The position numbers and the translations under genes were made by a program. Shown piece after piece: positions 1-64,000 of a stretch of 64,000 bases of DNA. Every line of letters begins with the position of its first letter. Within the stretch, counting starts at the first letter, position 1. This DNA comes from Streptomyces vietnamensis (GTDB lineage Bacteria; Actinomycetota; Actinomycetes; Streptomycetales; Streptomycetaceae). The notes beneath the pieces are model-generated. The model was not told the origin of the DNA. It ran no database searches and saw only the letters and a program-made list of their open reading frames with translations. The stretch is from NCBI RefSeq assembly GCF_000830005.1, contig NZ_CP010408.1, positions 186,001 through 250,000 on the forward strand. The letters run 5' to 3'.

Positions 1-2565
1 ATCCCCGCCGAGGTCCTGGAGCGATTCGAGACCGAGATGTCGGTCATCGGTCCGATGAACTTCTCCAGCTACTTCCTCGTGGTCGCCGACATCTGCCGGT
101 ACGCCCGCGAGCAAAAGATCCCCGTCGGCCCCGGCCGTGGATCGGCGACCGGCTCGATCGTCGCCTACGCCACCCGTATCACCGAGCTGTGCCCGCTGGA
201 GCACGGACTGCTCTTCGAGCGGTTCCTAAACCCCGAGCGAATCAATCCGCCGGATGTCGACCTCGACTTCGACGACCGCCAGCGCGACCGGATGGTGCGC
301 TACGTCGTCGACAAGTACGGCGACGAGTACACCGCCATGGTGAACACCTTCGGCAAGCTCAAGGCCAAGAACGCGATCAAGGACACGTCGCGGCTCCTGG
401 GCTACCCGTTCAGCCACGGCGAGCGGATCACCAAGGCCCTGCCGCCGGACGTGATGGGCAAGTCCATCCCGATCAACGGGATCTTCGACGAAAGCCACCC
501 CCGCTACGGGGAGGCCGGCGAGATCCGGACGATGTACGCCAACGAGCCAGACGTCAAGAAGGTCATCGACGGTGCCAAAGGCGTCGAGGGTCTGATCCGC
601 AACACCGGCGTTCACGCGGCAGCGGTCATCCTGTCCAAGACGCGGCTCACCGATCGCATCCCGCTCCACATGCGGGCCAAGGACGGCGTCAAGATCACCG
701 GCTTCGACTACCCCAGTTGCGAAAACATGGGGCTGGTCAAGATGGACTTCCTGGGGCTGCGGAACCTGGGCGTGATCGACCAGGCCATCCAGAACGTCCG
801 CGAGAACCGCGGCATTCAGATCACCACCGACACCGTCCCGCAGGACGGCGCCAAGCCGATCCCGCTGGACGACGCCACCACCTTCGAGCTCCTGGCCCGC
901 GGTGACACCTTCGGCGTGTTCCAGCTCGACGGCGGCGGCATGCGCACCCTGCTGAAGCTGATGGAGCCCAGCCGCTTCGAAGACATCGCGGCCGCTCTCG
1001 CCCTGTACCGGCCTGGCCCCATGGCGGCGAACGCGCACACGAACTACGCGCACCGCAAGACCGGCCGGCAGGAGATCGAGCCGATCCACCCCGAGCTCCG
1101 CGATGCCCTGGAGCCGATCCTCGGGAACACCTTCCACCTGCTCATCTACCAAGAGCAGATCATGGCCATCGCCCGTCAGCTCGCCGGCTACACCCTGGGT
1201 GGCGCAGACCTCCTGCGCCGCGCTATGGGTAAGAAGAAGCCCGAGGTGCTGGCCGCAGAGTGGGAGAAGTTCCACGGCGGTATGAAGGAGAACGGCTACT
1301 CCGAGGAATCCATCAAGGCCCTGTGGGACGTCATGCTCCCCTTCTCGGGATACGCGTTCAACAAGTCCCACACCGCCGGCTACGGACTTGTCTCATACTG
1401 GACCGCTTACCTCAAGGCCAACTATCCCGCCGAGTACATGGCCGCGCTTCTCACCTCCGTTGGCGACGACAAGGACAAGGCCGCAATCTACCTGGCCGAC
1501 GCCAGGAAGATGGGCGTCCGGGTGCTCCAGCCGGACATCAACGAGTCCGTGGCCGACTTCACCGCCATCGGCGATGACGTCCGGTTCGGGCTCCGTTCGG
1601 TCCGCAACGTCGGCGAAGGCGTCATCGAGTCCCTGGTTGCTGCCCGCAAGGCCAAGGGCAAGTACAGCTCCTTCCCCGACTTCCTCGACAAGGCCGACAT
1701 CGGGGCCCTCAACAAGCGGGCCGTCGAGTCCTTGATCAAGGCCGGCGCCTTCGACTCTCTGCACCACACCCGCAAGGGACTGTCCGCCGCGCACGAAGAC
1801 GCCATCGACGCGATCATTCCGGTGAAGAAGCAAGCGGCGATCGGCCAGGACGACCTGTTCGGCGACCTCGGCAGCGACGGTGACGAGCCCGCCTTCGGCC
1901 TGGACTTCCCCATTGATGAGACCGAGTGGCCGCGCAAGCAGCTCCTCGCCGCCGAACGCGAGATGCTCGGCCTATACGTGTCCGCCCACCCCCTCGACGG
2001 CACAGAGCACATCCTGTCGCGTAACCGCGACACGACGATCAGCGAGCTCCTTGCATCCGGCCGCACAGAAGGCACCGTGCAGTTGTCCGGCCTCATCACG
2101 GGCGTAGAGCGCCGGATGACCAAACAGGGCAACGCCTGGGCGATCATCAAGCTCGCTGACCGTGACGGCGAGATGGAAATCCTCTTCTTCCCCGCGGTTT
2201 ACAGCCTCGTCGAGCACGCCCTGATCCCTGACTCCGTGGTCTCCGTCCAAGGGCGTCTCAACGATCGTGACGGCGTGGTCAGCATCTTCGGGCAGGAGAT
2301 CCAGATCCTGGACGTCTCCTCGGCGGAGACCGGCGGCCGGCCGCCGGTCATGCTCTCCTTCCCCTACTACAAGATCAACGAGCCGACAGTCATCCGCCTC
2401 AAGAGAATCCTCTCCGCTCACAAGGGAGAGACCCCCGTCCGGATGAAGGTGCAGACCCCGACCAAGACCGTCCTCTACGAGCTGGGCTTCCTGGTGGACC
2501 CGACCTCGGTCGCGTCCGACATCAAGGGCACCTTCGGGCCCGACGCATGGGCGGGTGTGGCGTGA
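1..2565 (+). CDS. dnaE: DNA polymerase III alpha subunit, 5'-truncated by the window edge
   Basis: This is the catalytic subunit of the replicative DNA polymerase, acting in the cytoplasmic replisome. The frame is open from the first base, so the start codon and the N-terminal PHP domain lie outside; 854 residues remain. Visible are GPGRGSATGS near residue 43, PDVDLDFDD at 84-92 (Asp87 and Asp89 match the C-family metal ligands), DFLGL with the third Asp near 249, a helix-hairpin-helix-like stretch near 530-570 and an OB-fold near 694-775. The stop overlaps the next start (GTGA). Streptomyces normally has a chromosomal dnaE, so this is probably an element-borne extra copy; that the window is a plasmid is inference. 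Family assignment is secure. Confidence 0.96.
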   Translation: MPAEVLERFETEMSVIGPMNFSSYFLVVADICRYAREQKIPVGPGRGSATGSIVAYATRITELCPLEHGLLFERFLNPERINPPDVDLDFDDRQRDRMVRYVVDKYGDEYTAMVNTFGKLKAKNAIKDTSRLLGYPFSHGERITKALPPDVMGKSIPINGIFDESHPRYGEAGEIRTMYANEPDVKKVIDGAKGVEGLIRNTGVHAAAVILSKTRLTDRIPLHMRAKDGVKITGFDYPSCENMGLVKMDFLGLRNLGVIDQAIQNVRENRGIQITTDTVPQDGAKPIPLDDATTFELLARGDTFGVFQLDGGGMRTLLKLMEPSRFEDIAAALALYRPGPMAANAHTNYAHRKTGRQEIEPIHPELRDALEPILGNTFHLLIYQEQIMAIARQLAGYTLGGADLLRRAMGKKKPEVLAAEWEKFHGGMKENGYSEESIKALWDVMLPFSGYAFNKSHTAGYGLVSYWTAYLKANYPAEYMAALLTSVGDDKDKAAIYLADARKMGVRVLQPDINESVADFTAIGDDVRFGLRSVRNVGEGVIESLVAARKAKGKYSSFPDFLDKADIGALNKRAVESLIKAGAFDSLHHTRKGLSAAHEDAIDAIIPVKKQAAIGQDDLFGDLGSDGDEPAFGLDFPIDETEWPRKQLLAAEREMLGLYVSAHPLDGTEHILSRNRDTTISELLASGRTEGTVQLSGLITGVERRMTKQGNAWAIIKLADRDGEMEILFFPAVYSLVEHALIPDSVVSVQGRLNDRDGVVSIFGQEIQILDVSSAETGGRPPVMLSFPYYKINEPTVIRLKRILSAHKGETPVRMKVQTPTKTVLYELGFLVDPTSVASDIKGTFGPDAWAGVA

Positions 2566-2948
2566 GTGAGGAGGAGATCGTCCTCAGCCTCAACGACCCG
2601 CCTGCGTGCGCGCAGTGCGGCGGCCTGACCCTGCTCAAGGCGGAATTCCCGCACACCTGGAAAAACGCTACGGAGCAGGACGTGACCGGCGTTCGAGCGG
2701 TCGCTCTATGCCCAGAGTGCGATCGTGGAGAGCCCAGCGCGGACGCGCTGCTGGCCCTGTTCACGGTGGATGGACAGCTGAGCGAGCAGAACCTGACGGT
2801 CTTCACCGACCTGATGGCCGCATGGCTCGACGTCGTACGCCACAAGTCCGTCGACATGGAACGCCTGGACGCAGAGCACAAGGCATGGCTTCGCGGGGAA
2901 CTGGACAACGATGAGGCTGACGGCCTCGATGGCGACGCAGTGCGGTGA
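2562..2948 (+). CDS. DUF6300-like small zinc-ribbon protein
   Basis: A 128-residue protein with two Cys pairs (CAQC near residue 16 and CPEC near residue 50), consistent with a small zinc ribbon. Its overall pattern resembles the Streptomyces DUF6300 family, recalled from memory rather than searched. I chose the GTG at 2562 because it overlaps the dnaE stop as GTGA, implying translational coupling; a start 15 bases upstream (2547) is also open. The C-terminal half is acidic and probably helical. Function is unknown; coupling to dnaE suggests co-regulation, not necessarily a replication role. Confidence 0.8.
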   Translation: MSEEEIVLSLNDPPACAQCGGLTLLKAEFPHTWKNATEQDVTGVRAVALCPECDRGEPSADALLALFTVDGQLSEQNLTVFTDLMAAWLDVVRHKSVDMERLDAEHKAWLRGELDNDEADGLDGDAVR

Positions 2949-3406
2949 GAGCCAAGCGCCCCCGTCCGGCACCTCTGGAGGACCGGATACCGGTCCAGGA
3001 AGTCCTGGACCGGTACGAGGCTGGCGAGGCAGCCCGTTGTCTGGCTGAGGAATTCTCCGTCAGCGAGCGGTCGATCTTCCGGCTGCTGGAAAGGTACGAC
3101 ATACCTCGGCGCGGGATCCGGGCAAACCTTCCGCTATCGAACAAGGAGATCGTTCGGCGCTATCTCGTCGAGCGGCAGGAGATCAAGCAGATCGCCGCAG
3201 AGCTCGGGGTAAGCCGCCATACCGTGGCCAGTCGTCTTGATGAGGAGGGCGTCGTTCGGCGCGTGGGACACCGCGGGGTGAACCTCCCCGATGACGAGAT
3301 CCGTGACCGCCATGCCCAGGGTGAGTCCATCCGCTCCATTGCGCGCTCTTACGGAGTCTCTCCACCCACCATCCGCGCACGGATATCAGGCGATCTGGGC
3401 GATTAG
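2945..3406 (+). CDS. Protein with three consecutive helix-turn-helix motifs
   Basis: A 153-residue basic protein whose GTG start overlaps the preceding stop (GTGA), so it is the third coupled gene after dnaE. Three HTH-like units can be read: around residues 17-52 (AEEFSVSERSIFRLLERY), 65-98 (AAELGVSRHTVASRLDEEG) and 112-147 (ARSYGVSPPTIRARI). Each resembles the resolvase/Hin-type or sigma-4-like HTH, and there is no recombinase catalytic domain. It is likely a DNA-binding regulator of this operon or of element maintenance; the target is unknown. Confidence 0.78.
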   Translation: MRAKRPRPAPLEDRIPVQEVLDRYEAGEAARCLAEEFSVSERSIFRLLERYDIPRRGIRANLPLSNKEIVRRYLVERQEIKQIAAELGVSRHTVASRLDEEGVVRRVGHRGVNLPDDEIRDRHAQGESIRSIARSYGVSPPTIRARISGDLGD

Positions 3407-3872
3407 TGCCCAGTCGGCAGAGGAATGCGTGCCCGCCTCGCTCCCGTAAACCATCTCCTTGCCTTCGGGCCCGCACTGCACGACCAGACAGGCGTCCAGG
3501 CCCACCACAGACCGGTAGAGTCGCCAGAGTGGCTCTGATAGGGAGACTGTGCGTCTGCACTCTGTGAAATGTGCAGACTGCATGGTGCGAGCATGTAAGG
3601 GGCAGATCTTTCTGGGCGTGACACGGCCGAGAACCGACGAACATGTTCGCCGATCGGGGAGGCGTGGCTCCTTGATCTGTTTGATGTGCAAGGTGTGCGC
3701 ATCGGAGCAATGAGACCCGGGCGTGTCGACCACGGACTTCTCTGGCCACACGGGCGAGCGAGCGGATTCGGCCAGCTTCGCCGATACCTTCTACCCCGAT
3801 CCGGCGTCCTCAACGATGATCGTCAAGGCAGAGTCAGACCTCTCGCCCCACATCCACCGATCAGGAGAGCCA
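3407..3872 (+). other. 466-bp stretch without a convincing gene
   Basis: No plus-strand gene with a ribosome-binding site is seen. A minus-strand frame (3386-3751) ends in a sequence with high third-position GC and could be a remnant, but it overlaps the end of the preceding gene and has no clear start. Two small dyads are present: an 8-bp stem GTCTGCAC/GTGCAGAC at 3553-3578 and the palindrome CGAACATGTTCG at 3638-3649, possibly operators. The palindrome has a 2-bp centre and therefore does not match the 4-bp spacing of an actinobacterial LexA box. Confidence 0.5.
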
Positions 3873-4259
3873 ATGCCCACCGATCTCGGTGTACCGGAAT
3901 TCCCCAGCGCGAGCTTCTGGGGCGTTGTCAATTGCAGGAGCGAGCCTTGGAGGGGTGTCCCCGTCACGCTCAAGCGGCCCTTCAAAGCCGGGGACAAGAT
4001 CACCTTCAACGTCGTGGTTGCTGCCGGTTACGAACCGGGGCTTCCGGGTGTCCAGACACAGGACGTCATTACCGTCGCTGCGGACACCTCCGAAGCCAGC
4101 TACACCATTCCCTGGGAAGGCGTCCTGGACAGCGTTACGAAGGGCATCATCAGGGTCTGGTGTTCCCTTACCCCCGCCCCCAGCGGTACGGAATCGCGAT
4201 CCCGTCAGGCGGAGGTGAGTTACAACCGCGAGACGCCAGGTGGGATCTGCGCCCCCTGA
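3873..4259 (+). CDS. Hypothetical protein, probable beta-sandwich
   Basis: A 128-residue product with alternating hydrophobic residues in its middle (KAGDKITFNVVVAAGYEP, DVITVAADTSEASYTIPW) that look like the strands of a small beta-sandwich. No signal peptide, membrane segment or family motif is recognised. The ATG at 3873 was chosen because AGGAGA lies 6-7 bases upstream; the frame is open further up to 3723 but that extension has no ribosome-binding site. It stands alone with about 370 bases without a gene after it. Function not inferred. Confidence 0.6.
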   Translation: MPTDLGVPEFPSASFWGVVNCRSEPWRGVPVTLKRPFKAGDKITFNVVVAAGYEPGLPGVQTQDVITVAADTSEASYTIPWEGVLDSVTKGIIRVWCSLTPAPSGTESRSRQAEVSYNRETPGGICAP

Positions 4260-4627
4260 GCTGTAGCCACAGCGACGACAGCGACACGTAGGTGGCCCCA
4301 CATGGTGCCTTCTCGTGTGGCTTTGTACGCGAAGAAGGGGTTCTGGCTCAATTTCCGTGAACCACGCCGGCCGGGCTCGCGCCCGCCTCTGGGTAAGCCG
4401 CCGACCTGCCGGTTCACCAGGGTCTCAGGCCTCGGATACCGAGGAGCGCTTCGACTTCACGGAAAGTGGACCAGAGCCCGTTCTCGCCTACGTAGCCAGA
4501 CCCGGCACCCTCAGCCGGTCAGGAGGTGTTGCGGGTGTATCGAGACTGCTCTCGCTGTCAAGGCTCATCCGTACCCTCCGCTCATCCCGGGTGCTGGCTC
4601 GTGATCGCCTCACCGTGCTGAGGGAAC
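4260..4627 (+). other. 368-bp stretch without a convincing gene
   Basis: Open frames here (for example 4302-4604) lack ribosome-binding sites and read as Arg/Pro-rich antisense-type translations. No strong terminator or repeat is seen. The segment may hold the promoter of the 4628 gene or a decayed gene. Confidence 0.4.
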
Positions 4628-5308
4628 ATGGGGACTGTGATCACAGAGCTGGGATTCGTAGGGCCGGCGCAGAGCGATGACCTGTTCCACTTCACCGGAA
4701 GGAACGGGAACCGTCCCCGCGATGTGCCCGAAGAGATACAGCGCATGAAAGCGTCAGAGCGCCTTGACTCGATCATCACGCAGCGGAAGCTGTTGGCGTT
4801 CCCGCCGTTCGGCGTCCGGCAGGCGTGCGTGTGTTTCTCGGAGTGCCCGCCGGAACAGCTGGCGTACCTGATTGCCGGAGGCCTGTTCAGTCCGTGGGGC
4901 GTGGTGGTCAGCCGCTCTCAGGTGATGGGCTGCGGTGGTGGCTCGGTGTCCTACGTGCCCGACAAGGTGTACGAGAAGTTCGAGAGGGTGGGGCTGGAGC
5001 ACTGGGCGGTCCGCACCGGGGAGAAGTCCACGTGGCTGCACGAGCGTGAGTGGCGGCTGCCGTCCAAGGGTGTCCGCCTGAACGCGCTTCGAGCGATCCT
5101 GATCGGTGACGAGACGTGGCGGCCGTCGCTCGTCGACACGAATGACTGGATCAACGCCGAGAGCGGCGAGCTATGCCTCGGGCCGGGCGAGACCCCGAGT
5201 GCTCGGCCACGGCAGCACTACCCTGAGCTGTGGCGGCAGTCGGAGATCTGGGTGTGGGACGCGACGGCGAAGCACATGGTCAAGCACCCGCCCGGCACCC
5301 TCGACTGA
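4628..5308 (+). CDS. AbiGi / DUF2971-like protein, possible ADP-ribosyltransferase fold
   Basis: A 226-residue protein beginning, after a short leader, with a HFTGRNGN segment followed by ERLDSIITQRKLLAF. That pattern recalls the N-terminal strand-helix of AbiGi/DUF2971 and of DarT-type ADP-ribosyltransferases, where a His/Thr element binds NAD. Later conserved-looking parts are CFSECPPEQLAYLI (residue 60s), SPWGVVVSR and WLHEREWRLP. AbiGi is a phage-exclusion protein; whether this one modifies DNA or protein is unknown. The start is the ATG with AGGGAA just upstream. It is monocistronic. Assignment rests on recalled sequence patterns only. Confidence 0.55.
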   Translation: MGTVITELGFVGPAQSDDLFHFTGRNGNRPRDVPEEIQRMKASERLDSIITQRKLLAFPPFGVRQACVCFSECPPEQLAYLIAGGLFSPWGVVVSRSQVMGCGGGSVSYVPDKVYEKFERVGLEHWAVRTGEKSTWLHEREWRLPSKGVRLNALRAILIGDETWRPSLVDTNDWINAESGELCLGPGETPSARPRQHYPELWRQSEIWVWDATAKHMVKHPPGTLD

Positions 5309-5516
5309 CTGCGCGGCCTCGCAAGTCCGCCGGGTGATCCAAGGGCCCATCGCGGATACCGGACCTGCGCTGCGCACTGGCCGTGAGCGCCGGGGCCAGG
5401 TCCGGCAAACCGCCCCGAAGAGGGGACAGACAACAGGGCGATGGCCAGCTTGTTCACATGACGGACTGCGATGGCATCCCGGTGGGCTGCCTCCGGTGCC
5501 CAAACGGCGCGCTCTT

Positions 5517-6407
5517 TCAAGAGCAGGCGACGGGGTGGTGCGGGTCGCCGAATTCGTTGTCGGTGAGCCAGCTGAACCGCGGAGACGGATGTCGGAGCGG
5601 TTCTGAGCGCGGCTCGAGGCTGAGCGCGCACAGCGCACCACCGTCGCTGTCGAGACTCATCCATGTTCCCGTCCAGCGTGGGTGCCGGTCGGTGATCGCC
5701 TCACCGCATCCGGCGCACAGCACCAGGGGCACGTCGTGCCGGCGCAGCAGGTTCGCGAGCGGGGCGGGTTCCAGCTCGGGGATCGCGTTTTCGCGGTGCC
5801 AGTTGTCGAGTGCGATCGAGCTGTTCCAGGCCGCTGTGTCGATGGCCTCCAGCCAGGTGGTGTCCGGTTCGACGGCGTGAAAGGTCCGCCATCCGAACAC
5901 AGGCATGCCGGTGCCGTGCGGTTCGGGTGCTTCGCGGAACGCTTCGAGGGTCGCTGCGGTGTAGTCGGGACGGAACTTGCGTACCTCTGCCTCGACGACG
6001 GGCCGAATTGCCGACTGCAGGACGTCCAGCACGGCCAGAACGTCCTCGCTCATCCGGGTCTGCCCCTCGGGGCCGGCCTGGTGCCAAGCGCAGACCAGCA
6101 TTCGCTCCAGCGGCCCGGCCACGAAGACGGCCTGCTCGATCGCTTCTCTGCCGTCGCCGCCTCGGGCAACCCGGTGCCGCATCCTCGCCCCGTCTACACT
6201 GCCGATCCACTCCACGGTGACGCCGTCCAGGAACGCTTTCACGGCGTCCGCGGGTGTCGCGTACGTGGCATCCAGGTGCAGGACGTCCGAGACGTAGTCC
6301 TCAGAGTCCTCCCAGTCCTCGTCCCGGTCGGAGGCCGGAAGCGCACTTGCCGGCTGTCGGGGGGCTCGCTTGGGGGATGTCCGGTTCGTCTTCCGTTTCT
6401 TCGGCAT
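5517..6407 (-). CDS. Hypothetical protein with C-terminal CxxC
   Basis: A 296-residue protein not assigned to a family. The N-terminus is basic and Pro-rich (MPKKRKTNRTSPKRAPR), followed by an acidic linker (DRDEDWEDSEDY), a helical middle, and a C-terminal segment with CAGCGEAITDRHPRW that could be half of a zinc site. The ATG is preceded by GGAAG. It follows, on the same strand and about 105 bases downstream, the zinc-ribbon gene that starts at 7520, and may be cotranscribed with it. Function unknown. Confidence 0.65.
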   Translation of the reverse strand: MPKKRKTNRTSPKRAPRQPASALPASDRDEDWEDSEDYVSDVLHLDATYATPADAVKAFLDGVTVEWIGSVDGARMRHRVARGGDGREAIEQAVFVAGPLERMLVCAWHQAGPEGQTRMSEDVLAVLDVLQSAIRPVVEAEVRKFRPDYTAATLEAFREAPEPHGTGMPVFGWRTFHAVEPDTTWLEAIDTAAWNSSIALDNWHRENAIPELEPAPLANLLRRHDVPLVLCAGCGEAITDRHPRWTGTWMSLDSDGGALCALSLEPRSEPLRHPSPRFSWLTDNEFGDPHHPVACS

Positions 6408-6512
6408 AGTCGTTGGGCTTCCTCGGTCTCGATACCGCGTGGATTTCTTTGCCGGCCACTCCGGCCGTGCGGCATGGCGGGCGTTCTGACAGCTCTCCCA
6501 GAGGTCCCGGGC

Positions 6513-7520
6513 TCAGCTGGGTTCGGCGCTGGCCGTCTCGGTGTCTTCGTCGGCCGGGTCGGGTGCCTTGTGGAGGAAGAAGGGGCCGCCGAGGTCGGAC
6601 AGGAACGTCGGCCGGGTCGTGCGTGCGAGGACCTGCTGCCGGTAGGCGACTCCTGTCCCGTACCGAGCGTGATCCACACCCTGAGGGTTCGTGTCCCACT
6701 CCTGCACGTGCTGGAGGACGTCGGCGAGAAGGCAGGTGTCGGGGCCTTCCGTCTCTGCGGTCTGCAGCGCCTTCAGAATGGTCACGCTGGTGGGAAACGC
6801 GACCCAGGTGTTGGGCTTGTCCTCAGTGACGCTGGTGGCCAGCCGGACCAGCGTGGCGTCCAGCGGATCGTCTCGCCAGGCCTGCGAACTCCGGGCGGTG
6901 CCGCTCGTCAGCCACGTGTGCAGGAGATCGCACTCGCGCGCGTTGAGTCCCACGGCCGAGGTGTTGAGCAGGTGGTGGAAGAAGCGGATCAGAAGGTCTC
7001 GGCGCCTTGGTGTCTCGCGGCGGTCGAAGAGGCAGTGCCGGCACAGCCACCCCATCATGGGGAACCCGCCATTGCGGGGCTTCTTCAACGGCCGCATCCG
7101 CCCGATCTCGTCACCCGGCTTGATCGGGTCTGCACACAGTCCGCAGGCCTGGGTAGCCAGCGCCTTCTTTACGCACCTGGGGACGGGCAGCTGTCCCACG
7201 CCCGTCGGCCGGTCGAACCGGGAGCGCCGAGCCGGCGGGGGCTCTTCCGAGGGCTCCCGGAACCAGGAGTCGAGCACCCGGAGCGCCTCGCGCAGATCGT
7301 GCTCGTCCAGGCCTTGGAGCTTGTTCAGACCGATGGCGCGTGCCACCTTCTGCTGCGGGTCGGGCCGCTGCCGGATCGCCTGCCGCATCGCGAGCCCCTT
7401 CTCCAGGAGATCGCACAGCCGATCGCGGCGGAGCCTGGCGAGATCGATGCCGAGGAGGAGGTCGATGCTCAGGTCGAAGCTGCCCTGTCCGAACTCAGCG
7501 TCGTCGCTGCCGTCGCTCAC
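6513..7520 (-). CDS. Zinc-ribbon protein, paralogue of the C-terminal part of the 10.7-12.7 kb gene
   Basis: A 335-residue protein. The GTG at 7520 has GGGAGG 5-6 bases upstream and is preferred over an ATG at 7592. Its centre carries CGLCADPIKPGDEIGRM and, about 30 residues on, WLCRHCLF, a four-Cys zinc site. The same pair (CSLCATPVPAGELIGRM, WLCTHCLY), the following RRxTP...RxFHH segment, the EWxxNPQxxD segment and the GGPFxx tail recur in the gene at 10715-12699, so the two are paralogues transcribed divergently from what was one short intergenic region before insertion sequences entered it. No enzymatic motif is recognised. Confidence 0.75.
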   Translation of the reverse strand: MSDGSDDAEFGQGSFDLSIDLLLGIDLARLRRDRLCDLLEKGLAMRQAIRQRPDPQQKVARAIGLNKLQGLDEHDLREALRVLDSWFREPSEEPPPARRSRFDRPTGVGQLPVPRCVKKALATQACGLCADPIKPGDEIGRMRPLKKPRNGGFPMMGWLCRHCLFDRRETPRRRDLLIRFFHHLLNTSAVGLNARECDLLHTWLTSGTARSSQAWRDDPLDATLVRLATSVTEDKPNTWVAFPTSVTILKALQTAETEGPDTCLLADVLQHVQEWDTNPQGVDHARYGTGVAYRQQVLARTTRPTFLSDLGGPFFLHKAPDPADEDTETASAEPS

Positions 7521-7775
7521 ACGTACCTCCCGGATGCGACCTGGGAGCGCCCACAATGCCCCCTGGCTCGTGGCGCCGGACACTTTCTTCACTCCCCAGG
7601 TGGTCGGCTCCGCCTGAACGTGTCACCGCTCATCCGGCGTTGACGGGCGCTAGGCCGTTTCCTTTCGATCACCAGCCGGGCAAGTGGGAGGCTGGGGCGC
7701 TGAGAGAGTCCTCCTGCGGCAAGGGGCTGTAGCGTGTCGCGCGGTGTCGGGTCGGCGTAGGGGAGGCTGTGAAGA

Positions 7776-8252
7776 GTGTTCGAGTTGAAGCTCCCGGTCG
7801 AGACACTGGAAGTGAGGGGACCGCTGTTCGCAGCTGGGGTGGTGTGGCTCAGGCTGGGAGGAACTGATTTCCCCGAGTCCGGTTGGCACGACTCTCCTCT
7901 CTCGGTCTTCGGCTCGCTCCACACAGCCGTGCAGGAGGTGCTGAAGGGTGAGACTCGGGACGCCTACTTCTTCGATGGCTCGTACTTTGTGAAGATGATC
8001 CCGGTGGCTGCTACGTCTGGAAGCCCGCGTCTGGTCCGGATTGCAGGTGTATGTGACAGCGACGAGGCGAATCCTGCTGTGGTTACAGACATCACCGCAC
8101 CGCTCCGCGGTGTCGTCGAAAGCCTCAACTCTGTGCTCCAGTCCCTGCGTGCATGGGCAGCCGACGAAGGTGATGCAGAGATCCAGGCCATGCTCTTGGC
8201 CATGCCGGATCTGCCAGAGCCTGTGGCTCCTGCGCCCATGTCACCGTGCTGA
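7776..8252 (+). CDS. Passenger gene of the IS5-family element, hypothetical protein
   Basis: A 158-residue protein starting at GTG with GGAGG 9 bases upstream. It is oriented against the transposase and overlaps the last 12 bases of that gene tail to tail. The sequence is mixed alpha/beta with no recognised motif; the C-terminus (MLLAMPDLPEPVAPAPMSPC) is Pro-rich and may partly derive from insertion-sequence DNA. It lies between the element's terminal inverted repeats, so it should move with it. An accessory role (toxin, antitoxin, immunity or regulator) is possible, but nothing in the sequence decides. Confidence 0.6.
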   Translation: MFELKLPVETLEVRGPLFAAGVVWLRLGGTDFPESGWHDSPLSVFGSLHTAVQEVLKGETRDAYFFDGSYFVKMIPVAATSGSPRLVRIAGVCDSDEANPAVVTDITAPLRGVVESLNSVLQSLRAWAADEGDAEIQAMLLAMPDLPEPVAPAPMSPC

Positions 8253-9085
8253 CCACAGGAAGATGGCTGCGACATGGAGTCCGGCCAGGTAAATGGTGGC
8301 GGTCTTGTCATAGCGTGTGGCGATGCCGCGCCACTGTTTGAGCTTGTTGATGCAGCGCTCAACGGTATTGCGCTGCTTGTAAGCCTCGCGGTCGAAGGCT
8401 GGCGGCCGGCCGCCGCGGCTACCCAGTCGCTTTCGGTTGGCCGCCTGGTCGGCAGGCTGCGGGATCACCGCCCGGATTCCGCGTTGCCGCAGATGACGGC
8501 GGATCGCCCGGGATGAATAGGCTTTGTCCGCCAGGACCATCGCAGGCGTCGTCCGTGGCCTGCCGACAGGTCGGGGCACCCGGATCCGGTCCATGACCTG
8601 CTCGAATGCAGGTGCATCTCCAGCCTGACCCGGCGTAACGACAAACGCCAGGGGTCGGCACCGGCTGTCGGCCGCGAGGTGAATCTTCGTGGTCAGGCCA
8701 CCGCGGGAGCGTCCAAGGGCATGGTGGTCCGGCTCGCCGGCAGGGGCCCCTTTTGACGGGCCCCTGCCGCGTGCTGATGTGCCCGCACGACCGTGGAGTC
8801 GACGGCGACGTTCCATTCCAGGTCGCCTTCCGCATCGGCCTGGGCGAGCAAAGCCGTCAACACCCGCTTCCAGGTGCCGTCGGCGGCCCACACCCGCAGC
8901 CGGTTGTGCACCCCCTTCCACGACCCAAAGCGTTCGGGCAGGTCCATCCACGGCGTCCCCGTGCGGTACTTGAACGCGATCGCGTCGATCACCTGCCGGT
9001 GATCACGCCATCGCCCACCCCGCCGAGGCGTCCGATCCGGCAGCAACGGCTCAATGCGCGCCCACTGGGCATCGGTCAACGACAC
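8241..9085 (-). CDS. IS5-family transposase in two frames joined by a -1 frameshift
   Basis: The first frame (9085 to 8693) encodes the N-terminal domain (MSLTDAQWARIEPLLPD, then WNVAVDSTVVRAHQHAAGAR). The second frame (to 8241) encodes GRSRGGLTTKIHL, LADKAYSSRAIRRHL and the C-terminal NTVERCINKLKQWRGIATRYDK, i.e. the DDE catalytic parts of the DUF4096/DDE_Tnp_1 pair. The frames meet at AAAAGGGGCCCC on the minus strand near 8750; a -1 slip there gives the expected ARQKGAPAGEP continuation. Programmed -1 frameshifting is known for this IS5 subgroup, so the gene is probably intact. Confidence 0.85.
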
Positions 9086-9122
9086 ACATCAACAACCGAT
9101 CAGATGATCCTCAGGAAACGGC

Positions 9123-9126
9123 CTAG
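9123..9126. repeat. CTAG target site shared by two insertion sequences
   Basis: CTAG occurs at 7650-7653, 9123-9126 and 10529-10532, exactly at the outer and common borders of the two elements. Removing both elements and two CTAG copies restores GGGCGCTAGGCGCCC, a palindromic stem. The second element therefore inserted into the target duplication made by the first. Confidence 0.75.
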
Positions 9127-10528
9127 TAGTGCTTCGTTAGGTTCTCAGTCTGGTTCTGTTGCGGGGTAGGCGTCGGCCGCAGGTGGTGCAGGTGCCGGTC
9201 CAGCACTGCAGCAGGTCCTGGAGGGCGTCGAGGACCTGGTAGAGCGTCAGGCCGGCGTGTGTGCTTTTGGGTCGAGCCGCCGCAGGGTGAGGAAGGCCTG
9301 GGCGGCGGTGACGAGGGTGACGTGATGATGCCAGCCACGCCAGGTCCGGCCTTCGAAATGGTCCAGGCCCAGGCCGTGTTTGAGTTCGCGGTAGTCGTGT
9401 TCGATGCGCCAGCGCATCTTCGCCCAGCGGACCAGGTCGGCGATGGGTGTGCCGGCGGGCAGGTTGGTCATCCAGTAGCCGGTCGGTTCGTCGGTGTCTT
9501 CGGGCTGTTCGACCAGCAGGGTCCGCAGCGGCAGGACACCGTCCCAGCGGCTGCGTCCTCCGGCCTGTTCCTGGGCGGTGCGGCAGGCTTCCTTGCCCGA
9601 CGGCCTGACCTCGACCACGGCGAAACGGGAGGTCATCCGGCCCTTGCTGCCCTGCCGCCAGGCGACTTGTTGGAACGAGGTGTCCGGGGTGATGAACGAG
9701 GCCAGGGGCCGGGCCGGCTCGCGATAGCGGGGCAGCGTGGGCGGTCCCAGACCCCCGTAGGCGGGCTGGAACGGCTCGGCCGCGGCCGGGCGGGCGATCT
9801 CCTTGGGGTCGACCGCCATCACATACGACCAGCCGCGTTCCTCCAGCGCGAGCCGGAACGAGACGCTGCGGCCGTAGCCGGCATCGGCCACGATCACCGG
9901 CACCGCCAGGCCCTGCCCTGCCAGCCGGTCCACCAGTCCGAGGGCCAGATGAAGCTTGGAGACGTGCCCGATCCCGTCGGGAACCCCTGCTCTCCTTCGC
10001 CGTCCCTCGTCGTCCGCCCATTCCTCGGGCAGAAACAACTCCCACTCCAGCGGACACGACGCCGTGTCGGTGGCCGCGTGGACGCTGACCGCGACCTGGC
10101 AGTTTGCCCGCTTGCCCAACGTTCCGCAGTACTGTCGGGCCACCCCCACCGAAGCGGTGCCGCACTTGGGGAACGACACATCGTCGATCACCCACACCTC
10201 GGGCGCGATCGCCTCGCTCAATCGCTCGGCGATCCGCCGCCGCACCGGCAGCGGATCCCACGGTGACTGGTTCACGAACTGCTGCAGGGCCTGCATGTTT
10301 CCGTCCGGCAGCCGCTCGGCCATCGGCTGGATCGACTTCCGCCGCCCGTCCAGCATCAGACCCCGCAGATAACACCCGCCCCACCGCCGCTGATCCCGCC
10401 GCGGAAGCGAGGCGAACACATCGGCAACGAACTCCGACAACTCACCCCGGAGCCGTTCCACCTCCCCCAGCCTCATGACCGGAAGATGCCCACCACCAGC
10501 CGAGATCACCCGACGTAACGAAGCACTA
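9127..10528 (-). mobile_element. IS701-family insertion sequence
   Basis: A 1,402-bp element bounded by the 13-bp perfect inverted repeats TAGTGCTTCGTTA (9127) and TAACGAAGCACTA (ending at 10528) and flanked by CTAG on both sides, in line with the YTAR targets known for IS701. It contains a single transposase gene reading leftward. Ends and gene are intact, so it could be active. Confidence 0.85.
9247..10509 (-). CDS. IS701-family transposase
   Basis: A 420-residue DDE transposase filling its element. Recognisable are WVIDDVSFPKCGTASVGVARQYCGTLGKRANCQ (first Asp region), VPVIVADAGYGRSVSFR (second Asp) and WAKMRWRIEHDYRELKHGLGLDHFEGR (catalytic Glu region with the YREXK signature). Length is normal for the family. 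The start is taken as GTG at 10509; ATG at 10476 (MRLGEVERL) is an alternative. No frameshift is seen. It mobilises the element by cut-and-paste with CTAG-type target duplication. Confidence 0.9.
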   Translation of the reverse strand: MISAGGGHLPVMRLGEVERLRGELSEFVADVFASLPRRDQRRWGGCYLRGLMLDGRRKSIQPMAERLPDGNMQALQQFVNQSPWDPLPVRRRIAERLSEAIAPEVWVIDDVSFPKCGTASVGVARQYCGTLGKRANCQVAVSVHAATDTASCPLEWELFLPEEWADDEGRRRRAGVPDGIGHVSKLHLALGLVDRLAGQGLAVPVIVADAGYGRSVSFRLALEERGWSYVMAVDPKEIARPAAAEPFQPAYGGLGPPTLPRYREPARPLASFITPDTSFQQVAWRQGSKGRMTSRFAVVEVRPSGKEACRTAQEQAGGRSRWDGVLPLRTLLVEQPEDTDEPTGYWMTNLPAGTPIADLVRWAKMRWRIEHDYRELKHGLGLDHFEGRTWRGWHHHVTLVTAAQAFLTLRRLDPKAHTPA

Positions 10529-10714
10529 CTAGGCGCCCCTCCGCCGTACTCCCCGAAAGGGCTCTCCTGCGGGCTGCGTCATGGCGCTGAGAGGCCCGTA
10601 CCTCGGCGGAGGGACGCGATTGGGCTGATCCAGTGACGGGTTGGGATGTGTCGCTGCAGCCGGGTGGAGGGTGAGATCCGGCAAGCAGCCCAGGTGCGGC
10701 GGTGGGGAGCGTTC

Positions 10715-12699
10715 GTGGCGTACGAAGTGATCAGGATGGAGTTCCAGACGGAGCTCCATGCGCGCTGGTCGGTGTTCTTCGACCATCTGCAGGTGCCATG
10801 GGCGTACGAGCCGGTGACGTTCCACGACGACGAGGGATCACCGTGCACGCCGGCGTTCTGGCTGCCCGAGCAGCGGATCTGGTTCGCGGCCGAGGTGGAA
10901 GCCCCGGTGTGGTGGGACCGGTTCGCGATGGCGGCCGAAGGGCAGGACGAGTGGCTGGACAGGGGTGGCGAGGAGCCCGACTGGTGCCCGCCGGTGGAAG
11001 TTCCGAAGAAGTGGCGCGGCACGACGCTGCTGGCCGAGGGGCCCTTTTTCCCGACGACGTGCCGGGCGTCGACTCGTGGGGGCGCCTGACCCCGTGGGAC
11101 GGGCCCTGGCGGTTGTACGAGAAGAACGGGATGAGCGCCTACGGCGACTCGCTCTACCAGTGGACGATGTGCCCTCAATGCGGTCTTGTCGGTGCCGAGT
11201 TCTGCGGGTACGCCGAGCGTCTGAGCTGCGACTGCCTCGACGACCACGAGCACCGCAAGGTGGCCAACGGCAGCGACGAGCGTCTGCTGGCCGCCTACCA
11301 GGCCGCGCAGTCCGAGACATGGCAGCACGAGGCCCTGGCCGGCACCTGCTCGACCGTGCTGTGGCCGACCGTGCGCGAGGCCCTGATCCGGCAACCCGGT
11401 GCCGCAGCGGCCACGGAGAACTGCGTGGGCGCGTGCTGGCCGGTCGCGCAGCAGCTGTGCCGGGACCAGCGGCATCCGTTCGCCCCCGAGGAGAGCAAGG
11501 CCTTCGGCACGCTGTGCTCAGCCTGCCCGGGATTCGTCTGCGGACGGTGCGGCGAACAGCCGGCGGCCTCGGCCGATGCCCCGTGCCGGACCTGCGAACC
11601 GCTCGTCCTGCTCACCGAGGGCCAGGCCAGGCAACGGCTCAACGTGATGGTGACGAAGCTGTCCACCGCAACGCGCACCCACGGGCGCCACGTCAACACG
11701 ATCATCAACGACTCGAGCGGGGTGAAAACGAGGACAGGGGCCTCACTGACCCAGCTCGGTGCCGCGCTCACCAACGCCGAGCGATGGCTCGATGACCTGT
11801 CGTCCATGCCGGCCGACCTCCACTCCTCCTTCGACGAGGATCCCGACACGCTGCACGGGCCCGAGCTCCGGAAACTCCTCGCCACCTACGTGGGGCCGCT
11901 GTCGGGCATGTCCGGCGAACCGATCCCCGCCGTCCAGATCCGGCTGAACGACTGGATGGGCGTGTCCAGGCGTGCCGAGGCGACGGACGAACAGCTGCGT
12001 GACGCCATCGTCCAGGCCCGGGCCTGGCTGAAGAACCCCGACTCGTACCGCGCCTACACCCATCCCGCGCCGCCGGAGCCCGGCGGCCTGACTGCGCCAA
12101 TCCACACGAAGAACGCCGCCGTGGACTCCTCCTGCAGCCTGTGCGCCACCCCGGTGCCGGCCGGTGAACTCATCGGCCGGATGCCTCGCCCACGGGAGCC
12201 GTACCTGCCCATGGCCTGGCTGTGCACCCACTGCCTGTATCACCGACGGGCCACGCCCCATCTCACCGACGTGTTCCTGCGGATCTTCCACCACACCTTC
12301 AGCGGCAGCAACATCACCCCGCTGAACACCGCCGAGGCCACCCTGCTCCTGGAAGCCCTGCTGACCCTTCCCCTCACAAACGACGACGAGCACCTCCAGG
12401 AGGCGATCACTGCGCTCCGGCAGGGGATCGACGCCGCGGACCCTACGATGCCGTTGAGCTACTATCCGGCCCGCGCCGCCGTGGCCGCCCTCCACGCCGC
12501 GGCGAAACCGCAGGAGACACCGGACAGCGGCACGCCTGTCCTCGCCGCCGTCGCCCAGCACCTGGCCGAGTGGCACCACAACCCCCAGGACATCGACAAG
12601 ATCTCCTACCGCAACCGCACCCTGTGGCGGCAAGCCGTCCTCGAGGCCACCCCCGCCCCCACCGTTCTGTCCCAGCGCGGCGGTCCCTTCTGGGTATGA
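10715..12699 (+). pseudogene. Large zinc-ribbon protein with N-terminal nuclease-like domain, broken by one frameshift
   Basis: The N-terminal part (GTG at 10715, GGGGAG 6 bases upstream) reads MEFQTELHARWSVFFDHL, YEPVTF and TPAFWLP, a pattern common in Streptomyces plasmid proteins and reminiscent of PD-(D/E)XK-type folds. Near 11047, at CCCTTTTTCCCG, the frame changes; the second frame continues with PDDVPGVDSWG, QWTMCPQCGLVGAEF, several Cys pairs (CSACPGFVCGRC) and a C-terminal half paralogous to the gene at 6513-7520. One missing T in the five-T run explains the shift. It may be a real mutation, a sequencing error or, less likely, programmed slippage. Intact length would be about 660 residues. 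Confidence 0.7.
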
Positions 12700-12824
12700 G
12701 CGGCAGCCGACGCCATCGTCCACGCCGCTCGCGCTCTGCCTCTGACAACAGCCGCCCGCGGGCCTCCGCAAGCCGCGCGCAACGGCCTGATCCATCTCAC
12801 CCGACCAGTCTGGAGAGCCATCCG

Positions 12825-13100
12825 ATGCCGTACGACGTCACCCGTGACCTCACCGCCGGCCCCCTCCTCCTGCCCGGCGTCGCCGGATCCGTGGGCGCGG
12901 TCTACTCCAAGCACCGCACGGACAAGCCAGGCTGGGGCGCGGCCGTCGAGCTCCCCGCCGTACTGGAGATCCTCGCCGCCATCACCGTCGGCCAGATCAC
13001 TGCAGCTCAGGCACAGACGGCGTTCGCCCCGTTCCTTGCCCGGCTCGAAGAGTTCGACCGGGAGATGGACCGGCGTCAGGCTCACTTCGACTACAGCTGA
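12825..13100 (+). CDS. Hypothetical 91-residue protein
   Basis: The product begins MPYDVTRDLTAGPLLLPG and ends with a helical segment (EEFDREMDRRQAHFDYS). The ATG at 12825 is preceded by GGAGAG 8 bases upstream. A longer form could start at the ATG at 12696, which overlaps the preceding stop as ATGA, but the added stretch is Arg/Ser-rich and looks non-coding. No known family; probably cotranscribed with the upstream zinc-ribbon gene. Confidence 0.6.
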   Translation: MPYDVTRDLTAGPLLLPGVAGSVGAVYSKHRTDKPGWGAAVELPAVLEILAAITVGQITAAQAQTAFAPFLARLEEFDREMDRRQAHFDYS

Positions 13101-13204
13101 GCTCCCACCCACGGCCGGGACCGGCAGAGTAATCGGACACCGTAGCGCTCGGTCCAGGCCGGTCCTGACTTCCTGCAACACCGCCCTCAGGAGGAGAGCC
13201 CCCG

Positions 13205-14107
13205 ATGCCCGAGAACACCGGGGGAGAGGACGCGAAGAACATCCCCTTCGCGCCGCTCCATGACTACGTACTTGCCCACCCCTGCCCTACCTGCAAGGCC
13301 GTCGCTGGTACACCGTGCGACGCGCCTCGCAAGCAGGCCGCTCTCCAGCGCAAGGACAAAACCGTGAGGCTGCTCGGCCACGAGCCGAAAAGCCATGACC
13401 CATTGCACCTTCTGCACACGCGCCGTCAGGACGTCGGCGCCCGGCACCGCGACCGGGACATCGGAAATGCCCCTGAGGAGGATCGCGTCGCGGGACGGAG
13501 CTACAGCACACTCGGGCAGGGTCCAAACCCGGGCGGCTCTCGGAAGAAGCAGGTGGGTTGGAAGGGCATGGAGCTGTCGACGCGTGCGGCCGCCGTGCTG
13601 GGCGGGTCTCCCGGCGCTGTGAAGTGGCCGTACGGACTGACGCCGGCTGCTCGCTCTTCCTACAAGTCACAGGACGCATACGAGGCTGCGGTACAAGGCC
13701 GACTGGAGGCGCAGGAGCTGCTGGTCGCCTGGGCCGAGGAGCATGGGCTGCGGCAGAGCTCGACGGGCTGCTGCCCCCGGTGGCTGCAGCGATCCTCCTC
13801 CCGTCAGTGCAGGGACGGCGCGTGCACACGCCAGGATCCTCCTGCCCTGGACGCGTACTGGCTGGACCACACGGTGGGCTGGCTGCTCGGCGGCCGTCCG
13901 GCCGTCCTCACCTCGGCGCCGTATCACTTCGAGCACCAGGACCAGGAACGTCTTCGGTGGTGGACGACGCAGGATCCTCTGCTGCGCAGTGCCCGAGGGA
14001 CGGGCTGGTACGGATTCGACACCACGCAGATCGTGGTGTGGCGCGCTGATCTGCTGGAGACGGTCACGCCCCTCGGTCCGGTGCCCCTGACCGAGGCGCC
14101 AGCGTGA
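13205..14107 (+). CDS. Protein with N-terminal single zinc finger of phage/plasmid type
   Basis: A 300-residue protein with a strong ribosome-binding site (AGGAGGAG). Residues about 22-45 contain HPCPTCKAVAGTPCDAP, the CPxC...A..GxPC pattern of small zinc-finger domains found in phage and plasmid DNA-binding proteins. The rest is not recognised: a basic linker near residues 70-120, then a helical region and a Trp-rich C-terminal part (YWLDHTVGWLLGGRPAV, GWYGFDTTQIVVWRADLLE). A DNA-binding role is suggested only by the finger. Confidence 0.65.
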   Translation: MPENTGGEDAKNIPFAPLHDYVLAHPCPTCKAVAGTPCDAPRKQAALQRKDKTVRLLGHEPKSHDPLHLLHTRRQDVGARHRDRDIGNAPEEDRVAGRSYSTLGQGPNPGGSRKKQVGWKGMELSTRAAAVLGGSPGAVKWPYGLTPAARSSYKSQDAYEAAVQGRLEAQELLVAWAEEHGLRQSSTGCCPRWLQRSSSRQCRDGACTRQDPPALDAYWLDHTVGWLLGGRPAVLTSAPYHFEHQDQERLRWWTTQDPLLRSARGTGWYGFDTTQIVVWRADLLETVTPLGPVPLTEAPA

Positions 14108-14218
14108 CTTCACCTGCATGCTGGAGAACCCGACACCATCGGGTGGTGGTCAGCTCTGGGCGTCTGCTCATCTGGCAGTTTGAAGCCTCGACATCCGACC
14201 GGACGCCCCGACTGCCAG

Positions 14219-14767
14219 TTACCGTCTGCTCTGTTCCATCTTGCGGTGCTTGGGGACGGAGCAGAAGGGGTTGTTGCAGATCTCGCCGTTCAGTTTGACT
14301 GCCCTGCAGTACCGCAGGTGCTGCTCGCAGCGGTCAGCTCCAGGGGCGGGCTCCGATGTACAGATCCGCTGCGGCTTCCTGGAGGCAGACGGCTCCGGGT
14401 AGGTACACCGGCCGAGTTCGGCGGCGCGGTCGACTGTGTGCGCCGGGCAGGGTTCCCCTTCTTGCTCGACGGGCTCGACACATAGCACAGGGGTATCGGA
14501 AGTCGGTTTGAGTTCCAGAAGCTCCGCGCAGATCGGCTTGCTCAGCCTCTCGAATCTTCCAGCAAGTCGTTCAAGGTCGGAGCTGTAGGCGCGGGCCACA
14601 CCGGCGAGAGCGTGCAGCATGGAGGACGAAGCCCGTACATGCCAGTCCTGGTAGACGTGCCCGTTGACGTATCCCGGTTCAAGCCGGAGCTTGGCCGCAG
14701 CCATAAGAAGCTCCTCGACCGCCCCCTCTAGGGCTGATTCGACGTGATCGTCGGTCCCGCTGGTCAT
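14219..14767 (-). CDS. Cys-rich hypothetical protein downstream of the SWIM gene
   Basis: A 182-residue protein with a helical N-terminal half (ESALEGAVEELLMAAAKLRL, then LHALAGVARAYSSDLERLAG) and a C-terminal half with eight or more Cys and several His (CEQHLRYC, CNNPFCSVPKHRK), suggesting bound zinc. It follows the SWIM gene by 70 bases on the same strand and is probably the third gene of that operon. The ribosome-binding site is weak. No family recognised. Confidence 0.6.
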   Translation of the reverse strand: MTSGTDDHVESALEGAVEELLMAAAKLRLEPGYVNGHVYQDWHVRASSSMLHALAGVARAYSSDLERLAGRFERLSKPICAELLELKPTSDTPVLCVEPVEQEGEPCPAHTVDRAAELGRCTYPEPSASRKPQRICTSEPAPGADRCEQHLRYCRAVKLNGEICNNPFCSVPKHRKMEQSRR

Positions 14768-14836
14768 CTGGGTTTCTTTCTGTTCGTCGGTCGTCTTAGC
14801 CCTCCACGCGGAACACGCGAAAGAGAGACCCCGCTC

Positions 14837-15757
14837 TCATCGGTGGTGGGTGTCAGTGCCCCCACCGCGGGCGTGGAGAGATGGGTCCCGTGCGGCTGCG
14901 CTACGAGTTCTAGTGAGCCGTTCGCGGAGCTGAGCGATGTCGAGACCGAGGCGGTCAGCGATGTCCGGGAGACGTACGTGGGGGATGCGGGAGGCGAGGC
15001 GGACAGCGTCGTCGTCCCACGCGCACTCGAGCGGCCGACCGGAGAGCAGGAGGCCGGCAGCCTGGGCGGCGGCGTCGGCGACGAGGGCGGGCAGGTGGTC
15101 ACGGCTCGGGATGGGGGGCGGGGACCATGCCGGGGGCGCCGGGGGCTGGTCGGGGATGGTGGGGGAAAGGTCGGGGACGGAGGGCTGGTCGGGGCGTTCG
15201 CGGTGCCAGACCCAGGCGTGGTGTGCCGCGATGTGGTTTTTCGTGGTGGTGACGTTTGTGCTGGGGGCGAGCGCGTCGTGCTGTGGCTCGCGCAGGCCGC
15301 GCAGGATGGCGAGGTCCCCGGGGTGGGTGCGTAGCCGGTCGGTGAAGGCGTGGGCCAGGGCTGCGATGTGGCGGCACGGCGGCATTCCACAAGTGCAGAT
15401 GAAGCGGAGCTCGTCGGCTACAGGCAAGAGAGACACGCCGCCGGTGTGGGCGGGGTCAGCGAGGCACTGGGACAGGTCGGTGCTATCGGCGCCGTGATGG
15501 TTTGGGCACCGCGGGGACGCAGTGTCGAGGATGGCGGCCTGGTCGGCGGGGATGACGGGCAGGGTGATGGCGGCGCGCAGTTCCGCCCGGCTGTTGCGGC
15601 CGGTGATCAGGGCGGTGAGTCGTCCGGGGGCGATCTGGAGGTTTCCGATGCCGCCCGCGTCCATGTCGGCGCGGCCGGTGAGGAAGGTGTCCGGTTGGGT
15701 GATCGCGGCGCGTACAGCGGATTCCCAGCCGGCCGTCCAGAGGCTGTCGCGGTTCAT
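14837..15757 (-). CDS. SWIM zinc-finger protein
   Basis: A 306-residue protein with the SWIM signature CxCx(4)CxH at Cys121, Cys123, Cys128 and His130 (FICTCGMPPCRHIAALAH). A further CPNHH...C stretch near residues 84-98 may add a metal site, and the C-terminal half is Pro-rich with a short HTH-like end (LPDIADRLGLDIAQLRERL). The ATG overlaps the stop of the SNF2 gene (ATGA), so the two are translationally coupled. SWIM domains bind nucleic acid or protein, and SWIM proteins beside SNF2 ATPases are common in actinobacteria. The pair probably acts together on DNA or RNA; the reaction is unknown. Confidence 0.85.
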   Translation of the reverse strand: MNRDSLWTAGWESAVRAAITQPDTFLTGRADMDAGGIGNLQIAPGRLTALITGRNSRAELRAAITLPVIPADQAAILDTASPRCPNHHGADSTDLSQCLADPAHTGGVSLLPVADELRFICTCGMPPCRHIAALAHAFTDRLRTHPGDLAILRGLREPQHDALAPSTNVTTTKNHIAAHHAWVWHRERPDQPSVPDLSPTIPDQPPAPPAWSPPPIPSRDHLPALVADAAAQAAGLLLSGRPLECAWDDDAVRLASRIPHVRLPDIADRLGLDIAQLRERLTRTRSAAARDPSLHARGGGTDTHHR

Positions 15758-18700
15758 CGGCGTGCTCCCAGGGCGATCAGCTCGCAGATCTCGTCGTCGG
15801 TGAGCTCGCTGAGTGTGGAGCTGTCGTTGGTGAGGATGGCGTCGGCCAGGGCCCGCTTGTGCCGGAGGAGTTCATCCACCCGGTCCTCCAGGGTGTTCTC
15901 GGTGGTGAGCTGGTGAACGGTGACGGTGCGGGTCTGGCCGAGGCGGTGCGCCCGGTCGATGGCCTGGCTCTCCTTGGCCGGGTTCCAGGGCCGGTCGAAG
16001 AGGATGACGTGGCTGGCCTGGGTGAGCGTCAGGCCGCTTCCGCCGGCCTTGGCGGTGATGACCATGATCTGGCCGGGCCGGTTCTGGAAGGTGTCGATGA
16101 GCCGTTGACGATCGCGGCCGACGGCGATGTCGCCACTGAAGTAGAGCGGGTTGAGGCCGTGGCTCTGGAGGTGATGGACCAGGAGGCGGGCCATCGACCT
16201 GTACCGGGTGAAGACCAGGCATGACTCGGCCGGGTCGGACAGAACGGGCAGGAGATCGTCCAGCGCGGCGAGTTTCCCCGAGCGGGCCGCGGCTTGTCCT
16301 GGGTCGTAGGACTCGTCAAGCGGCTCGGCGAGGAACTGGCCGGGGGTGTTGCAGATCTTCTGTAGCTGGTCGAAGAGCTTGAACAGCAAGCCTTTGCGCG
16401 CGATGCCCTGGGAGGCGCGGATCTCGCGGAGCGTCGCGTCGGCGACACGCTGGTAGAGAGCGGCTTGTTCGGGGGTCAGGGAGACGATCCGGGGGCGGAG
16501 GACCTTGGGCGGGAGCTCGGGCAGGACGCCCGGGTCGGTCTTGCGCCGGCGCAGCATGAAGGCCTTGAGGAGGCTGGAGAGGCGTTCGGTGAGCTGGGTG
16601 TCGGTGAAGTTGTCCTCGATCGGCTTGCCGAACTGGTCCCGGAAGGTGCGCAGTGCGCCGAACAGCCCCGGGTTGAGCCAGTCCATCAGTGACCAGGCGT
16701 CGGTGAGGCTGTTCTCGACGGGCGTCCCGGTCAGGGCGATTCGGATGCCCGAGGGGAGGCGGCGCATCGCGATCGCCGTGGCCGTCTTGTGGTTCTTGAT
16801 CAGCTGGGCCTCGTCGGAGATGACGAGGTCGAAGGGGTGCGCGGCCAGGATGTCGATGTCGCGGCGGACGGTCTCGTACGTCGTGATCATCAGGGTGCGG
16901 TCCGTCACTGCGTCCAGGGTCCGGTCCGGGCCGTGGTAGCGGACGGTCGGCACCTCGGGCGCGAACCGGTGCACCTCGCGTTCCCAGGTGATCACCATGG
17001 AGGCGGGGCAGACGACGAGGGTGGGTCCGGTGACCTGTCGCCCGTGATCGCGGCGGTGCAGGTGAAGGGCAAGCGCGGTCAGGGACTTACCCAATCCCAT
17101 GTCGTCGGCGAGTAGGGCGCCGAAGCCGGCGTCGGTGGTGTTCGCCAGCCACGCCAGGCCGTGCTTCTGGTAGTCGCGCATGGTGGCCGACAGGCCGCTG
17201 GGGGAGTCCACGGGGGTTGTGCGGGAGCCGTTGCGCAGGAAGTGGACGAGGTCGGCCAGGTCGCCTTCCGCCGCGCACGGGTAGGTGCGGCCTTCGACAC
17301 TGATCTGCCCGGTCAGGGAGGCTCGCAGCGCCTGGTCGGCGGAGACGGACGGCATCGTACGGTCGGCCGCGCGTCGGGCGGTCTCCTCGTCGACGAGGAC
17401 CCACTGGTTGCGGACCTTCGTCAGCGGCACCGCGCTGTGCGCGAGCTGGTCCATCTCGCTGTCGGACAAGTCCTCGTCGGCCAGTGAAATCTGCCAGCGG
17501 CCGTCGAGGACGTCGTCCAGGGCAAACCGGGGGCGGGCTGCGGAGGCCGGGCCAGCGGGGCGGCGCTCCAGGACGGCGCGGGTGCGCAGGCGGTCCGTCC
17601 ACGCATGGTGCCACTCCACGCGAAGCCCAGCCCGTTGCAGTTGCTGGGCGGCCTGCCCCTTCAACAGGACGGCCTCGCCGGCACGCAGGGTGAAGGTGTC
17701 CGGGACGGCCCGCTCCAGGAGCCGTGCGGCCGGTGCCCAGTTGGCTGCCACCCGGTGCAGACGCCGTCGTACCAGCTTCACCAGGTGCAAGTCGGAGGCG
17801 ACCTCGGCGACCGGCCGCCAGGTGCGCTCGTTGGACGTTGGTGCATCCGGCCGACGCAGCCGGAGATCGGCCCAGAGCAGTTCGGTGTCCTGCGGGCTGT
17901 TCTTCTGCGGCGCGCGGATCGACAGCTCCAGCTCCAGCACCTCGTCCGTCGTGCCGGCGCGCAGATCATCGCCCCACTGCACGAGCGCGGGAGCGTGCTG
18001 CTGCCGGGGCACTGAGCTGGTGAAGGGGCCGTGCCCGAGTACGGTCGAGGTACCCGGTCCGCGGAGCATCCCCTCGGCGACGGCGTCGAGGCAAGCACGA
18101 ATTGCGACCTGCGGGGTCCACATCTGATGCGGCTTGCTCTCCGTGACCATGCCACAGTTCGCCGGCGGCACCAGGACGCGCGCAAGCTGCCCGGCCTGGC
18201 CCTCTTCCTCAGCGGTCAGCGGGCCAGCCCGCCATACGTCCGTCCCATCGTCGGACAGGGCCGGGAAGACCCTCCCCGAGGCCACGACGGCCAGGCCCAG
18301 CCGGATCACCTGCCGCCACACCCGGACCGAGAGGGCCTCCTCGCCCGGGTCCTGGGCCTGCGGGATGAGGACGTTCGCCAGCAGCCGCAGCGGAACGTGC
18401 CAGCACTCCACCCTCTGCAGCTGGACTGCGGCCCCGAGAGACGGAAGGACGAGACCGGCTGTGCACGACCGGATCGGACGGTGGACTGTCTCCCGCGCCG
18501 GCAGCCCGTCAGGGCTGTAGACCAGGAACCGGGCGATCCCTCCCTCGATGTCGATAGTGATCTCCGCGCCCCGGCGCAGCCATGCTGCCAGGGCGGTTTC
18601 AGCGGCGTCAGCATCGTCCCGGCGGGCGACTGGTCCCGCGGGGCCGTGCCGTGCGCGGTTGTCGTGGATGTCGGGCACCGGTTCCGCCGGAACGGGCGCG

Positions 18701-20283
18701 GGCTCCGCGCCGGGAGGTGCGGCCAGCAGTTCCATCATGGCCTTCGCCGCATTGCGCTGGGCCGACCGCTTCGCCGCTCCGGACGCCTCGGCACGCAGTT
18801 TCTTCCCGGCGACCTTGCAGGTGACCTCGGCGATGTAGCCGGTCTCCGGGTTCAGGCGGGGCTGGCCGATGACCAGCGAGCTGATCCGCCCCTTCTGCTT
18901 GAGCTGGTTCAGCAGCACGAGGGCGTTCATCGCGTTCGCCTCTGGTACGGGTTCCTTCCCGCGCCAGACAGGGAGCGCGGGCGATACCGTCCGCTGCCAC
19001 TCGGCGAGCAGCAGGGCCGCGGCTTCACGGCGGGCGCCGGACCTCCCCACACTGCGGCCTGTCCCTGACAGCAGCTGCCCGCGGCTGGTACAGGCGGCCA
19101 CGCACACGAACAAGGGCTCCAGGCCAGTAATGCTCGGCTCCTCCTTGAACGTCAGCTCACCGATCGCTCCCGTCTCCTGCAGAGCAAGGAGCCGCTCCTG
19201 CGGTTCCGCGTCCGAAGGCTTCACTGCCGCAGCGGGAGTCTCCCTTTGTCGCGGCATGGGAATCTCGACGGGCAGGCCGGCGAGGTCGGCCAGGACATGC
19301 AGAGCGACAGCTCCCCGGGCGTCGCGCTTGCTGCCGCGCCACGGTCCGGTCACGGTGACCCTGTCGTCATCGGAGGTGTACGTGACACGGGACCGGAACG
19401 GGCCTGTCGCCCCGCCCGGCTTCTGCTCCTCGGTGAACACCGGATTGGGCTGGTTGCGCATGGAGTGGTAGAGCGTCAGCACGGTCACTGCGGTCCCGGG
19501 GTTCTCCCCGGCCGCGTACAGGGCGGCCTTGCGGGCCGGATCCCAGCCGGATGCCGCCGCGTCGAACAGCACGGCCTGGAGATCACGGGGAATGAGCGCG
19601 CCTGCGGCGATACGGGTAGCTACTTCCGCCACCACGGCCGGGGCGACAGCCGGCCGTGCGAGGGCGTGCAGCAGTCGTTCTGCGAATGACTGATCTGTGG
19701 CTGTCGCACCGGATCCGGCCGAGTAGCGGGCAGCGGGCAGCCAGCCCTTCTCGGCGAAGTCACTCTGCTCCACTAGTTCAAGGCCGGACAGGTGGCCCAG
19801 GAGGCTGACCACAGCGCCTTGGAAGGCCGTTTTCTTCACACCACGTGTGACAGCGGCGCCGTGCACCTGTCGATCCTTGTCGTGCCAGCCAGCCTGCACG
19901 ACGAACACGTCGGGTCCTCCCAGGTGCAGGTCCCGCACTACGAGCGCGGTCGGGGTGCCGCAGTCCTGCGCGTAGGAGTGCAACAGCGACGTGGCGAGCT
20001 CAGGCCTCGCCCGCACCACAGTCCACGCTGCTGTCATCGCCTGTTCCGCGATGGGAATCCCCTCGAACTGAAGCAGGAGCAGACGCAGTTCCTTTACACC
20101 CAGCTGCCCGTTTCCAGCCCGGACGGCGGCCTCGGCCGCCAGCTCGAAGGTCAGATGCTGGACATCACGCGCCTTCTCCAGCAGCCGAGAGAACACCTGG
20201 GGCTCCAGGGCGCTGAGATCCACCCGTGCAGGAGCGGAGGGACGCGGCACCTGTGCCGACCGGGCAGAGGAAGGAATCGACAT
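15754..20283 (-). CDS. Giant SNF2-family ATPase with four dsRNA-binding-like repeats
   Basis: A 1,509-residue protein. The C-terminal third is a complete SNF2 motor: motif I DDMGLGKS near residue 1060, DEAQ box near 1157, LTGTPVEN, then helicase-C with LVFTRYRS, AGGSGLTLTQA and RAHRLGQT. The N-terminal third contains four segments (about 99-168, 267-337, 363-430, 450-521) that each end in a helix of dsRBD type, for example GVKKTAFQGAVVSLLGHL, GSKRDARGAVALHVLADL and GAAKRSAQRNAAKAMMELL; the fourth is the most canonical. The middle (about 560-1000) is beta-rich, as in bacterial SNF2 N-regions. The stop overlaps the SWIM start. The dsRBD reading is by eye and needs a profile search. Confidence 0.88.
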   Translation of the reverse strand: MSIPSSARSAQVPRPSAPARVDLSALEPQVFSRLLEKARDVQHLTFELAAEAAVRAGNGQLGVKELRLLLLQFEGIPIAEQAMTAAWTVVRARPELATSLLHSYAQDCGTPTALVVRDLHLGGPDVFVVQAGWHDKDRQVHGAAVTRGVKKTAFQGAVVSLLGHLSGLELVEQSDFAEKGWLPAARYSAGSGATATDQSFAERLLHALARPAVAPAVVAEVATRIAAGALIPRDLQAVLFDAAASGWDPARKAALYAAGENPGTAVTVLTLYHSMRNQPNPVFTEEQKPGGATGPFRSRVTYTSDDDRVTVTGPWRGSKRDARGAVALHVLADLAGLPVEIPMPRQRETPAAAVKPSDAEPQERLLALQETGAIGELTFKEEPSITGLEPLFVCVAACTSRGQLLSGTGRSVGRSGARREAAALLLAEWQRTVSPALPVWRGKEPVPEANAMNALVLLNQLKQKGRISSLVIGQPRLNPETGYIAEVTCKVAGKKLRAEASGAAKRSAQRNAAKAMMELLAAPPGAEPAPVPAEPVPDIHDNRARHGPAGPVARRDDADAAETALAAWLRRGAEITIDIEGGIARFLVYSPDGLPARETVHRPIRSCTAGLVLPSLGAAVQLQRVECWHVPLRLLANVLIPQAQDPGEEALSVRVWRQVIRLGLAVVASGRVFPALSDDGTDVWRAGPLTAEEEGQAGQLARVLVPPANCGMVTESKPHQMWTPQVAIRACLDAVAEGMLRGPGTSTVLGHGPFTSSVPRQQHAPALVQWGDDLRAGTTDEVLELELSIRAPQKNSPQDTELLWADLRLRRPDAPTSNERTWRPVAEVASDLHLVKLVRRRLHRVAANWAPAARLLERAVPDTFTLRAGEAVLLKGQAAQQLQRAGLRVEWHHAWTDRLRTRAVLERRPAGPASAARPRFALDDVLDGRWQISLADEDLSDSEMDQLAHSAVPLTKVRNQWVLVDEETARRAADRTMPSVSADQALRASLTGQISVEGRTYPCAAEGDLADLVHFLRNGSRTTPVDSPSGLSATMRDYQKHGLAWLANTTDAGFGALLADDMGLGKSLTALALHLHRRDHGRQVTGPTLVVCPASMVITWEREVHRFAPEVPTVRYHGPDRTLDAVTDRTLMITTYETVRRDIDILAAHPFDLVISDEAQLIKNHKTATAIAMRRLPSGIRIALTGTPVENSLTDAWSLMDWLNPGLFGALRTFRDQFGKPIEDNFTDTQLTERLSSLLKAFMLRRRKTDPGVLPELPPKVLRPRIVSLTPEQAALYQRVADATLREIRASQGIARKGLLFKLFDQLQKICNTPGQFLAEPLDESYDPGQAAARSGKLAALDDLLPVLSDPAESCLVFTRYRSMARLLVHHLQSHGLNPLYFSGDIAVGRDRQRLIDTFQNRPGQIMVITAKAGGSGLTLTQASHVILFDRPWNPAKESQAIDRAHRLGQTRTVTVHQLTTENTLEDRVDELLRHKRALADAILTNDSSTLSELTDDEICELIALGARR

Positions 20284-20416
20284 GACAAACCTTGGAGGAG
20301 AACACAGAGCCCATCAGTGCGCCGAGGTACGCAAGGCCGGTAGCAGATGGTTGCAGACCGTGAAGACAGCGAACCCTGAAAAAGGGATATATGGGCACCA
20401 TGCCACCTGAATGCGT

Positions 20417-20429
20417 TGACAAACTGTCA
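20417..20429. promoter_or_regulatory. Palindrome upstream of the SNF2 operon
   Basis: TGACAAACTGTCA is a perfect 5-bp dyad with a 3-bp centre, about 135 bases upstream of the SNF2 start and before a small plus-strand frame. It could be an operator for either direction. A TTGACA hexamer overlaps it on the plus strand but has no convincing -10 partner. Confidence 0.35.
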
Positions 20430-20499
20430 CGGAGTTGACTTGCGGACCCTCCTTCATGAGGAGCCCCCCGACGCCGGCCTGCCCGACGAGCCCTCTCTC

Positions 20500-20652
20500 A
20501 TGACCGACGACGCAGCCGCCTGGCACATCCACAGCTTGCATATCCAGGGCCTCATGGTGATGGACGACGACTGCGTGATGAACCTCGTCGTGGGGGACCC
20601 GAGGCGCAGCAAGTGGGTCTTGAACGGCCACATGACGGATTCCGGCACGTAG
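20500..20652 (+). CDS. Possible small hypothetical protein
   Basis: A 50-residue frame (MTDDAAAWHIHSLHIQG...) with actinobacterial codon use. The frame is open back to a TTG at 20416, giving up to 78 residues. No clear ribosome-binding site precedes either start. It lies between the divergent SNF2 operon and the terminator at 20740. It may be a small gene or chance; no family recognised. Confidence 0.3.
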   Translation: MTDDAAAWHIHSLHIQGLMVMDDDCVMNLVVGDPRRSKWVLNGHMTDSGT

Positions 20653-20695
20653 CTGCCTGCTCGGGCTCGCGCGGCTGCGGACAGCAGGGTGGAGG

Positions 20696-20730
20696 GTGGC
20701 GGTCTCGAGCCTGACGGTTGAGACCACCAC
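20696..20730. repeat. Hairpin repeat, copy 1 of 3
   Basis: GGTCTC and GAGACC arms flank a short loop; the unit resembles those at 21112-21147 and 21780-21813. It lies between the small frame and the terminator at 20740. Confidence 0.5.
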
Positions 20731-20739
20731 CAACCAACC

Positions 20740-20769
20740 AGGGCCCGTCACCGGTCGGTGGCGGGCCCT
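20740..20769. terminator. Strong hairpin, probable bidirectional terminator
   Basis: AGGGCCCGTCACC (20740-20752) pairs with GGTGGCGGGCCCT (20757-20769) with one mismatch and a 4-base loop. It directly follows the minus-strand gene ending at 20778 and also the plus-strand frame ending at 20652. Confidence 0.65.
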
Positions 20770-20777
20770 GCAGTTTG

Positions 20778-21062
20778 TCAGGCAAGTACGGCGTGTCCGG
20801 CGTCCGTGGCTTCCACGAGGTCAGGGCGCTCGCCGTTCGCCGGGTGCACGATCCGGAGCAACCCTTTTTCGTGCAGCGTGAGCATCTCGCCGTAGAGACC
20901 GATCTGCTTCTCCGCCCACGCCTCCCGGCTTGGGTCATCCTCGGACGTGCTCCGCGGGAAGTTCGGCGGGTGGATCGTGTGGAAGAAGCTCGAGGCCGCC
21001 ACGGGCTCCGGGGACTCGGCGATGAGGCGCAGCAGCTCGCGTGCGTCAGCGTTCAGCGTCAT
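20778..21062 (-). CDS. Small winged-helix-like protein
   Basis: A 94-residue product from the ATG at 21062 (MTLNADARELLRLIAESPEP...). The N-terminal helix, the middle LYGEMLTLHEKGLLRIVHP segment and the terminal EATDAGHAVLA resemble the recognition helix and wing of MarR-like small winged helices. The frame is open upstream to 21242, but that part crosses a hairpin repeat and is unlikely to be coding. The ribosome-binding site is weak. A local transcription factor is plausible; the target is unknown. Confidence 0.5.
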   Translation of the reverse strand: MTLNADARELLRLIAESPEPVAASSFFHTIHPPNFPRSTSEDDPSREAWAEKQIGLYGEMLTLHEKGLLRIVHPANGERPDLVEATDAGHAVLA

Positions 21063-21111
21063 GCCTGCAGCGTAGGCCGCGGCCAGTACTTCCTGGGGCA
21101 ACAGCGTGGGG

Positions 21112-21147
21112 GTGGTGGTCTCGGACCTTGTCGGTCGAGACCACCAC
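21112..21147. repeat. Hairpin repeat, copy 2 of 3
   Basis: A perfect 12-bp stem, GTGGTGGTCTCG pairing with CGAGACCACCAC, with a 12-base loop. It lies in the divergent region between the winged-helix gene and the membrane-protein gene. Confidence 0.6.
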
Positions 21148-21282
21148 CCCCGAGCTTCAGCGTGCAGTTGCCGTGCGGGGATCTTCCAGCAGATCCAGCT
21201 GGCGGTCATAGACTCCTGCTCCCGCAGGAGCGTGGCACACAAGAAGGGGCATCAGGTGGGGGTATTACTGGTGGGCACCGAG

Positions 21283-21744
21283 ATGTCAGAGGCCTACGCG
21301 TCAGCGATGGTCACGGTGATCCCCGTGATTCTGCTGGTAGCGGCCATCGAGACGAGTCGCTTCAGCAGCGTGATCGATGAAGTGAGACTCCAGCGCGCGA
21401 ACAAGGTTCTCGAAGAAGCGCGTGAAGGACGAGTTTTGTCGCCTGACCTACCCAAGGCAGTAGTTCGCTGGCACCTAGCCTCCTACTGCATCTTCGGGCT
21501 GCTGTGGATCTCGCACCTGTGGGCGGAGATGAATCTGATCTTCTGGCTGTCCTACACGGAAAAAGACCCCGACCCCGCCCTCGCGGTCTACGTGAAGTGG
21601 ACGGCCATCACTGGCTTCTGGCTGGTGATGTTCGGGGCTGCCGCGCAACGCCAGGTAGCGGCCTGGAGTCAGAGGGAAGAGCGAGAGGCTCTCCTTGATG
21701 AGGCGCAGGCTCTCATGCGTCGGAAGCGCAGCCGCCTACGGTGA
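21283..21744 (+). CDS. Small membrane protein
   Basis: About 153 residues from the ATG at 21283. Three hydrophobic segments are visible: VTVIPVILLVAAIE near the N-terminus, YCIFGLLWISHLWAEMNLIFWL in the middle and ITGFWLVMFGAAA near residue 125. A charged, probably cytoplasmic stretch separates the first two and a basic helical tail (EEREALLDEAQALMRRKRSR) follows. The upstream frame to 21106 crosses a hairpin repeat, so the shorter form is preferred, although its ribosome-binding site is weak. Function unknown. Confidence 0.6.
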   Translation: MSEAYASAMVTVIPVILLVAAIETSRFSSVIDEVRLQRANKVLEEAREGRVLSPDLPKAVVRWHLASYCIFGLLWISHLWAEMNLIFWLSYTEKDPDPALAVYVKWTAITGFWLVMFGAAAQRQVAAWSQREEREALLDEAQALMRRKRSRLR

Positions 21745-21779
21745 GCGTGCCCTCATCGGCACCGACACCCGAGCTGGGC

Positions 21780-21813
21780 TGGTGGTTTCAAGCCTAAAAG
21801 TCGAGATCGCCAC
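21780..21813. repeat. Hairpin repeat, degenerate copy 3 of 3
   Basis: Starts GGTGGTTTCAAGCCT and ends GAGATCGCCAC, matching copy 1 at about two thirds of positions. It lies just after the membrane-protein gene. Confidence 0.35.
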
Positions 21814-21845
21814 TCCCATAGACATGTGCGTTCAGGGACTGTCAG

Positions 21846-22283
21846 TCAGGCCTGCTCGAGAGCCGTGTGTACAGCCATGAGGTAAGCCACCCGCGCGCCT
21901 TCAGTTTCCTCATGGTTCGAAGTGAGTACCTGGCCTGCGTACTGGCTGGCTGCGGCTGCCACAGACTGGGGGCCTTCGACGTACATCATGCTCTCCGCGC
22001 GCATCAGTCTGCTTCGCGTCGCATTCGTTCGATCCAGCTGGCAGCACTGTGCGGCATCGAGGAATTCCACGTAGGCCTGCCGACGGTGGTCGAGCACCCG
22101 CGTGCGACGCTGCTCGTCCAACGTGGCCTGTACGGTCGATATGAGCGCCCGGGCCTGGGCCTGCCCGGCGACTTCGGCTGCGACGGCTTGTCGGTGGCCG
22201 GCCTTCCACGCGAAGAACCCGGTCACGATGCTGCCCAGGATGGCCGATCCGGCGGCGATCAGGGCGATCCCCCACTCACTCAT
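21846..22283 (-). CDS. Membrane-anchored hypothetical protein
   Basis: A 145-residue protein from the ATG at 22283. One N-terminal membrane segment (WGIALIAAGSAILGSIVTGFFAW) is followed by a long helical, probably cytoplasmic part with LDEQRRTRVLDHRRQAYVEFLDAA. This single-span plus coiled-helix layout is common among Streptomyces proteins of unknown role. A start 27 bases upstream (22310) is possible but lacks a better signal. Function unknown. Confidence 0.6.
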   Translation of the reverse strand: MSEWGIALIAAGSAILGSIVTGFFAWKAGHRQAVAAEVAGQAQARALISTVQATLDEQRRTRVLDHRRQAYVEFLDAAQCCQLDRTNATRSRLMRAESMMYVEGPQSVAAAASQYAGQVLTSNHEETEGARVAYLMAVHTALEQA

Positions 22284-22562
22284 ACGGCGGATCCTGCCAC
22301 GTGCCCACAACTGATGACATTGTCATCAGTTACCCAGCGTCGGCCCCGTTGTCGGTGGGCTCCGCTACGGTGGATCATGCACGACCCGGCATGCCGCGAA
22401 CCGCCGTTTCCGCCGCCGCCCGCGCCCACGCCGCGCGAGGGCAGCACCGCCGGACAAGGGCCGAAGCCGGGTCCCGTGCGGCACACCTGATGCACCGTCC
22501 TGCCCGGCAGTCTTGCATGTGACGTCCGGTGGGAAGCATGGGATCCCGCTGTGGAGACAACC

Positions 22563-23044
22563 ATGACCAAGACCGGCAGCGACCACCTCAAGCGCCGCGT
22601 CCGCGACCTCGCCCGGGCCACCAGCCGCCGCTACCCGACGTCCTGGCCGAGCTGTGCCGCGGCCGCCCTGCGCCGACGCCGTCCCATGCACCGTCGAAGG
22701 AGCTCGTCCGCGTCTGCAACGGGCTCGCTCACCCTTTCGGCATCACCCCCTGCGTTCGGCTGGCAGGCCACGAGCGCTCCGATGGCACCCCCTGGTCCTC
22801 CTGCGAGGTCGACCCGCACTACCCCGTGCACATCTGGCACGGCTACTTCACGGCCGAGGGCGAGGCCCACCGCGCGCAGCACGACCGGTGGTGGAACTCC
22901 CTGACCCCGGAGCAGCGCAAGGGGGAGGAAGCCCGGTACCGGGACGAGATGGCCGCAGACGCCGCGGAGCCCGTCGACCCGGGCTTCTACGCGGACCTGG
23001 ACGACGAGGACGACTACTGCGGCGACGAGGACGGCGAGTGGTGA
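22563..23044 (+). pseudogene. Hypothetical gene broken by a single-base loss
   Basis: The ATG at 22563 (GGAGA upstream) opens MTKTGSDHLKRRVRDLARATSRRYP. At about 22634 (TACCCGACG) the expected continuation DVLAELCRG lies one frame over and runs on to 23044 with VCNGLAHPFGITPCVRLAGH and an acidic tail (DLDDEDDYCGDEDGEW). Inserting one base in the CCCG run restores one frame of about 160 residues. It may be inactivated or an assembly error. The stop overlaps the next GTG (GTGA). Family not recognised. Confidence 0.6.
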
Positions 23045-23235
23045 CCGGGGCGGTGGAAACCGTGAACCTGATGCAGATCGCCCGCCAGGCCGGCGTCGGC
23101 CGGGCCGCGGTCGTGAACTGGCGCCGCCGCCACGACGACTTTCCCCAGCCCGCCGTCGGCACACCGTTCATCCTCCTGACGGCCCCCGGGCCCAAGGGCC
23201 CTTCCAGGAGCTCCAGCAGCTCTGTAGCGCCTTGA
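23041..23235 (+). pseudogene. Truncated HTH N-terminus, resembling actinobacterial N-6 DNA methylases
   Basis: GTG at 23041 is coupled to the previous gene. MQIARQAGVGRAAVVNWRRR followed by HDDFPQP is the HTH that opens many large Streptomyces N-6 adenine methylase-like proteins (recalled pattern). After about 42 codons the similarity stops and the frame ends at 23235. In another frame the DNA just before 23253 reads QGPFQELQQLCSALNELRR, like the C-terminus of an unrelated protein. This suggests a deletion junction near 23160. No methylase motifs remain. Confidence 0.5.
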
Positions 23236-23416
23236 ACGAGCTCCGGCGATGATCTTCCGCCGCTTAGGTGTTTCGGGCACGTAGATGCCCTCTCGGGGCT
23301 TCTCTGTCCGGGTCGGGCCGATCGGCTCGGGGTAGCTCGTGCGGTCCGGTCAGGATGCAGGCCTGAGCTGGGCTTCGTACCGTCGAAAGCGGCATCCGAC
23401 AGGACGGACCGCCTGC

Positions 23417-23448
23417 AGGCCCGCGACCACGCCCCTGGTCGCGGGCCT
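23417..23448. terminator. Perfect 13-bp hairpin, probable bidirectional terminator
   Basis: AGGCCCGCGACCA (23417-23429) pairs with TGGTCGCGGGCCT (23436-23448) across a 6-base loop, between the plus-strand remnants and the end of the minus-strand replication operon. Confidence 0.75.
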
Positions 23449-23500
23449 CATTCATGCGCAGGGTCGTCCCCCGGTGCGGCCAGGTCACGGGCGCCGCTTG

Positions 23501-24100
23501 TCAGCTGCGGTCCGGCAGCGCCTGGCCTGTGTGGTGGAGGTAGGCGGTGTAGGCGGCCTCGGCGAACCACCAGCTCTCCGGAGTCGCACGAGGGCAAGGC
23601 CGCGGCCGGGCCAGTGTGACGGTCCGGTCGTCGTCGCTGAGGAAGACTCCGATGCCGGCGCGGACGAAGCGATGGAGCCAGTCGTCCGTGCGGGGCCGTC
23701 GGCGCGCGATACGCACGGCGGCGGCGGTGAACGGCCGGTAGCGGTCGGCGGTGTCGAAAGCGAGCTGACCGAGGGTGGGGGCAGTGAGTTCGGCCAGGGT
23801 GACTCGGCACGCCCTGATGGCATGTCGGGTGACGTGCCCGCGGGAGACGGTGCAGATTCCGGCCGGCGCCTGGGAGACGTAGTCACGCTGGGCTGGTGTG
23901 AGGGCCGCCAGCGGTACAGGCAGGTCTGTGGGGAGGGTCCCGAGGGTGGCGAGGCCGCCGAAGCCGTAGCCGCTCACGGCCCCGATGCCAGCGGCCTGTC
24001 GGCGAGCGTGTTCAGCAGGGTCGATCTCCACGTGCAGGATGGCGCTGGGTAAGCCGCCGTACGCCACGGTCTCCGAGGCGATCGTGTGGGTGAGGGTCAC
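23501..24100 (-). CDS. Hypothetical protein, last gene of the replication operon
   Basis: A 199-residue protein starting at GTG 24100, which overlaps the ASCH stop as GTGA and has GGAGG upstream. An in-frame start at 24184 is rejected because the added stretch is antisense to the ASCH end. The sequence contains LTHTIASETVAYGGLPSAI, a Gly-rich turn (GAVSGYGFGGLATLG), a Cys near RACRVTL and a C-terminal SWWFAEAAYTAYLHH. No family recognised. As the fifth gene of the rep-dnaB operon it may serve maintenance. Confidence 0.65.
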   Translation of the reverse strand: MTLTHTIASETVAYGGLPSAILHVEIDPAEHARRQAAGIGAVSGYGFGGLATLGTLPTDLPVPLAALTPAQRDYVSQAPAGICTVSRGHVTRHAIRACRVTLAELTAPTLGQLAFDTADRYRPFTAAAVRIARRRPRTDDWLHRFVRAGIGVFLSDDDRTVTLARPRPCPRATPESWWFAEAAYTAYLHHTGQALPDRS

Positions 24101-24552
24101 CGGTTTGCCTCCGTCGCGGTTGGCTTGCCCAGAGCCTCCAGCTGGTCTTGGACAACGGCGAGGACCTCGGCCGGCGGCCTCCACAGGCCAAGGGCGCCGC
24201 GCGCCGGCACGGGCTGGGGGAGGGGCGTGACATCACGGAGGATCCAGTGCCAGTACCCGGGGAATCCCCAGGTACCGCAACAGCCGTCGGTGGCCTGGTG
24301 GCAGGAGTCGAGGACGGCGGCGGCGAGGATGGCACCGCGGATGTCCGGCCAGGCATACCCGTCGAGGTCGGCGGCGGTGATGCCGGAGGCATGGGCCTGC
24401 TGCGCGGCGTGGATGAGGACACCGGTGCCCAGGGCGGCCCGGGGGATGGGGCGGCTGCGGTTCTCACAGCGCTTCTCACCATGGGCGATGGCGTCAGCGT
24501 AGGGCTGACGTACAGAGAGAGCCCGAAATGTCTCACTCATGGCATTCATCAT
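24097..24552 (-). CDS. ASCH-domain protein
   Basis: A 151-residue protein with the ASCH pattern: RALSVRQPYADAIAHGEKRCENRSRP near residues 10-35, then GTGVLIHAAQQAH and RGAILAAAVL. ASCH is a PUA-like RNA-binding fold found in RNA-processing proteins, with some members acting as nucleases. The ATG at 24552 overlaps the dnaB stop (ATGA), so it is coupled; the ATG at 24540 is an alternative. The Cys-containing CHQATDGCCGTWGFPGYWHW stretch is typical of actinobacterial members. The role in this operon is unknown. Confidence 0.85.
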   Translation of the reverse strand: MMNAMSETFRALSVRQPYADAIAHGEKRCENRSRPIPRAALGTGVLIHAAQQAHASGITAADLDGYAWPDIRGAILAAAVLDSCHQATDGCCGTWGFPGYWHWILRDVTPLPQPVPARGALGLWRPPAEVLAVVQDQLEALGKPTATEANR

Positions 24553-25913
24553 GTGTTGGCCATGTCGGAGATACGGCTGTAGTGCATCAGTGCGGCGGCA
24601 GTGACCGTAGCCCGGGGCCCGAACCTGTTCTTCTCGATCACGAGGTCCACCTCGCCGGCGCGCGGGGACTCGGGCTCGTCCATGTCGGGACGCTCGACCT
24701 TGATGACCACCGACGCGTCGTTCTTGATGGCCCGCGACTCGCGCATCAGCCCGTCGTCGTTGAGCTGGGAGAGGGCGATGACGTGGCAGTCCAGGGCCAC
24801 GGACAGGTTCTTGAGGCCGCGTGAGACGGCGGCGACGGCCTGTTCACGGCTGATGTTGCGGTTCTGCTCGACTTCGACCAGCTGGAGGTAGTCGACCACC
24901 AAAACGTCCAGGCCGTCCGTGCGCACGCAGGCGCGGGCCGCCGATTCGATGTCTCCCAGGGCGGCGCTGTCGGGTCGGTAGACCCGTAGCGGCAGCGTCC
25001 TGAACAGCTCGCGGCCCAGGCGCTCGACCTCCTTCCACCCCTCAGGCGTCAGGCCGTCCTGGCGGGTCAGGTGGTGCATCGCGATCGACCCCTCGGCCGC
25101 GACGATCTTGTGCATCAGCTCCGCGGCGCTCATCTCCAGCGAAGAGAACATCACCTTCGCCCCCGTCTTGGCCGCCGCGACGGCCGCGTTCAGGGCGAGC
25201 GTCGACTTGCCCACGCCGGACTGTGCGGCGATGACCGTGACGTTGCCCGGACGCATCCCCGAGGTGACGGCGTCGAGATCGGAAATCCCGTAGGGAAGCC
25301 CCATCTGCCGGCCGTTCTGGATCTCCTCCAGCTCGGCCACGTAGTCGAGGTAGATGTCGTCCACGGCCGGCGGGGCGGCGCTCAGGCCGGGCATTCCGGC
25401 GACGATCGCGGTCAACTCCTGTTCGACCAGGCTGCGCACGTCGGCTTCGTCGCCCTCCTCGCTGTAGGCGTACTGGAGGATCTTCTGCGCCGCCTCGATC
25501 GCCCTGCGGCGGTACGCCTTGGCCCGAACGATCTCCGCATACTGGGCACCGTGCGCGGTCGTGGGTACGGCCTGGACGCAGGCGTGCAGGTACGAGGCCC
25601 CGCCGACCTTGCCCAGCTCCCCGAGCCTGTTCAGCTCCTCGGCGACGGTGAGAGGGTCCACGGCCTGCTGGGTCTGGCGCAAGTGGCAGATCGCACGGTG
25701 GATCGTCGCGTGGGCGGGCAAGTAGTAGTCCTCCGCGACGAGGCCCGTCTCCAGGGCCTCCGCGGCGTACCGCCCGGCGGCCCACGTGCTGCTCATCAGG
25801 GTGCCGAGGGTGGCCTGCTCGGCCTCCAGGCTCCGGGGAGGCGTGCGCAGGAACCCGGCGTCGTCAGAGCCGGCCGGGGGGCGCTGGTCGGGAAAGTCGT
25901 AGGTGCTGGACAC
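24549..25913 (-). CDS. dnaB: Replicative DNA helicase DnaB
   Basis: A hexameric 5'-3' fork helicase of 454 residues, full length for the family. The N-terminal primase-binding domain spans about residues 30-165. The RecA-like domain has Walker A QSGVGKST at 231-238, Walker B DYLQLV at 341-346, SQLN near 382 and the arginine-finger region KNRFGP at 429-434. The start is GTG with AGGAG 5 bases upstream. It lies 73 bases after the Rep-like gene, and its stop overlaps ASCH. Streptomyces has a chromosomal dnaB, so this is likely element-specific. Confidence 0.95.
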   Translation of the reverse strand: MSSTYDFPDQRPPAGSDDAGFLRTPPRSLEAEQATLGTLMSSTWAAGRYAAEALETGLVAEDYYLPAHATIHRAICHLRQTQQAVDPLTVAEELNRLGELGKVGGASYLHACVQAVPTTAHGAQYAEIVRAKAYRRRAIEAAQKILQYAYSEEGDEADVRSLVEQELTAIVAGMPGLSAAPPAVDDIYLDYVAELEEIQNGRQMGLPYGISDLDAVTSGMRPGNVTVIAAQSGVGKSTLALNAAVAAAKTGAKVMFSSLEMSAAELMHKIVAAEGSIAMHHLTRQDGLTPEGWKEVERLGRELFRTLPLRVYRPDSAALGDIESAARACVRTDGLDVLVVDYLQLVEVEQNRNISREQAVAAVSRGLKNLSVALDCHVIALSQLNDDGLMRESRAIKNDASVVIKVERPDMDEPESPRAGEVDLVIEKNRFGPRATVTAAALMHYSRISDMANT

Positions 25914-25986
25914 TGGAGCTCCTGTTCGGTGCTTCGGGCAGGACTGCGGGTCGGACCGTGTCAGCGGTCCGGCCCGTCTTTGTGCG

Positions 25987-27057
25987 TCAGGCCGTGACGC
26001 AGGGGATGCAGCGGCTCCCCGCGCGGTACTGCGGATGCTTGGGACACATCCCGTCCGAGGACGCCCCTGCGGAGGACTTCTCCGCAGCAGCGGCGACCGC
26101 CACGTAGCGGGGCAGGTTCGGGATCCGGTCGCGCTCCAGCAGCCGGTACGGGTTGGTGATCTTGTACGGGTTCTTCGTCAGCTGCTTCGTCAGCAGGGCG
26201 CGGTCGACTGTGCCGATGCCGGGCCAGCCCTGCTCGGCCATCACCTTGAGCAGCTTCGGGGCCAGCTTGCTCGCGTTCAGCCTGCCCTGGGTCCAGGGGT
26301 CAGGCAGCAGCTGCAGGACGTCCGCAGCTGCCCGAAGGTCTTCCTCGGCGTAGCCAGCCCCCTCCTCCTCCCTCGGTGACGGCAGCGACGTGCTGCTGCT
26401 GGTGTTCGCGAGGGGGTTGGGGGAGGAGGTAGTTACCTCCTCCGGGGGGTGTGGGGGGGACGGCTTTCCGCTTCGCCTGTCAGGAGAAGCGGTCTGACCT
26501 GCGGAAACGTGCCGTTTTCCGCTTCGCCTGTCAGCGCGTGCCTTGTCAGCGCGTGCCTTGTCAGGAGAAGCGGTCTGACCTGCGGAAATGATGTTACTGG
26601 GCGGTAGTGTCGGAACCGCTTCTCCTGACAAGGGAAGCGGACCATTCTGGACTGAAACGGACGTGCCGGGAGGGGTCCAGTTCGGGTTCAGAGCGGGAAA
26701 CTCGTAGAAGGTGTACTCGACCGCGCCGAAGTTGCCGCCGTTCTCCTGGGTACGGTGCAGAAAGCCCGCGGACCGCAGCCGGGCGACCGACTCGTAGACA
26801 GCCTTACTGCCGATCAAGCCCTTGCCGTTGGCGCTGCGGACTCCCTCGCGCCGCAGCGCCTCCACCAGCTCATCCACGGTGAAGCTCTGACCGTCCTCGC
26901 ACAGGAAATGGATGTGCGCCAGGACCAGGAAGTCGAGCGCGTGGGTCAGGCCGGAGCCGTAAAGCATGTGCCGATACAGCGGCACCGACGGCCGTAGCGC
27001 CGGCGCCCGGCCGGTGACCCGGGCTGACCCCGGCTCCTGCAGAAGACCCTCGGTCAC
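25987..27057 (-). CDS. Rep-like winged-helix protein with internal repeats
   Basis: A 356-residue protein. GTG at 27057 overlaps the stop of the small upstream gene (GTGA); the frame upstream is open but antisense-like. Residues about 35-110 form a winged helix (THALDFLVLAHIHFLCEDG, FTVDELVEALRREGV, YESVARLRSAGFLHR). A disordered, repetitive middle (SAGQTASPD, KARAD repeats) is followed by a C-terminal helical part and a CPKH...CIPC Cys pair. Placement directly before dnaB and its DnaA/DnaD-like layout suggest a replication initiator or helicase loader, as in phages. This is inference; no initiator signature is certain. Confidence 0.7.
   Translation of the reverse strand: MTEGLLQEPGSARVTGRAPALRPSVPLYRHMLYGSGLTHALDFLVLAHIHFLCEDGQSFTVDELVEALRREGVRSANGKGLIGSKAVYESVARLRSAGFLHRTQENGGNFGAVEYTFYEFPALNPNWTPPGTSVSVQNGPLPLSGEAVPTLPPSNIISAGQTASPDKARADKARADRRSGKRHVSAGQTASPDRRSGKPSPPHPPEEVTTSSPNPLANTSSSTSLPSPREEEGAGYAEEDLRAAADVLQLLPDPWTQGRLNASKLAPKLLKVMAEQGWPGIGTVDRALLTKQLTKNPYKITNPYRLLERDRIPNLPRYVAVAAAAEKSSAGASSDGMCPKHPQYRAGSRCIPCVTA
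26465..26633. repeat. Direct and inverted repeats inside the rep-like gene
   Basis: TTTCCGCTTCGCCTGTCAG occurs at 26465 and 26516. A 28-bp unit starting TCAGGAGAAGCGGTCTGACC occurs at 26480 and 26561. A 15-bp unit AGCGCGTGCCTTGTC is tandem at 26533-26562. CCTTGTCAGGAGAAGCGGT (26556) is repeated inverted, perfectly, at 26615-26633. Spacings are multiples of 3, so the frame is kept. The cluster could be an iteron origin nested in its initiator gene. Confidence 0.7.
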
Positions 27058-27236
27058 AGGGCACCCCCCTCTCGCCGCAGAATGCGCACGGTTTCGAGGG
27101 CCGGGTCCGCAAGGGGGGAATCGGCGATGGCCTTGCTGATGGCTCGGGGCGTCATCTGGCTCGCGCCCCACCCCCCGGCAGCCGGGAAGGCAGGACGGAG
27201 GCTGTCGGGTACAGGGCGCACGGGGTAGACGTGCAC
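27054..27236 (-). CDS. Small protein leading the replication operon
   Basis: A 60-residue product (MHVYPVRPVPDSLRPAFPA... ending ETVRILRREGGAL). GTG at 27236 has GGAGGT five bases upstream, which decides the start over an ATG at 27440. The stop overlaps the Rep-like start (GTGA). The middle part TPRAISKAIADSPLADPALE looks helical. It may be a small regulator or simply allow coupled translation of the Rep-like protein. No family recognised. Confidence 0.65.
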   Translation of the reverse strand: MHVYPVRPVPDSLRPAFPAAGGWGASQMTPRAISKAIADSPLADPALETVRILRREGGAL

Positions 27237-27281
27237 GGCACACCTCCAAGTGGATGTTGTGCCGTGAACACTGCTCAGACG

Positions 27282-27374
27282 GGCTTGCCCGAAGGCTTGC
27301 CCCGGAATCGGACGGAGGACGGACTCGGCTTGCCGGACGCCGGGCAAGCCGGGAGTGCCCCAGGAGGGCAAGCC
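27282..27374. repeat. Cluster of five GGCTTGCC motifs upstream of the replication operon
   Basis: GGCTTGCC lies at 27282, 27294 and 27327, and inverted (GGCAAGCC) at 27343 and 27367. Several extend to the near-palindrome GGGC-TT-GCCC. The cluster is 46-138 bases upstream of the first gene of the rep-dnaB operon. The same motif is clustered before the clamp-like gene at 48 kb. These may be operators or origin iterons. Confidence 0.7.
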
Positions 27375-27735
27375 GGCGAAGAAGAGGCTGTCCGCGGAGG
27401 CGAGGGTGCCGAGATCCATGCAAGTGGTGCGAATTGACACGTACGGTCCCTAAATGAGGGAGCCGTGAGTCAGCGATCAAGAGTGACGCGGATCACCGAT
27501 CGTGGGCCCGTGCTGGGCTTCTGCCGGTGCATCTGTCTATTCTGCTGGGCAGGTGACTACACGGGCCTCGTGTCCAAGGCACCCGGCGCGGTCACCGCGC
27601 TGACTCCGACTCCGTTTGCTGCCAGGCTGGGGAGTCGAACTAGACGGCCGTTCCTGTTACCGCAGGGCGGCCGTCGCCGTTTTATGGGGATGGTTCGCTG
27701 GGCACGGAGAGATTCTCCTTGGAGATCATGAGGTT
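27375..27735. other. 361-bp region between two minus-strand operons
   Basis: No convincing gene. Open frames (27465-27731 and others) lack ribosome-binding sites. It contains the upstream end of the replication operon promoter region and the trailer of the PP2C gene; no strong hairpin terminator was found. Confidence 0.4.
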
Positions 27736-28596
27736 CTAGGTGCGACGCGCAGACTTGCGGGCAGCTGTCGCAGTTGTCCCGTCAAGCAACACGTATGCGG
27801 CGGTGGCATCGTCGGACTGCTTGAACCGGGGCCATCGCTCGCCAACCGGGTCGCCGAGCTCTGCTTCACGTGTACGAGCGATGAGGGCCGCCGGGCCCTC
27901 GCTGCTGAGTAGGTCAAGGAGCTGACCCCAGCTCAGAACTCCGAACGTGTCGACGAGGCGACTGGCGCCGTCTGTCAGCAGTGCTGCTTGCCGGATCTGC
28001 GTAAGGGCGATGGTGCCAGTGATCGCCTCGTCGGCGGCTGCCGGGTCGGTGGCTGCTACCCAGTAGCCGCCAGGTCGGTTTCGGAGCTGGCGTTGGACGG
28101 TGACGAGCGCAGACACCCGGGTGGCGTGATCTGGAGTGCCTGTGGGGCCCCGGAGGGCAGCGCGCATCTCCACGCCAGCGACCTCTTCGACACGCTTGTC
28201 GACGATGGCTTGGACACCTCGTTCGCCAAGGTCAAGCAGCAGGACGTTGTCAGAGAGTACGAGGTAGTCGAGGTCATCTACCCGTTTCCGGATCATCACG
28301 ACAGTTGATGCCGGGACCGCTTCCTGGTCCAGCGCGCAGCTGTCGCGATGCAGCGCGTTGACCTCAGAGATGGCGGTTCGGAGAGCTTCCTGGAGAGGCA
28401 CGGTGTCGCTGCTGATCAGGTTGATCAGGCGCGTGCCGAGCTGCTGTACGAACCATGGGGTGCCATGAATGCATCCCATGGGCAGATCCTTTGGGGCTGA
28501 CAGGCCATCCAGTACGACGACCGCGGTAGGGCTGGCGTAGACGGAATCCTCGTTTGCGACGCCCACACCTTGGGCTGATGCCATGCATACCTGCAT
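27736..28596 (-). CDS. PP2C-like Ser/Thr phosphatase-family protein
   Basis: A 286-residue protein starting one base after the stop of the HTH gene, so the two are coupled. PPM/PP2C features: NEDS at residues 15-18, VLDGLSAP near 29-34 (metal-binding Asp-Gly), STVVMIR, LSDNVLLLDLG, AALLTDGASRLVD (Asp-Gly of motif 8) and SDDATAAYVLL near the C-terminus (Asp-Asp of motif 11). It should dephosphorylate phospho-Ser/Thr or act as a sensor; no kinase gene is adjacent. Pairing with a DNA-binding protein suggests signal-controlled transcription. Confidence 0.8.
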   Translation of the reverse strand: MQVCMASAQGVGVANEDSVYASPTAVVVLDGLSAPKDLPMGCIHGTPWFVQQLGTRLINLISSDTVPLQEALRTAISEVNALHRDSCALDQEAVPASTVVMIRKRVDDLDYLVLSDNVLLLDLGERGVQAIVDKRVEEVAGVEMRAALRGPTGTPDHATRVSALVTVQRQLRNRPGGYWVAATDPAAADEAITGTIALTQIRQAALLTDGASRLVDTFGVLSWGQLLDLLSSEGPAALIARTREAELGDPVGERWPRFKQSDDATAAYVLLDGTTATAARKSARRT

Positions 28597-28597
28597 G

Positions 28598-29512
28598 TCA
28601 AACCCCTTCCGGGCGATAGAACGGGGTGATGCGCTCGCTCGCGACGACCTCCAGGGTCTCCGGATCGAACCGGCTGGAGATGAGGGTCGAGAACCTCTTG
28701 GCCTTGAGTTCGCGGTGCACGTTGGCCAGTTCTCCGTTGAGCCAGTGGATGACACCCCCGGAGCCGCGGGCGTGAATGCCAGCGATGTAGAGGAAGGTGC
28801 CCTGCCCGTCAGGTCTGGGAAGCCGGCCGAAGTAGGCGATGTCGCCATTCTCGCCGTGATCCATGGGGGAGCGGTACACCGTGCCGGTGCTTCGGTCGAC
28901 AAGGTGCCAGCCGTCGTTGTCCTGGCTGAACCGTAGGTGAGGGTCGCTCTCGAGGATCTGCTCGATCAAGGGAGAGAGACGAGGGCCGCAGATGACAACC
29001 AGGTTGTTTCGGTTGAGCCGGACGTTGCCACCGAGCGGAATCCGCTCGAACGTGATCTCCAAACCAACTTCTTCAGCGAGCTCGCGCAGGCGCTCATAGG
29101 TCTGGACATCCTCAGTGGCGATCACCGGGCCTTGCACGGGCTTGTCACGGCCATCCTGCAGCTTGCCGGCCTCGAGCTTTTCAGCGAGGGCCACGACGAC
29201 CTTCCCCGAACCGAGGAACAGCCGCTCTGGCGGAGCGCCCTTCGCAAGCTGGCTCACACGCCCCTTGCTGATCCCTAGCTCGGCAGCAAGTTGGGTGCTG
29301 TTGAGTTGGCCTGCACGCAGCGTTTCGTTCATAGCTTCGTTGCGGACGACCTGAAACTCGGTGCCGTAGTCCTGAGCTCGGCCAGCCAGGGCGTGTGCCG
29401 CCTTTGCCCGCTCCAAGGGGTCGGACACTTCCTTCAGCTGGGACAAGGTGACATCGAAAGCAGAGTCCAGCTGCTCCCCCGGTGGGGTCGGGTACTCGCC
29501 GAGCCGTTCCAT
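28598..29512 (-). CDS. HTH DNA-binding protein with C-terminal sensory-like domain
   Basis: A 304-residue protein with a strong AGGAGG site before the ATG. Residues about 60-95 hold an HTH (LNSTQLAAELGISKGRVSQL). The C-terminal half (CGPRLSPLIEQILESDPHLRF, then DIAYFGRLPRP and AGIHARGSGGVIHWL) looks like an alpha/beta ligand-binding domain seen in many actinobacterial regulators and in Sir2/TIR-like associated sensors. It is coupled to the PP2C gene downstream. It is likely a regulator of this two-gene unit or part of a conflict or signalling module; the ligand is unknown. Confidence 0.75.
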   Translation of the reverse strand: MERLGEYPTPPGEQLDSAFDVTLSQLKEVSDPLERAKAAHALAGRAQDYGTEFQVVRNEAMNETLRAGQLNSTQLAAELGISKGRVSQLAKGAPPERLFLGSGKVVVALAEKLEAGKLQDGRDKPVQGPVIATEDVQTYERLRELAEEVGLEITFERIPLGGNVRLNRNNLVVICGPRLSPLIEQILESDPHLRFSQDNDGWHLVDRSTGTVYRSPMDHGENGDIAYFGRLPRPDGQGTFLYIAGIHARGSGGVIHWLNGELANVHRELKAKRFSTLISSRFDPETLEVVASERITPFYRPEGV

Positions 29513-29955
29513 GTGAGCCTCCTTTCGTGGGTCATGTTTACCTCATTAAACCGCACCGGTTCAAGGAGGTTGACTCGGGGTGTGACGAGGCCTATGGTTT
29601 CCGTAGTCGAGAGCTTAGGGCGCTAAAACGCTCGGTCGCGTTCGCTATATAGGCACGTCAAGCGCCGTTGTCGCCGCCCCCAGGGCAGCGACTGGGTGAC
29701 GACCAAAGAGCCGTCACCACGTATCACCGCAGTAGTCGTCCGCCCTCCGGGGCGGCCGGGGTAGTCCTCGGGGTCACCCAGGGCGCGAGAGCACCATCGA
29801 ACTCCTCCGGAGCCTGACGGCCGCGACAACTGTGTGCACGTCGCAGCGCTATGCGCTGTCCGTCCTGCGGGACGCCGGCCTCGCGCCGTGCGGCCCGAAG
29901 GGCGGAGAGAGCATCGCGACCCGCGCCCCCACCGCTCCGTCCGTGAGGAGTCCAG
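29513..29955. other. 443-bp region upstream of two divergent genes
   Basis: It holds the minus-strand promoter region of the HTH gene, with the AT-rich stretch TTTAATGAGGTAAACATG about 20 bases before its ribosome-binding site, and a GC-rich leader for the plus-strand gene at 29956. No gene with a ribosome-binding site is seen. Overlapping long frames on the minus strand (to 31050) are antisense to genes on the right. Confidence 0.45.
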
Positions 29956-30564
29956 ATGTCTGCTTCCACCCTTGAGCGCACCGCCCGGCCCCGCCGGAGC
30001 CGGACCCGCTCCCGCACCGTCAACGCCCGCCCGGCGCTGGCCCTCTCCACCCTCAAGCCCAACCAGTACGACCTGCGCCCGGCCTGTGCGTCGCTGGTCT
30101 GCCCCGACTGCGAGACGTGGGTACCGATCACCGGTCTCCAGACCAGGAAGCCCAAGCTCGTGCCGCACGACGCCGGCCGCGCGGGCAAGGACGCGGCCGT
30201 CCGCTGCCGCCTGGGCAGCAACCGCCTGATCACGGTCGACGTCACAGCCAGGAAGTGGGAGGAGCGCCTGACGGACGGCAACGCGCAGACCGCGCACCGC
30301 CGCCGGACCACCGTGCGGCGCAAGCCGAAGGTCGAAATCGCTCCGGCTGTCAGCCAGATCGCCGCGCAGAAGCAGGCACCGGCGGATGACGAGCGGGGCG
30401 ACGGCCGGCCCCTGTGGCTGGTGCGCAGGAACCAGTGGGCGGCGACCGAGTCCGCGGTCCGCGACGCCGACACCCGCCGCGCGCAGCTGCCCGGCGGCGA
30501 CGCCCCGCTGGGTGCCCCGCCGGTCCCGTTCAAGACGCTCCGCGCCCAGCGCCCCGCGCGCTGA
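29956..30564 (+). CDS. Basic hypothetical plasmid-type protein
   Basis: A 202-residue, strongly basic protein with GAGGAG before the ATG. It begins with an Arg-rich stretch (TARPRRSRTRSRTVNARP), then a CPDCETWVPITGL element (one Cys pair plus Cys near residue 85), then an Arg/Lys-rich linker and WLVRRNQWAATESAVRDAD. Proteins with this outline are common on Streptomyces plasmids and integrative elements; a nucleic-acid-binding role is suggested by charge only. It is the first gene of the plus-strand maintenance region and is followed by a terminator. Confidence 0.6.
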   Translation: MSASTLERTARPRRSRTRSRTVNARPALALSTLKPNQYDLRPACASLVCPDCETWVPITGLQTRKPKLVPHDAGRAGKDAAVRCRLGSNRLITVDVTARKWEERLTDGNAQTAHRRRTTVRRKPKVEIAPAVSQIAAQKQAPADDERGDGRPLWLVRRNQWAATESAVRDADTRRAQLPGGDAPLGAPPVPFKTLRAQRPAR

Positions 30565-30586
30565 ACCCCCGCACGAACCGCTACGG

Positions 30587-30622
30587 CCCCGGCCGTCCCC
30601 AGCATGTCGGGGACGGCCGGGG
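30587..30622 (+). terminator. Perfect 14-bp hairpin
   Basis: CCCCGGCCGTCCCC (30587-30600) pairs with GGGGACGGCCGGGG (30609-30622) over an 8-base loop, 23 bases after the 29956 gene. It has no T-tract, as is usual in Streptomyces terminators. Confidence 0.75.
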
Positions 30623-30655
30623 CCGCGGCTGCTCGTACGGCAGTCGAAAGGCACG

Positions 30656-30711
30656 ACAGCCCCGGCGACTTGAGACCCCCGGGGCTGTCCAGGACCTGTA
30701 TGGAGGACCTG
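30656..30711 (+). promoter_or_regulatory. Leader hairpin before the 30712 gene, twin of the leader at 31431
   Basis: ACAGCCCCGG (30656-30665) pairs with CCGGGGCTGT (30679-30688), followed by AGGACCTGTATGGAGG and the start codon. The leader at 31431-31492 has the same stem sequence and the same AGGACCTGTNTGGAGG block, so both probably act as attenuators or translation-control leaders. Confidence 0.55.
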
Positions 30712-31044
30712 ATGCCCATCAGCATCGCACGCACCATCCTGAGCCCGGGTACGGCCCGGACCGGTCTGTCCGTCCGGGCCGGGGTCGTCGACGACATCGA
30801 GCGCGAGGACGACGCCAAGGGTTACGAGCCCGAGGCCCGGCTCCACGAGCTCGTGCAGCGCCTGGTGGCCGACGGTGACCGCCGCGCCCAGCAGGCCGGC
30901 CTCCGGGCCCGGCGCACCCTGGGCCAGATGGACCCGGGCCACCAGCGCCGCGAGCTCCTGACGCTGACGGGTTCGACGCGAGGTACTGGTGAATGCCGGG
31001 CGATTGGTCGGCGGGCTCAGAACGGAGAGGCGGTGTCGGCATGA
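30712..31044 (+). CDS. Hypothetical protein
   Basis: A 110-residue product (MPISIARTILSPGTARTGLS...) with TGGAGG 6 bases before the ATG. The middle is helical and charged (IEREDDAKGYEPEARLHELVQRLV). No motif recognised. Its stop overlaps the ATG of the next small gene (ATGA), giving a coupled run of three small genes. Confidence 0.6.
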   Translation: MPISIARTILSPGTARTGLSVRAGVVDDIEREDDAKGYEPEARLHELVQRLVADGDRRAQQAGLRARRTLGQMDPGHQRRELLTLTGSTRGTGECRAIGRRAQNGEAVSA

Positions 31045-31142
31045 ACGCATGCCTCGCCAGGCTCACCGCAGCTCTGCGCCACATGTGGCAGTGCGCCAAG
31101 TGTGGCTGCTGGTCCCAGACCCAGGAGTGCCCGTTTTGCTAG
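31041..31142 (+). CDS. 33-residue zinc-ribbon microprotein
   Basis: MNACLARLTAALRHMWQCAK continues to CGCWSQTQECPFC. Cys18, Cys21, Cys30 and Cys33 form a compact CxxC...CxxC zinc knuckle. The ATG overlaps the preceding stop (ATGA) and the following gene's probable GTG lies inside its 3' end, so it is embedded in a coupled set. It is short, but the four spaced Cys argue it is translated. It could be a protein cofactor or a nucleic-acid-binding microprotein. Confidence 0.55.
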   Translation: MNACLARLTAALRHMWQCAKCGCWSQTQECPFC

Positions 31143-31327
31143 AAACGAACGGCCGCTCTGGTGACCTCTACCGCCGGTACATGGCTGCCGACACCGCCTA
31201 CCGCCGGCACGCCGATGCCTGTACGGCCTGCACGACCACTGCCCCCGCCCAGGACTGTCGTACCGGGGCGCGGTTGTACGAGTCGTTCTCGACTCTCCAG
31301 GCCGCCTACCTCAACCATCTGAAGTAG
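31127..31327 (+). CDS. Small hypothetical protein
   Basis: About 66 residues from GTG 31127 (MPVLLETNGRSGDLYRRYMA...). It contains TAYRRHADACTACTTTAPAQ and, later, a third Cys in QDCRTGARLYESFSTLQAAY. Similar short proteins are frequent on Streptomyces plasmids. The start is uncertain: an ATG at 31182 is possible. It is coupled to the zinc-knuckle gene. Function unknown. Confidence 0.5.
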   Translation: MPVLLETNGRSGDLYRRYMAADTAYRRHADACTACTTTAPAQDCRTGARLYESFSTLQAAYLNHLK

Positions 31328-31430
31328 TGCCGACTCCGGCATTGCCCATCGGTCCCGTGCCTTCCTGGGCGGGGCCGGTGGAGAGCGCCGGGACCATCCC
31401 GCTCCGGCCGTACGGCCGTCGACACAGCAA

Positions 31431-31492
31431 CAGCCCCAGGGATGCGCGTCCCCGGGGCTGCTTCTTGCACAGGACCTGTCTGGAGGCCCTTG
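31431..31492 (+). promoter_or_regulatory. Leader hairpin before the WhiB gene
   Basis: CAGCCCC (31431) pairs with GGGGCTG (31454-31460), with an inner GGGA/TCCC pairing, followed by AGGACCTGTCTGGAGG and the ATG at 31493. It is near-identical in plan to the leader at 30656. Confidence 0.55.
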
Positions 31493-31795
31493 ATGAAGTA
31501 CATCGTAGTCACCAGCGCCTACGCGCCCACCTCCACCGCGGTGCCCGAGCGGCCTCGCCCCGCCTGCGCCGGGCAGGACCCCGACATCTTCTTCCCGGAG
31601 GGCGACCTCGGTCCCACGCTCCCGCAGCTCACCAAGGCCAAGCAGATCTGCGCGCGATGCCCCCTGATCCACTCCTGCCTCCAAGGCGCCCTGGAGCGCG
31701 GCGAGGAGCACGGCGTATGGGGCGGCCTGTCCACCGCCGAGCGTCACGAACTGACGGCCCGAAGGGCTCCCGGCCCGCTCTCCGTGGCCGCATGA
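31493..31795 (+). CDS. WhiB-family iron-sulfur transcription factor
   Basis: A 100-residue protein with the WhiB signature: Cys25, Cys53, Cys56 and Cys62 (the CxxCx(5)C arrangement) to ligate a [4Fe-4S] cluster, then GVWGG at 74-78, the sigma-A contact turn, and a basic tail. WhiB proteins are restricted to actinobacteria and their phages or plasmids and modulate SigA-dependent promoters. The ATG has TGGAGG at a 6-base spacing. It probably controls genes of this element. Confidence 0.95.
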   Translation: MKYIVVTSAYAPTSTAVPERPRPACAGQDPDIFFPEGDLGPTLPQLTKAKQICARCPLIHSCLQGALERGEEHGVWGGLSTAERHELTARRAPGPLSVAA

Positions 31796-31802
31796 CCGGC
31801 CC

Positions 31803-31890
31803 TGACGGTTGCCTGATCCGCCCGTACCGAGCTGCCGCATGCTCGGCGGCCGGGCCGAGCGGTGAAGGGGAGCCGGACAGCCCGGACCAC
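31803..31890 (+). promoter_or_regulatory. Recurrent structured intercistronic element, copy A
   Basis: TGACGGTTGCCTGATCCGCC opens the unit, a GC stem follows, and it closes with GGTGAAGGGGAGCCGGACAG then CCCGG. It lies between the WhiB gene and the 31911 gene. Confidence 0.6.
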
Positions 31891-31910
31891 CTGATCCCCT
31901 AGGAGTTGCC

Positions 31911-32471
31911 ATGCGCGACAACACCCACGAGACCACCTGTGCCGCCGTGTTCACCGACGAGGTCCTCTCCCGGGCCGCCGAGCTCGCGCGGGACTCCTAC
32001 CAGCCGGTGTGGACCGGCGCCTCGGGTGAGGAGTCGACCGGCGAGTCGGTCGCCCGCCACCTGGAGGCGGCCGCCGCCCTGCTGGAGACCGACGGCTGGA
32101 CCCGCACCAGCACCTACACCTCGCCCGCGAGCACGAAGCTGCCCGCGATCGAGTCGATGAGCACGCAGGCCATGGTCCGCGAGGTGCTCCGCGCGATCCG
32201 GGAGGAAACCGCCCCCGGCCCGCGCACCCTGTCCGTGGCGTTGGACCACACGGCGCGCGGCGAGGACGGCGACACCGACACCCGCGACGTCGCCTACCAG
32301 GTCCTGAACCGGGTGGTCCGCGCGCTGACCGGCCACGACCAGGCCCACGCCACGGCGTGGACGGAGCGCCTGCACCGCACCCGCGAGGACGTCCTCGACC
32401 TGCTGGCCGCCGGTGCCCGCTTCGCCCGCACCTACGGGCCCGGCGCCACCGCGGCGCCCGAGGCTGCCTGA
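31911..32471 (+). CDS. Hypothetical helical protein
   Basis: A 186-residue acidic, mostly helical protein (ATG with TAGGAG upstream). Segments such as VARHLEAAAALLETDGW, MVREVLRAIREE and VLNRVVRALTGHD suggest a helical bundle similar to the DUF6197-type small plasmid proteins, but no clear family is seen. It is preceded by copy A and followed by copy B of the recurrent intercistronic element. Function unknown. Confidence 0.65.
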   Translation: MRDNTHETTCAAVFTDEVLSRAAELARDSYQPVWTGASGEESTGESVARHLEAAAALLETDGWTRTSTYTSPASTKLPAIESMSTQAMVREVLRAIREETAPGPRTLSVALDHTARGEDGDTDTRDVAYQVLNRVVRALTGHDQAHATAWTERLHRTREDVLDLLAAGARFARTYGPGATAAPEAA

Positions 32472-32531
32472 CCGAGCGGCGGGCAATGAAGCGCCGCCCG
32501 CCAACGGGCCCGCAACACCGTCTGATCTGCT

Positions 32532-32612
32532 CTGGCGGCTGCCTGATCCGCCCGCACCGGCTGCTCACCACGGCGGCCGGGACGGGCGGTGACGGGGAGC
32601 CGGACAGCCCGG
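32532..32612 (+). promoter_or_regulatory. Recurrent structured intercistronic element, copy B
   Basis: GGCGGCTGCCTGATCCGCCC, a GC stem, then GGTGACGGGGAGCCGGACAG and CCCGG. It precedes a 28-residue gene. Confidence 0.65.
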
Positions 32613-32638
32613 CCCATGGAGTACGAGAGGGATTTCCC

Positions 32639-32725
32639 ATGCGCGATCTCATCAAGGCCGTCTCCCAGACCTCGGGCGACGACGAGGAGCAGACCCAGAC
32701 CCGCATTCCGGTCGACGAGGTCTGA
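32639..32725 (+). CDS. 28-residue microprotein between two regulatory elements
   Basis: MRDLIKAVSQTSGDDEEQTQ continues to TRIPVDEV. AGAGGG precedes the ATG, and the stop TGA is also the first codon of element copy C. Being flanked by copies B and C in the same way as larger genes are is the main argument that it is expressed. It is acidic and soluble; no family recognised. It might be a small regulator or a peptide precursor. Confidence 0.5.
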   Translation: MRDLIKAVSQTSGDDEEQTQTRIPVDEV

Positions 32726-32805
32726 CGGCTGCCTGATCCGCCCGCACCGACCGTCGACCCCGGCGGCCGGTGCGGGCGGTGAGGGGGAGCCGGGCAGTCC
32801 GGACC
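32723..32805 (+). promoter_or_regulatory. Recurrent structured intercistronic element, copy C
   Basis: It begins at the TGA stop of the microprotein gene: TGACGGCTGCCTGATCCGCC. CCGCCCGCACC can pair with GGTGCGGGCGG, followed by TGAGGGGGAGCCGGGCAGTC. The inner stem is 11 bp and perfect. Confidence 0.7.
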
Positions 32806-32846
32806 CGTCGGCCTTCGGGCCGGTGTATGCGATGTGAGGAGAGCAT

Positions 32847-33217
32847 GTGACCCAGCCCCAGACGCAGGCCACCCGCCCCAAAATCACCTACACCAAGGCG
32901 ACATCGTCCTGTTTCGCGACGTCGAACGGTTCTGGCTCGGTCTTCCCGGCCACACCTTCGTCGGCCGGGTGGAGCGGTCCTGGACGCACGCCGACACCCG
33001 CAAGGTCCTCTACGACCTGACCGAGCTGAGCGGCAACCGGGCCCGCGCCGGGATCGACCCCGACTACATGCGGCTGCTCCCGGCGACGGACGCGATGCAC
33101 GACATCGACACCGCGCCGCTCAGCGAGCCGGACACCGGGGCGATGACCCCGGCCGCCGTCGCCTGGCTGCGCCAGCACCTCGGGCAGGACAGCAGCGCGC
33201 TGCCCGCCCGTCCCTGA
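32847..33217 (+). pseudogene. Hypothetical gene with a single-base loss near its start
   Basis: GTG 32847 (AGGAG upstream) opens MTQPQTQATRPKITYTK, then the frame fails. One frame over, GDIVLFRDVERFWLGLPGHT continues to 33217 with YDLTELSGNRARAGIDPDYM. Adding one G in AAGGCG at 32895-32900 joins them into a 123-residue protein. The in-frame product would be a small beta-rich protein of unknown role, common on Streptomyces plasmids. This is one of four similar breaks in the window. Confidence 0.6.
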
Positions 33218-33235
33218 CCACCTGCTCACGCAGAC

Positions 33236-33282
33236 GGCCCTCCGAGTCCTCGGCATTCGAGCTGCCGGGGCCTCGGAGGGCC
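33236..33282 (+). terminator. Hairpin after the 33217 gene
   Basis: GGCCCTCCGAG (33236-33246) pairs perfectly with CTCGGAGGGCC (33272-33282) around a 25-base loop, 19 bases after the stop. Confidence 0.6.
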
Positions 33283-33356
33283 TGGTCACGACCCTACCGA
33301 CCCGATGCCGACCGCGGTGGCCTCTTGCACGAGGCGCCGGAAAGAGAGGACACCCC

Positions 33357-35732
33357 GTGGCCAACACCACCAGCCGGCGCAGGCGGAAGCCCGCCCCGGC
33401 CGCGAAGCCCCGAGGCGCCGGCCGCGCCAAGGCGCCGGTGGCTCCGGCCGCCATCCCCGCTCAGGCCGCCGCCCTCGAGGAGACCGTGCCGCTGGTGTTC
33501 GAGGAGGCCGACCCGGTCCTGGCCGACGCCGCCGACCGGGCCGCCGACCTCCGCGACCAGGCCGCCGCCGACGCCGCCCGGATCGTCGCCGCGGGCGAGG
33601 CCCGCGCCGCCGAACTGCTGGACGGCGCCCGCTCGGAGGCGGCCACCCTCACCGAGGAGGCCACCGCCGAGCAGCACCGTCTCCTGACCGACGCCACCAC
33701 GGCGGCCGACCAGGCCCGCACGGACGGCGAGGCCAAGGCGGAGCAGCTGCTCGCCGATGCCCGGGCCGCGGCCGAGGCCCTGACCACCGAGGCCACCGGC
33801 AAGGCCGACGCGCTCCTGGCCGAGGCCGCCGAGGCCGCCGCCCGGGTCCGTGAGGACACCGCGATCTCTGCGGACGCCGACGCGAAGAAGATCCGCACCG
33901 ACGCCGAGACGGCGGCGCAGCAGCTGCTCGCCGACGCCCGCGGCGAGGCCGACACCTTCACCACGACGGCGGCCGAGAAGGCGGAGGAGGTCCTGGCCGA
34001 CGCGAACCGCCGGGCGCAGGACGTCCTGGCCGACGCGGCCGCCGATGCCGAGCAGGCCCGTACGGAGGCCGGCCGGGAAGCGGAGCGGCTCCTTGCCGAG
34101 GCGAAGGAGAAGAGCGCCGAACTCCTCGCCGGGGCCAAGCGCACCGCGGTCGACACCCGCACGGCCGCGGCCAAGGACGCCGAGCAGGTCTTGGACCGGG
34201 CCCGCACCGACGCGGAGCGGACTCGCCGCAGCGCGGACGAGCAGGCCGCGCAGGTGCGGGCCGGGGCGGAGAAACTGGCCGCCGGCCTTCGCGCCGACGC
34301 CGACCGCGCCCTGGGCGACGCCCGCAAGGCCGCCGAGGAGCTGCGGGCCGCCACCGACACGGACGTTGCCCGGCTGCGGGACCAGGCGGAGACAGACGCG
34401 AGGACGGCCCGGGAGGCGGCGGCCAAGGCCACCACCGACCAGGCCGCCGCCGCGCAGGCCCTGGCCGAGGCCGAACGGATCCTCGAGGCCGCGACGCAGC
34501 GCACCGTGCGCCGGGCGCGGCGCCGGGAGATCCGGGCCGAGTCCCGCGCCAAGCGGCGCAAGGTCCGCGACGAGGCCCGGCCCGCCGGCGGTGTTCCGCC
34601 GCTGTCCGGGCAGGAGCTGCTCCTGGTTGTCGGGATCGTCCTGGCGGCCGCGGCCGTGTCCACCCTCGGCCTGCTCTCCTCCTACACCGCCCTGGAGGCC
34701 AAGGCCGCCGGGTGGGGCTGGGAGTGGCCGTGGCTGCTGCCGGTCGGCATCGACGTCGCGATCCCCGCGTTCACCGGCGCCAACCTGATCCTGATCCGGA
34801 TGGGGATGGAGCTGCGCTGGATCCGCTGGGTTCCCCGGGTGCTGACGGCGGTGACCGTGTACCTGAACTGGAACGCCTCGGACTCCGCCTCGGGCCGCAT
34901 CGGGCACGCCGCCCTCACGCTGCTGTGGGTGGTGTTCTCGGAGATCGCCTCCCACGTGTACGCCACGAGGATCGGCGCGGTCACCGGCAAGGTGCGGATG
35001 GAGACGGTGCGCCGCAGCCGCTGGCTACTCGCTCCGATCCCCACTGCCCGGCTTCGCCGCCGGATGATCCTGTGGGAGATCCACTCCTACGACGAGGCGC
35101 TCACCCGCCTCCAGCAGGAGACCTGGCTGCGAGCGCGGCTGCGCGAGGAGTACGGCTGGCTGTGGCGGCGGAAGGCGCCGCTGGAGCAGAGGATGGCGCT
35201 CAAGCTCGGCTCGGCGCCCGCCGCGCTCGCCGACACGCTCACCCCCGAGGACGCTCACACCGTCGAACGGGGCGAGGCGAGCGCCGACGCTCACCCGGAT
35301 GCGAGCGACGCTCACCCGGATGCGAGCGACGCTCACCCGGATGCGAGCGGCGCTCACCCCGAGGTGAGCGCGCTCATCCCCGGCAAGAGGGAGGGCGAGC
35401 GCGAGCGCCCGGCGCTCACCGCAGGCGCTCACAGAGGTGAGCGCCCCGCAGAGGCCGACGACGCTCGCCGAGCGGAGGGCAGTCGAACCCACAGCGAGCG
35501 CGACGCGCTCACCGAGCGCCGCCACAAACGGATCCGGCTCCTCTACACCGAGCTCGGACGCCGTCCGGAGTGGACGGAGATCCGCGACGCGCTCACCGAG
35601 GCCGGTCTGTCCGACGAGCCGGTCTCCCGTCCGACGGCCCAGCGCCTGCGCGCTCAGGTCGAGGAGGGCACCCCGGGCGTCCCGGCGAGCGCGAGCGTGA
35701 GCGCCGGGGCGAGCGTCCCGGCGGGCGTCTGA
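33357..35732 (+). CDS. Membrane protein with long Ala-rich coiled coil and DUF2637 domain
   Basis: A 791-residue protein. Residues about 55-400 are an uninterrupted Ala/Glu/Asp/Arg heptad region (repeats like LLADARAAAEAL and VLADAAADAEQARTEA). Basic residues 400-420 precede four membrane segments at about 422-570 (LLLVVGIVLAAAAVSTLGLL, WLLPVGIDVAIPAFTGANLI, then two more), the DUF2637 signature region of Streptomyces plasmid and integrative-element proteins. The cytoplasmic tail has three DAHPDAS repeats and ends with a short HTH-like KRIRLLYTELGRRPEWTEIR. Most DUF2637 proteins are shorter. A role in transfer or partition at the membrane is plausible. Confidence 0.85.
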   Translation: MANTTSRRRRKPAPAAKPRGAGRAKAPVAPAAIPAQAAALEETVPLVFEEADPVLADAADRAADLRDQAAADAARIVAAGEARAAELLDGARSEAATLTEEATAEQHRLLTDATTAADQARTDGEAKAEQLLADARAAAEALTTEATGKADALLAEAAEAAARVREDTAISADADAKKIRTDAETAAQQLLADARGEADTFTTTAAEKAEEVLADANRRAQDVLADAAADAEQARTEAGREAERLLAEAKEKSAELLAGAKRTAVDTRTAAAKDAEQVLDRARTDAERTRRSADEQAAQVRAGAEKLAAGLRADADRALGDARKAAEELRAATDTDVARLRDQAETDARTAREAAAKATTDQAAAAQALAEAERILEAATQRTVRRARRREIRAESRAKRRKVRDEARPAGGVPPLSGQELLLVVGIVLAAAAVSTLGLLSSYTALEAKAAGWGWEWPWLLPVGIDVAIPAFTGANLILIRMGMELRWIRWVPRVLTAVTVYLNWNASDSASGRIGHAALTLLWVVFSEIASHVYATRIGAVTGKVRMETVRRSRWLLAPIPTARLRRRMILWEIHSYDEALTRLQQETWLRARLREEYGWLWRRKAPLEQRMALKLGSAPAALADTLTPEDAHTVERGEASADAHPDASDAHPDASDAHPDASGAHPEVSALIPGKREGERERPALTAGAHRGERPAEADDARRAEGSRTHSERDALTERRHKRIRLLYTELGRRPEWTEIRDALTEAGLSDEPVSRPTAQRLRAQVEEGTPGVPASASVSAGASVPAGV
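35286..35348 (+). repeat. Three tandem 21-bp repeats in the DUF2637 gene
   Basis: GACGCTCACCCGGATGCGAG plus C occurs three times in perfect tandem (35286, 35307, 35328), encoding DAHPDAS units. CACCCGGA within each unit resembles the 8-bp TraB recognition repeats known from Streptomyces clt loci (e.g. GACCCGGA), so a transfer-site function is possible. Confidence 0.7.
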
Positions 35733-36088
35733 GCGCCCACCGCACTCACCGCCCCACCTGAGCGCCCACCGGCGCTCGCCGCACCTGCCGCTCATGGTCG
35801 CCCCCGGCCCGCGCCCACGCTCCCTTGAGCGTGAGCGCGGACCGGTGACGGCCACGGCCTGCAGGCCGCTCGCCCGCACCGCGCCCCGAGCACGGACGCA
35901 GCGGGCCAGGCACAACCGAGCGCCACCCGCCCCGCGCCATGACCGCATCCGTCTCCTCTGCACCGAGCTCGGGCGCCGCCCCGAGCGGCTGGAGATCCGC
36001 GACGCGGTTCAGGCGTACGAAGGCCCCCTGCTGAAGCGTGATCAGCAGGGGGCCTCGGTCTTCTGCTCACGCAAGAAAGGAGCACAGC
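35733..36088 (+). other. 356-bp region with a duplicated gene fragment
   Basis: No intact gene. Bases 35935-36006 read RHDRIRLLCTELGRRPERLE, a diverged copy of the DUF2637 C-terminal segment encoded at 35520-35591. Repeated GCGCTCACC/GAGCGCCC strings fill the first part. It ends with a strong terminator. Confidence 0.6.
36021..36055. terminator. Perfect 14-bp hairpin
   Basis: AGGCCCCCTGCTGA (36021-36034) pairs with TCAGCAGGGGGCCT (36042-36055) over a 7-base loop, upstream of the 36089 gene. Confidence 0.75.
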
Positions 36089-36592
36089 ATGGCACCCACG
36101 ACGACCGGGCCCGCCCCGAAGTCTGGGCGCTTCCCCCGTACGGCGCCCGCGCTGGCACCCCCCGCGGTGATCCCGTCGGCCCTGGAGATCTGGGCGCCCG
36201 ACCCCCCGACCTGGGGCCAGCGACTGATCCCCAAGGGGGTCCGGTCCGCGATGGCTGACCTGGGGCTTTGGCAGGAGCCGCGCCCCTTGAAGCCCTCGTT
36301 CCACCTGGTCCAGGTGATCGAAGTCCTCACCCGCTACGGCTGGTGCCAGTCCTTCGATTTCTCCCCCACCGGACGTATGTGCATCCGGGGTGCCCAGAAA
36401 TTTCTGGAATCCACCGGGCACGTCACCGCGATCGACCGGGGAAAGGCCGTGAATTACCTCCAGTCCCAGTTGGCCCGCCAGGGCGTGAACATGCGGTTCT
36501 GGGAGTGGAACGACCTTTCCAGCAACACTTTCCAGGGTGTAGAGGCCATGATCTCTGCGGCCTCCGACCTCGCGCGTAAGAACGGAGATTGA
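36089..36592 (+). CDS. DUF6197-like hypothetical protein
   Basis: A 167-residue protein with AAAGGAG before the ATG. The core VIEVLTRYGWCQSFDFSP, GRMCIRGAQKFLE and FWEWNDLSSNTFQGVEAMIS matches the recalled DUF6197 pattern (helix, GW, CxRGA, WND). DUF6197 proteins are frequent in actinobacterial plasmids and phages; their function is unknown. It is coupled by a 1-base gap to the following membrane protein. Confidence 0.7.
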   Translation: MAPTTTGPAPKSGRFPRTAPALAPPAVIPSALEIWAPDPPTWGQRLIPKGVRSAMADLGLWQEPRPLKPSFHLVQVIEVLTRYGWCQSFDFSPTGRMCIRGAQKFLESTGHVTAIDRGKAVNYLQSQLARQGVNMRFWEWNDLSSNTFQGVEAMISAASDLARKNGD

Positions 36593-36593
36593 A

Positions 36594-37229
36594 ATGACGC
36601 CGGACGAAGAGAGGGCATTCGAAGGAATTCAGGCCGGAATGGCGGCCGGAATGGCCTTCGGGAACAGTGCTGCGGACGCTTCCCCGTACGCCGATGAAGG
36701 GCCGTACGGGGCCCTGGTCGTGCACAAGAAGGCCGGTCTGACCCGCCGGGGAAAGGTCGCCATCGCGGTGGCCGGGGTGGCGGTCATCGGCGGCGGAACC
36801 ATCTGGTTCCAGGTCCATTCGGCGGCCGTCGCGAAGGACGAGAAGGAGGCCGCCGCCCTCCAGATTCAGATGAAGAAGCTGGAACTGGAGGAAATGAGGA
36901 TCCGGAACGAACAGGCGAGCAGCGACAACAAGGCCGCCGCCGCCTCCGCCGAGAAGATCCAGGCGGCCGTCGACAAGTGCGTGAAGGACTCCTTCGGTCA
37001 GACCGACAAGGGGTACGGATCGCCCCCCAGGAGCGCCGTCGTGGCGGACTGCAAGCAGCAGTACGAGACCACCGACGGGTCCGGCATGCAGGCCGCCGGA
37101 AACGTCCAGGATGCTGCCGGGAACGCGGGAGGCGACGGGATCAACTCCCCCGCTCTACTGGGTCTCGTCGCTGGCGGAGGCCTGGCCATCGCGGTGTTCG
37201 CACGCAAGGGCAAGAAGGCTGACGCGTAG
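36594..37229 (+). CDS. Bitopic membrane protein with coiled-coil loop
   Basis: A 211-residue protein. The N-terminal cytoplasmic part is followed by a membrane segment (VAIAVAGVAVIGGGTIWFQV, about residues 54-73), a helical, partly coiled extracellular stretch (KEAAALQIQMKKLELEEMRI), two Cys (VDKCVKDSF and VADCKQQY) that could form a disulfide, and a second membrane segment near 188-204 (ALLGLVAGGGLAIAVFA). It resembles envelope-associated transfer proteins in layout only. It is coupled to the DUF6197-like gene. Confidence 0.65.
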   Translation: MTPDEERAFEGIQAGMAAGMAFGNSAADASPYADEGPYGALVVHKKAGLTRRGKVAIAVAGVAVIGGGTIWFQVHSAAVAKDEKEAAALQIQMKKLELEEMRIRNEQASSDNKAAAASAEKIQAAVDKCVKDSFGQTDKGYGSPPRSAVVADCKQQYETTDGSGMQAAGNVQDAAGNAGGDGINSPALLGLVAGGGLAIAVFARKGKKADA

Positions 37230-37246
37230 TCACGCAACGTAGTCGA

Positions 37247-37364
37247 GATCGTTACTCCTTACCCACTCCCGATCGCCTGAACAGCGAAAGGGCGCCCATC
37301 GGGGCGCTCTGGGTGCTCTTCCGGCCGGGAAGTAGGTAAGGAGTAACCACCCTAAGTAACGATC
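37247..37364. promoter_or_regulatory. Nested inverted repeats upstream of the GIY-YIG gene
   Basis: GTTACTCCTTACC (37251-37263) and its exact complement GGTAAGGAGTAAC (37335-37347) form a 13-bp inverted repeat; an outer pair GATCGTTACT (37247) and AGTAACGATC (37355-37364) shares the GTTACT core. The last arm is 10 bases before the ATG. A dimeric regulator could loop the region and repress the transfer operon. Confidence 0.6.
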
Positions 37365-37374
37365 GAGGGAGCGC

Positions 37375-37932
37375 ATGAGGCACGACAGGACCGGCCGGAG
37401 CAACGCGCACGGTGTGGTCTACGTGATCGGATCTGCGGCCGACCGACGGGTAAAGATCGGCTCTGCGGGCAACGCGCGCAACCGCCTGGTGGAGCTGCAA
37501 TCGGGCAACCCGAACCCCCTCCGGATCCTGGCGACCATCGAGGGCGGGCGCCTCCTGGAGGGGCTGATCCACGAGCACCTGAAGCGATTCCGGGGGATCG
37601 GGGAGTGGTTCGACTTCGGGGAGGCGAACCCCATCCATATGGTCACCGACGCGGTTCAGGCCCTCCGGGACGAAGGGCTATTCCCTTCCGCGGAAGGGCT
37701 GGAAGAACTCCGGGAAAGCCAGAAGCGATCCCCATCAACACCCACGGTCAAGGAGAAGATCCTGGCCGCTTTGGAGGCCAGCGGCGCCCCGATGACGGTG
37801 AATGAGGTAGCCGCGGAAACAGGCGTTTCCGTGCCCCATCTGGCCGTGAAGCTGTCCCAGCTCAAGAGCGCCAGGCTAGTCAGCAATTCGAAGCGCCAGT
37901 GGTCGCTGGTGGTACACGAGAAAGGGGAGTAA
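37375..37932 (+). CDS. GIY-YIG nuclease-domain protein with C-terminal winged helix
   Basis: A 185-residue protein. Residues about 13-82 form a GIY-YIG domain of the T5orf172/Mug113 type: VVYVIGS, VKIGSAGNARNRLVELQSGN, LLEGLIHEHLKRF (Glu62 as the likely metal ligand) and GEWFDF. Residues about 120-180 form a winged HTH (MTVNEVAAETGVSVPHLAVK). It probably cleaves DNA at sites set by the HTH, for example at transfer initiation or as defence; this is inference. It leads the gene pair before the Gly/Ser-rich protein (3-base gap). Confidence 0.85.
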   Translation: MRHDRTGRSNAHGVVYVIGSAADRRVKIGSAGNARNRLVELQSGNPNPLRILATIEGGRLLEGLIHEHLKRFRGIGEWFDFGEANPIHMVTDAVQALRDEGLFPSAEGLEELRESQKRSPSTPTVKEKILAALEASGAPMTVNEVAAETGVSVPHLAVKLSQLKSARLVSNSKRQWSLVVHEKGE

Positions 37933-37935
37933 GAG

Positions 37936-39783
37936 ATGACGACCGATACGGCGCCTCCGGTCCCCGCGGGACCCCCCGATCCGCCCGCTGCGTCGGCCGC
38001 CAGCACCGCGCCAGCGCCCGCCGCCGACACCGGCATCATGGCCGCCCTGATGGCCGCGGTGGAGCCCGCCCGACCGGTCACCGCGACTGGCGCCGGGGCC
38101 AGGCCGGACGGTGACGACCCGGCTGCGAAGGCGGACTCTGACGGCGTGGTGGGCCGCTCCTCCCCGGGCGTCACCAGCGAGTCGTTCAAGGCCCCGGAGG
38201 ACCTGACCGGGGCCGGATCCGACGCGGCCGGTGCCCGGCACAAGGAGGGTGTGTTCAAAACGCTGATCCGGGCGGGCGCGACCCGCTGGGCGAAGGGCGG
38301 CGGGACAGCGAACAAGCGGCTGGATCTGGAGAAAGCCAAGGCCAGTGCGCACCAGGTGAAAGAGACCCGGAGCACCACGGTCATGAAGTCGCCTGGGCTT
38401 CCCACCCGGAACGGCTCCGGAGGGACCGGTGGAGGGGGCCGAAATCCCGGCGGAAACAGCGGCGGGAATTCGGGCCGTAGTTCCACCGGGAACGGCTCCA
38501 CGGGAACCGGACGCGGCGGAAGCAGTGGCGCCACCGGAGGCGGCGGGCGCGGCTCGTCCGGCTCGAATGGGAGCGGCGGATCCGGCGGCGGGCGCGGCAT
38601 CAGCGGAAACGGTGGCGGAGGTTCATCGAAGGACACCAGCTCCAAGGGGGCGAAGGACTCCGGGGGAAAGGGAAAGGACGGCTCCTCGCGGAACGCAGGA
38701 GCTGGCGGAAAGGCTGGTAAAGACGGAAAGGACGGTGCCTCCGGAAGCGGCGGCGGATCGACGTCGGGCGGCTCCTCCGGCGGTAATTCCGGCAGCTCGA
38801 AGGACAAGGCCGACAAGGACAAGGGCACGAAGGCCGACCTGAAGAAGGGCGGCGGCGGCCAGGGTTCGGGCGGCTCTTCCGGGAGCGGCGGCGGCTCCGG
38901 CAAGAGCGGTTCCTCCGGGAGCGGCGGCGGCTCCGGTTCGAGCGGCTCCTCCGGCAAGGACGGCAGCTCCGGCAAGAACGGCGCGGCCGGCGCCAGCTCG
39001 AACGGGACCGACAACCGGACCCCGCTCCAGCGTTCGCGGGAGACGGGGCACGGCGACGGCTCCGCGGTCCGGAACGCGGTCGACCACGTGAAGGCGTACG
39101 CGAAGGGCGCGAAGGACGGCTACCAGGACAAGAAGGAGGAGAACGGCAAGGAGCACGCGCGGCTGGACAAGGCGCACACCGACCACAAGGCGAAGCAGCA
39201 GGACCCGAAGAAGGACAACCCGAAGGGGACGACGGTCACCGGGCCCAGCGGCCAGACGCTCGTCATCGCCCCGCCGGATGAAGGAGACGACGGAGTGAGC
39301 ACGGACGTGAAGCCCCTCCTGGTCAAGGAGATCGACGCGAACACGCTGACCCTGGGCACGGACGGCGCCCGGGGGTCGATCAGCCGCAAGGAGCTGCGCA
39401 ACTTCAAGCAGTACGAACGCAAGCTGGAGGCCAAGGAGAACCACCTGATCAAGGTGGCCGACGCGTGCAAGTCGCTCGAGGCCGCGGCGGAGGACGAGGC
39501 CAAGGACTGCCAGCAGCTCGCCGAGCAGGCGAAGGCCGTCGAAGGCGGGGAGAAGCTGGCCGCGAAGCTGACGAAGCTGGCCGACGCGGCGAAGGCCCAG
39601 GCGGCGGAGGCCGCCGAACTCCACAAGCGCGCGAAGCGGGCGGCGGAGATGTGCAAGGTCGTCCTGACCAACATCGGGACCAGGTACGCGCCGCTGTACA
39701 AGGCCGTGGTCGACAGCGACGAGACGAAGCCGGCCGAACTCCGCTTCTACAACGACAAGGGCTCCTACGCGCCCGCCGCGTAG
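37936..39783 (+). CDS. Gly/Ser-rich low-complexity protein of the transfer region
   Basis: A 615-residue protein with three parts: a Pro/Ala-rich N-terminus (to about 150), a Gly/Ser/Lys low-complexity centre (about 155-360, repeats such as GSGGGSGKSGSSGSGGGSGS), and a helical, Lys/Ala-rich C-terminal part (about 380-600). No signal peptide or membrane segment is seen. Codon use matches its neighbours. It precedes the FtsK/TraB gene and is probably a structural or scaffold protein of transfer; no catalytic motif. Confidence 0.7.
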   Translation: MTTDTAPPVPAGPPDPPAASAASTAPAPAADTGIMAALMAAVEPARPVTATGAGARPDGDDPAAKADSDGVVGRSSPGVTSESFKAPEDLTGAGSDAAGARHKEGVFKTLIRAGATRWAKGGGTANKRLDLEKAKASAHQVKETRSTTVMKSPGLPTRNGSGGTGGGGRNPGGNSGGNSGRSSTGNGSTGTGRGGSSGATGGGGRGSSGSNGSGGSGGGRGISGNGGGGSSKDTSSKGAKDSGGKGKDGSSRNAGAGGKAGKDGKDGASGSGGGSTSGGSSGGNSGSSKDKADKDKGTKADLKKGGGGQGSGGSSGSGGGSGKSGSSGSGGGSGSSGSSGKDGSSGKNGAAGASSNGTDNRTPLQRSRETGHGDGSAVRNAVDHVKAYAKGAKDGYQDKKEENGKEHARLDKAHTDHKAKQQDPKKDNPKGTTVTGPSGQTLVIAPPDEGDDGVSTDVKPLLVKEIDANTLTLGTDGARGSISRKELRNFKQYERKLEAKENHLIKVADACKSLEAAAEDEAKDCQQLAEQAKAVEGGEKLAAKLTKLADAAKAQAAEAAELHKRAKRAAEMCKVVLTNIGTRYAPLYKAVVDSDETKPAELRFYNDKGSYAPAA

Positions 39784-39804
39784 GAGAAGACGGGAGAGCC
39801 GATC

Positions 39805-40185
39805 ATGGCGGAGCTGACGTACAAGGTCCTCGTCCGGAAGACCGAGGCCAAGGAGAAGGCCCTGGCCCGCAACGCGGAGGGCGTCAAGAAGGCCGCGGAG
39901 AACATCAAGGAACTGGCCGACGACACCGCCTCCGACGCGGACGCGCTGGGCGCCAAGAGCGTGGACCGCGACTCCCTGGCGGAGTGCCAGGAGCTCGCGA
40001 AAATCATCCGCGGGGTGTCGGACGGCGCGATCACCTACGCGTCGAAGACGGCCGACACCGCGAAGGCCGCGAAGGCGGCGGGCGACCAGGCCCGCACCAC
40101 CCACGCCGGGTTCCACGAAGCCTTCGACCGCTCCGACGTGTCGGGCCTGGAGAAGGTCTCGCGCGACTGGTTCGAACAGGAATAG
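39805..40185 (+). CDS. Small helical transfer-region protein
   Basis: A 126-residue, almost wholly helical protein (MAELTYKVLVRKTEAKEKAL...) rich in Ala, Lys, Asp and Glu. Its composition resembles the C-terminal part of the preceding protein, and it may pack against it. GGAGAG lies upstream of the ATG. It is followed by a hairpin terminator. Function unknown; its position between the Gly/Ser-rich protein and the translocase suggests transfer. Confidence 0.65.
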   Translation: MAELTYKVLVRKTEAKEKALARNAEGVKKAAENIKELADDTASDADALGAKSVDRDSLAECQELAKIIRGVSDGAITYASKTADTAKAAKAAGDQARTTHAGFHEAFDRSDVSGLEKVSRDWFEQE

Positions 40186-40199
40186 CACCGCCCACCACC

Positions 40200-40243
40200 G
40201 GCGCGGCCGGTCCCGGGATTTCATCCCTCCGGGCCGGCCACGC
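40200..40243 (+). terminator. GC-rich hairpin before the translocase gene
   Basis: GGCGCGGCCGGTCCCGGGA pairs imperfectly with TCCCTCCGGGCCGGCCACG over a short ATTTCA loop, between the 39805 gene and the translocase. Confidence 0.5.
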
Positions 40244-40284
40244 CCTTTGCGGATCACCCCCTACCCAGACAGGAGTAGTCCCCG

Positions 40285-42612
40285 ATGTCCACCACCATCA
40301 AGACCGTGCCGAACGCGGAGCCGGCGGAGCGCGCCGCCGCGGCGCTCCAGATCGTCCTCCCCGTCGGGGTGGGCATCCTGGCCCCCTACCTGGACCCGAA
40401 CGCGGCGGCCTACGCCGGGGCCGGCTTCCTGGCCGGTGCGACGTTCGCCGGCGCCAACTACATGAACCGCCTGGGCCGCTGGGCGAACCAGCTCCCCGGG
40501 ATCGACATCGCGCGGGCGCACCGCGACACCATGGGGATCTCCACGATCACCACCGGTATGGGTCTGGCCCTGGGGCAGCTGGGCGGAGCCGAGGCGTCCG
40601 ACGCGCTGATGGCCGGCGCCCTGGAGCCGACCACCATTCCCGGGATCCTGTCGCTGGGCTGGTGGGCCGCGGTCGTCTTCACCGGCTGGCGCCTTCGCCG
40701 CGTATTCGGCCGACGGAAGATCGAGGTGGAGCAGGCAGCGGCACACCCAGCCCCGGCCAATACCGGCAGCCCGGGCCCGGTGTCCCTGGCCGACAAGATG
40801 ATCGCGGCCTGGGGGCGCGTGATCAGCGACCCGAAGAACGGACGGCACAAGAACCAGGTCCTGTCCGACGTCGTGATCTACGCCGACCGCTGGGAGGGCC
40901 GGATCACCGCGGCGCTCGGCGACTCCGTCAACGTGGCGAAGGAGACCGTCTCCTCGCTCTTCGGCCGCCCCACAGCGGACATCGACATGAAGGTGGGCAC
41001 GCACTCCGGAGAGGTCTTCATCACCGTCTGGTACATCCAGCGGGCGGAGCTGGACCCCTCCACGCTCCAGGGCGCCTGGAAGCGAGTGCGGGCGCGGGTC
41101 CTGCCGAAGACGCACCTGGAAGAGGTCGGCAAGGACGAGAACACCGGCGGCCAGGTGGCGCGCGTCGTGGCCGACGACGACCTGGACGCCCTGCCCCGCG
41201 TCGTCAACCTCGGGGAACTGGCTGGCGCGCTGCGCCGCTCCATCGACCTCGTCTCCTACGAGCCGGGACGGCGCGACCCCAGGCGCGCGATCATCCGCGT
41301 CATGGACCACAACCCGCTGGAGGCCGGCCACGACTTCCAGGGCCTGGACTCGCTGAAGGCCACCCCGGGCGGCTGGGTCAACATCGGCAAGATCGTGAGC
41401 GGGTTCCCCGCGAAGATCCAGCTGTTCGACCCGAAGCTGGGCGCCCTCCACGTCGTGATCGCCGGTACCACCGGCTCCGGCAAGGGAGGCACGGGCCAGA
41501 TGATCAGCCTGGCGTACCACGCCAACAAGATGGCCCAGATCTATGGCGACCCCAAGGGCGCCAGCAACCCCGCGATCCCGAAGATGGCCGCCTACAGCGG
41601 CCTGACGCAGTACGGCGCCTTGGGCGCCATGCGGCTGTCCTGGTGGGTCCTCCAGCACCGGATCGAAGAGGCCGCCCGCCTGGAACTGAAGAACTTCGAG
41701 CCGTCCGCGATGCGGCCGTACTGCGCCACGATCCTGGACGAGGCCGCCCAGATGCTGGCCCCGGGCGCACAGAACCGCAAGGAGGCAGTGAAGATCGTCA
41801 AGGACGGCGCCTCGCTCACCCGCTCCATGGGCATGCCCTGGGTCCTGATCAACCAGACCGTGAACCTGGACCAGCTGGGCTCAGAGCAGGCGATCCGCGC
41901 CAACCTCCTGGCCGGCGGCACCTGGATCATCCTGCGCACCGACAGCGACCAGGTGAACCTGGGCGACCTTCCCCCCGGCTTCGAGGGGATCGACCCCTCC
42001 CTGATCCCGCCGGTGTGGGTGGAGGAGGACGACGCGCTGGTGTACGACCCGACCATGGCGGAGTCCGACCCGCGCCGCACCTTCGGCCTGGGCTACGTCG
42101 CGGCACCGGGCGGCCGCGCCGGCATGATGCGCATCGACACCCTCGAGGACGCCACCCCCCACATCCGGCCGGAGAACATCCTCGCGCCGGTCGACGTGCC
42201 CTGGTGGGGCGATCAGGCGTACATGGAGGAGCTGGCCATGACTCCCATCCCCGGCTTCGAGGAGAAGGACGGCGAAGGCGGGACCGGCGAGGCCGGGACC
42301 TCGTTCGCCGGCGTCGACCTCCCCAAGGCCAAGGAGCTCACCTCGGAGGAGAAGGTCCTGGCCGCCCTCCGCGACGAGTCCGACCCCATGTACGTCGACA
42401 TGCTCGACGAGGGCGACGACATCGACCCCGAGGACATCGACTACGTGGAACGGGGCCAGCTGCAGGCCGCCTGCGGGGTCGCGGAGTCGACCTTCGCGAA
42501 CGTGCTGAACAAGCTGGAAAAGGCAGGAAAGATCCACCGGATCAAGGAAGGGAAGACCTCGAAGGTGGCCCTGGGCGCCCGGCCGGTGGAGACCGGCGAA
42601 GAGGCCGCCTGA
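40285..42612 (+). CDS. FtsK/SpoIIIE-type DNA translocase, conjugation (TraB-like)
   Basis: A 775-residue protein. N-terminal hydrophobic segments at about 10-60 and 85-135 anchor it in the membrane. The motor has Walker A AGTTGSGKGG at 393-402 and Walker B ILDEAA at 483-488. The C-terminal 80 residues form a winged helix (QLQAACGVAESTFANVLNKL, KAGKIHRIKEGKTSKVALG) like the DNA-reading gamma domain of FtsK and TraB. In Streptomyces a single such protein moves double-stranded plasmid DNA between mycelia after binding 8-bp clt repeats. Family is secure; specific role inferred. Confidence 0.92.
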   Translation: MSTTIKTVPNAEPAERAAAALQIVLPVGVGILAPYLDPNAAAYAGAGFLAGATFAGANYMNRLGRWANQLPGIDIARAHRDTMGISTITTGMGLALGQLGGAEASDALMAGALEPTTIPGILSLGWWAAVVFTGWRLRRVFGRRKIEVEQAAAHPAPANTGSPGPVSLADKMIAAWGRVISDPKNGRHKNQVLSDVVIYADRWEGRITAALGDSVNVAKETVSSLFGRPTADIDMKVGTHSGEVFITVWYIQRAELDPSTLQGAWKRVRARVLPKTHLEEVGKDENTGGQVARVVADDDLDALPRVVNLGELAGALRRSIDLVSYEPGRRDPRRAIIRVMDHNPLEAGHDFQGLDSLKATPGGWVNIGKIVSGFPAKIQLFDPKLGALHVVIAGTTGSGKGGTGQMISLAYHANKMAQIYGDPKGASNPAIPKMAAYSGLTQYGALGAMRLSWWVLQHRIEEAARLELKNFEPSAMRPYCATILDEAAQMLAPGAQNRKEAVKIVKDGASLTRSMGMPWVLINQTVNLDQLGSEQAIRANLLAGGTWIILRTDSDQVNLGDLPPGFEGIDPSLIPPVWVEEDDALVYDPTMAESDPRRTFGLGYVAAPGGRAGMMRIDTLEDATPHIRPENILAPVDVPWWGDQAYMEELAMTPIPGFEEKDGEGGTGEAGTSFAGVDLPKAKELTSEEKVLAALRDESDPMYVDMLDEGDDIDPEDIDYVERGQLQAACGVAESTFANVLNKLEKAGKIHRIKEGKTSKVALGARPVETGEEAA

Positions 42613-42624
42613 CCGCTGTCACAC

Positions 42625-42658
42625 AACGGCGCGCTTCCCACACGGGAGGCGCGCCGTT
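42625..42658 (+). terminator. Terminator of the transfer operon
   Basis: AACGGCGCGC (42625-42634) pairs perfectly with GCGCGCCGTT (42649-42658) 13 bases after the translocase stop. Confidence 0.75.
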
Positions 42659-42781
42659 CCCGTCCGCGCTGAACCCCGCCCCAGACCCCCGCGGCACAGC
42701 ACCGCGCCGGCCTATCGGCTCCAGCGCTGACACGCATCCCACCTCGTCCGGTACCACCCACTGAGCACCGAAGGGAATCTG

Positions 42782-42955
42782 ATGAAGCCGCAGCTGGAGG
42801 AGACCGACTTCTGAGTCGGCATCTTCCACGGGAGCCACGACGGCACCACGGCCACGATCACCGCGACCCGTGACGACACCCGCCCCGAGCCGTACGCCTG
42901 GACGTGCACGTGCGGCGCGTCCCGCTCCTTCCCACCGAGAAACGGTTGTCCCAGG
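42782..42955 (+). pseudogene. Remnant of a small zinc-type gene with in-frame TGA
   Basis: ATG 42782 (AGGGAA upstream) reads MKPQLEETDF, then TGA, then continues in frame VGIFHGSHDGTTATITATRD and PYAWTCTCGASRSFP. The CTCGAS element looks like half of a zinc site. A C-to-T change in a CGA codon would create the stop. The 3' part is lost against the opposing pentapeptide gene. Confidence 0.5.
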
Positions 42956-42957
42956 TC

Positions 42958-43905
42958 TTACGGCATCTCCAGATCGACGATTCGCTCCTGGACTTCCTGG
43001 TTGTCCCTTAGGGCACCAGGCAACCGCGTCGTACTCGACGGGTATGCGGCCACGACCTGCTCCGCCGTCAGCCCTTCGATCCCTTCCAGAAGCGTGCCCC
43101 TCAAGAAAGCCTGCTGCGTATTCGCTCCGGTGATCTCAGCCTCCCGCAGACTGGCTTCCGACAAGTCCGTCCGGAAGAGGTTCGCTCCGCGAAGGTCGGC
43201 GCTGAATAGGTTGGCGCTTCTGAGGTCGGCCTCCCAGAGCTGCGTGTTTGCAAGATTGGCTTCGTTGAAGTCCGCGCCACGAAGGTCGGTCCGGTGAAGG
43301 TCGATGTTGAAGGGCTCATGGCGCCGTGGTCTGCGACCCAGGACGGTCAGGGCCGCTTGGACCGGCTCGCTGAGGCGTCGGTCCGGGGTGGCACCTGCCT
43401 GGCCTCCGGATTGCTCGGGCAGCGGGGCGTGGTGGCGGACGAAGGCGGCCAGAACCTCTACGACGGTGGGGTGGTCCTTCTCCGAATCCCTCATGATCCG
43501 CTCCAAGGAGTAGACGCCGCCAAGCCTCTCGACATCGACCTGTGAGGCCAACTGACCGATCGCTTTGGCGAAACGGTCGGTGACCTGTCCCTCGTGGGCA
43601 AGATCCAGGGTCCCGCGGGTGAACTCGGCCTGTCGGTTGTCGTTGGTGCGGGTGTGTTGCAGGGATCGGTGGCTGAGTACGAGGCCGATGCCGGCCACGA
43701 TGCCCGCTCCGACCGCCACGACTGCCGTGCGGAAGCCGGTCACAACGGAAGCGACCCCGGTTGTGGTGCCCGCGCCCAACCGGGCACGATCGAGGATCCA
43801 CGGGCCCTGCCAAAACAGCCACACGAATCCGACTGCAGCCAAGGTGCTTGCCGTTACACCAAGCCACCACCGGGCATTGGATTTACCTGGGGCTGAATCC
43901 GACAT
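42958..43905 (-). CDS. Membrane-anchored pentapeptide-repeat protein
   Basis: A 315-residue protein. Two membrane segments lie at about 13-33 (WWLGVTASTLAAVGFVWLFW) and 48-78 (ASVVTGFRTAVVAVGAGIVAGIG). The cytoplasmic part includes a helical stretch (TDRFAKAIGQLASQVDVERL) and a C-terminal pentapeptide repeat domain (about 200-275: LRGADFNEANLANTQLWEAD and LRSANLFSADLRGANLFRTD), a right-handed beta-helix. Related actinobacterial proteins have the same anchor plus repeats; function is unknown. It is transcribed against the transfer operon. Confidence 0.85.
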   Translation of the reverse strand: MSDSAPGKSNARWWLGVTASTLAAVGFVWLFWQGPWILDRARLGAGTTTGVASVVTGFRTAVVAVGAGIVAGIGLVLSHRSLQHTRTNDNRQAEFTRGTLDLAHEGQVTDRFAKAIGQLASQVDVERLGGVYSLERIMRDSEKDHPTVVEVLAAFVRHHAPLPEQSGGQAGATPDRRLSEPVQAALTVLGRRPRRHEPFNIDLHRTDLRGADFNEANLANTQLWEADLRSANLFSADLRGANLFRTDLSEASLREAEITGANTQQAFLRGTLLEGIEGLTAEQVVAAYPSSTTRLPGALRDNQEVQERIVDLEMP

Positions 43906-44311
43906 GCAGTCATGTCACCAGCACAAGGCGAGCACGCCAGGCATCGGCACGGACCAAGCTTCAAACATCACCTGTGGTGCGTAGAACCCAGCGCCGTATG
44001 CGCCTGGTGGCACCGTCTCTCCAGGCGTGGCCGAATAGCGCAGCTTTGGAACACCGCCCCTTCACCAGTAGACGGCATGTGGCCCACCGCCTGGCGCCAC
44101 ACCCACCCGACCCGCTTCGATCGGCTGCGGTCGTGGGCCGCCCGCCTGTTCAGCGCCCGCACCGCCCGTTGACCTGACGCCCTAATCCGTAGTTATGAGC
44201 GATCCGCAGGAGCAGGGGCTTCTCGGAGCGTTCGAGTACCAGACCGTGACATCCAGGTGCAGCCGGGCCTCACGGAGGCCTCAACGTAGATCGGTGCGCG
44301 GTCTGGTGCGA
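43906..44311. other. Gene-poor region left of the palindrome
   Basis: The promoter side of the pentapeptide gene followed by DNA with no convincing gene. A short start MSDPQEQGLLGAFEYQTV at 44195 breaks off and may be the beginning of a gene interrupted by later insertion. Open frames lack ribosome-binding sites. Confidence 0.4.
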
Positions 44312-44414
44312 GTGGTGGCGGTCACGTGGGCGTCGGGCGGATGCCTTCTAACGCCCAGACCTCGAGGTCTCCAGGCAGAGCGGTGGCGCCCGGCGTCTCC
44401 GTGACCGCCACCAC
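44312..44414. repeat. 103-bp imperfect palindrome
   Basis: The outer arms GTGGTGGCGGTCAC (44312-44325) and GTGACCGCCACCAC (44401-44414) are perfect; inner parts also largely pair and the centre AGACCTCGAGGTCT is a perfect 14-bp palindrome. It lies in a gene-free region 340 bases upstream of the IS110 transposase. Confidence 0.65.
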
Positions 44415-44429
44415 GAGCGGTGTTGGCGC

Positions 44430-44756
44430 CCGTCGGCGCTGGACGGATGCCCAAAACTCACCCGGCATCGATGCCTATTAAGAGAGCGGCGGCGTCTAGG
44501 GCCGTCGCGCGTCAACACCTCTCGACCTGATCACTCGTTTGCGTTGGTGGTGCGAGCCCATCGCACGGTGACCTCTCGATACGCCCGAGCCACGTGAGCT
44601 CCCGCATAGACCGAGGCCCGTGGGGTGCGCTGGTGTCACGAACGGCTAGTGAGGTGGCGGCCCGGCCGTGATGCGGCCGAGGCCTGGGATTAGGTCGCTG
44701 CGTGGCCCGCATGCGCTCGTGACCAGCGTAAACGCCGAACTCCGGGGAGGGGAACC
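44430..44756 (+). ncRNA. Candidate bridge RNA region of the IS110-family element
   Basis: A gene-free 330-bp segment precedes the transposase, with several hairpins, for example GGCCCGGCCG paired with CGGCCGAGGCC near 44660-44690. IS110-family elements encode a target-guiding bridge RNA in their non-coding end. Exact RNA limits and loops cannot be fixed here. Confidence 0.35.
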
Positions 44757-45995
44757 TTGATCTACTGCGGAATCGACTGGGCGGAACGAACCCACGACGT
44801 CGCCCTGGTCGACGACACCGGCCAGCTGCTCGCCAAACGGCACATCACCGACGACGCGGTCGGCTACAAGATCCTGCTGGAACTGCTCGCCGAGTACGGC
44901 GACAGCGAGGAGAACCCGATCCCGGTAGCGATCGAGACCTCCCGCGGCCTGCTGGTGGCCGTCCTGCGGACCGGCAAGCGCAAGGTGTTCGCGATCAACC
45001 CGATGGCCGCCGCCCGCTACCGAGACCGGCACAGCGTCTCGCGCAAGAAGTCCGACCCCGGCGACGCCCTGGTCCTGGCCAACATCCTCCGCACCGACAT
45101 GCACGCCCACCGGCCCCTGCCCGACGACTCCGACCTCGGCCGCGCGATCACCGTCCTCGCCCGAGCCCAGCAGGACTCTCTCTGGAACAGGCAGCAGCTC
45201 GCCAACCAACTCCGGTCCCTGCTGCGCGAGTACTACCCCGCCGCCCTGGCCGCCTTCACCACCTGGACCAACGGCCTGTGCCGCCCCGAAGCCCGTGAAC
45301 TCCTCAAGACCGCCCCCACCCCGGCCCGGGCCGCGCGGCTGACCCGCACCCAGATCCAGGCCGCGCTCAAGCGAGCCGGCCGCCAGCGCGGCATCGAAGC
45401 CGAGGCCGACCGCCTCCGCGAAGTCTTCCGCGCCGAGTGGGCCCACCAGCCCCCGCTGATCGAGGACGCACTCGGCAAGCAGATGCTCGCCCTCCTCATC
45501 CAACTGGACGCCGCCTGCACCGCAGCCGACCAGCTCGCCGAAGCCGTCGAAGAGACCTTCCCCCAGCACCCGGACGCCGAGATCCTGCTGAGCTTCCCCG
45601 GACTCGGCATCCAGCTCGCCGCCCGCCTCCTGGCAGAGATCGGCGACGACCGCACCCGCTTCGCCGACGCCCGCGGCCTGAAGGCCTACGCCGGCTCCTC
45701 ACCCATCACCCGCGCCTCCGGCAAGAAGTCCGCCATCACCAGACGCTGGGTGAAAAACGACCGCCTCAACCACGCCGGCTACCTCTGGGCCTTCGCCTCC
45801 CTACGGGCATCCACCGGGGCGAACGCCCACTACCGGCGCCGCCGCGAACAAGGCGACTGGCACGCGGCCGCCCAGCGCAACCTCTTCAACCGCATGATCG
45901 GACAGCTCTACCACTGCCTGAAGCAGGGCACTGCCTACGACGAGGCGCTCGCCTTCGGGACCCCTCCTGCCGAGGCTGTTGTCGCTGCGGCTTGA
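44757..45995 (+). CDS. IS110-family recombinase (DEDD transposase)
   Basis: A 412-residue protein starting at TTG with GGGGAGG upstream. The N-terminal RuvC-like DEDD domain shows CGIDWAERTHDVALVD (Asp6), VAIETSRGLLV (Glu) and KKSDPGDALVLANILR (two Asp). The C-terminal Tnp20 domain has LSFPGLGIQLAARLLAEIGD and LKAYAGSSPITRASGKK with the nucleophile serine region. Length and order are normal. It acts with a bridge RNA to recombine element and target. Short flanks on the 3' side are typical: the right end must lie within a few bases of the opposing gene's end at 46001. Confidence 0.93.
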   Translation: MIYCGIDWAERTHDVALVDDTGQLLAKRHITDDAVGYKILLELLAEYGDSEENPIPVAIETSRGLLVAVLRTGKRKVFAINPMAAARYRDRHSVSRKKSDPGDALVLANILRTDMHAHRPLPDDSDLGRAITVLARAQQDSLWNRQQLANQLRSLLREYYPAALAAFTTWTNGLCRPEARELLKTAPTPARAARLTRTQIQAALKRAGRQRGIEAEADRLREVFRAEWAHQPPLIEDALGKQMLALLIQLDAACTAADQLAEAVEETFPQHPDAEILLSFPGLGIQLAARLLAEIGDDRTRFADARGLKAYAGSSPITRASGKKSAITRRWVKNDRLNHAGYLWAFASLRASTGANAHYRRRREQGDWHAAAQRNLFNRMIGQLYHCLKQGTAYDEALAFGTPPAEAVVAAA

Positions 45996-46000
45996 GCCGG

Positions 46001-46702
46001 TCAGCGGGGAGTGAGGCAGGCCTCGAGGGCGGTTCGCTGTCGTGGCGGCAGGTGGTCGCCCAGCGGGACCTTGCGCGGACTGTGACTGCCATCACAGATC
46101 CAGCTCTGCTCGTCATCGTCGAACCACCACTCCTCGGCACCCCACATGGGATGCCCCTGAAGCAGCTGTCTGGCCAACGCCTCGCTCGCCTCGGGCGCAC
46201 CCTGTTCGACCAGAGCCTCGACCACTGCCGAAACGGCCTCCTCCGGAACCGCCGCTTCGCCGAGGACCGGCAGAAGAAGGAGGAGACGGGCGTGAGGGTC
46301 GGTGACGCCTGCCGCACCCGGTGGTGCCTCCAGCAGGGCTGCGAGCTCGGGCCAGCACAGCCCGGGGCCGATGCGGTCCTGATCGTCGCTGGCCAGGACG
46401 AGATCCTGGCTCCAGTCGGGATGCGTGAGGAAGTAGTCCGTAGTCGTGAACTCCTCGCCGCTGTTGAAGTGCACGACGATCGTGAAGCCGCCGGCCAGCG
46501 GCACCGTGAACATGGGCCACGCCGACGGGTTGTGGAGCGTGTCCAGCATGGCCTCCGCGTCACCCGCGTCTGATCCGAAGGCCTCCGGCCTGAACCCCTC
46601 AGCCAGGTCCGCCAAGTACGCCGGCCAGAAGCCCGGCTCATCCAGGAGCGGGTGCCCGTCCACGACGGGCGACGAGGAGTACCAGTGCCGTGCCATCACC
46701 AT
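46001..46702 (-). CDS. Hypothetical protein
   Basis: A 233-residue protein from the ATG at 46702 with GGAGAG upstream; a longer frame to 46882 is rejected. It reads VMARHWYSSSPVVDGHPLLD, then GGFTIVVHFNSGEEFTTTDY and DQDRIGPGLCWPELAALLEA. This is a soluble alpha/beta protein of the kind often found on Streptomyces chromosomes near toxin-immunity or regulatory genes; no family is certain. Its end abuts the IS110-family element, which may have replaced its original 3' flank. Confidence 0.65.
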   Translation of the reverse strand: MVMARHWYSSSPVVDGHPLLDEPGFWPAYLADLAEGFRPEAFGSDAGDAEAMLDTLHNPSAWPMFTVPLAGGFTIVVHFNSGEEFTTTDYFLTHPDWSQDLVLASDDQDRIGPGLCWPELAALLEAPPGAAGVTDPHARLLLLLPVLGEAAVPEEAVSAVVEALVEQGAPEASEALARQLLQGHPMWGAEEWWFDDDEQSWICDGSHSPRKVPLGDHLPPRQRTALEACLTPR

Positions 46703-46920
46703 GCCTGGATTCTCTCCAAGCGCGGTCGGAGCTGTTCGAAGACCCCGGCCCTCACGGCCGACCGGCTTGACGGCATAGCAACGTGAGGTGTCTGCCTGGC
46801 TCTCGCCCCGCCCCGGTCGGACGCGTCCGGTGCGGCGGGAGATCCCCAGCCTCGCCTCCCGGGGCTCCTGGACGGCTCCCACGGCTGGCTCCTTGCTGGT
46901 TGTGCCCCCCCCCGGCAGGA

Positions 46921-47457
46921 CTACCCAAGGGCAGCGGCGGCCGTCTTGTAGTCCGCGGCTTGGGTCGGGGTCAGGTAGTGGCTCACACGAACCAGCATGG
47001 TGCCGCTGACGTAGTCGTACTCCAAGAGCATGGGCATGCCCTTGGTGACGCTCTGGATGTAGTCCGCGCGAGCCTGGGCGTCGGCCGCGGTCGGGAAGAC
47101 CTCGATGGCGCCGCCAAGGCCGACGCTGCCCTTCTCCGTGCCGGCGACGTCCTCGGCCTTGATCCGGGAGTCCGTGAACGTGATCTTGCTGGTGTACTGG
47201 TTCGGGCGGCCGAGCAGCTTGTTCGGGTCGTTGTCCTCGGTGACGACGCCAGAGAGCTTGGCGGTTGCCACCTTGCCCGACAGCTGCTTGAACGCGTCGC
47301 TGGCGGTGAGCGCCTTCGTCGGGGCCTTGGTGGGGGCGGCGCTCGCGGTTCCGGTGTTCTTCGTCTCGTCGTTCTTCTGGTCGCTGCCCGCCCCGCAGGC
47401 CGTCAGCGCGCCGAGGGCGATGACGAGGGCGGCGGCGGACAGGGCGGGCTGACGCAT
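46921..47457 (-). CDS. Secreted lipoprotein
   Basis: A 178-residue protein with a lipoprotein signal: basic start MRQPALSAAALVIALGALTAC with lipobox LTAC (Cys about 21). A Thr/Ala/Lys linker follows, then a beta-rich domain (DAFKQLSGKVATAKLSGVVT, SKITFTDSRIKAEDV, YDYVSGTMLVRVSHYLTPTQ). ATG 47457 has GGAG upstream. It would be anchored outside the membrane. Similar small lipoproteins occur widely in Streptomyces, with unknown roles. Confidence 0.8.
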   Translation of the reverse strand: MRQPALSAAALVIALGALTACGAGSDQKNDETKNTGTASAAPTKAPTKALTASDAFKQLSGKVATAKLSGVVTEDNDPNKLLGRPNQYTSKITFTDSRIKAEDVAGTEKGSVGLGGAIEVFPTAADAQARADYIQSVTKGMPMLLEYDYVSGTMLVRVSHYLTPTQAADYKTAAAALG

Positions 47458-47730
47458 GGTGGCTCCGGGGGTACGTGGTGTTTCGGTCACAGGACTATCG
47501 CACTCTCGCGTTGCCCCGAGAGGGGGTATCGGTAAGCCGGTGGATGCCGTGCTCATCGGGGGCGGCGGCCGAGCCCCCGGCCCTGCTGGCGGAGCCCGAC
47601 GAGGGTGACGGCGTCAGGGCACCCATGCGCAGCTCATTCGGATCGCCAAGATGGCCACCTCGGCCGACGAGCGCCGCGGCCACTGACCCATCGATAAGAC
47701 CCCCTGGCAGGTTCCCATGCTTACGAGGAG

Positions 47731-47897
47731 CGCTTGCCCACCCTTCAAAGGGGGCTTGCCCACCGGAGAAGTGCCAGCCGCATACGGCTTGCCCGGCCCG
47801 TCCGCAGGCCCTCTCATCTGACCGGCAGACCAGACGTGGCCTGCGTCTTCGCCCGCCACGTGCCCCAACTGGGTTGTGGGCAAGCCTTTGGGCAAGA
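47731..47897. repeat. GGCTTGCC motif cluster upstream of the clamp-like gene
   Basis: Exact GGCTTGCC at 47753 and 47786 and inverted at 47879; near-matches CGCTTGCCCA at 47731 and GGGCAAGAG at 47890. The motif is the same as that clustered at 27282-27374 upstream of the rep-dnaB operon. Confidence 0.65.
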
Positions 47898-48023
47898 GGG
47901 CCTGAGGAGAGTTCACGGCATCGGATCCGAGAAACGACGCGCCGTACACCGACAACTCCCTTCCCAGAACTCGACTGCGCCCGAGCAAGGCACTGCGGAC
48001 CGCCGCGGCGCCCTTACCCGAGC

Positions 48024-48091
48024 TGACGTCTGCCGGTCCGCCCCGCGTCCTTGACGGCCGCGGGGCGGGCCGGGAGCCGGAACAGCCCCGC
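48024..48091 (+). promoter_or_regulatory. Recurrent structured intercistronic element, copy J
   Basis: TGACGTCTGCC, then GGTCCGCCCCGCG paired with CGCGGGGCGGGCC, then GGGAGCCGGAACAGCCCCG. The clamp-like gene starts 40 bases later. Confidence 0.6.
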
Positions 48092-48130
48092 TCCGCTTCG
48101 TCCCCCTCACCTTTGCGAGGAGACTCACAC

Positions 48131-49222
48131 ATGCCCGTCGCCATCAACGCCCACCAGCTCGGCCGAATGCTCTCCCGGACGGCCCGCCACATCGGGAGCG
48201 AGTTCGTCGAGCCGCTGCACGGCATCCGTCTGGAGGCCGATGACACGCACCTCTACGCGATCGCCTCCGACCGATACACGATCGCCGTCGCCCGCTACCG
48301 TCACCACGGCCTCGACGGCGAGCCCTTCGCCCGCACCGTCCCGGCCTCGGCGCTGCGCTCCCTGCGCGAGTGGACCGACGCCCAGCACGGCAGCGACACC
48401 ATCACCCTCACGACGGCCGAGGGACGCCTGCGGCTCTCCGCCCCGCACGGCGAGCTCGCCTTCGCCGTCACGGACGACCAGAAGTTCTTCGACTGGCGAG
48501 GCGTGCTCCATGACGTGCTGCTGCAAGACCCCGCCGGCAGCGTCCCCTTCCCCGCCCTCGACACCCGGTTCCTCAGCCGTTTCGCTGACGCCGACGACAA
48601 GGTCCGCGTCCGTACCGCCGACGGGCGGGCCACCCTGATCGTTGGCGAGGACTTCCTCGGCGCCCAGACGCCCCTCCGGTCCCGCAGCGAGGGCTTCGGC
48701 GTCCACCTGGCCGAGGACGTCGAGCAGGTCCTCGCCGACTGGACGCCGACGCTCACCGGGGCCAGGCCGGTGGCCATGCCCGACGGCATCCCCGCCGAAC
48801 GCCGGCTCCGTTACGAGGTCACCCAGGACCCCGCGGAGACCGTGGAGATCCTCCTGCGCCAGACCCTGCGCTCGACGTGCGACCTCTTCGAGGAGGACAG
48901 CAATTCCGTGGCCGCTGCGGCCTCGCACGCGTCCTCCGGCGTCATGGCGTGGAGCGCCTACCGGTTCCTCGACGCCCTGCGCACCGCGGACCCGAAGCTC
49001 GCCGCCCAGATCGTCGCCGACGTCGCGGAGCAGCTCGACAGCGGCGAGATCGGCGAGTTCGCCGCGGACGCGGCGTCCCTGGCCGGACACGATCCCGAGA
49101 AGTGGCGGGAGGAGGACGAGGCGCGCTGGGCCCAGCAGCGCGCGGCCGCAGCTCGGAAGGGGGCCACGGCCGACGGCCGGCAGCCGAAGGCGCCGCTCGT
49201 GAGGGACGCCGACGGCTCCTGA
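48131..49222 (+). CDS. DNA polymerase sliding-clamp-like protein
   Basis: A 363-residue protein with GCGAGGAG before the ATG. The first part (VAINAHQLGRMLSRTARHIG, VEPLHGIRLEADDTHLYAIA, SDRYTIAVARY) follows the clamp pattern of helix, GIxLxAxDxxLxxxASDRY. Similar strand/helix patterns recur (FLSRFADADDKVRVRTADGR). The C-terminal 60 residues are helical and Lys/Arg/Ala-rich, unlike DnaN. A beta-clamp homologue for an element-borne polymerase is the best guess; fewer than three full clamp domains may be present. The remote similarity is by eye. Confidence 0.6.
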   Translation: MPVAINAHQLGRMLSRTARHIGSEFVEPLHGIRLEADDTHLYAIASDRYTIAVARYRHHGLDGEPFARTVPASALRSLREWTDAQHGSDTITLTTAEGRLRLSAPHGELAFAVTDDQKFFDWRGVLHDVLLQDPAGSVPFPALDTRFLSRFADADDKVRVRTADGRATLIVGEDFLGAQTPLRSRSEGFGVHLAEDVEQVLADWTPTLTGARPVAMPDGIPAERRLRYEVTQDPAETVEILLRQTLRSTCDLFEEDSNSVAAAASHASSGVMAWSAYRFLDALRTADPKLAAQIVADVAEQLDSGEIGEFAADAASLAGHDPEKWREEDEARWAQQRAAAARKGATADGRQPKAPLVRDADGS

Positions 49223-49340
49223 GGTCCCGTGCCCGAGCACGTTCCGTGTACGCCCGTTGTGCCGGGAGCGGCGCTGACAGACCGGTGATGCGGCGCGGGC
49301 CCGGGGGAGGGGACGCGGAAGGACAGGCGAAACTACCCCC

Positions 49341-49366
49341 TTGAAATGCATTCTATAAGTATGCAT
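49341..49366. promoter_or_regulatory. AT-rich site with two ATGCAT boxes 15 bp apart
   Basis: TTGAAATGCATT begins the site; ATGCAT at 49346 and 49361. The same TTGAAATGCATT start and 15-bp period recur at 58421-58456. The low GC content stands out in this DNA. Confidence 0.6.
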
Positions 49367-49534
49367 ACTTCCAGTATCGCTTAAGGGTGGTTGTGGTCCC
49401 TGAAACCACGCCACCCCACGCCCCGAGGACGAGGACCAAGCCCCTCGGAGCGCCACGCCGGCATCCCCGCCGACCTCGACTCGTACATCCCCCAGCCACG
49501 CCGATGGCCGCCAGACCAGCACGAGGAGATTCCG

Positions 49535-49924
49535 ATGGGCCTGTTCGGACCCAGCAAGAAGTTCTCTCAGATGCTCACCCCTGAGCAGCAGTACTTCGCC
49601 TCCGGCACACACCAGCACACCGAGGAGGACACCCGCCGGCAGTCCGAGGCACGTACGTCCCGCTACCGCAGGCAGCAGCAGCAGGAGACGGAGCGCGCCG
49701 AAACGGAGACCAGGCGCCAGCAGGTGACGCGGGCGGGCACGCTGCGCCGCCGCGGGCGCACCGTGATCCTCGAGGGCGGCTGGCAGTTCGCCACGGACAA
49801 GCTGCCCAAGGGCGACCTGGGCGGGATGAGCTTCCAGGGCGACCGCCTGGGCGACTTGACCGTCAAGGACCTCCATGCGCTCGCGGAGAACCACGGGCCG
49901 AACTGCCGCTGCGGCCTCGGCTGA
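49535..49924 (+). CDS. Hypothetical basic protein
   Basis: A 129-residue protein with ACGAGGAG before the ATG at 49535; a longer frame starting at 49391 has no such site. It reads MGLFGPSKKFSQMLTPEQQY, a Gln/Arg/Glu-rich helical centre, then GRTVILEGGWQFATDKLPKG and a C-terminal HGPNCRCGLG. The C-terminal part is small and beta-like. It lies about 170 bases downstream of the ATGCAT site, which may control it. Confidence 0.6.
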   Translation: MGLFGPSKKFSQMLTPEQQYFASGTHQHTEEDTRRQSEARTSRYRRQQQQETERAETETRRQQVTRAGTLRRRGRTVILEGGWQFATDKLPKGDLGGMSFQGDRLGDLTVKDLHALAENHGPNCRCGLG

Positions 49925-49940
49925 CCCCCGGCGAAGCCTC

Positions 49941-50013
49941 TGTCGGCTGCCTCCCCCGTCCGTTCCGGACCGCGTGCCGGCACGGACGGGGCGAGGGGAG
50001 CCGGTCAGCACCT
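49941..50013 (+). promoter_or_regulatory. Recurrent structured intercistronic element, copy D
   Basis: TGTCGGCTGCCTCCCCCGTC starts the unit; CCCCGTCCGT pairs with ACGGACGGGG, followed by CGAGGGGAGCCGGTCAGC. Same architecture as copies A-C with changed stem bases. Confidence 0.6.
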
Positions 50014-50131
50014 CGACCGCCCGAACCGAGAGCCGCTTCGACAGCGCCCCTTTTCCCTTCCCCGGCCACGTCGACGGCCGCCTGCCGCTCAACGCGGCGA
50101 CCACACCCAGCACTCCGAAGAAGGAGAACCC

Positions 50132-50703
50132 ATGCGCACATCCGTACGCCGCGCCGTCCAGGCACTGATCGAAGGCATCGACATGGTGACCCTGCTGGCA
50201 GGCGCCACCACCGGTGCCTGGGTCGGATACACCTACTACCCGGCCGCCTTCGACACCACCCTGCGGCTGCCCGCCACCGGCACCGTCGCGCTCGGCGCCT
50301 CCTTCGTCTTCAGCACGGTCGTCGACATGGTGTTCGCCCCAGTCCGCCGCCGTCTCGCCCAGGCCGACATCACCGAGGCACGTCAGGCCGCGGAAGCGCG
50401 CGGCGCCCTCGTGCCGGACAGCCTGAGCGAGGCGCTCGACCAGGTCACCGTGGCCACCGAGGAGGACGCCGCCCGCCGCGCGGCTACACCACCGGCGAGG
50501 CCGTCTACTACCTCGCTCCCGCCATGGTCCTGCACTACTGCAGCGACGAGGACGAGCACGGCATCCCCCGGCACCGCTTCACCCTGCTCACCGGTGACGA
50601 CCCGACCCCGGTGCCCATCACCAACGTCGGGCAGATCCACGAGGACCTCGCCCGGCGCGCGGTGGCCCTGACGGCCGGCACTGAGGTGCCGAGCGCGGTC
50701 TGA
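50132..50703 (+). pseudogene. Membrane protein gene with a single-base loss
   Basis: ATG 50132 (AGGAG upstream) opens MRTSVRRAVQALIEGIDMVT and one or two membrane segments (VTLLAGATTGAWVGYTYYPA, VALGASFVFSTVVDMVFAP), then a helical region to DAARRA. There the frame is lost; one frame over, GYTTGEAVYYLAPAMVLHYC runs to 50703. One missing G at GCGCGGCTAC (near 50480) explains it. The joined protein would be about 190 residues. It is followed directly by element copy E. Confidence 0.6.
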
Positions 50704-50770
50704 CGACCCCCTGTGCCGCCCTGCCCCCCTCTTGGAGGGCTGGGGCGGTGCGGAGGACCGGACAGCCCGG
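50701..50770 (+). promoter_or_regulatory. Recurrent structured intercistronic element, copy E
   Basis: It begins at the TGA stop of the previous gene: TGACGACCCCCTGTGCCGCC, stem, then GGGGCGGTGCGGAGGACCGG and ACAGCCCGG. It precedes the gene at 50801. Confidence 0.55.
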
Positions 50771-50800
50771 CCCCGATCCATCGCCCGGAAGGACCCGCCC

Positions 50801-51553
50801 GTGAGCAAGCCCCGCGTCTACTACATGGCGACCCTGCCCGACGGCACCATCAAGGACAGCGCCACTGCCGGCACCCCGGTCAACCTCGCCGACCACATCG
50901 GCCAGGCCATCGACCACCCCAACCCCTGCCAGAACAAGTGGTACGACGAGAGCCCGTTCTCCTACTTCCGCACCTACCACCGCCTCGGGGAGGTCCTGCA
51001 GGACTTCTGGCAGTGGCCCGCCCGCCTGTTCGTCGTCGAACCGCTCGGTGAGACCGGCAACTGGTCGCCCCGCCACTACCGCTACCGGCTCCTGACGCAC
51101 CAGATCCGGGTCGTGGAGGAGATCGACGCCTGGCAGGCCCTCGGCCCCACCGGCCGTGACGTCGCCAAGCTCCTGGCCGAGGACCTGCCCGGCCACGCCT
51201 CCCAATGGGCCCGCGACTACGACGCCGACCCCAAGAGCATGGAGCACCGGATCCGGTTCTGGCGTCTGACCGGCGCCGAAGAGTGCAACAGCGGCATGAA
51301 CGCCGAGATGTGGGTCGGCCCGTTCGCCCGGGACGCCCGCTGCTCCGCCGCACTGCAGACCGTCCGGCGCCGGGCCATCGACACCGCCCTCGACCGGACG
51401 CGCGCCGAGGGCGCCAGCCACGGCGCCCAGCACTACGCCGTGCGCCGCGCCGAGAACCTCGTCAGCGCCGTGCTGATCGGCGACCGGATGGGCGAGTACA
51501 ACCTCCGGCCCCTGCGCGGCACCGACCTCGACCCGGCCCCCGCCACCGTCTGA
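50801..51553 (+). CDS. Hypothetical protein
   Basis: A 250-residue protein from GTG 50801 (GGAAGGA upstream). The sequence (MSKPRVYYMATLPDGTIKDS, SYFRTYHRLGEVLQDFWQWP, NWSPRHYRYRLLTHQIRVVE) is alpha/beta with many aromatic residues and no recognised motif; similar proteins occur repeatedly on Streptomyces plasmids. The C-terminal half is helical (TVRRRAIDTALDRTRAEGAS). It lies between element copies E and F. Confidence 0.65.
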   Translation: MSKPRVYYMATLPDGTIKDSATAGTPVNLADHIGQAIDHPNPCQNKWYDESPFSYFRTYHRLGEVLQDFWQWPARLFVVEPLGETGNWSPRHYRYRLLTHQIRVVEEIDAWQALGPTGRDVAKLLAEDLPGHASQWARDYDADPKSMEHRIRFWRLTGAEECNSGMNAEMWVGPFARDARCSAALQTVRRRAIDTALDRTRAEGASHGAQHYAVRRAENLVSAVLIGDRMGEYNLRPLRGTDLDPAPATV

Positions 51554-51627
51554 CGGCTCCCTGCGCCGCCCCAGCCCCGACCGCGTACAGGGCTGGGGCG
51601 GCGCGGAGGACCGGACAGCCGCCCGGC
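51551..51627 (+). promoter_or_regulatory. Recurrent structured intercistronic element, copy F
   Basis: It begins at the TGA stop of the previous gene: TGACGGCTCCCTGC, then GCGCCGCCCCAGCCC paired with GGGCTGGGGCGGCGC, then GGAGGACCGGACAGCC. The stem is 15 bp and perfect. Confidence 0.7.
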
Positions 51628-51659
51628 CCCGCCACCACCTCACCGACCAGGAGTCCTTC

Positions 51660-52250
51660 GTGACCGCCTTACCGCTTCGCGCCGCTGACCGCCTCGCCCT
51701 CTTCGGCACCCTCCTCAGCGTCTTCGACGCCGTCCACCCGCTGTGCGACCACTGGGTCCAGCCCAGCGACGACGCCCGCCTCAAGGGCCTGCACGGCGAC
51801 CACTACGTCTACGCCGACGGCACCCCCCTCCCCGACGGCGCCGACCCGGCCGACTCCGACGTCCCGGTGTACCGGGCGAGCGTCCTGGGCCGGGCCGCCG
51901 TCTGCCGGCACGTCCGCTCCTACACGACCGTCCAGCTCGCCACCGCCCTCACCATCACCCGCGTCCTCGGGCACCGCGTCCCGCTCCGGGCGCTCCTCGC
52001 CGGCGCCGCCGTCAACGCGGCGACGCACCTGCTGATCGACCGGCGCGAGCCGCTCCTCAAGCTCGCCGACCGGTTCGGCAAGCGCGGCTACATCGACCAC
52101 TGCACCGCCACCCGCGTCGGCCAGGACGGCAAGGTCACGACCGAACTGTTCGGGCCGGGCACTGCACTGATGGAGCTCGACGTTCTCTGCACCAAGTCGG
52201 TGCTGAGCACGCCGTTGCGATCGGGACACTCAAACGCAACAGCCGAGTAG
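51660..52250 (+). CDS. DUF3307-like membrane protein
   Basis: A 196-residue protein from GTG 51660 with CAGGAG upstream. It has the DUF3307 outline: a hydrophobic N-terminal helix with His/Asp (LFGTLLSVFDAVHPLCDHWV then QPSDDARLKGLHG), a CRHVRSYTTVQLATALTI segment and a third hydrophobic segment (LLAGAAVNAATHLLID). His residues at similar places in membrane helices could bind metal. Its role is unknown. It is followed by a strong terminator. Confidence 0.55.
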   Translation: MTALPLRAADRLALFGTLLSVFDAVHPLCDHWVQPSDDARLKGLHGDHYVYADGTPLPDGADPADSDVPVYRASVLGRAAVCRHVRSYTTVQLATALTITRVLGHRVPLRALLAGAAVNAATHLLIDRREPLLKLADRFGKRGYIDHCTATRVGQDGKVTTELFGPGTALMELDVLCTKSVLSTPLRSGHSNATAE

Positions 52251-52253
52251 AGG

Positions 52254-52286
52254 GCAAGCGGCCCGAGATATCAGCGGGCCGCTTGC
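52254..52286 (+). terminator. Intrinsic terminator with T-rich tail
   Basis: GCAAGCGGCCCG (52254-52265) pairs perfectly with CGGGCCGCTTGC (52275-52286) and is followed by TTATATT, the clearest intrinsic terminator in the window. Confidence 0.85.
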
Positions 52287-52319
52287 TTATATTGGGTCAG
52301 TCAGTAGTGATATTGGCTG

Positions 52320-52514
52320 TTACTCGTGAATGCCCGGAAGTTCCGGGCCGGGCTCTTCGAGGTAGGCGTTTATCTCTGACTGGTGTTCGTACTGCAGATT
52401 GTGCCATTCTTGGGCGAGGCGGCCGTTCCTGTTGGCTGCCTCCTCCATCATGGCTTCCATATCGGAGAGCCGTGCAGCCTGCTCCCGAAGCTGTTCGTAT
52501 TCGTAGTCACTCAC
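52320..52514 (-). CDS. Small coiled-coil protein
   Basis: A 64-residue protein from GTG 52514 with GGAGG upstream. MSDYEYEQLREQAARLSDME is a heptad-type helix, and the C-terminus is acidic (AYLEEPGPELPGIHE). It follows the next small gene on the same strand by 13 bases. Function unknown. Confidence 0.6.
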   Translation of the reverse strand: MSDYEYEQLREQAARLSDMEAMMEEAANRNGRLAQEWHNLQYEHQSEINAYLEEPGPELPGIHE

Positions 52515-52527
52515 GGGTGCGCCTCCG

Positions 52528-52668
52528 TTACTTTTCCTTCCGGTCCTTCCGGGGGGAGTCCGGAATCACGCCGCGCGGCGGGTTCTTCGGCCACCGGGGC
52601 TGCGGCGGCTGACCGTACGGACTGGCGAAGGGATTCTGCTGGCCGCCACCCTTGGGAGGTCGAGGCAT
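52528..52668 (-). CDS. 46-residue Pro/Lys-rich protein
   Basis: MPRPPKGGGQQNPFASPYGQ continues PPQPRWPKNPPRGVIPDSPR and KDRKEK. GGAG precedes the ATG. Composition suggests disorder. It forms a two-gene unit with the coiled-coil gene. Function unknown. Confidence 0.55.
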   Translation of the reverse strand: MPRPPKGGGQQNPFASPYGQPPQPRWPKNPPRGVIPDSPRKDRKEK

Positions 52669-52992
52669 CTTGGTCGACTCCTTCGGTTGATCTCCAGCGA
52701 CAAGGTTCCCCTTGATCGCTAATTGCCGAGTTTCCGGCAAGTGAGATCTAGGACACACTGTCGATTGCGTGAATGTCAAGGAGAGTCTTTTCGTGCTTGG
52801 CCACGGAAGGGCATAAGGGGCAGCGAAAATATATGCAGAGGTGGCGGGTTTCTCTCGGCTGACACCCCTGCGAAAATTTCCACCCTTGCGCCTATCTCGG
52901 TCGAATTTGCGCTGAGAGTTAGTCAGATTCCAAGTGTTGCGGAAAACTGATTCTCCACCACATCGCTCTACTGGCATCCGCCCTGCAGATAA
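52669..52992. other. 324-bp gene-free region with lower GC
   Basis: It carries the promoter side of the two small minus-strand genes and the trailer of the large recombinase. Locally AT-rich stretches are seen, but no gene with a ribosome-binding site and no strong hairpin. One end of the recombinase element may lie here. Confidence 0.4.
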
Positions 52993-55401
52993 TTATGGCG
53001 AGAGCGAGCGACGAGGATGAGGAAGTCCCAAGTCCACAGCCCCTACTCGCTGGAAGCGGCTGGTCTGCGCACGTTTGCTCCGCAGGAAGTTGAGCGTCAA
53101 ATCGATCCCTTCGATCTCGCCTTGCCATTCCTCCGCCACGGCCCGCTTGCGGCGGGCCAGGAGGTCCTCCTCGATCTCGTCGAGGCGGGGCAGCATCTTG
53201 GGATTGACGCTGAGCATCGGGCAACGGATGCAGGCGTGCTCGTGCGCGCAGGGGGTTCCGTAGGGTCGGCCGCAGGAGCCGAGTTCGATGCGGCGCTTGT
53301 CGAAGTGTTCCTGGAAGTCAGTCCACTCCTCCGGGGTGGGGTCGCGGTATTCCTCCTTCGGCCGTTCGGCTCGGCGTCGGGCGAGGAACTGGTGGTAGCT
53401 GCTGATCACGTCCTCGTCGAAGACCGCGACGTAACCGCGGGTGGTTCGGATATCGAGATGTCCGAGCAGAGCGGCACCGATGTGGATCGGCAGGCCGTTG
53501 TTGACCAGTTCGGTGGCGAACAGCCTGCGGAAGTCGTGCGGTGTGAATCTGACGCCTTTGAACTGGGGATGTGTCAGCGCGAGTTCGTCGCAGGCCCTGC
53601 CGATCAGGCGCCAGACGGTATTGCCGGACATGCCGCGCTGAGTGCCGCCGTGGAAGCTCTGGAACAGGTAGGGCATGGGCTCGCTCCAGACCCTCTCGTG
53701 GCTGTCGTAACGGACACAGACCGGGACGGTGCCGTGCTCGTTTCGGTGCCGGCGGATGACCTGAGCGATGACGTGGAAGAGCTCGGTGGACATGGGGATG
53801 ATCCGTTCGCGGTCGCTTTTCGACGGGGTCACGACGAGCAGAGCCACGACCTCGCCGTTGGGCCGCTGATACTGCCGGACGCTCAGATGGGTCAGCTCGG
53901 CCAGTTCCTCGGCCCGCAGGCCCGCCAGCCGCAGGGTCTCCACGATGGCCCACCGCCAGAAGGCATAGCCCTCGTCCCTGGAGAGGTGCACGAGCTCACC
54001 GGTGGCGCGGTTGACCGCGCGGACCGGCGGGCGGTTGTGCCGCTGGTCCTTGGTCGAGACGCGGAGCCAGGTAACGCCCTCGGCGGTGAACTCCTCGCCG
54101 TTCTCGACCTCCAGGGCCGCGTCCAGCAGGGTCCGCAGACGATGCCAGCGGTCATTGACGTATTGGGTGAGGATCGGCAGGAGGGGCTGGCGGTCGCGGG
54201 TGCGGTTGGCCATGCGTTCTTGCAGCCGGCGCCGGCGGACCTGGAACCACCGCAGGTCAGCGTCCCGGATCGGGCAGGGAGCGACCCACTTCGCCCAGCG
54301 TTCCGGCTCGGCGGCCGCCCAGCTTTGCAGGTCGAGGTAGAGCGCGCGGACGGCCATCAGCGGCCCGTCGACGTCAAGCCGGGGCTTGCCGTCGGGTAGA
54401 ACCATCAGCCACTCCTTCCACTGCGTGAACGTCTCCTCCGACAGCTTCAGGTCCTTCTGACCGGGGTTGATCTTCTCGATCTGCTTCCAGAAGGTCCTGA
54501 CCAGGAGATTCGTCAGCTGCCGCAGGGTCGAGTAGTCCAGACCCGCCGAGCGGCGGCGGATGTACTCGACCAGCAGGTCTCTGACCTCACCGTTGTGGAG
54601 TTCGTGCCGGTCGACGGCCTCCTCGACAGAGACCTGCCCGCGGGTGACGGCGCCGCGCAGGCTGCGGGGAGCCGACGCGGGGAAGTGGCCCATCTCGTGC
54701 AGGATTGGCCAGGCCAGGGTGCCGGCGAAGCTGGTCTTCTCCCCGGCCAGCTCATGCCTGCGGGACTCGACGGCGTAGTGCAGCAGGGCCTCGGGGGTCA
54801 GGTCCTTCAGGTCGATGCCGAAGATGGTCAACGCGCAGCAGACATCGAACTTGGCCCGGGTCCGGCGGGCCTGGCTCATCGGCAGAAGGTCGGCCCGCCG
54901 GCAGAACTCCTCCAGCAAGGGGTCCTGGGCGACGCCACGGAACCAGGGCGAGTAGTGGAAGAAACGGTTGCAGCGGAAGCCCAGCAGGGTGGGACGTACC
55001 ACCCGCAGGGCGAACGCCTGACCGGCGGCGCAGTTCAGCTTCATGCGAAGGATCCTGCTGTCCCCAGCGGCGTCCCCGACCGGCCGCCCCTCGTCATGGC
55101 CGGAGGCTTCCCACCGCTCCTGCCATGTGTCTCCGGGGAAGGTGGCGAGGTGGCCGAGGAAGGCCCGCATGGAGCCGCGTTGCTTCCATTTCAGGGCCTC
55201 GGACTGGGAGAAGTGATCCGCCGTGACGTTGACGATGTCCTCCGCCGGTGCCGTGCTGAAGTCGCCCAGCGAGCGTGGCGGCCGGGACGGTGGCGGAGGC
55301 GGAGCCGGGAGGATCGCGGTCGGCGTGTAGATGCCGTCCAGGACAGGCGCCTCGGCGTCGTGGCGGCGGACCCGGTTCGTCGTCGGGCCCTTGAGCCGCA
55401 T
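52993..55401 (-). CDS. Large tyrosine recombinase, TnpB-like of Tn554 type
   Basis: An 802-residue protein from the ATG at 55401, 13 bases after the partner recombinase. The catalytic domain shows LRLAGLRAEELAELT (first Arg), FTPHDFRRLFATELV near 622-635 (HxxR), LLGHLDIRTTRGYVAVF with the nucleophile Tyr near 657. The C-terminus has a probable zinc site, PCAHEHACIRCPML, as recalled for Tn554 TnpB-like proteins. A long N-terminal helical region may bind DNA. It probably works with the adjacent 411-residue recombinase for transposition or integration. Confidence 0.88.
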   Translation of the reverse strand: MRLKGPTTNRVRRHDAEAPVLDGIYTPTAILPAPPPPPSRPPRSLGDFSTAPAEDIVNVTADHFSQSEALKWKQRGSMRAFLGHLATFPGDTWQERWEASGHDEGRPVGDAAGDSRILRMKLNCAAGQAFALRVVRPTLLGFRCNRFFHYSPWFRGVAQDPLLEEFCRRADLLPMSQARRTRAKFDVCCALTIFGIDLKDLTPEALLHYAVESRRHELAGEKTSFAGTLAWPILHEMGHFPASAPRSLRGAVTRGQVSVEEAVDRHELHNGEVRDLLVEYIRRRSAGLDYSTLRQLTNLLVRTFWKQIEKINPGQKDLKLSEETFTQWKEWLMVLPDGKPRLDVDGPLMAVRALYLDLQSWAAAEPERWAKWVAPCPIRDADLRWFQVRRRRLQERMANRTRDRQPLLPILTQYVNDRWHRLRTLLDAALEVENGEEFTAEGVTWLRVSTKDQRHNRPPVRAVNRATGELVHLSRDEGYAFWRWAIVETLRLAGLRAEELAELTHLSVRQYQRPNGEVVALLVVTPSKSDRERIIPMSTELFHVIAQVIRRHRNEHGTVPVCVRYDSHERVWSEPMPYLFQSFHGGTQRGMSGNTVWRLIGRACDELALTHPQFKGVRFTPHDFRRLFATELVNNGLPIHIGAALLGHLDIRTTRGYVAVFDEDVISSYHQFLARRRAERPKEEYRDPTPEEWTDFQEHFDKRRIELGSCGRPYGTPCAHEHACIRCPMLSVNPKMLPRLDEIEEDLLARRKRAVAEEWQGEIEGIDLTLNFLRSKRAQTSRFQRVGAVDLGLPHPRRSLSP

Positions 55402-55414
55402 GCTGTTTCCGACC

Positions 55415-56650
55415 TTACTGCCCGGCACCGAACACCGCCTCGATGTCGTCCGCGGCGTACTGGGTCGGCCACGACACCGGCTGAACCGGCCGGGTGTAGT
55501 AGGCCCCGAGCTTGTCCAGCAGGTCGTCCAGGCCGACGGCCGTGTAGAGCTCGGTGGTGCTGATATGCGCGTGCCGCAAGATCGTCTGTACTTCATGCAG
55601 CTTCAGCCCAGGATCGCGGGCCATCCGCTTCGCGGCCGTGTGCCGCAGGTCGTGCAGGGTCCAGTTCGCCCCGAGGGCCTCGCAGGCCCGCTGGAAGATG
55701 CGACGGGCCGCCCAGTAGGTCAGTGGGCGGGGCTTGCCCCGGCGGGCCCGCCAGACCGGCATCCCCTCGGGCGGCAGGCCGTCCTCCTCCAGGTAGGCGG
55801 CCAGGTAGGCCAAGCCCTCCGGGGAGGTCGGGACGGGCTGCCGGGCCCGGGTGCCCTTGGAGATCACCCAGAGCTGGCCTTTGGTCCAGTCGATGTCTCC
55901 GAGGCCGACTCCCAGCAGCTCGGATGCCCGGGAGGCGGAGGCGAGGTAGTTCGACAGCAGGGCCTTGTCCCGGACGCATCTCATCTGTGCGAACAGCTCG
56001 GCCCACTGGTCATCGGGGATGGACCGCGGGTGCCGGACGGGAACCTTCGGCCTCAGCCGGGCCCGCCGGTGCTGCTGGCGGACTTCCAGCGGCGACCGGT
56101 GGGCCAGTGCCGCGCGGCGGGCCGCACTTTCCGGGACCGGGTTGACCAGCGGTCCGCGGCCGAAGGGCTGGTGGAAGGCGTAGAAGCCGTGGATCACGGT
56201 CAGGTTGTGGGCGATTGTCGACGGCGCGTATCCGGCCCGCAGGGTGGGCTTGCCCGTCTTCGGGTTCACGGATCCGGCCGGGTGACTGCCGGGGCGTTGC
56301 CGTTGACGCTGGGGGTTGCGGGCATGCCGCAGCCAGCCGACCAGGGCGGCGGTCTCGGCCTCGGTGACCTGTTCCCATCCCACGTCCAGGGCCCAGAGCA
56401 CGCGGTGCCAGCGCAGCAGGTCGTAGCCGTAGCTCCGGCAGGTCGCCGTACTGGCGTCGCCGAGCATCCGGTCCCGCAGGTAGACGCTGACCGGCTCGAT
56501 CTCACGGCCGGCGGCGTCCACCACCCGCCACGGCAGCGACGGCGTCGTACCCGCGACCACGGCCCCGACCCGGGGCAGCCGTACCCGCCCGTCAATCAGA
56601 TCTCGATGAAGCGAAGGAGTCTCATGCACGATCACATGATCAGAACTCAC
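55415..56650 (-). CDS. Tyrosine recombinase, TnpA-like of Tn554 type
   Basis: A 411-residue protein with an intact catalytic set: Arg241 (SASRASELLGV), Lys265, His333-x-x-Arg336 (HDLRHTAAKRM), His360 and Tyr369 (ILRHAHISTTELYTAV). The core-binding SAM-like domain covers about 55-165. GTG 56650 is used as start, but it lies inside the opposing small gene at 56624-56776, so a later GTG (56635 or 56629) is possible. It is the first gene of a recombinase pair. Confidence 0.88.
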   Translation of the reverse strand: MSSDHVIVHETPSLHRDLIDGRVRLPRVGAVVAGTTPSLPWRVVDAAGREIEPVSVYLRDRMLGDASTATCRSYGYDLLRWHRVLWALDVGWEQVTEAETAALVGWLRHARNPQRQRQRPGSHPAGSVNPKTGKPTLRAGYAPSTIAHNLTVIHGFYAFHQPFGRGPLVNPVPESAARRAALAHRSPLEVRQQHRRARLRPKVPVRHPRSIPDDQWAELFAQMRCVRDKALLSNYLASASRASELLGVGLGDIDWTKGQLWVISKGTRARQPVPTSPEGLAYLAAYLEEDGLPPEGMPVWRARRGKPRPLTYWAARRIFQRACEALGANWTLHDLRHTAAKRMARDPGLKLHEVQTILRHAHISTTELYTAVGLDDLLDKLGAYYTRPVQPVSWPTQYAADDIEAVFGAGQ

Positions 56651-56776
56651 GGCCCCCGGGCCGAACGAATCAGGGAGTTGGTGCAGTTAACAGACCAGGC
56701 GCTCCACCGGGCGATCGGTATCGGCGCGGCAGCGCTGACGACCTGGCTCGCCACCCGTAACGGCGGCCGCCGATGA
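56624..56776 (+). CDS. Small hypothetical protein
   Basis: A 50-residue protein (MHDHMIRTHGPRAERIRELV...) with AGGAG 4 bases before the ATG. A hydrophobic stretch (IGIGAAALTTWLA) follows. Its stop overlaps the next ATG (ATGA), starting a coupled run of small genes. Its 5' end overlaps the opposing recombinase start by 27 bases. Confidence 0.55.
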   Translation: MHDHMIRTHGPRAERIRELVQLTDQALHRAIGIGAAALTTWLATRNGGRR

Positions 56777-57117
56777 ACGCCACCGCCCTTACCCGACTGG
56801 AGCGCGTCCGGGTCTCCGCCGGAATCGCCCAGCTCGCCCTCCAGCAGACCGAGGACGAACCCGCCGGCCTGCCCGACCCGGTGTTCCGCGCCAGGGTGTT
56901 GCGTGAGCTCTTCGAGGAGGCCGACCCCAAGGGCGGCCTCCTCGGCTCGCTCCAGCAGCTGCTCACCGTTGCCTCCCAGGCTGCCGTGCTCGGCCGCGAC
57001 GACGCCGAAGCCGCAGCCTGCGCGCTCGAAGAAGCTGCCGTCTTCGCCGCCAGCTCCCCCGGAATGCTCCTGCACCAGGCGACCTCCACCCTCCACCCGC
57101 AGGGAGAACGACCGTGA
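56773..57117 (+). CDS. Helical hypothetical protein
   Basis: A 114-residue, mostly helical protein (TRLERVRVSAGIAQLALQQT, RARVLRELFEEADPKG, LLGSLQQLLTVASQAAVLG). The ATG overlaps the preceding stop and its own stop overlaps the next GTG, so it is coupled on both sides. No family recognised; probably a small plasmid-maintenance or regulatory protein. Confidence 0.6.
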   Translation: MNATALTRLERVRVSAGIAQLALQQTEDEPAGLPDPVFRARVLRELFEEADPKGGLLGSLQQLLTVASQAAVLGRDDAEAAACALEEAAVFAASSPGMLLHQATSTLHPQGERP

Positions 57118-57689
57118 CCTGCCACTCTTCCCCGCACCCGACGCGGCCGTCCGTACCCGCAGGCTGGAACCAGCGCATTGCCGAGATCACCGCCCGACGC
57201 AGCGCTCTGCCCGACGCCGTTTGGCGTCAGCGGGACCACGACGCCGGAATCGTCGATGACGATGCCGGCCGCCCCATCGCCGTACTCGGCACAAGCGGAG
57301 AAGCCCGCGTACCCGCAGCCGAGTTCATCGCCCGGGCCCCCGCGGACATCGAATGGCTCCTCAGCGCCCTCACCCGGCTCATGGACCGCGTATCAGCCCC
57401 TGCCGACGCGGTCGCCGACAGGGAATCCCCGAGCAGACCAGACAGCTCCTCCGGGTGGGATCAGGCGGCCTTCCGCTGCGGCCGCTGCTTCGCGGTCCGC
57501 GCGGCAGCCACCGAGGACGCCTACCTCCACAGCGTCGGCCTTCACCAAGACGCGCACGCCGCCGTCGACCTTTTCGCCCCGGCCGACCGAGACGTCGTCA
57601 TCCACCTGTTCCGCCTCCTCCACAGCGCGCCTGATCTGGTAGCCGAGGTGCTGGCTCTCCTGGACCAGCCCGGCGGCGGCGGACGGTAA
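57114..57689 (+). CDS. Hypothetical protein with CxxC
   Basis: A 191-residue protein from GTG 57114 (GTGA overlap). Its N-terminal part contains AGWNQRIAEITARRSALPD and a small beta stretch (RPIAVLGTSGEARVPAAEFI), and its centre FRCGRCFAVRAAAT has one Cys pair. The C-terminal half is helical (DVVIHLFRLLHSAPDLVAEV). No known family. It is the third gene of the coupled run. Confidence 0.6.
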   Translation: MTCHSSPHPTRPSVPAGWNQRIAEITARRSALPDAVWRQRDHDAGIVDDDAGRPIAVLGTSGEARVPAAEFIARAPADIEWLLSALTRLMDRVSAPADAVADRESPSRPDSSSGWDQAAFRCGRCFAVRAAATEDAYLHSVGLHQDAHAAVDLFAPADRDVVIHLFRLLHSAPDLVAEVLALLDQPGGGGR

Positions 57690-57807
57690 ACGCGCCCGTC
57701 CGACCCGGAACGACCGCCCCCGTGCCGCCCGGCCCGTCCCGAGGCTGAGGCGGCGCGCCGGCCGGGCAGAGTCCCCGGCCCGTATTTTGACTGGAGTCAG
57801 AACCCGC

Positions 57808-58365
57808 ATGACCATCCACACCGCGGACGCCCGGCACGACCGTGCCCCCGACACGGCGCCGACGCCGATCGCCACTCTCCATCAGGCCGTTGCCGACTTC
57901 GATCCCTGCTCCCGACGACGCGATACCGGCAGCGCCGACGCCTTCAAGGCGGTCCTCACTGCGGACGCCGTCGTGGTCGGCTCCTTCCCCAGCACCCTGG
58001 ACGCCGCGATCGCCCCACGGAGCTGGACCGGCTACCCGCCGGCGGACCACCACCGCTACTGCTACTCCTACGCGGCCTGCGCGGTGACCCGCCTGGGGTC
58101 CGCCGACGGTATCCGCAGCTGGTGGCTGCACTACACCCAGCGCACCGATCAGCTCGGCGAGCACCGGCACATCCTGACCCTGATCGCCCCCTGCGCCTGC
58201 GGAACCTACTTCCACGTGGAGATCCCCGACGAGGACGCGCTCATCGCCATGCTCGACGAGCTCGACACCGCACCCGGAGCTCCCGTCGACTGCAACCACC
58301 GGCTGCGGATCCGCTCCGACAGCAACGCCGACCAGACCCACGACAGCTATGAGCCGCCCTTCTGA
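57808..58365 (+). CDS. Hypothetical protein
   Basis: A 185-residue protein with GGAG 10 bases before the ATG. A small beta-rich domain (SFPSTLDAAIAPRSWTGYPP, CYSYAACAVTRLG, SWWLHYTQRTDQLG) with two Cys pairs (CACG and others) follows a helical start. The C-terminus is hydrophilic. No family recognised. It precedes the second ATGCAT site. Confidence 0.6.
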   Translation: MTIHTADARHDRAPDTAPTPIATLHQAVADFDPCSRRRDTGSADAFKAVLTADAVVVGSFPSTLDAAIAPRSWTGYPPADHHRYCYSYAACAVTRLGSADGIRSWWLHYTQRTDQLGEHRHILTLIAPCACGTYFHVEIPDEDALIAMLDELDTAPGAPVDCNHRLRIRSDSNADQTHDSYEPPF

Positions 58366-58420
58366 GCAGGCCAGGGGGAATGGAGGGGCCCCTGCCCCGC
58401 AGGCGGAGGCCACTTATTTT

Positions 58421-58456
58421 ACGCATTCTCTTGAAATGCATTTCTCGATAATGCAT
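58421..58456. promoter_or_regulatory. AT-rich site with three ATGCAT-type boxes 15 bp apart
   Basis: ACGCAT at 58421, ATGCAT at 58436 and 58451, each 15 bp apart, with TTGAAATGCATT in the middle. Same arrangement as at 49341-49366. Confidence 0.6.
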
Positions 58457-58583
58457 CATGGGTGTGCAGTACCCGGGACGGCCGCCAGGTCGCCAAACTC
58501 CGCCAGCCGCCCCGGGCCTCCCGTCCGCTCCAAGCGAAGCCGAGGGCCAGCGACATCGTCCCCCACCGCGCAAGGAGCACAAA

Positions 58584-58835
58584 GTGACCCCCCGATCCGA
58601 AGAAGCAGACCAGGCACGAGAGGACCTCAGAAAAACCCTCGCCACCGCGAAGGAAGCCAGAGACAAGGCGCTCGAAAACCTCGAGAAGCAGAAGGAAGCC
58701 GTCGAGTCCGAGTACTGGCGCACCGTCCACGCGGCCCTCGACGGGGCCTACCACGGAGCCCAAAAGGACGCCACCGAAGTCCTCGGAGTCACCCGCGACC
58801 ACATCCTCAAGCGCACCAAGAAGTACGCCCCGTAA
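58584..58835 (+). CDS. Small coiled-coil protein with HTH-like tail
   Basis: An 83-residue protein from GTG 58584 (AAGGAG upstream). Residues 1-45 are a heptad helix (EEADQAREDLRKTLATAKEA) and the tail (KDATEVLGVTRDHILKRTKK) resembles an HTH recognition segment. It lies 130 bases downstream of the ATGCAT site and is probably controlled by it. A small DNA-binding protein is possible. Confidence 0.55.
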   Translation: MTPRSEEADQAREDLRKTLATAKEARDKALENLEKQKEAVESEYWRTVHAALDGAYHGAQKDATEVLGVTRDHILKRTKKYAP

Positions 58836-58850
58836 CACCCCGCACCACTG

Positions 58851-58892
58851 CCCGGGCCGGCCGACACCCCACACATCAGCCGGCCGCCCGGG
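58851..58892 (+). terminator. GC-rich hairpin
   Basis: CCCGGGCCGGCCG pairs with CCGGCCGCCCGGG (one bulge) 16 bases after the preceding stop. Confidence 0.55.
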
Positions 58893-59112
58893 CCCCGCGC
58901 CCACCGCCCAGGCCCCCTCCTCCGCCTGAGCCGCGCCCCGCGCCGTCGCCACCAACGTGCGCGCCCATCCCACCGCCGTCGCCACAACGGCCCGCACCAC
59001 CCCCGTTCACGACGCTGCCCTCCCGGCCGTGCCACCCGGCTCGAACTCCCGACGAACCGGGCGGCGCGGGGGACCGGACAGCCCGGTCACACCCACCAGA
59101 ACGGAAACCGTG

Positions 59113-59559
59113 ATGCGCCACACCATCCCCCCGTCCTTGCCGCCCCGCGCCGCCGAGCACCACTGCCCCGGCGGCATCCCGGACGCCGCCACCCTCCAGG
59201 CCGAAGTCCGCGCCCTCCGACAGCGCCTGGCCGTGGCCGAGGCCGCCTTGCCCGGCATCACCCAGCTCACCGACGGGACGCCGGCGGAACTGACCGTCTA
59301 CCGCGCCGGTTTCAACGCCATCCCGTACGGCACCTACACCACCCGCGAAGCCGCCCGCGCCTGCTGCGAGGACTCCCTGGAGCAGCACCGTCCCATCCCC
59401 GAAGGCGCGTCCACCTTCTGGGTGCCGCAGTCCGGCGACGAGGACGCCTCCGAGGAGCTCGTGCTCTTCGGCCCCGGCCCGGACGACGAGGACAGCACGG
59501 GGATGCTCGTCCACCCGCAGGCCATCAGCGTCCTGTACACCCCGGACGCCGAGGGATGA
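59113..59559 (+). CDS. Hypothetical protein
   Basis: A 148-residue protein. A helical start (DAATLQAEVRALRQRLAVAE) is followed by a beta region (PAELTVYRAGFNAIPYGTYT) and an acidic stretch. The ATG follows ACGGAAA closely; a tail-only copy of the recurrent intercistronic element (GGACCGGACAGCCCGG) lies just upstream near 59070. The stop overlaps the next ATG. Confidence 0.6.
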   Translation: MRHTIPPSLPPRAAEHHCPGGIPDAATLQAEVRALRQRLAVAEAALPGITQLTDGTPAELTVYRAGFNAIPYGTYTTREAARACCEDSLEQHRPIPEGASTFWVPQSGDEDASEELVLFGPGPDDEDSTGMLVHPQAISVLYTPDAEG

Positions 59560-59828
59560 CGATGCCCCAGTTCATGTGGGAGGTCGACGTCCCGATAGAG
59601 CGTGCCGGCACCGGCGAGCGCGGCGTGCACGTCTTCACCGGCCTCGCCGAGAACGGCCGCGAAGCCCGCCAGGCCGCACAGCGTGTCTGGGAGACCGCCC
59701 TTCTGCACACCATGGCCAACCAGGACATCCCCACTGCCGCCAGCTGCACGGACTGGTCCGCTCGCGGACTGCGTGCCGGATGGGTCCTGCTCTGGGACCA
59801 GGCCACGCACAAGGACATCTGCCGATAG
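59556..59828 (+). CDS. Small hypothetical protein
   Basis: A 90-residue protein whose ATG overlaps the preceding stop (ATGA). It reads MPQFMWEVDVPIERAGTGER and HVFTGLAENGREARQAAQRV. It is a compact alpha/beta protein of unknown function. Confidence 0.6.
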   Translation: MTMPQFMWEVDVPIERAGTGERGVHVFTGLAENGREARQAAQRVWETALLHTMANQDIPTAASCTDWSARGLRAGWVLLWDQATHKDICR

Positions 59829-59915
59829 ATCCGCCCCGGGGCGGCCGCCAAGGCCTGAGAAACCGCCGACCGCCCCGGGCCCCTCACCCGCAAACACGAG
59901 AGAGAGGCCACCATC

Positions 59916-60194
59916 ATGCACGCCACCCGCCGCAAGCAGCACACCCCGCCCACCACCCGCGCACACGGCACCGCCGCCAGATTCCTGAAGTCCCTGGCCA
60001 AGGCCAACCCGCTGCTCGCCGACCGCGAGTTCGTCTGCAACCGCTGCGACGCCGCCTGGGCGGGCGCCGAGGCCGACTGCTGGCACTGCGGCCTGCCCGC
60101 CACCTTCTCCTCCCACCGCTACGGCTCCGCGCTCCAGCGTCTCTTCGCCGCCACGACCTCCGCCGCCCTCGTCCCGAAGGGAGCGGCGTCGTGA
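59916..60194 (+). CDS. Small zinc-ribbon protein
   Basis: A 92-residue basic protein (GAGAGAG before the ATG). CNRCDAAWAGAEADCWHCGL gives a four-Cys zinc ribbon in the second half, and the N-terminal half is basic. A nucleic-acid-binding role is suggested by the fold only. The stop overlaps the next GTG (GTGA). Confidence 0.65.
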   Translation: MHATRRKQHTPPTTRAHGTAARFLKSLAKANPLLADREFVCNRCDAAWAGAEADCWHCGLPATFSSHRYGSALQRLFAATTSAALVPKGAAS

Positions 60195-60661
60195 CCGGCC
60201 TGATCTCCCTGACCTGGCTGATCGGCGCCCAGGCCCTCAGCGGCCACATCGTGGCCCGCGTCAACGAGCTCGTCGGCCAGGGCGCCGAGTACACGCAGGC
60301 CTGCGCCACCGTCACCGAAGCCGCCGACGCCGGCGAGACGTGGGCCATCGCCGCCACCCGCCAGACCTGGACCCGTCGCCCCGACACCGACGGGGACGAC
60401 GCCCCGATCCGGCGCCTGCACGTCCTCGAACGCGTCGGCGACACCGTCGTGGTGGCCGACCTCGACATCGACGAGGACCCCGCTGCCCACTCCCGTTCCG
60501 GTCTGCGGCCCCGGCACGAGGAACTCGGAAACGAGGACGAGGGCGCCGTGATCGATGTCGAGCTGCTGAACCTGTACGACCTCACGGCGTGGGACCCCTT
60601 CGAGCACCTGCTGCCCACCGTCGCCGTCCCGGCCGCTCGCACCACGGGGGTGGGGGAGTGA
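60191..60661 (+). CDS. Hypothetical protein
   Basis: A 156-residue protein from GTG 60191. A hydrophobic N-terminus (TGLISLTWLIGAQALSGHIV) precedes a helical part and a beta segment (IRRLHVLERVGDTVVVADLD), then an acidic stretch. The start and stop both overlap neighbours, so it is part of a coupled trio ending in a WhiB-like gene. Function unknown. Confidence 0.6.
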   Translation: MTGLISLTWLIGAQALSGHIVARVNELVGQGAEYTQACATVTEAADAGETWAIAATRQTWTRRPDTDGDDAPIRRLHVLERVGDTVVVADLDIDEDPAAHSRSGLRPRHEELGNEDEGAVIDVELLNLYDLTAWDPFEHLLPTVAVPAARTTGVGE

Positions 60662-60933
60662 CCACCACCGACCTCGCCCCGTGGCCGCGGCTGACCGGCA
60701 GCGAACCGTGCCAGGCGCCCGGCGCTGACCCCAAGGCTTGGACCGGCGCCCCCAAGCAGCGTGAGGAAGGCCAGCTGGCCTGCCTCCTTGAATGCCCCGA
60801 AACCACCCGCACGCAGTGTCTGGCCTGGGCGCTCGACCACCCGACCCACGCCGGATCCGCCATCTGGGCAGGCACCACCTGCAGCGACCGCCGCCGACTG
60901 CGCGCCGAGCGCAGCACCGCTGCCACGGCATAG
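60658..60933 (+). CDS. WhiB-like protein with altered Cys spacing
   Basis: A 91-residue protein from GTG 60658 (GTGA overlap). Cys18, Cys42, Cys46 and Cys54 are followed by IWAGTT at 69-74 and an Arg-rich tail, the order of a WhiB protein, but the Cys spacing is Cx(3)C...Cx(7)C rather than CxxCx(5)C and the turn is IWAGT, not GVWGG. It may still hold an Fe-S cluster or zinc. A divergent WhiB regulator is likely. Confidence 0.6.
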   Translation: MTTTDLAPWPRLTGSEPCQAPGADPKAWTGAPKQREEGQLACLLECPETTRTQCLAWALDHPTHAGSAIWAGTTCSDRRRLRAERSTAATA

Positions 60934-60952
60934 CGGCCAGCACGCCGCTCAC

Positions 60953-60989
60953 CCGTCCGCCCGGGCCTGCTCTCGTACCGGGCGGACGG
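60953..60989 (+). terminator. Perfect 12-bp hairpin
   Basis: CCGTCCGCCCGG (60953-60964) pairs with CCGGGCGGACGG (60978-60989), after the WhiB-like gene. Confidence 0.7.
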
Positions 60990-61064
60990 CCCCGACGGCG
61001 CCTGCGCAATCAGGCGCATCCGGCTGCGGCCGGCGGTCCGCCTGCTTGTCCGAAGGGAGTACCG

Positions 61065-61130
61065 ATGGCCCGCATCACCGGCATCGGGTGTCCCGGTACC
61101 GAACCCGCCCGGCAGACATGGCCGCGTTGA
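61065..61130 (+). CDS. Possible 21-residue peptide
   Basis: MARITGIGCPGTEPARQTWP plus Arg. GAAGGGAG precedes the ATG. It could be a leader peptide or the remnant of a longer gene; no other support. Confidence 0.3.
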   Translation: MARITGIGCPGTEPARQTWPR

Positions 61131-61166
61131 TTTGGCCGTCGCTCATCCAGAATCAGCCGACGAACC

Positions 61167-61196
61167 GTAAAGCCCCTTCCATGTAAAGCTCTTTAC
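61167..61196. promoter_or_regulatory. GTAAAG-type operator upstream of an HTH gene
   Basis: GTAAAGCTCTTTAC (61183-61196) is a perfect palindrome and a further GTAAAG lies at 61167, 16 bp earlier. The HTH gene starts 15 bases downstream, so autoregulation is plausible. Confidence 0.5.
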
Positions 61197-61210
61197 GCCA
61201 GGTTCGTGAT

Positions 61211-62005
61211 GTGACGGCGAATCAGGAACCCATAGCAGCACTGCGCGAATGGTCGGCAGCACTCAACCAGCTGTCGACCCCCGGACTCCGCCCGCGCCTG
61301 GTCGCGGCGGCATGGCTCGCTGGGGAGACCCGCGTGTCCGCGCTTGCCGAGGCCGCCCGCACCTCCCGACCCACCATCTACGCCGACCTACGGTCCCAGG
61401 GCATCGACCCCGACGACCGCTCCAAGGAGGACCCCATGACCATGACTCCCCTCGCCATCGACGGCATCACCGGCCTGAACGACGAGACCGACGCCCGCGC
61501 CATTCACGAGGCCGAGCGCCGCTACCTTGCCGAGCACCCCGACGGCGACGGCATCGGCCTCGCCGTGTCCGAGCTGCTCGAACTTCAGCTCGTCCTCCGC
61601 TTCTACAACAACTTGCGCCCGCTGCTCGCCGCCGAACTGGCAGCCCGCCGCGACCGCGACCGCGCCCTCCACCTCGTCGAGGTCCGCTGGGAAGCCCTGA
61701 CCACGGCCACCGCCTGGCACGCCGCCCACCACGCCTACGTCGTCGCGGTCGACGCCGCCTACACCGCCATCACCACCTGGGCCACCGCCGCCCGCGAGGC
61801 TTCCACCAGCTGGTTCCCCGTTCGGCGCGCCGAGGAGTTCTACGAGCAGCGGATCCTCGCCGCCGGCCACCCGCCCGTCGAGCGCCTGGCCGTGGACGCC
61901 GACGCGGAGTCCCGGTGCCTGGCCGAGGAGCTCACCACCCTGCACGATCGGCGCATCGTGCTCGCCGCCCAGACCCTCAACGCCGCCCCCACGTCCTCGC
62001 ACTGA
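61211..62005 (+). CDS. HTH-containing hypothetical protein
   Basis: A 264-residue protein from GTG 61211. Residues about 38-62 (ETRVSALAEAARTSRPTIYA) form an HTH. The rest is helical: ELLELQLVLRFYNNLRPLLA, HLVEVRWEALTTATAWHAAH and a C-terminal RRAEEFYEQRILAAG. The palindromic GTAAAG operator directly upstream suggests it regulates itself. The helical part may be a dimerisation or coiled domain. Confidence 0.6.
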   Translation: MTANQEPIAALREWSAALNQLSTPGLRPRLVAAAWLAGETRVSALAEAARTSRPTIYADLRSQGIDPDDRSKEDPMTMTPLAIDGITGLNDETDARAIHEAERRYLAEHPDGDGIGLAVSELLELQLVLRFYNNLRPLLAAELAARRDRDRALHLVEVRWEALTTATAWHAAHHAYVVAVDAAYTAITTWATAAREASTSWFPVRRAEEFYEQRILAAGHPPVERLAVDADAESRCLAEELTTLHDRRIVLAAQTLNAAPTSSH

Positions 62006-62024
62006 CCACAGACAGGACCCCGAG

Positions 62025-62756
62025 ATGACCAGGCACACCGTCAGCGACACGAACCCCACCTACGTGACCGGCGCCGACCGCTACCGCATCCCCTTCACTG
62101 GCTTCCTCACCCCCGACAACCCGCAGTTCACGGTGATGGAGGAGTACATCCAGCCGGAACACCGTCGCTCCGACGGGTACGGACTGGCCTTCCTGGAGTC
62201 CGAGGAGCACCACGTCCTCTACATCGGATCCGTCCGGCAGCTCCAGGAGTACCGCACCGCCAACACCGACGGCACCGCCGTCCTCGACCCCGCCCAGGGC
62301 GTCATGTACGCGTTCTGGCCGCACGGCAAGGGCTGGGACGACTACATCCCGAACAACGCGTGGAACCCTGGTGGCGAGGGCATCGTCACCGAGTTCGACC
62401 ACCCCCTCGGCGGCAAGGTCACCGTCTACGAGTACCTCTACGACAACCGCGACGGCGAGAAGGTCCCGATGGTCGGCTTCCACTGCGACCGCTGCCACCC
62501 CGACCCGAAGATCGACCACGAGGCCAGCATGCCCAACCGCGGACCCCAGGACCGCCGCTGGAGCGCCCGCAACGCCCGCGTGCACATCCGCAGCCACGCC
62601 GACCGGTGCCGGCCCGTCGACCCGCGCATCGCCGAAGTCGTGCAGCAGGTCGCCAACGAGAAGTACGGCGTCAGTAACCCCACGGTCACCTGGGAATCGC
62701 GCTGCGCCACCACCGGCCCGTGCGCCCGGATCCGGCACCTGCGCGCCCGCTCCTGA
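62025..62756 (+). CDS. Hypothetical protein
   Basis: A 243-residue protein (ACAGGA upstream of the ATG). It has beta-rich segments (YRIPFTGFLTPDNPQFTVME, EHHVLYIGSVRQLQEYRTAN) and a CDRCHPDPKIDHEAS stretch with a Cys pair and His, possibly zinc-binding, plus IRSHADRC. No family recognised. It is followed by a strong terminator and is the last gene of the coupled region. Confidence 0.65.
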   Translation: MTRHTVSDTNPTYVTGADRYRIPFTGFLTPDNPQFTVMEEYIQPEHRRSDGYGLAFLESEEHHVLYIGSVRQLQEYRTANTDGTAVLDPAQGVMYAFWPHGKGWDDYIPNNAWNPGGEGIVTEFDHPLGGKVTVYEYLYDNRDGEKVPMVGFHCDRCHPDPKIDHEASMPNRGPQDRRWSARNARVHIRSHADRCRPVDPRIAEVVQQVANEKYGVSNPTVTWESRCATTGPCARIRHLRARS

Positions 62757-62779
62757 CCCTGATGGTCCATGCCGAAGGC

Positions 62780-62814
62780 GGCGCCCGGAGTCAGGGAAAG
62801 TGACTCCGGGCGCC
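62780..62814. terminator. Perfect 14-bp terminator hairpin
   Basis: GGCGCCCGGAGTCA (62780-62793) pairs with TGACTCCGGGCGCC (62801-62814) over a 7-base loop, 24 bases after the preceding stop. Confidence 0.8.
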
Positions 62815-63025
62815 GCGTTGATCGTACGAGACCGCCGATTTTTGCGGTGGCCCAGGCTCTGCAGACCTTGCTCGGTGTGCCGGAGCGCGATGTTTGTCAC
62901 CGCCGACGTGGCGTGACCTGGTCTTCTCCGTTTCCGTGAGCACAGTTGTTGTCACCGTTTCGCCAGGGCACTTGTCACCAGCGTGAAGGCGTGTCCCGTC
63001 CTGCGCGAGGCGCGTTGATCACGAC

Positions 63026-63244
63026 ATGAAGACGACACGCGCTCTCCTCGGCGCCACCATGCTTGCCGCCGGCCTGCCCCTGCTCATGGCTGGTCCGGCC
63101 CACGCAGATGTCCTCGGCGGCCTCGGGGACGCCGCCAGCGCGGCGAACAACGTCAACGCGCTCGGCGCCATGCTCAACAGCGATCTGGCCAACTACGCGA
63201 AGCAGGACAACGCCAACGAGCACAGCACTGCCACCCCACACTGA
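63026..63244 (+). CDS. Small secreted peptide
   Basis: A 72-residue protein with a Sec signal peptide (MKTTRALLGATMLAAGLPLL then AGPAHA, cleavage after about residue 27). The mature part (ADVLGGLGDAASAANNVNAL...) is about 45 residues, Ala/Asn-rich and without Cys. Its size and composition recall small secreted Streptomyces peptides, but it lacks a chaplin motif. The ribosome-binding site is weak. Role unknown. Confidence 0.65.
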   Translation: MKTTRALLGATMLAAGLPLLMAGPAHADVLGGLGDAASAANNVNALGAMLNSDLANYAKQDNANEHSTATPH

Positions 63245-63497
63245 CCCAGCTCCGCGGCGATCGGGTGGTCTGACCTCCGGCCCGGACCGCCTGATCGCCG
63301 TTCCTGTCCTGTCGCATCGAGCTTGTCTGTGGATCTTGCGACGAGCTATGGGGATTGCCATGTCGAGTGAGAACGCTCGGCTCGGGATTCTCAGGGCAGC
63401 TGGCTTCTGCGGAATCCGGGGGAGGCGAGCCGAGCCCTCACAGCACTGCCAGGAAGGCCCTCTGGCTTGGTCGTGGATCAACGTACGATCACGGACT

Positions 63498-64000
63498 GTG
63501 AGCCAACTGGGTGAGGTCGGGAAGACGCGCTATCTGGTCCTTCATGACTATGGCATGGGATGGCTGCAGTGGTGGGTGTGGGCGGACTCTGCCGAGGAGA
63601 TCGTCAGTGCCTGCGCCGAAATTGAGGTGATCACGAACCCGGACGCTGTGAGACGTGCCGAGACGTGGGACCTAGAGGAGGTCCACCTGGACGATCCTGA
63701 TCCGAATCCGCTGTCCGGCTTCCGCGCGCAGAGGGATGCCCAGCGTGGACAGCCGGGATTCGCCGCCTTGGTGGGACGGGACCGTGTCTACCTGCGCTGG
63801 CCGGAGTTCGAGGACGGAGCGGTCTTCTTGATGGAGCTCGGGCCGGACGGACGGCGGTTGCGGCAGGTTGAGATCGGTCCCGGCGGCGGTGCAGTCAAGA
63901 CGAGCGTCGAGGACTGGCCGTTCAACGCGCCGTTCGATCTTCACGATCCGCAGTATGTGGCCATGGAGATCGGCCGTGATGACTTCGAGGCGGCATGGCA
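63498..64000 (+). CDS. Hypothetical protein, 3' end outside the window
   Basis: GTG 63498 opens a frame with no stop to the last base (167 complete codons and part of another). It begins MSQLGEVGKTRYLVLHDYGM and continues WVWADSAEEIVSACAEIEVI, RVYLRWPEFEDGAVFLMELG. Codon use fits the neighbours. It resembles small alpha/beta proteins found near toxin-immunity loci, but no family is certain. Confidence 0.6.
   Translation, partial: MSQLGEVGKTRYLVLHDYGMGWLQWWVWADSAEEIVSACAEIEVITNPDAVRRAETWDLEEVHLDDPDPNPLSGFRAQRDAQRGQPGFAALVGRDRVYLRWPEFEDGAVFLMELGPDGRRLRQVEIGPGGGAVKTSVEDWPFNAPFDLHDPQYVAMEIGRDDFEAAW

Follow-up and report, generated by a model that had tools for sequence, protein, structure and literature searches.

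A recurrent intercistronic hairpin family in Streptomyces mobile DNA as a candidate sensor of translation termination

The 64,000-nucleotide stretch of Streptomyces vietnamensis DNA analysed here (the window) belongs to a contig of 286,635 bases, found beside an 8.87-Mb one and probably representing a linear plasmid, and holds a series of elements of about 62-93 nt between its genes. Element A has a WhiB-type gene (31493-31795) on one side and a DUF6197 gene (31911-32471) on the other, element B is upstream of a 28-aa ORF (32639-32725), and element C begins on the stop of that ORF (TGA 32723-32725) and has a conserved gene of about 124 aa downstream. Further along, element D precedes gene 48131-49222 (for which a sliding clamp assignment, compared with one annotated relative, was unsupported), and an unassigned ORF (47475-48026) would also end at nt 2-4 of this element; the gene upstream of element E has its stop at 49924, elements F and G begin on the stops of genes 50524-50703 (TGA 50701-50703) and 50801-51553 (TGA 51551-51553), respectively, and a marginal tail copy lies upstream of gene 59113. 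The window also holds two phage-integrase-family genes (52993-56524). The start on a TGA stop, claimed in the preliminary description for C, E and F, holds for C and F, where the TGA occupies nt 2-4 (as it does in G), but not for E, where 15 nt separate the end of the upstream gene from the element. The features are listed below, with scores from models R1 and R2; P1, P2 and P3 denote the stems of the long hairpin, and P4 an alternative one.

31802..31888, + strand: element A (R1 86.2 bits, R2 82.8 bits; in both training sets)
32532..32615, + strand: element B (R1 85.2 bits, R2 82.8 bits; in both training sets)
32722..32805, + strand: element C (R1 94.8 bits, R2 89.6 bits; in both training sets)
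32722..32733, + strand: 5' arm of element C, CUGACGGCUGCC, with the 5' strands of P1 and P2; holds the stop codon
32738..32779, + strand: variable stem P3 of element C, showing covariation
32780..32797, + strand: 3' arm of element C, the UGAN side of the internal loop followed by the 3' strands of P2 and P1
32790..32802, + strand: alternative hairpin P4 of element C, CCGG-GCAGU-CCGG, exclusive with P2
48023..48093, + strand: element D, divergent, without the P4 tail (R2 32.1 bits, E 1.2e-4; fold z -4.4)
49940..50016, + strand: element E, a CTGTC variant without the P4 tail (R2 48.7 bits, E 2.2e-8; outside the training set; fold z -3.1)
50700..50773, + strand: element F, P4 possible (R2 36.5 bits, E 1.2e-5; fold z -2.8)
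51550..51624, + strand: element G (R2 27.2 bits, E 1.5e-3; fold z -4.5)
59020..59089, + strand: marginal tail copy (R2 24.3 bits, E 6.4e-3; fold z -0.6)

Where at least seven copies and a tail had been counted, A, B and C are near-identical, E, F, D and G are weaker model matches, and the 59-kb tail is marginal. With up to three mismatches allowed, the 3' block was recovered in A, B and C only (3 matches in 64 kb vs. a shuffled mean of 0.09), and the 5' block in the same elements and, with three mismatches, in G (4 matches vs. a shuffled mean of 0.01). The covariance model R2, built from 106 relatives (A, B and C included, D-G and the tail excluded; the alignment kept 106 of 110 matches, omitting three antisense shadows and one sense copy in locus L050), scored A, B and C at 83-90 bits and gave an additional plus-strand match at 52429 (E 0.09), and its best match outside 31.8-59.1 kb, in the window and 60 kb of the same contig, was a minus-strand one with an E of 0.7. 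As antisense shadows of A-C themselves reach 21.5-30.8 bits, it is chiefly their shared ends that support D, G and the tail, with CTGACG present in D, F and G and CCGGACAGCC in F, G and the tail. The dispersed stem-loop family proposed for these sites is confirmed; chance GC hairpins are ruled out for A-C and E, but not by score alone for D, G and the tail. Folding energies of elements A-G run from -43.5 to -63.9 kcal/mol (z from -1.8 for A to -4.5 for G); the tail copy folds no better than shuffles, and its 3' part can make a 6-bp P4 (GACCGG-ACAGC-CCGGTC).

The proposed sharing of the hairpin across one element understated its spread, as relatives of element C were found by BLAST in 134 Streptomyces-group plasmid records, and the carriers include large plasmids, a 28-kb circular plasmid record (with a 14-kb repeat), AICE-like chromosomal elements and proviruses of Streptomyces. 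When loci were fetched via a neighbouring protein, a strong copy was present in 15 of 18 (all but L071, L077 and L078). Two phage searches gave no relatives, no Rfam 15 family matched the window above its gathering cut-off (with E relaxed to 2, 31700-32900 gave just two microRNA models that fell far short of it), and none of the papers listed by searches of the open-licence PMC literature described the element in title or abstract. The whole-genome search scored 150 of 42,526 first-look candidates and missed element E of the window, which leaves absence from the chromosome unproved; the genus and order searches used filters stricter than those of the whole-genome search.

Among 87 distinct copies with context (90 found, one removed by a folding filter, two duplicates), counting same-strand neighbours, a gene ends no more than 400 nt upstream in 84, and its stop lies within 15 nt in 75 of these 84 and is a UGA at nt 2-4 in 43; in the other 41 it is elsewhere, next most commonly 6 nt upstream (12 copies), a distance at which only the first nt of the element would be within reach of a terminating ribosome. 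IMG/VR contigs contributed 22 copies, 21 with an upstream gene, and 20 of these 21 have the stop at nt 2-4. A start codon follows in 81 of the 87 (median distance 30 nt, interquartile range 25-47), and the 81 downstream proteins, mostly small, fall into 30 clusters without detectable mutual similarity. Genes in unannotated loci, and the gaps folded for the plasmid-chromosome comparison below, came from a simple gene caller, by which small genes may be missed. Matches confined to coding sequence, which were to speak against a selected RNA, were not seen, the 87 copies being mostly intergenic.

The outer stem suggested earlier is retained with its pairs corrected to CUG/CAG plus CGGCU/AGCCG, and the idea that stem bases vary while pairing is kept, pointing to a selected RNA, is supported by the covariation tests. 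Across 106 copies, aligned so as to fit the structure, both partners have changed in 18 of 29 pairs (mean of 8.5 in shuffles, of which 0 of 500 reach 18); every one of the 18 belongs to P3, with none in P1, P2 or P4. An anchored test, independent of any structural alignment, gave 92.4% pairing for 17 distinct stem termini vs. a shuffled maximum of 89.9% (0 of 5000). No P2 or P4 pair is altered on both sides by substitution in the 106 copies, P2 has an A-C at one pair in 11 of the 106, and the substitution support for P4 is no better than in shuffles (500 of 500 reach it); the support for P2 and P4 consists of conservation, G-U pairs and coordinated length changes. The strand test over all 29 pairs gave 85 G-U vs. 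87 A-C; excluding three often-unpaired pairs, it gave 81 G-U vs. 32 A-C, with a single P2 pair contributing 28 of the 81, and the anchored P3 strand test gave 7 G-U vs. 3 A-C (p 0.34).

The 3' block can, in addition, pair with the CCGG directly 3' of it, which had escaped the preliminary description, so that the 3' arm has two mutually exclusive options, i.e., the 5' arm (P1/P2) or its own downstream tail (P4). The numbers of Gs in the 3' arm and Cs in the tail (n = 108) are 1/1 in 2 copies, 2/2 in 87, 3/3 in 9 and 2/3 in 2, with 8 lacking the tail (as do E, D and some relatives); this length match gives a Fisher value of 3.5e-11 for the 98 rows in which both numbers are two or three, the sequences being related. 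In both 1/1 copies (L098 and L110), P1/P2 and P4 alike are still able to pair after the change, and the coordinated P4 length changes probably represent at least two events, related copies not being independent. In computed folding, blocking the first 14 nt led to P4 in 85 of 88 copies vs. 142 of 440 shuffled tails (a looser count), and 5' arm-3' arm pairing was predicted in 84 of the 88 when unblocked; a broader set analysed with other thresholds gave 107 and 96 of 108, respectively.

The evidence favours a translation-termination-dependent switch, and these elements are tentatively read, at somewhat under an even chance, as cis-acting, transcribed intercistronic RNA hairpins that sense termination and hand over from cistron to cistron in operons of Streptomyces mobile DNA. 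At the UGA in nt 2-4, a terminating ribosome would cover the 5' arm of about 12 nt, the 3' arm would thereby be freed and P4 could form, and if the upstream gene were untranslated, P1, P2 and P3 would close as one long hairpin. The element would act like a ribosome termination structure with a built-in sensor, insulating the downstream cistron from unwanted re-initiation and scaling or gating entry at the start codon some 30 nt further on. In favour of this reading, 167 gaps of 13 plasmid loci fold much more stably than chance would allow (mean z -2.66 vs. -0.91 for 29 chromosomal gaps), and ribosome termination structures (PMC7518266) offer a precedent. The downstream start is hidden in neither fold, which makes the output of the element a guess.

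An RNA operator, in which the conserved arms and the YGAU/UGAN loop bind a trans-acting protein or small RNA co-regulating the downstream genes, is an unlikely alternative. The primary sequence of both arms and of the internal loop is conserved beyond the needs of pairing, and several copies occur per replicon or genome (the window plasmid has three strong ones, and genome G149 seven matches with E values of at most 1.4e-10), but the downstream genes are without detectable similarity and no common candidate regulator was noticed in an unsystematic look across large and small plasmids, AICE-like elements and proviruses. Improbable, and equally so, are two simpler roles. Stems that are long and almost perfect, lying in the gaps within polycistronic operons, and a P4 located 5' in relation to the downstream cistron would suit RNA processing or stability, with the GC stem being cut by RNase III or blocking exonucleases and P4 guarding the new downstream 5' end, but the frequent stop at nt 2-4 and the conservation of arm sequence are left unexplained. 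The other is a plain insulator, i.e., an ordinary ribosome-termination hairpin whose copies are alike through recent recombination spread and whose P4 has no role. This is in keeping with the lack of substitution covariation in P4 and with the unrelated GC-rich stop-proximal hairpins seen, by eye and by folding, in other gaps of the same operons, as well as with the widespread occurrence of stop-proximal structures in bacteria described in PMC7518266. Against it, the arms stay conserved as P3 diverges, which exceeds what a plain insulator needs and could point to a bound factor, and conservation extends to the tail beyond the hairpin, whose length varies together with that of the 3' arm.

The hairpin often seems to mark seams where small genes come and go. 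In empty/filled comparisons of regions under 6000 bases, the gained units consist of a gene plus an element with edges at element boundaries (among the pairings listed, 30 of 289), the 5' arms follow the upstream gene, and 5 of 21 clustered clean gains occur at elements, which make up 0.54% of the sequence, the other 16 being away from them. Under the preferred termination-sensing reading, such units would be gained and lost by recombination between copies with the operon left intact, and would be exchangeable without operon damage because the junction is self-contained. The integron attC site has conserved complementary ends with extra bases, an unpaired centre, a variable tip, the gene stop at the site, and core sites at its ends (GTTRRRY/RYYYAAC). 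The gene-plus-site units, complementary ends, variable paired tip and stop at the site found here resemble that anatomy, so a folded single-stranded site, with gene and element forming a cassette moved by a hairpin-reading recombinase, was considered; it is very improbable, as homologous recombination between copies gives the same pattern, the consensus ends (CTGRCRGYTGCC and GGGGAGCCGGRCAG) lack, by reading, the attC core, the named genes of the small circular plasmid that carries an element include no recombinase (26,920 of 28,193 bases; most genes unnamed), and P4, the spacing to the start codon and the unrelated hairpins in other gaps have no counterpart or explanation there.

A transcription terminator or attenuator, in spite of the GC-rich intergenic hairpins and a two-state fold like that of classical attenuators, is hardly credible, as the stem lacks a following U-tract (longest T run within 30 nt = 4, 108 copies) and no terminator-like plus-strand site was found in 31700-33000 or 47900-51800. 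One minus-strand terminator-like site lies at 47954-47940. The next start, about 30 nt away, leaves little room for a separate promoter, hence the downstream gene probably needs read-through. Neither a lack of covariation nor a reduction to unrelated terminators, the other outcomes named beforehand as adverse, was seen. Binding of a dimeric regulator to the DNA was also considered, P4 being partly palindromic, but the asymmetric spacing of its outer GG/CC pairs (3 vs. 1 nt) suggests that RNA suits better.

Among described systems, ribosome termination structures (RTS) are stable mRNA structures directly 3' of the stop codon in gaps >25 nt (Chemla et al. 2020, PMC7518266), where they are proposed to govern re-initiation, are read as insulators and are generic, involving 18-66% of genes. 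The element resembles RTS as there described in its place just downstream of a stop and in a gap well over 25 nt (its own length plus the distance to the start), and differs in that a single sequence family, having conserved arms plus an internal loop and a second, exclusive hairpin, is found beside unrelated mobile-DNA genes; by analogy, it may be a sequence-specific relative. The SAS/ESAS of cluster K mycobacteriophages are dispersed repeats that contain imperfect inverted repeats and precede start codons, almost always in the same orientation; the stop of the upstream gene may fall inside them, and their function is given as unknown. ESAS arms are 17 bp with a 4-13-bp spacer in most sites and are tied to SAS in the ribosome-binding-site position (PMC3203893). 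The present element, likewise a dispersed repeat before start codons that may hold the upstream stop, is set apart from that description by its length, variable inner stem, end about 30 nt before the start, and P4 tail. Where translation is coupled through RNA unfolding, a hairpin is kept from forming by the terminating ribosome, which thereby alters the downstream cistron; in the cases described in PMC12548453, the hairpin covers or lies close to the downstream ribosome-binding site. Unlike in those cases, the start here belongs to neither fold, and many junctions carry a copy of the device.

How ribosomes pass between cistrons, or are prevented from doing so, is an open question, natural stop-codon structures being described mainly as a statistical signal in PMC7518266, and a defined, repeated, sequence-conserved example with two folds makes it testable. 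If gene-plus-junction units do travel together, this would suggest how mobile DNA adds small genes to long operons with expression undisturbed. A bolder and rather doubtful extension is a portable “operon adaptor”, a host-read switch sensing upstream translation via the terminating ribosome, setting entry to the next cistron and doubling as a cassette-exchange seam among plasmids, integrative elements and proviruses of one genus; were it true, any gene carrying the element would be regulated correctly on arrival.

A first loose pattern scan returned mostly chance pairs among the matches listed. A scan of nine sequences for exact CTG.C/GG.CAG ends gave 26 matches on the gene strand and 13 on the opposite one, vs. 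16 gene-strand matches in all for three other motif pairs, and does not by itself count as evidence. A hairpin resembling element G is present in plasmid pFRL1 (L091, gap after 18671), and another conserved hairpin, one of whose ends is GGACCGGACAGG-like, may be a cousin of the element.

A full copy of the intercistronic hairpin element reads CUGRCRGYUGCC-YGAU-(variable stem P3)-UGAN-GGGGAGCCGGRCAG-N-CCGGNCC, with its 5' and 3' arms pairing through P1 (CUG/CAG), P2 (CGGCU/AGCCG) and then CC/GG, followed by an internal loop (YGAU/UGAN) and by P3, which is highly variable in both length and sequence. The 5' side of the loop is TGAT or CGAT in 70 of 87 copies, all found without any loop condition. 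Long forms (~72-93 nt) come mostly from large plasmids, and short forms (~62-68 nt) mostly from AICE-like (integrated chromosomal) elements and proviruses.

That the stem keeps its pairing while its bases change, as the preliminary description had proposed for the window copies, is borne out by an alignment of 106 copies, in which 18 of 29 pairs have changed on both sides, all of them in P3; none of 500 shuffles reaches any of five covariation measures, and slid controls are also lower. As this alignment had been fitted to the structure, an anchored test was run too, in which position alone decided how the seven bases at each end of P3 were paired: across 70 copies, 474 of the 490 cells are Watson-Crick and 7 are G-U, while 17 distinct P3 termini pair at 92.4% versus 80.4% when reshuffled (maximum 89.9%). 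P1 is nearly invariant across copies, and P2 changes on one side only, mostly from C-G to U-G, while one of its pairs is A-C in 11 cells. An excess of G-U over A-C would mark the transcribed strand; the respective counts are 85 versus 87 for all pairs, 81 versus 32 without three often-unpaired pairs, and 7 versus 3 (p 0.34) in the anchored test.

Directly 3' of the hairpin, CCGG and CC are conserved although they lie outside it, and by pairing with the 3' arm (its CCGG and GG) they can form a second fold (P4). No covariation by substitution is seen in P4, but lengths do covary: the number of Gs in the arm equals that of Cs in the tail in most of 108 copies (1/1 in 2, 2/2 in 87 and 3/3 in 9), the exceptions being two copies with 2/3 and eight with no such tail. 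Both copies with a single G have lost the arm bulge as well, leaving P1/P2 perfect, and the altered tail still allows P4. Computed folding gives the arm-to-arm pairing in 84/88 copies and, with the first 14 nt barred from pairing, P4 in 85/88 versus 142/440 with shuffled tail letters (a looser count); in a wider set, under other thresholds, the figures are 96/108 and, with the 5' end barred, 107/108. As the copies are related, neither the P4 lengths nor the folding counts represent independent events; there were probably at least two coordinated changes.

The element sits at gene junctions: the upstream TGA occupies its nt 2-4 in 43 of the 84 copies from plasmids and genomes (the stop lies within 15 nt in 75/84) and, among IMG/VR copies preceded by a gene, in 20 of 21, the median distance to the next start being 30 nt. 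Its neighbours are varied, with 81 downstream proteins forming 30 clusters without detectable similarity to each other, and 32 upstream and 34 downstream families flanking 106 model matches. In four annotated relatives, most of the gaps listed appear by eye to contain some GC-rich hairpin close to the stop codon, usually one with a different sequence, and gaps of 60-220 nt fold with a mean z of -2.66 (167 gaps, 13 plasmid loci) versus -0.91 for 29 gaps from the window genome's own chromosome (p 1e-4). The element family thus looks like the dispersed member, conserved in sequence, of a broader tendency.

Two further gap hairpins were observed. One, conserved in seven plasmids and mostly ending GGACCGGACAG, has the CCGGACAG end in common with the element family and lies directly 5' of a gene annotated as an RRQRL zinc-binding protein in L021, L023 and L027; the other (alike by eye) occupies the same place in four plasmids, 5' of a gene encoding a GGDEF protein.

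L021 31761-31799, second hairpin
L022 to 31926, second hairpin
L023 to 31866, second hairpin
L025 to 30862, second hairpin
L026 32628-32675, second hairpin
L027 30787-30826, second hairpin
L028 30898-30947, second hairpin
L087 24048-24182, GGDEF-upstream hairpin
L089 23534-23624, GGDEF-upstream hairpin
L090 22986-23076, GGDEF-upstream hairpin
L091 22656-22747, GGDEF-upstream hairpin

By its sequence, the element's junction is structured, often stop-anchored and capable of two exclusive pairings, both apparently maintained. With the stop at nt 2-4, the footprint of a terminating ribosome would extend over about the 12 nt of the 5' arm; this would free the 3' arm for P4, and translation of the upstream cistron would thereby alter the entrance of the next one. 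We give such a termination-dependent switch somewhat less than an even chance, as the stop lies slightly upstream in about half of the copies. The element would work in a manner similar to the ribosome termination structure (RTS) and is placed similarly to the ESAS repeats of cluster K mycobacteriophages, yet it is a strict member of neither. No Rfam family matches it, and no description of it was found among open-licence PMC papers at the title/abstract level. Chemla et al. showed that structure right after the stop reduces re-initiation in a synthetic E. coli operon, and propose such structure as an insulator (PMC7518266).

Within the 64-kb window, the 3' and 5' blocks far exceed shuffles. 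A covariance model built from 11 copies (R1) finds elements A, B, C and F, plus one antisense shadow, on the window's contig at E < 0.01, and on the 8.87-Mb chromosome has no match better than E 0.77, which does not prove chromosomal absence, since 150 of 42,526 candidates were scored and element E was missed. A second model (R2), not trained on them, recovers E, F, D, G and the marginal 59-kb copy, with confidence falling in that order.

BLAST with element C and 40 nt of downstream flank matches 134 plasmid records out of 72,556, and each of the 134 carries a Streptomyces or [Kitasatospora] label, with the element itself covered in the 60 records listed; a short-form query matches 42 plasmid records. 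Two queries against annotated phages gave no match. Matches occur in 60 of 150 Streptomyces genomes at E 0.01 and in 30 of 150 at E 1e-6 (a hand count from the result table), the window's genome included. Across the order, 46 of 197 genomes (a set partly overlapping the former) match at 1e-4, all in Streptomyces, one of six genera, the listing giving no genome count for the others. One named contig, L076, is from Streptantibioticus. A strong copy is present in 15 of 18 contigs fetched through the neighbouring protein. The chromosomal copy L113 is surrounded by GntR/UTRA, DUF2637, a weak FtsK match and DUF6257, with a similar gene order (by reading) in L112 and L115, and all three look like residents of AICEs; genes for a terminase large subunit, a tail fibre and a helicase mark L114 as a provirus. 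Two patterns gave 20 and 24 stretches in IMG/VR contigs, within which there are 32 matches at E 1e-4 or better; some of these contigs may be integrative elements that were misjudged.

The window's contig (286,635 bases, one of two in the 9.15-Mb genome, the window being 186001-250000) is probably a linear plasmid, judging from the relatives of this region, which are plasmids of Streptomyces and in many cases linear (e.g., SAP1, pSV2). Common to such plasmids is the transfer-type operon at window 31-42 kb, encoding a WhiB-type regulator, a conserved ~124-aa protein, a DUF2637 protein and more, with a DUF6197 gene additionally present in the window's copy; the elements occupy the gaps between its genes. 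Other features of the window are the following.

32639-32725, putative 28-aa ORF with elements B and C on either side, a minimal cassette-like unit
~32850-32970, apparent frame change versus relatives near the start of the ~124-aa gene downstream of C (start call uncertain)
44757-45995, IS110-family transposase gene within the element-bearing region
49341-49369 (+), sigma-70-like promoter match (9/12, consensus match only), ~0.6 kb before element E
52993-56524 (-), two adjoining genes of the phage-integrase family (tyrosine recombinases of 802 and 369 aa), in the interval from element G to the 59-kb copy

Site-specific integrase pairs are annotated close to the operon in L022 and L028 too.

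Gene orders in various plasmids, under short names coined here (EL, D124, MRGD, MRNL), are DUF5999-EL-D124, DUF5999-EL-MRGD-EL-D124, DUF5999-EL-MRNL-EL-D124 and DUF5999-EL-MRGD-EL-DUF6197. Between L079 (empty) and L042 (filled), the left homology reaches within 2 nt of the first element's end and starts again exactly where the second element begins. In 31 loci there are 21 clustered clean gains, of which 5 fall at elements (0.54% of the sequence) and 16 elsewhere, the true enrichment being smaller because gains are tolerated mostly where two genes meet. Copies that share only the upstream gene have more similar 5' arms (0.932) than copies that share only the downstream one (0.868); the 3' arms resemble each other equally well either way (0.919 and 0.927, and 0.855 with neither shared). 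Swapping the labels reproduces this contrast between the arms once in 500 trials. The pattern is consistent with recombination within elements, whether homologous or not.

Short proteins annotated "RNase adapter RapZ" on the same plasmids are a possible RNA-binding partner.

L021 40116-40556, RNase adapter RapZ gene
L023 37887-38342, RNase adapter RapZ gene
L091 27542-27961, RNase adapter RapZ gene

The annotation of L028, a carrier plasmid of S. californicus, includes a type I-E CRISPR-Cas set at 1301-10899.
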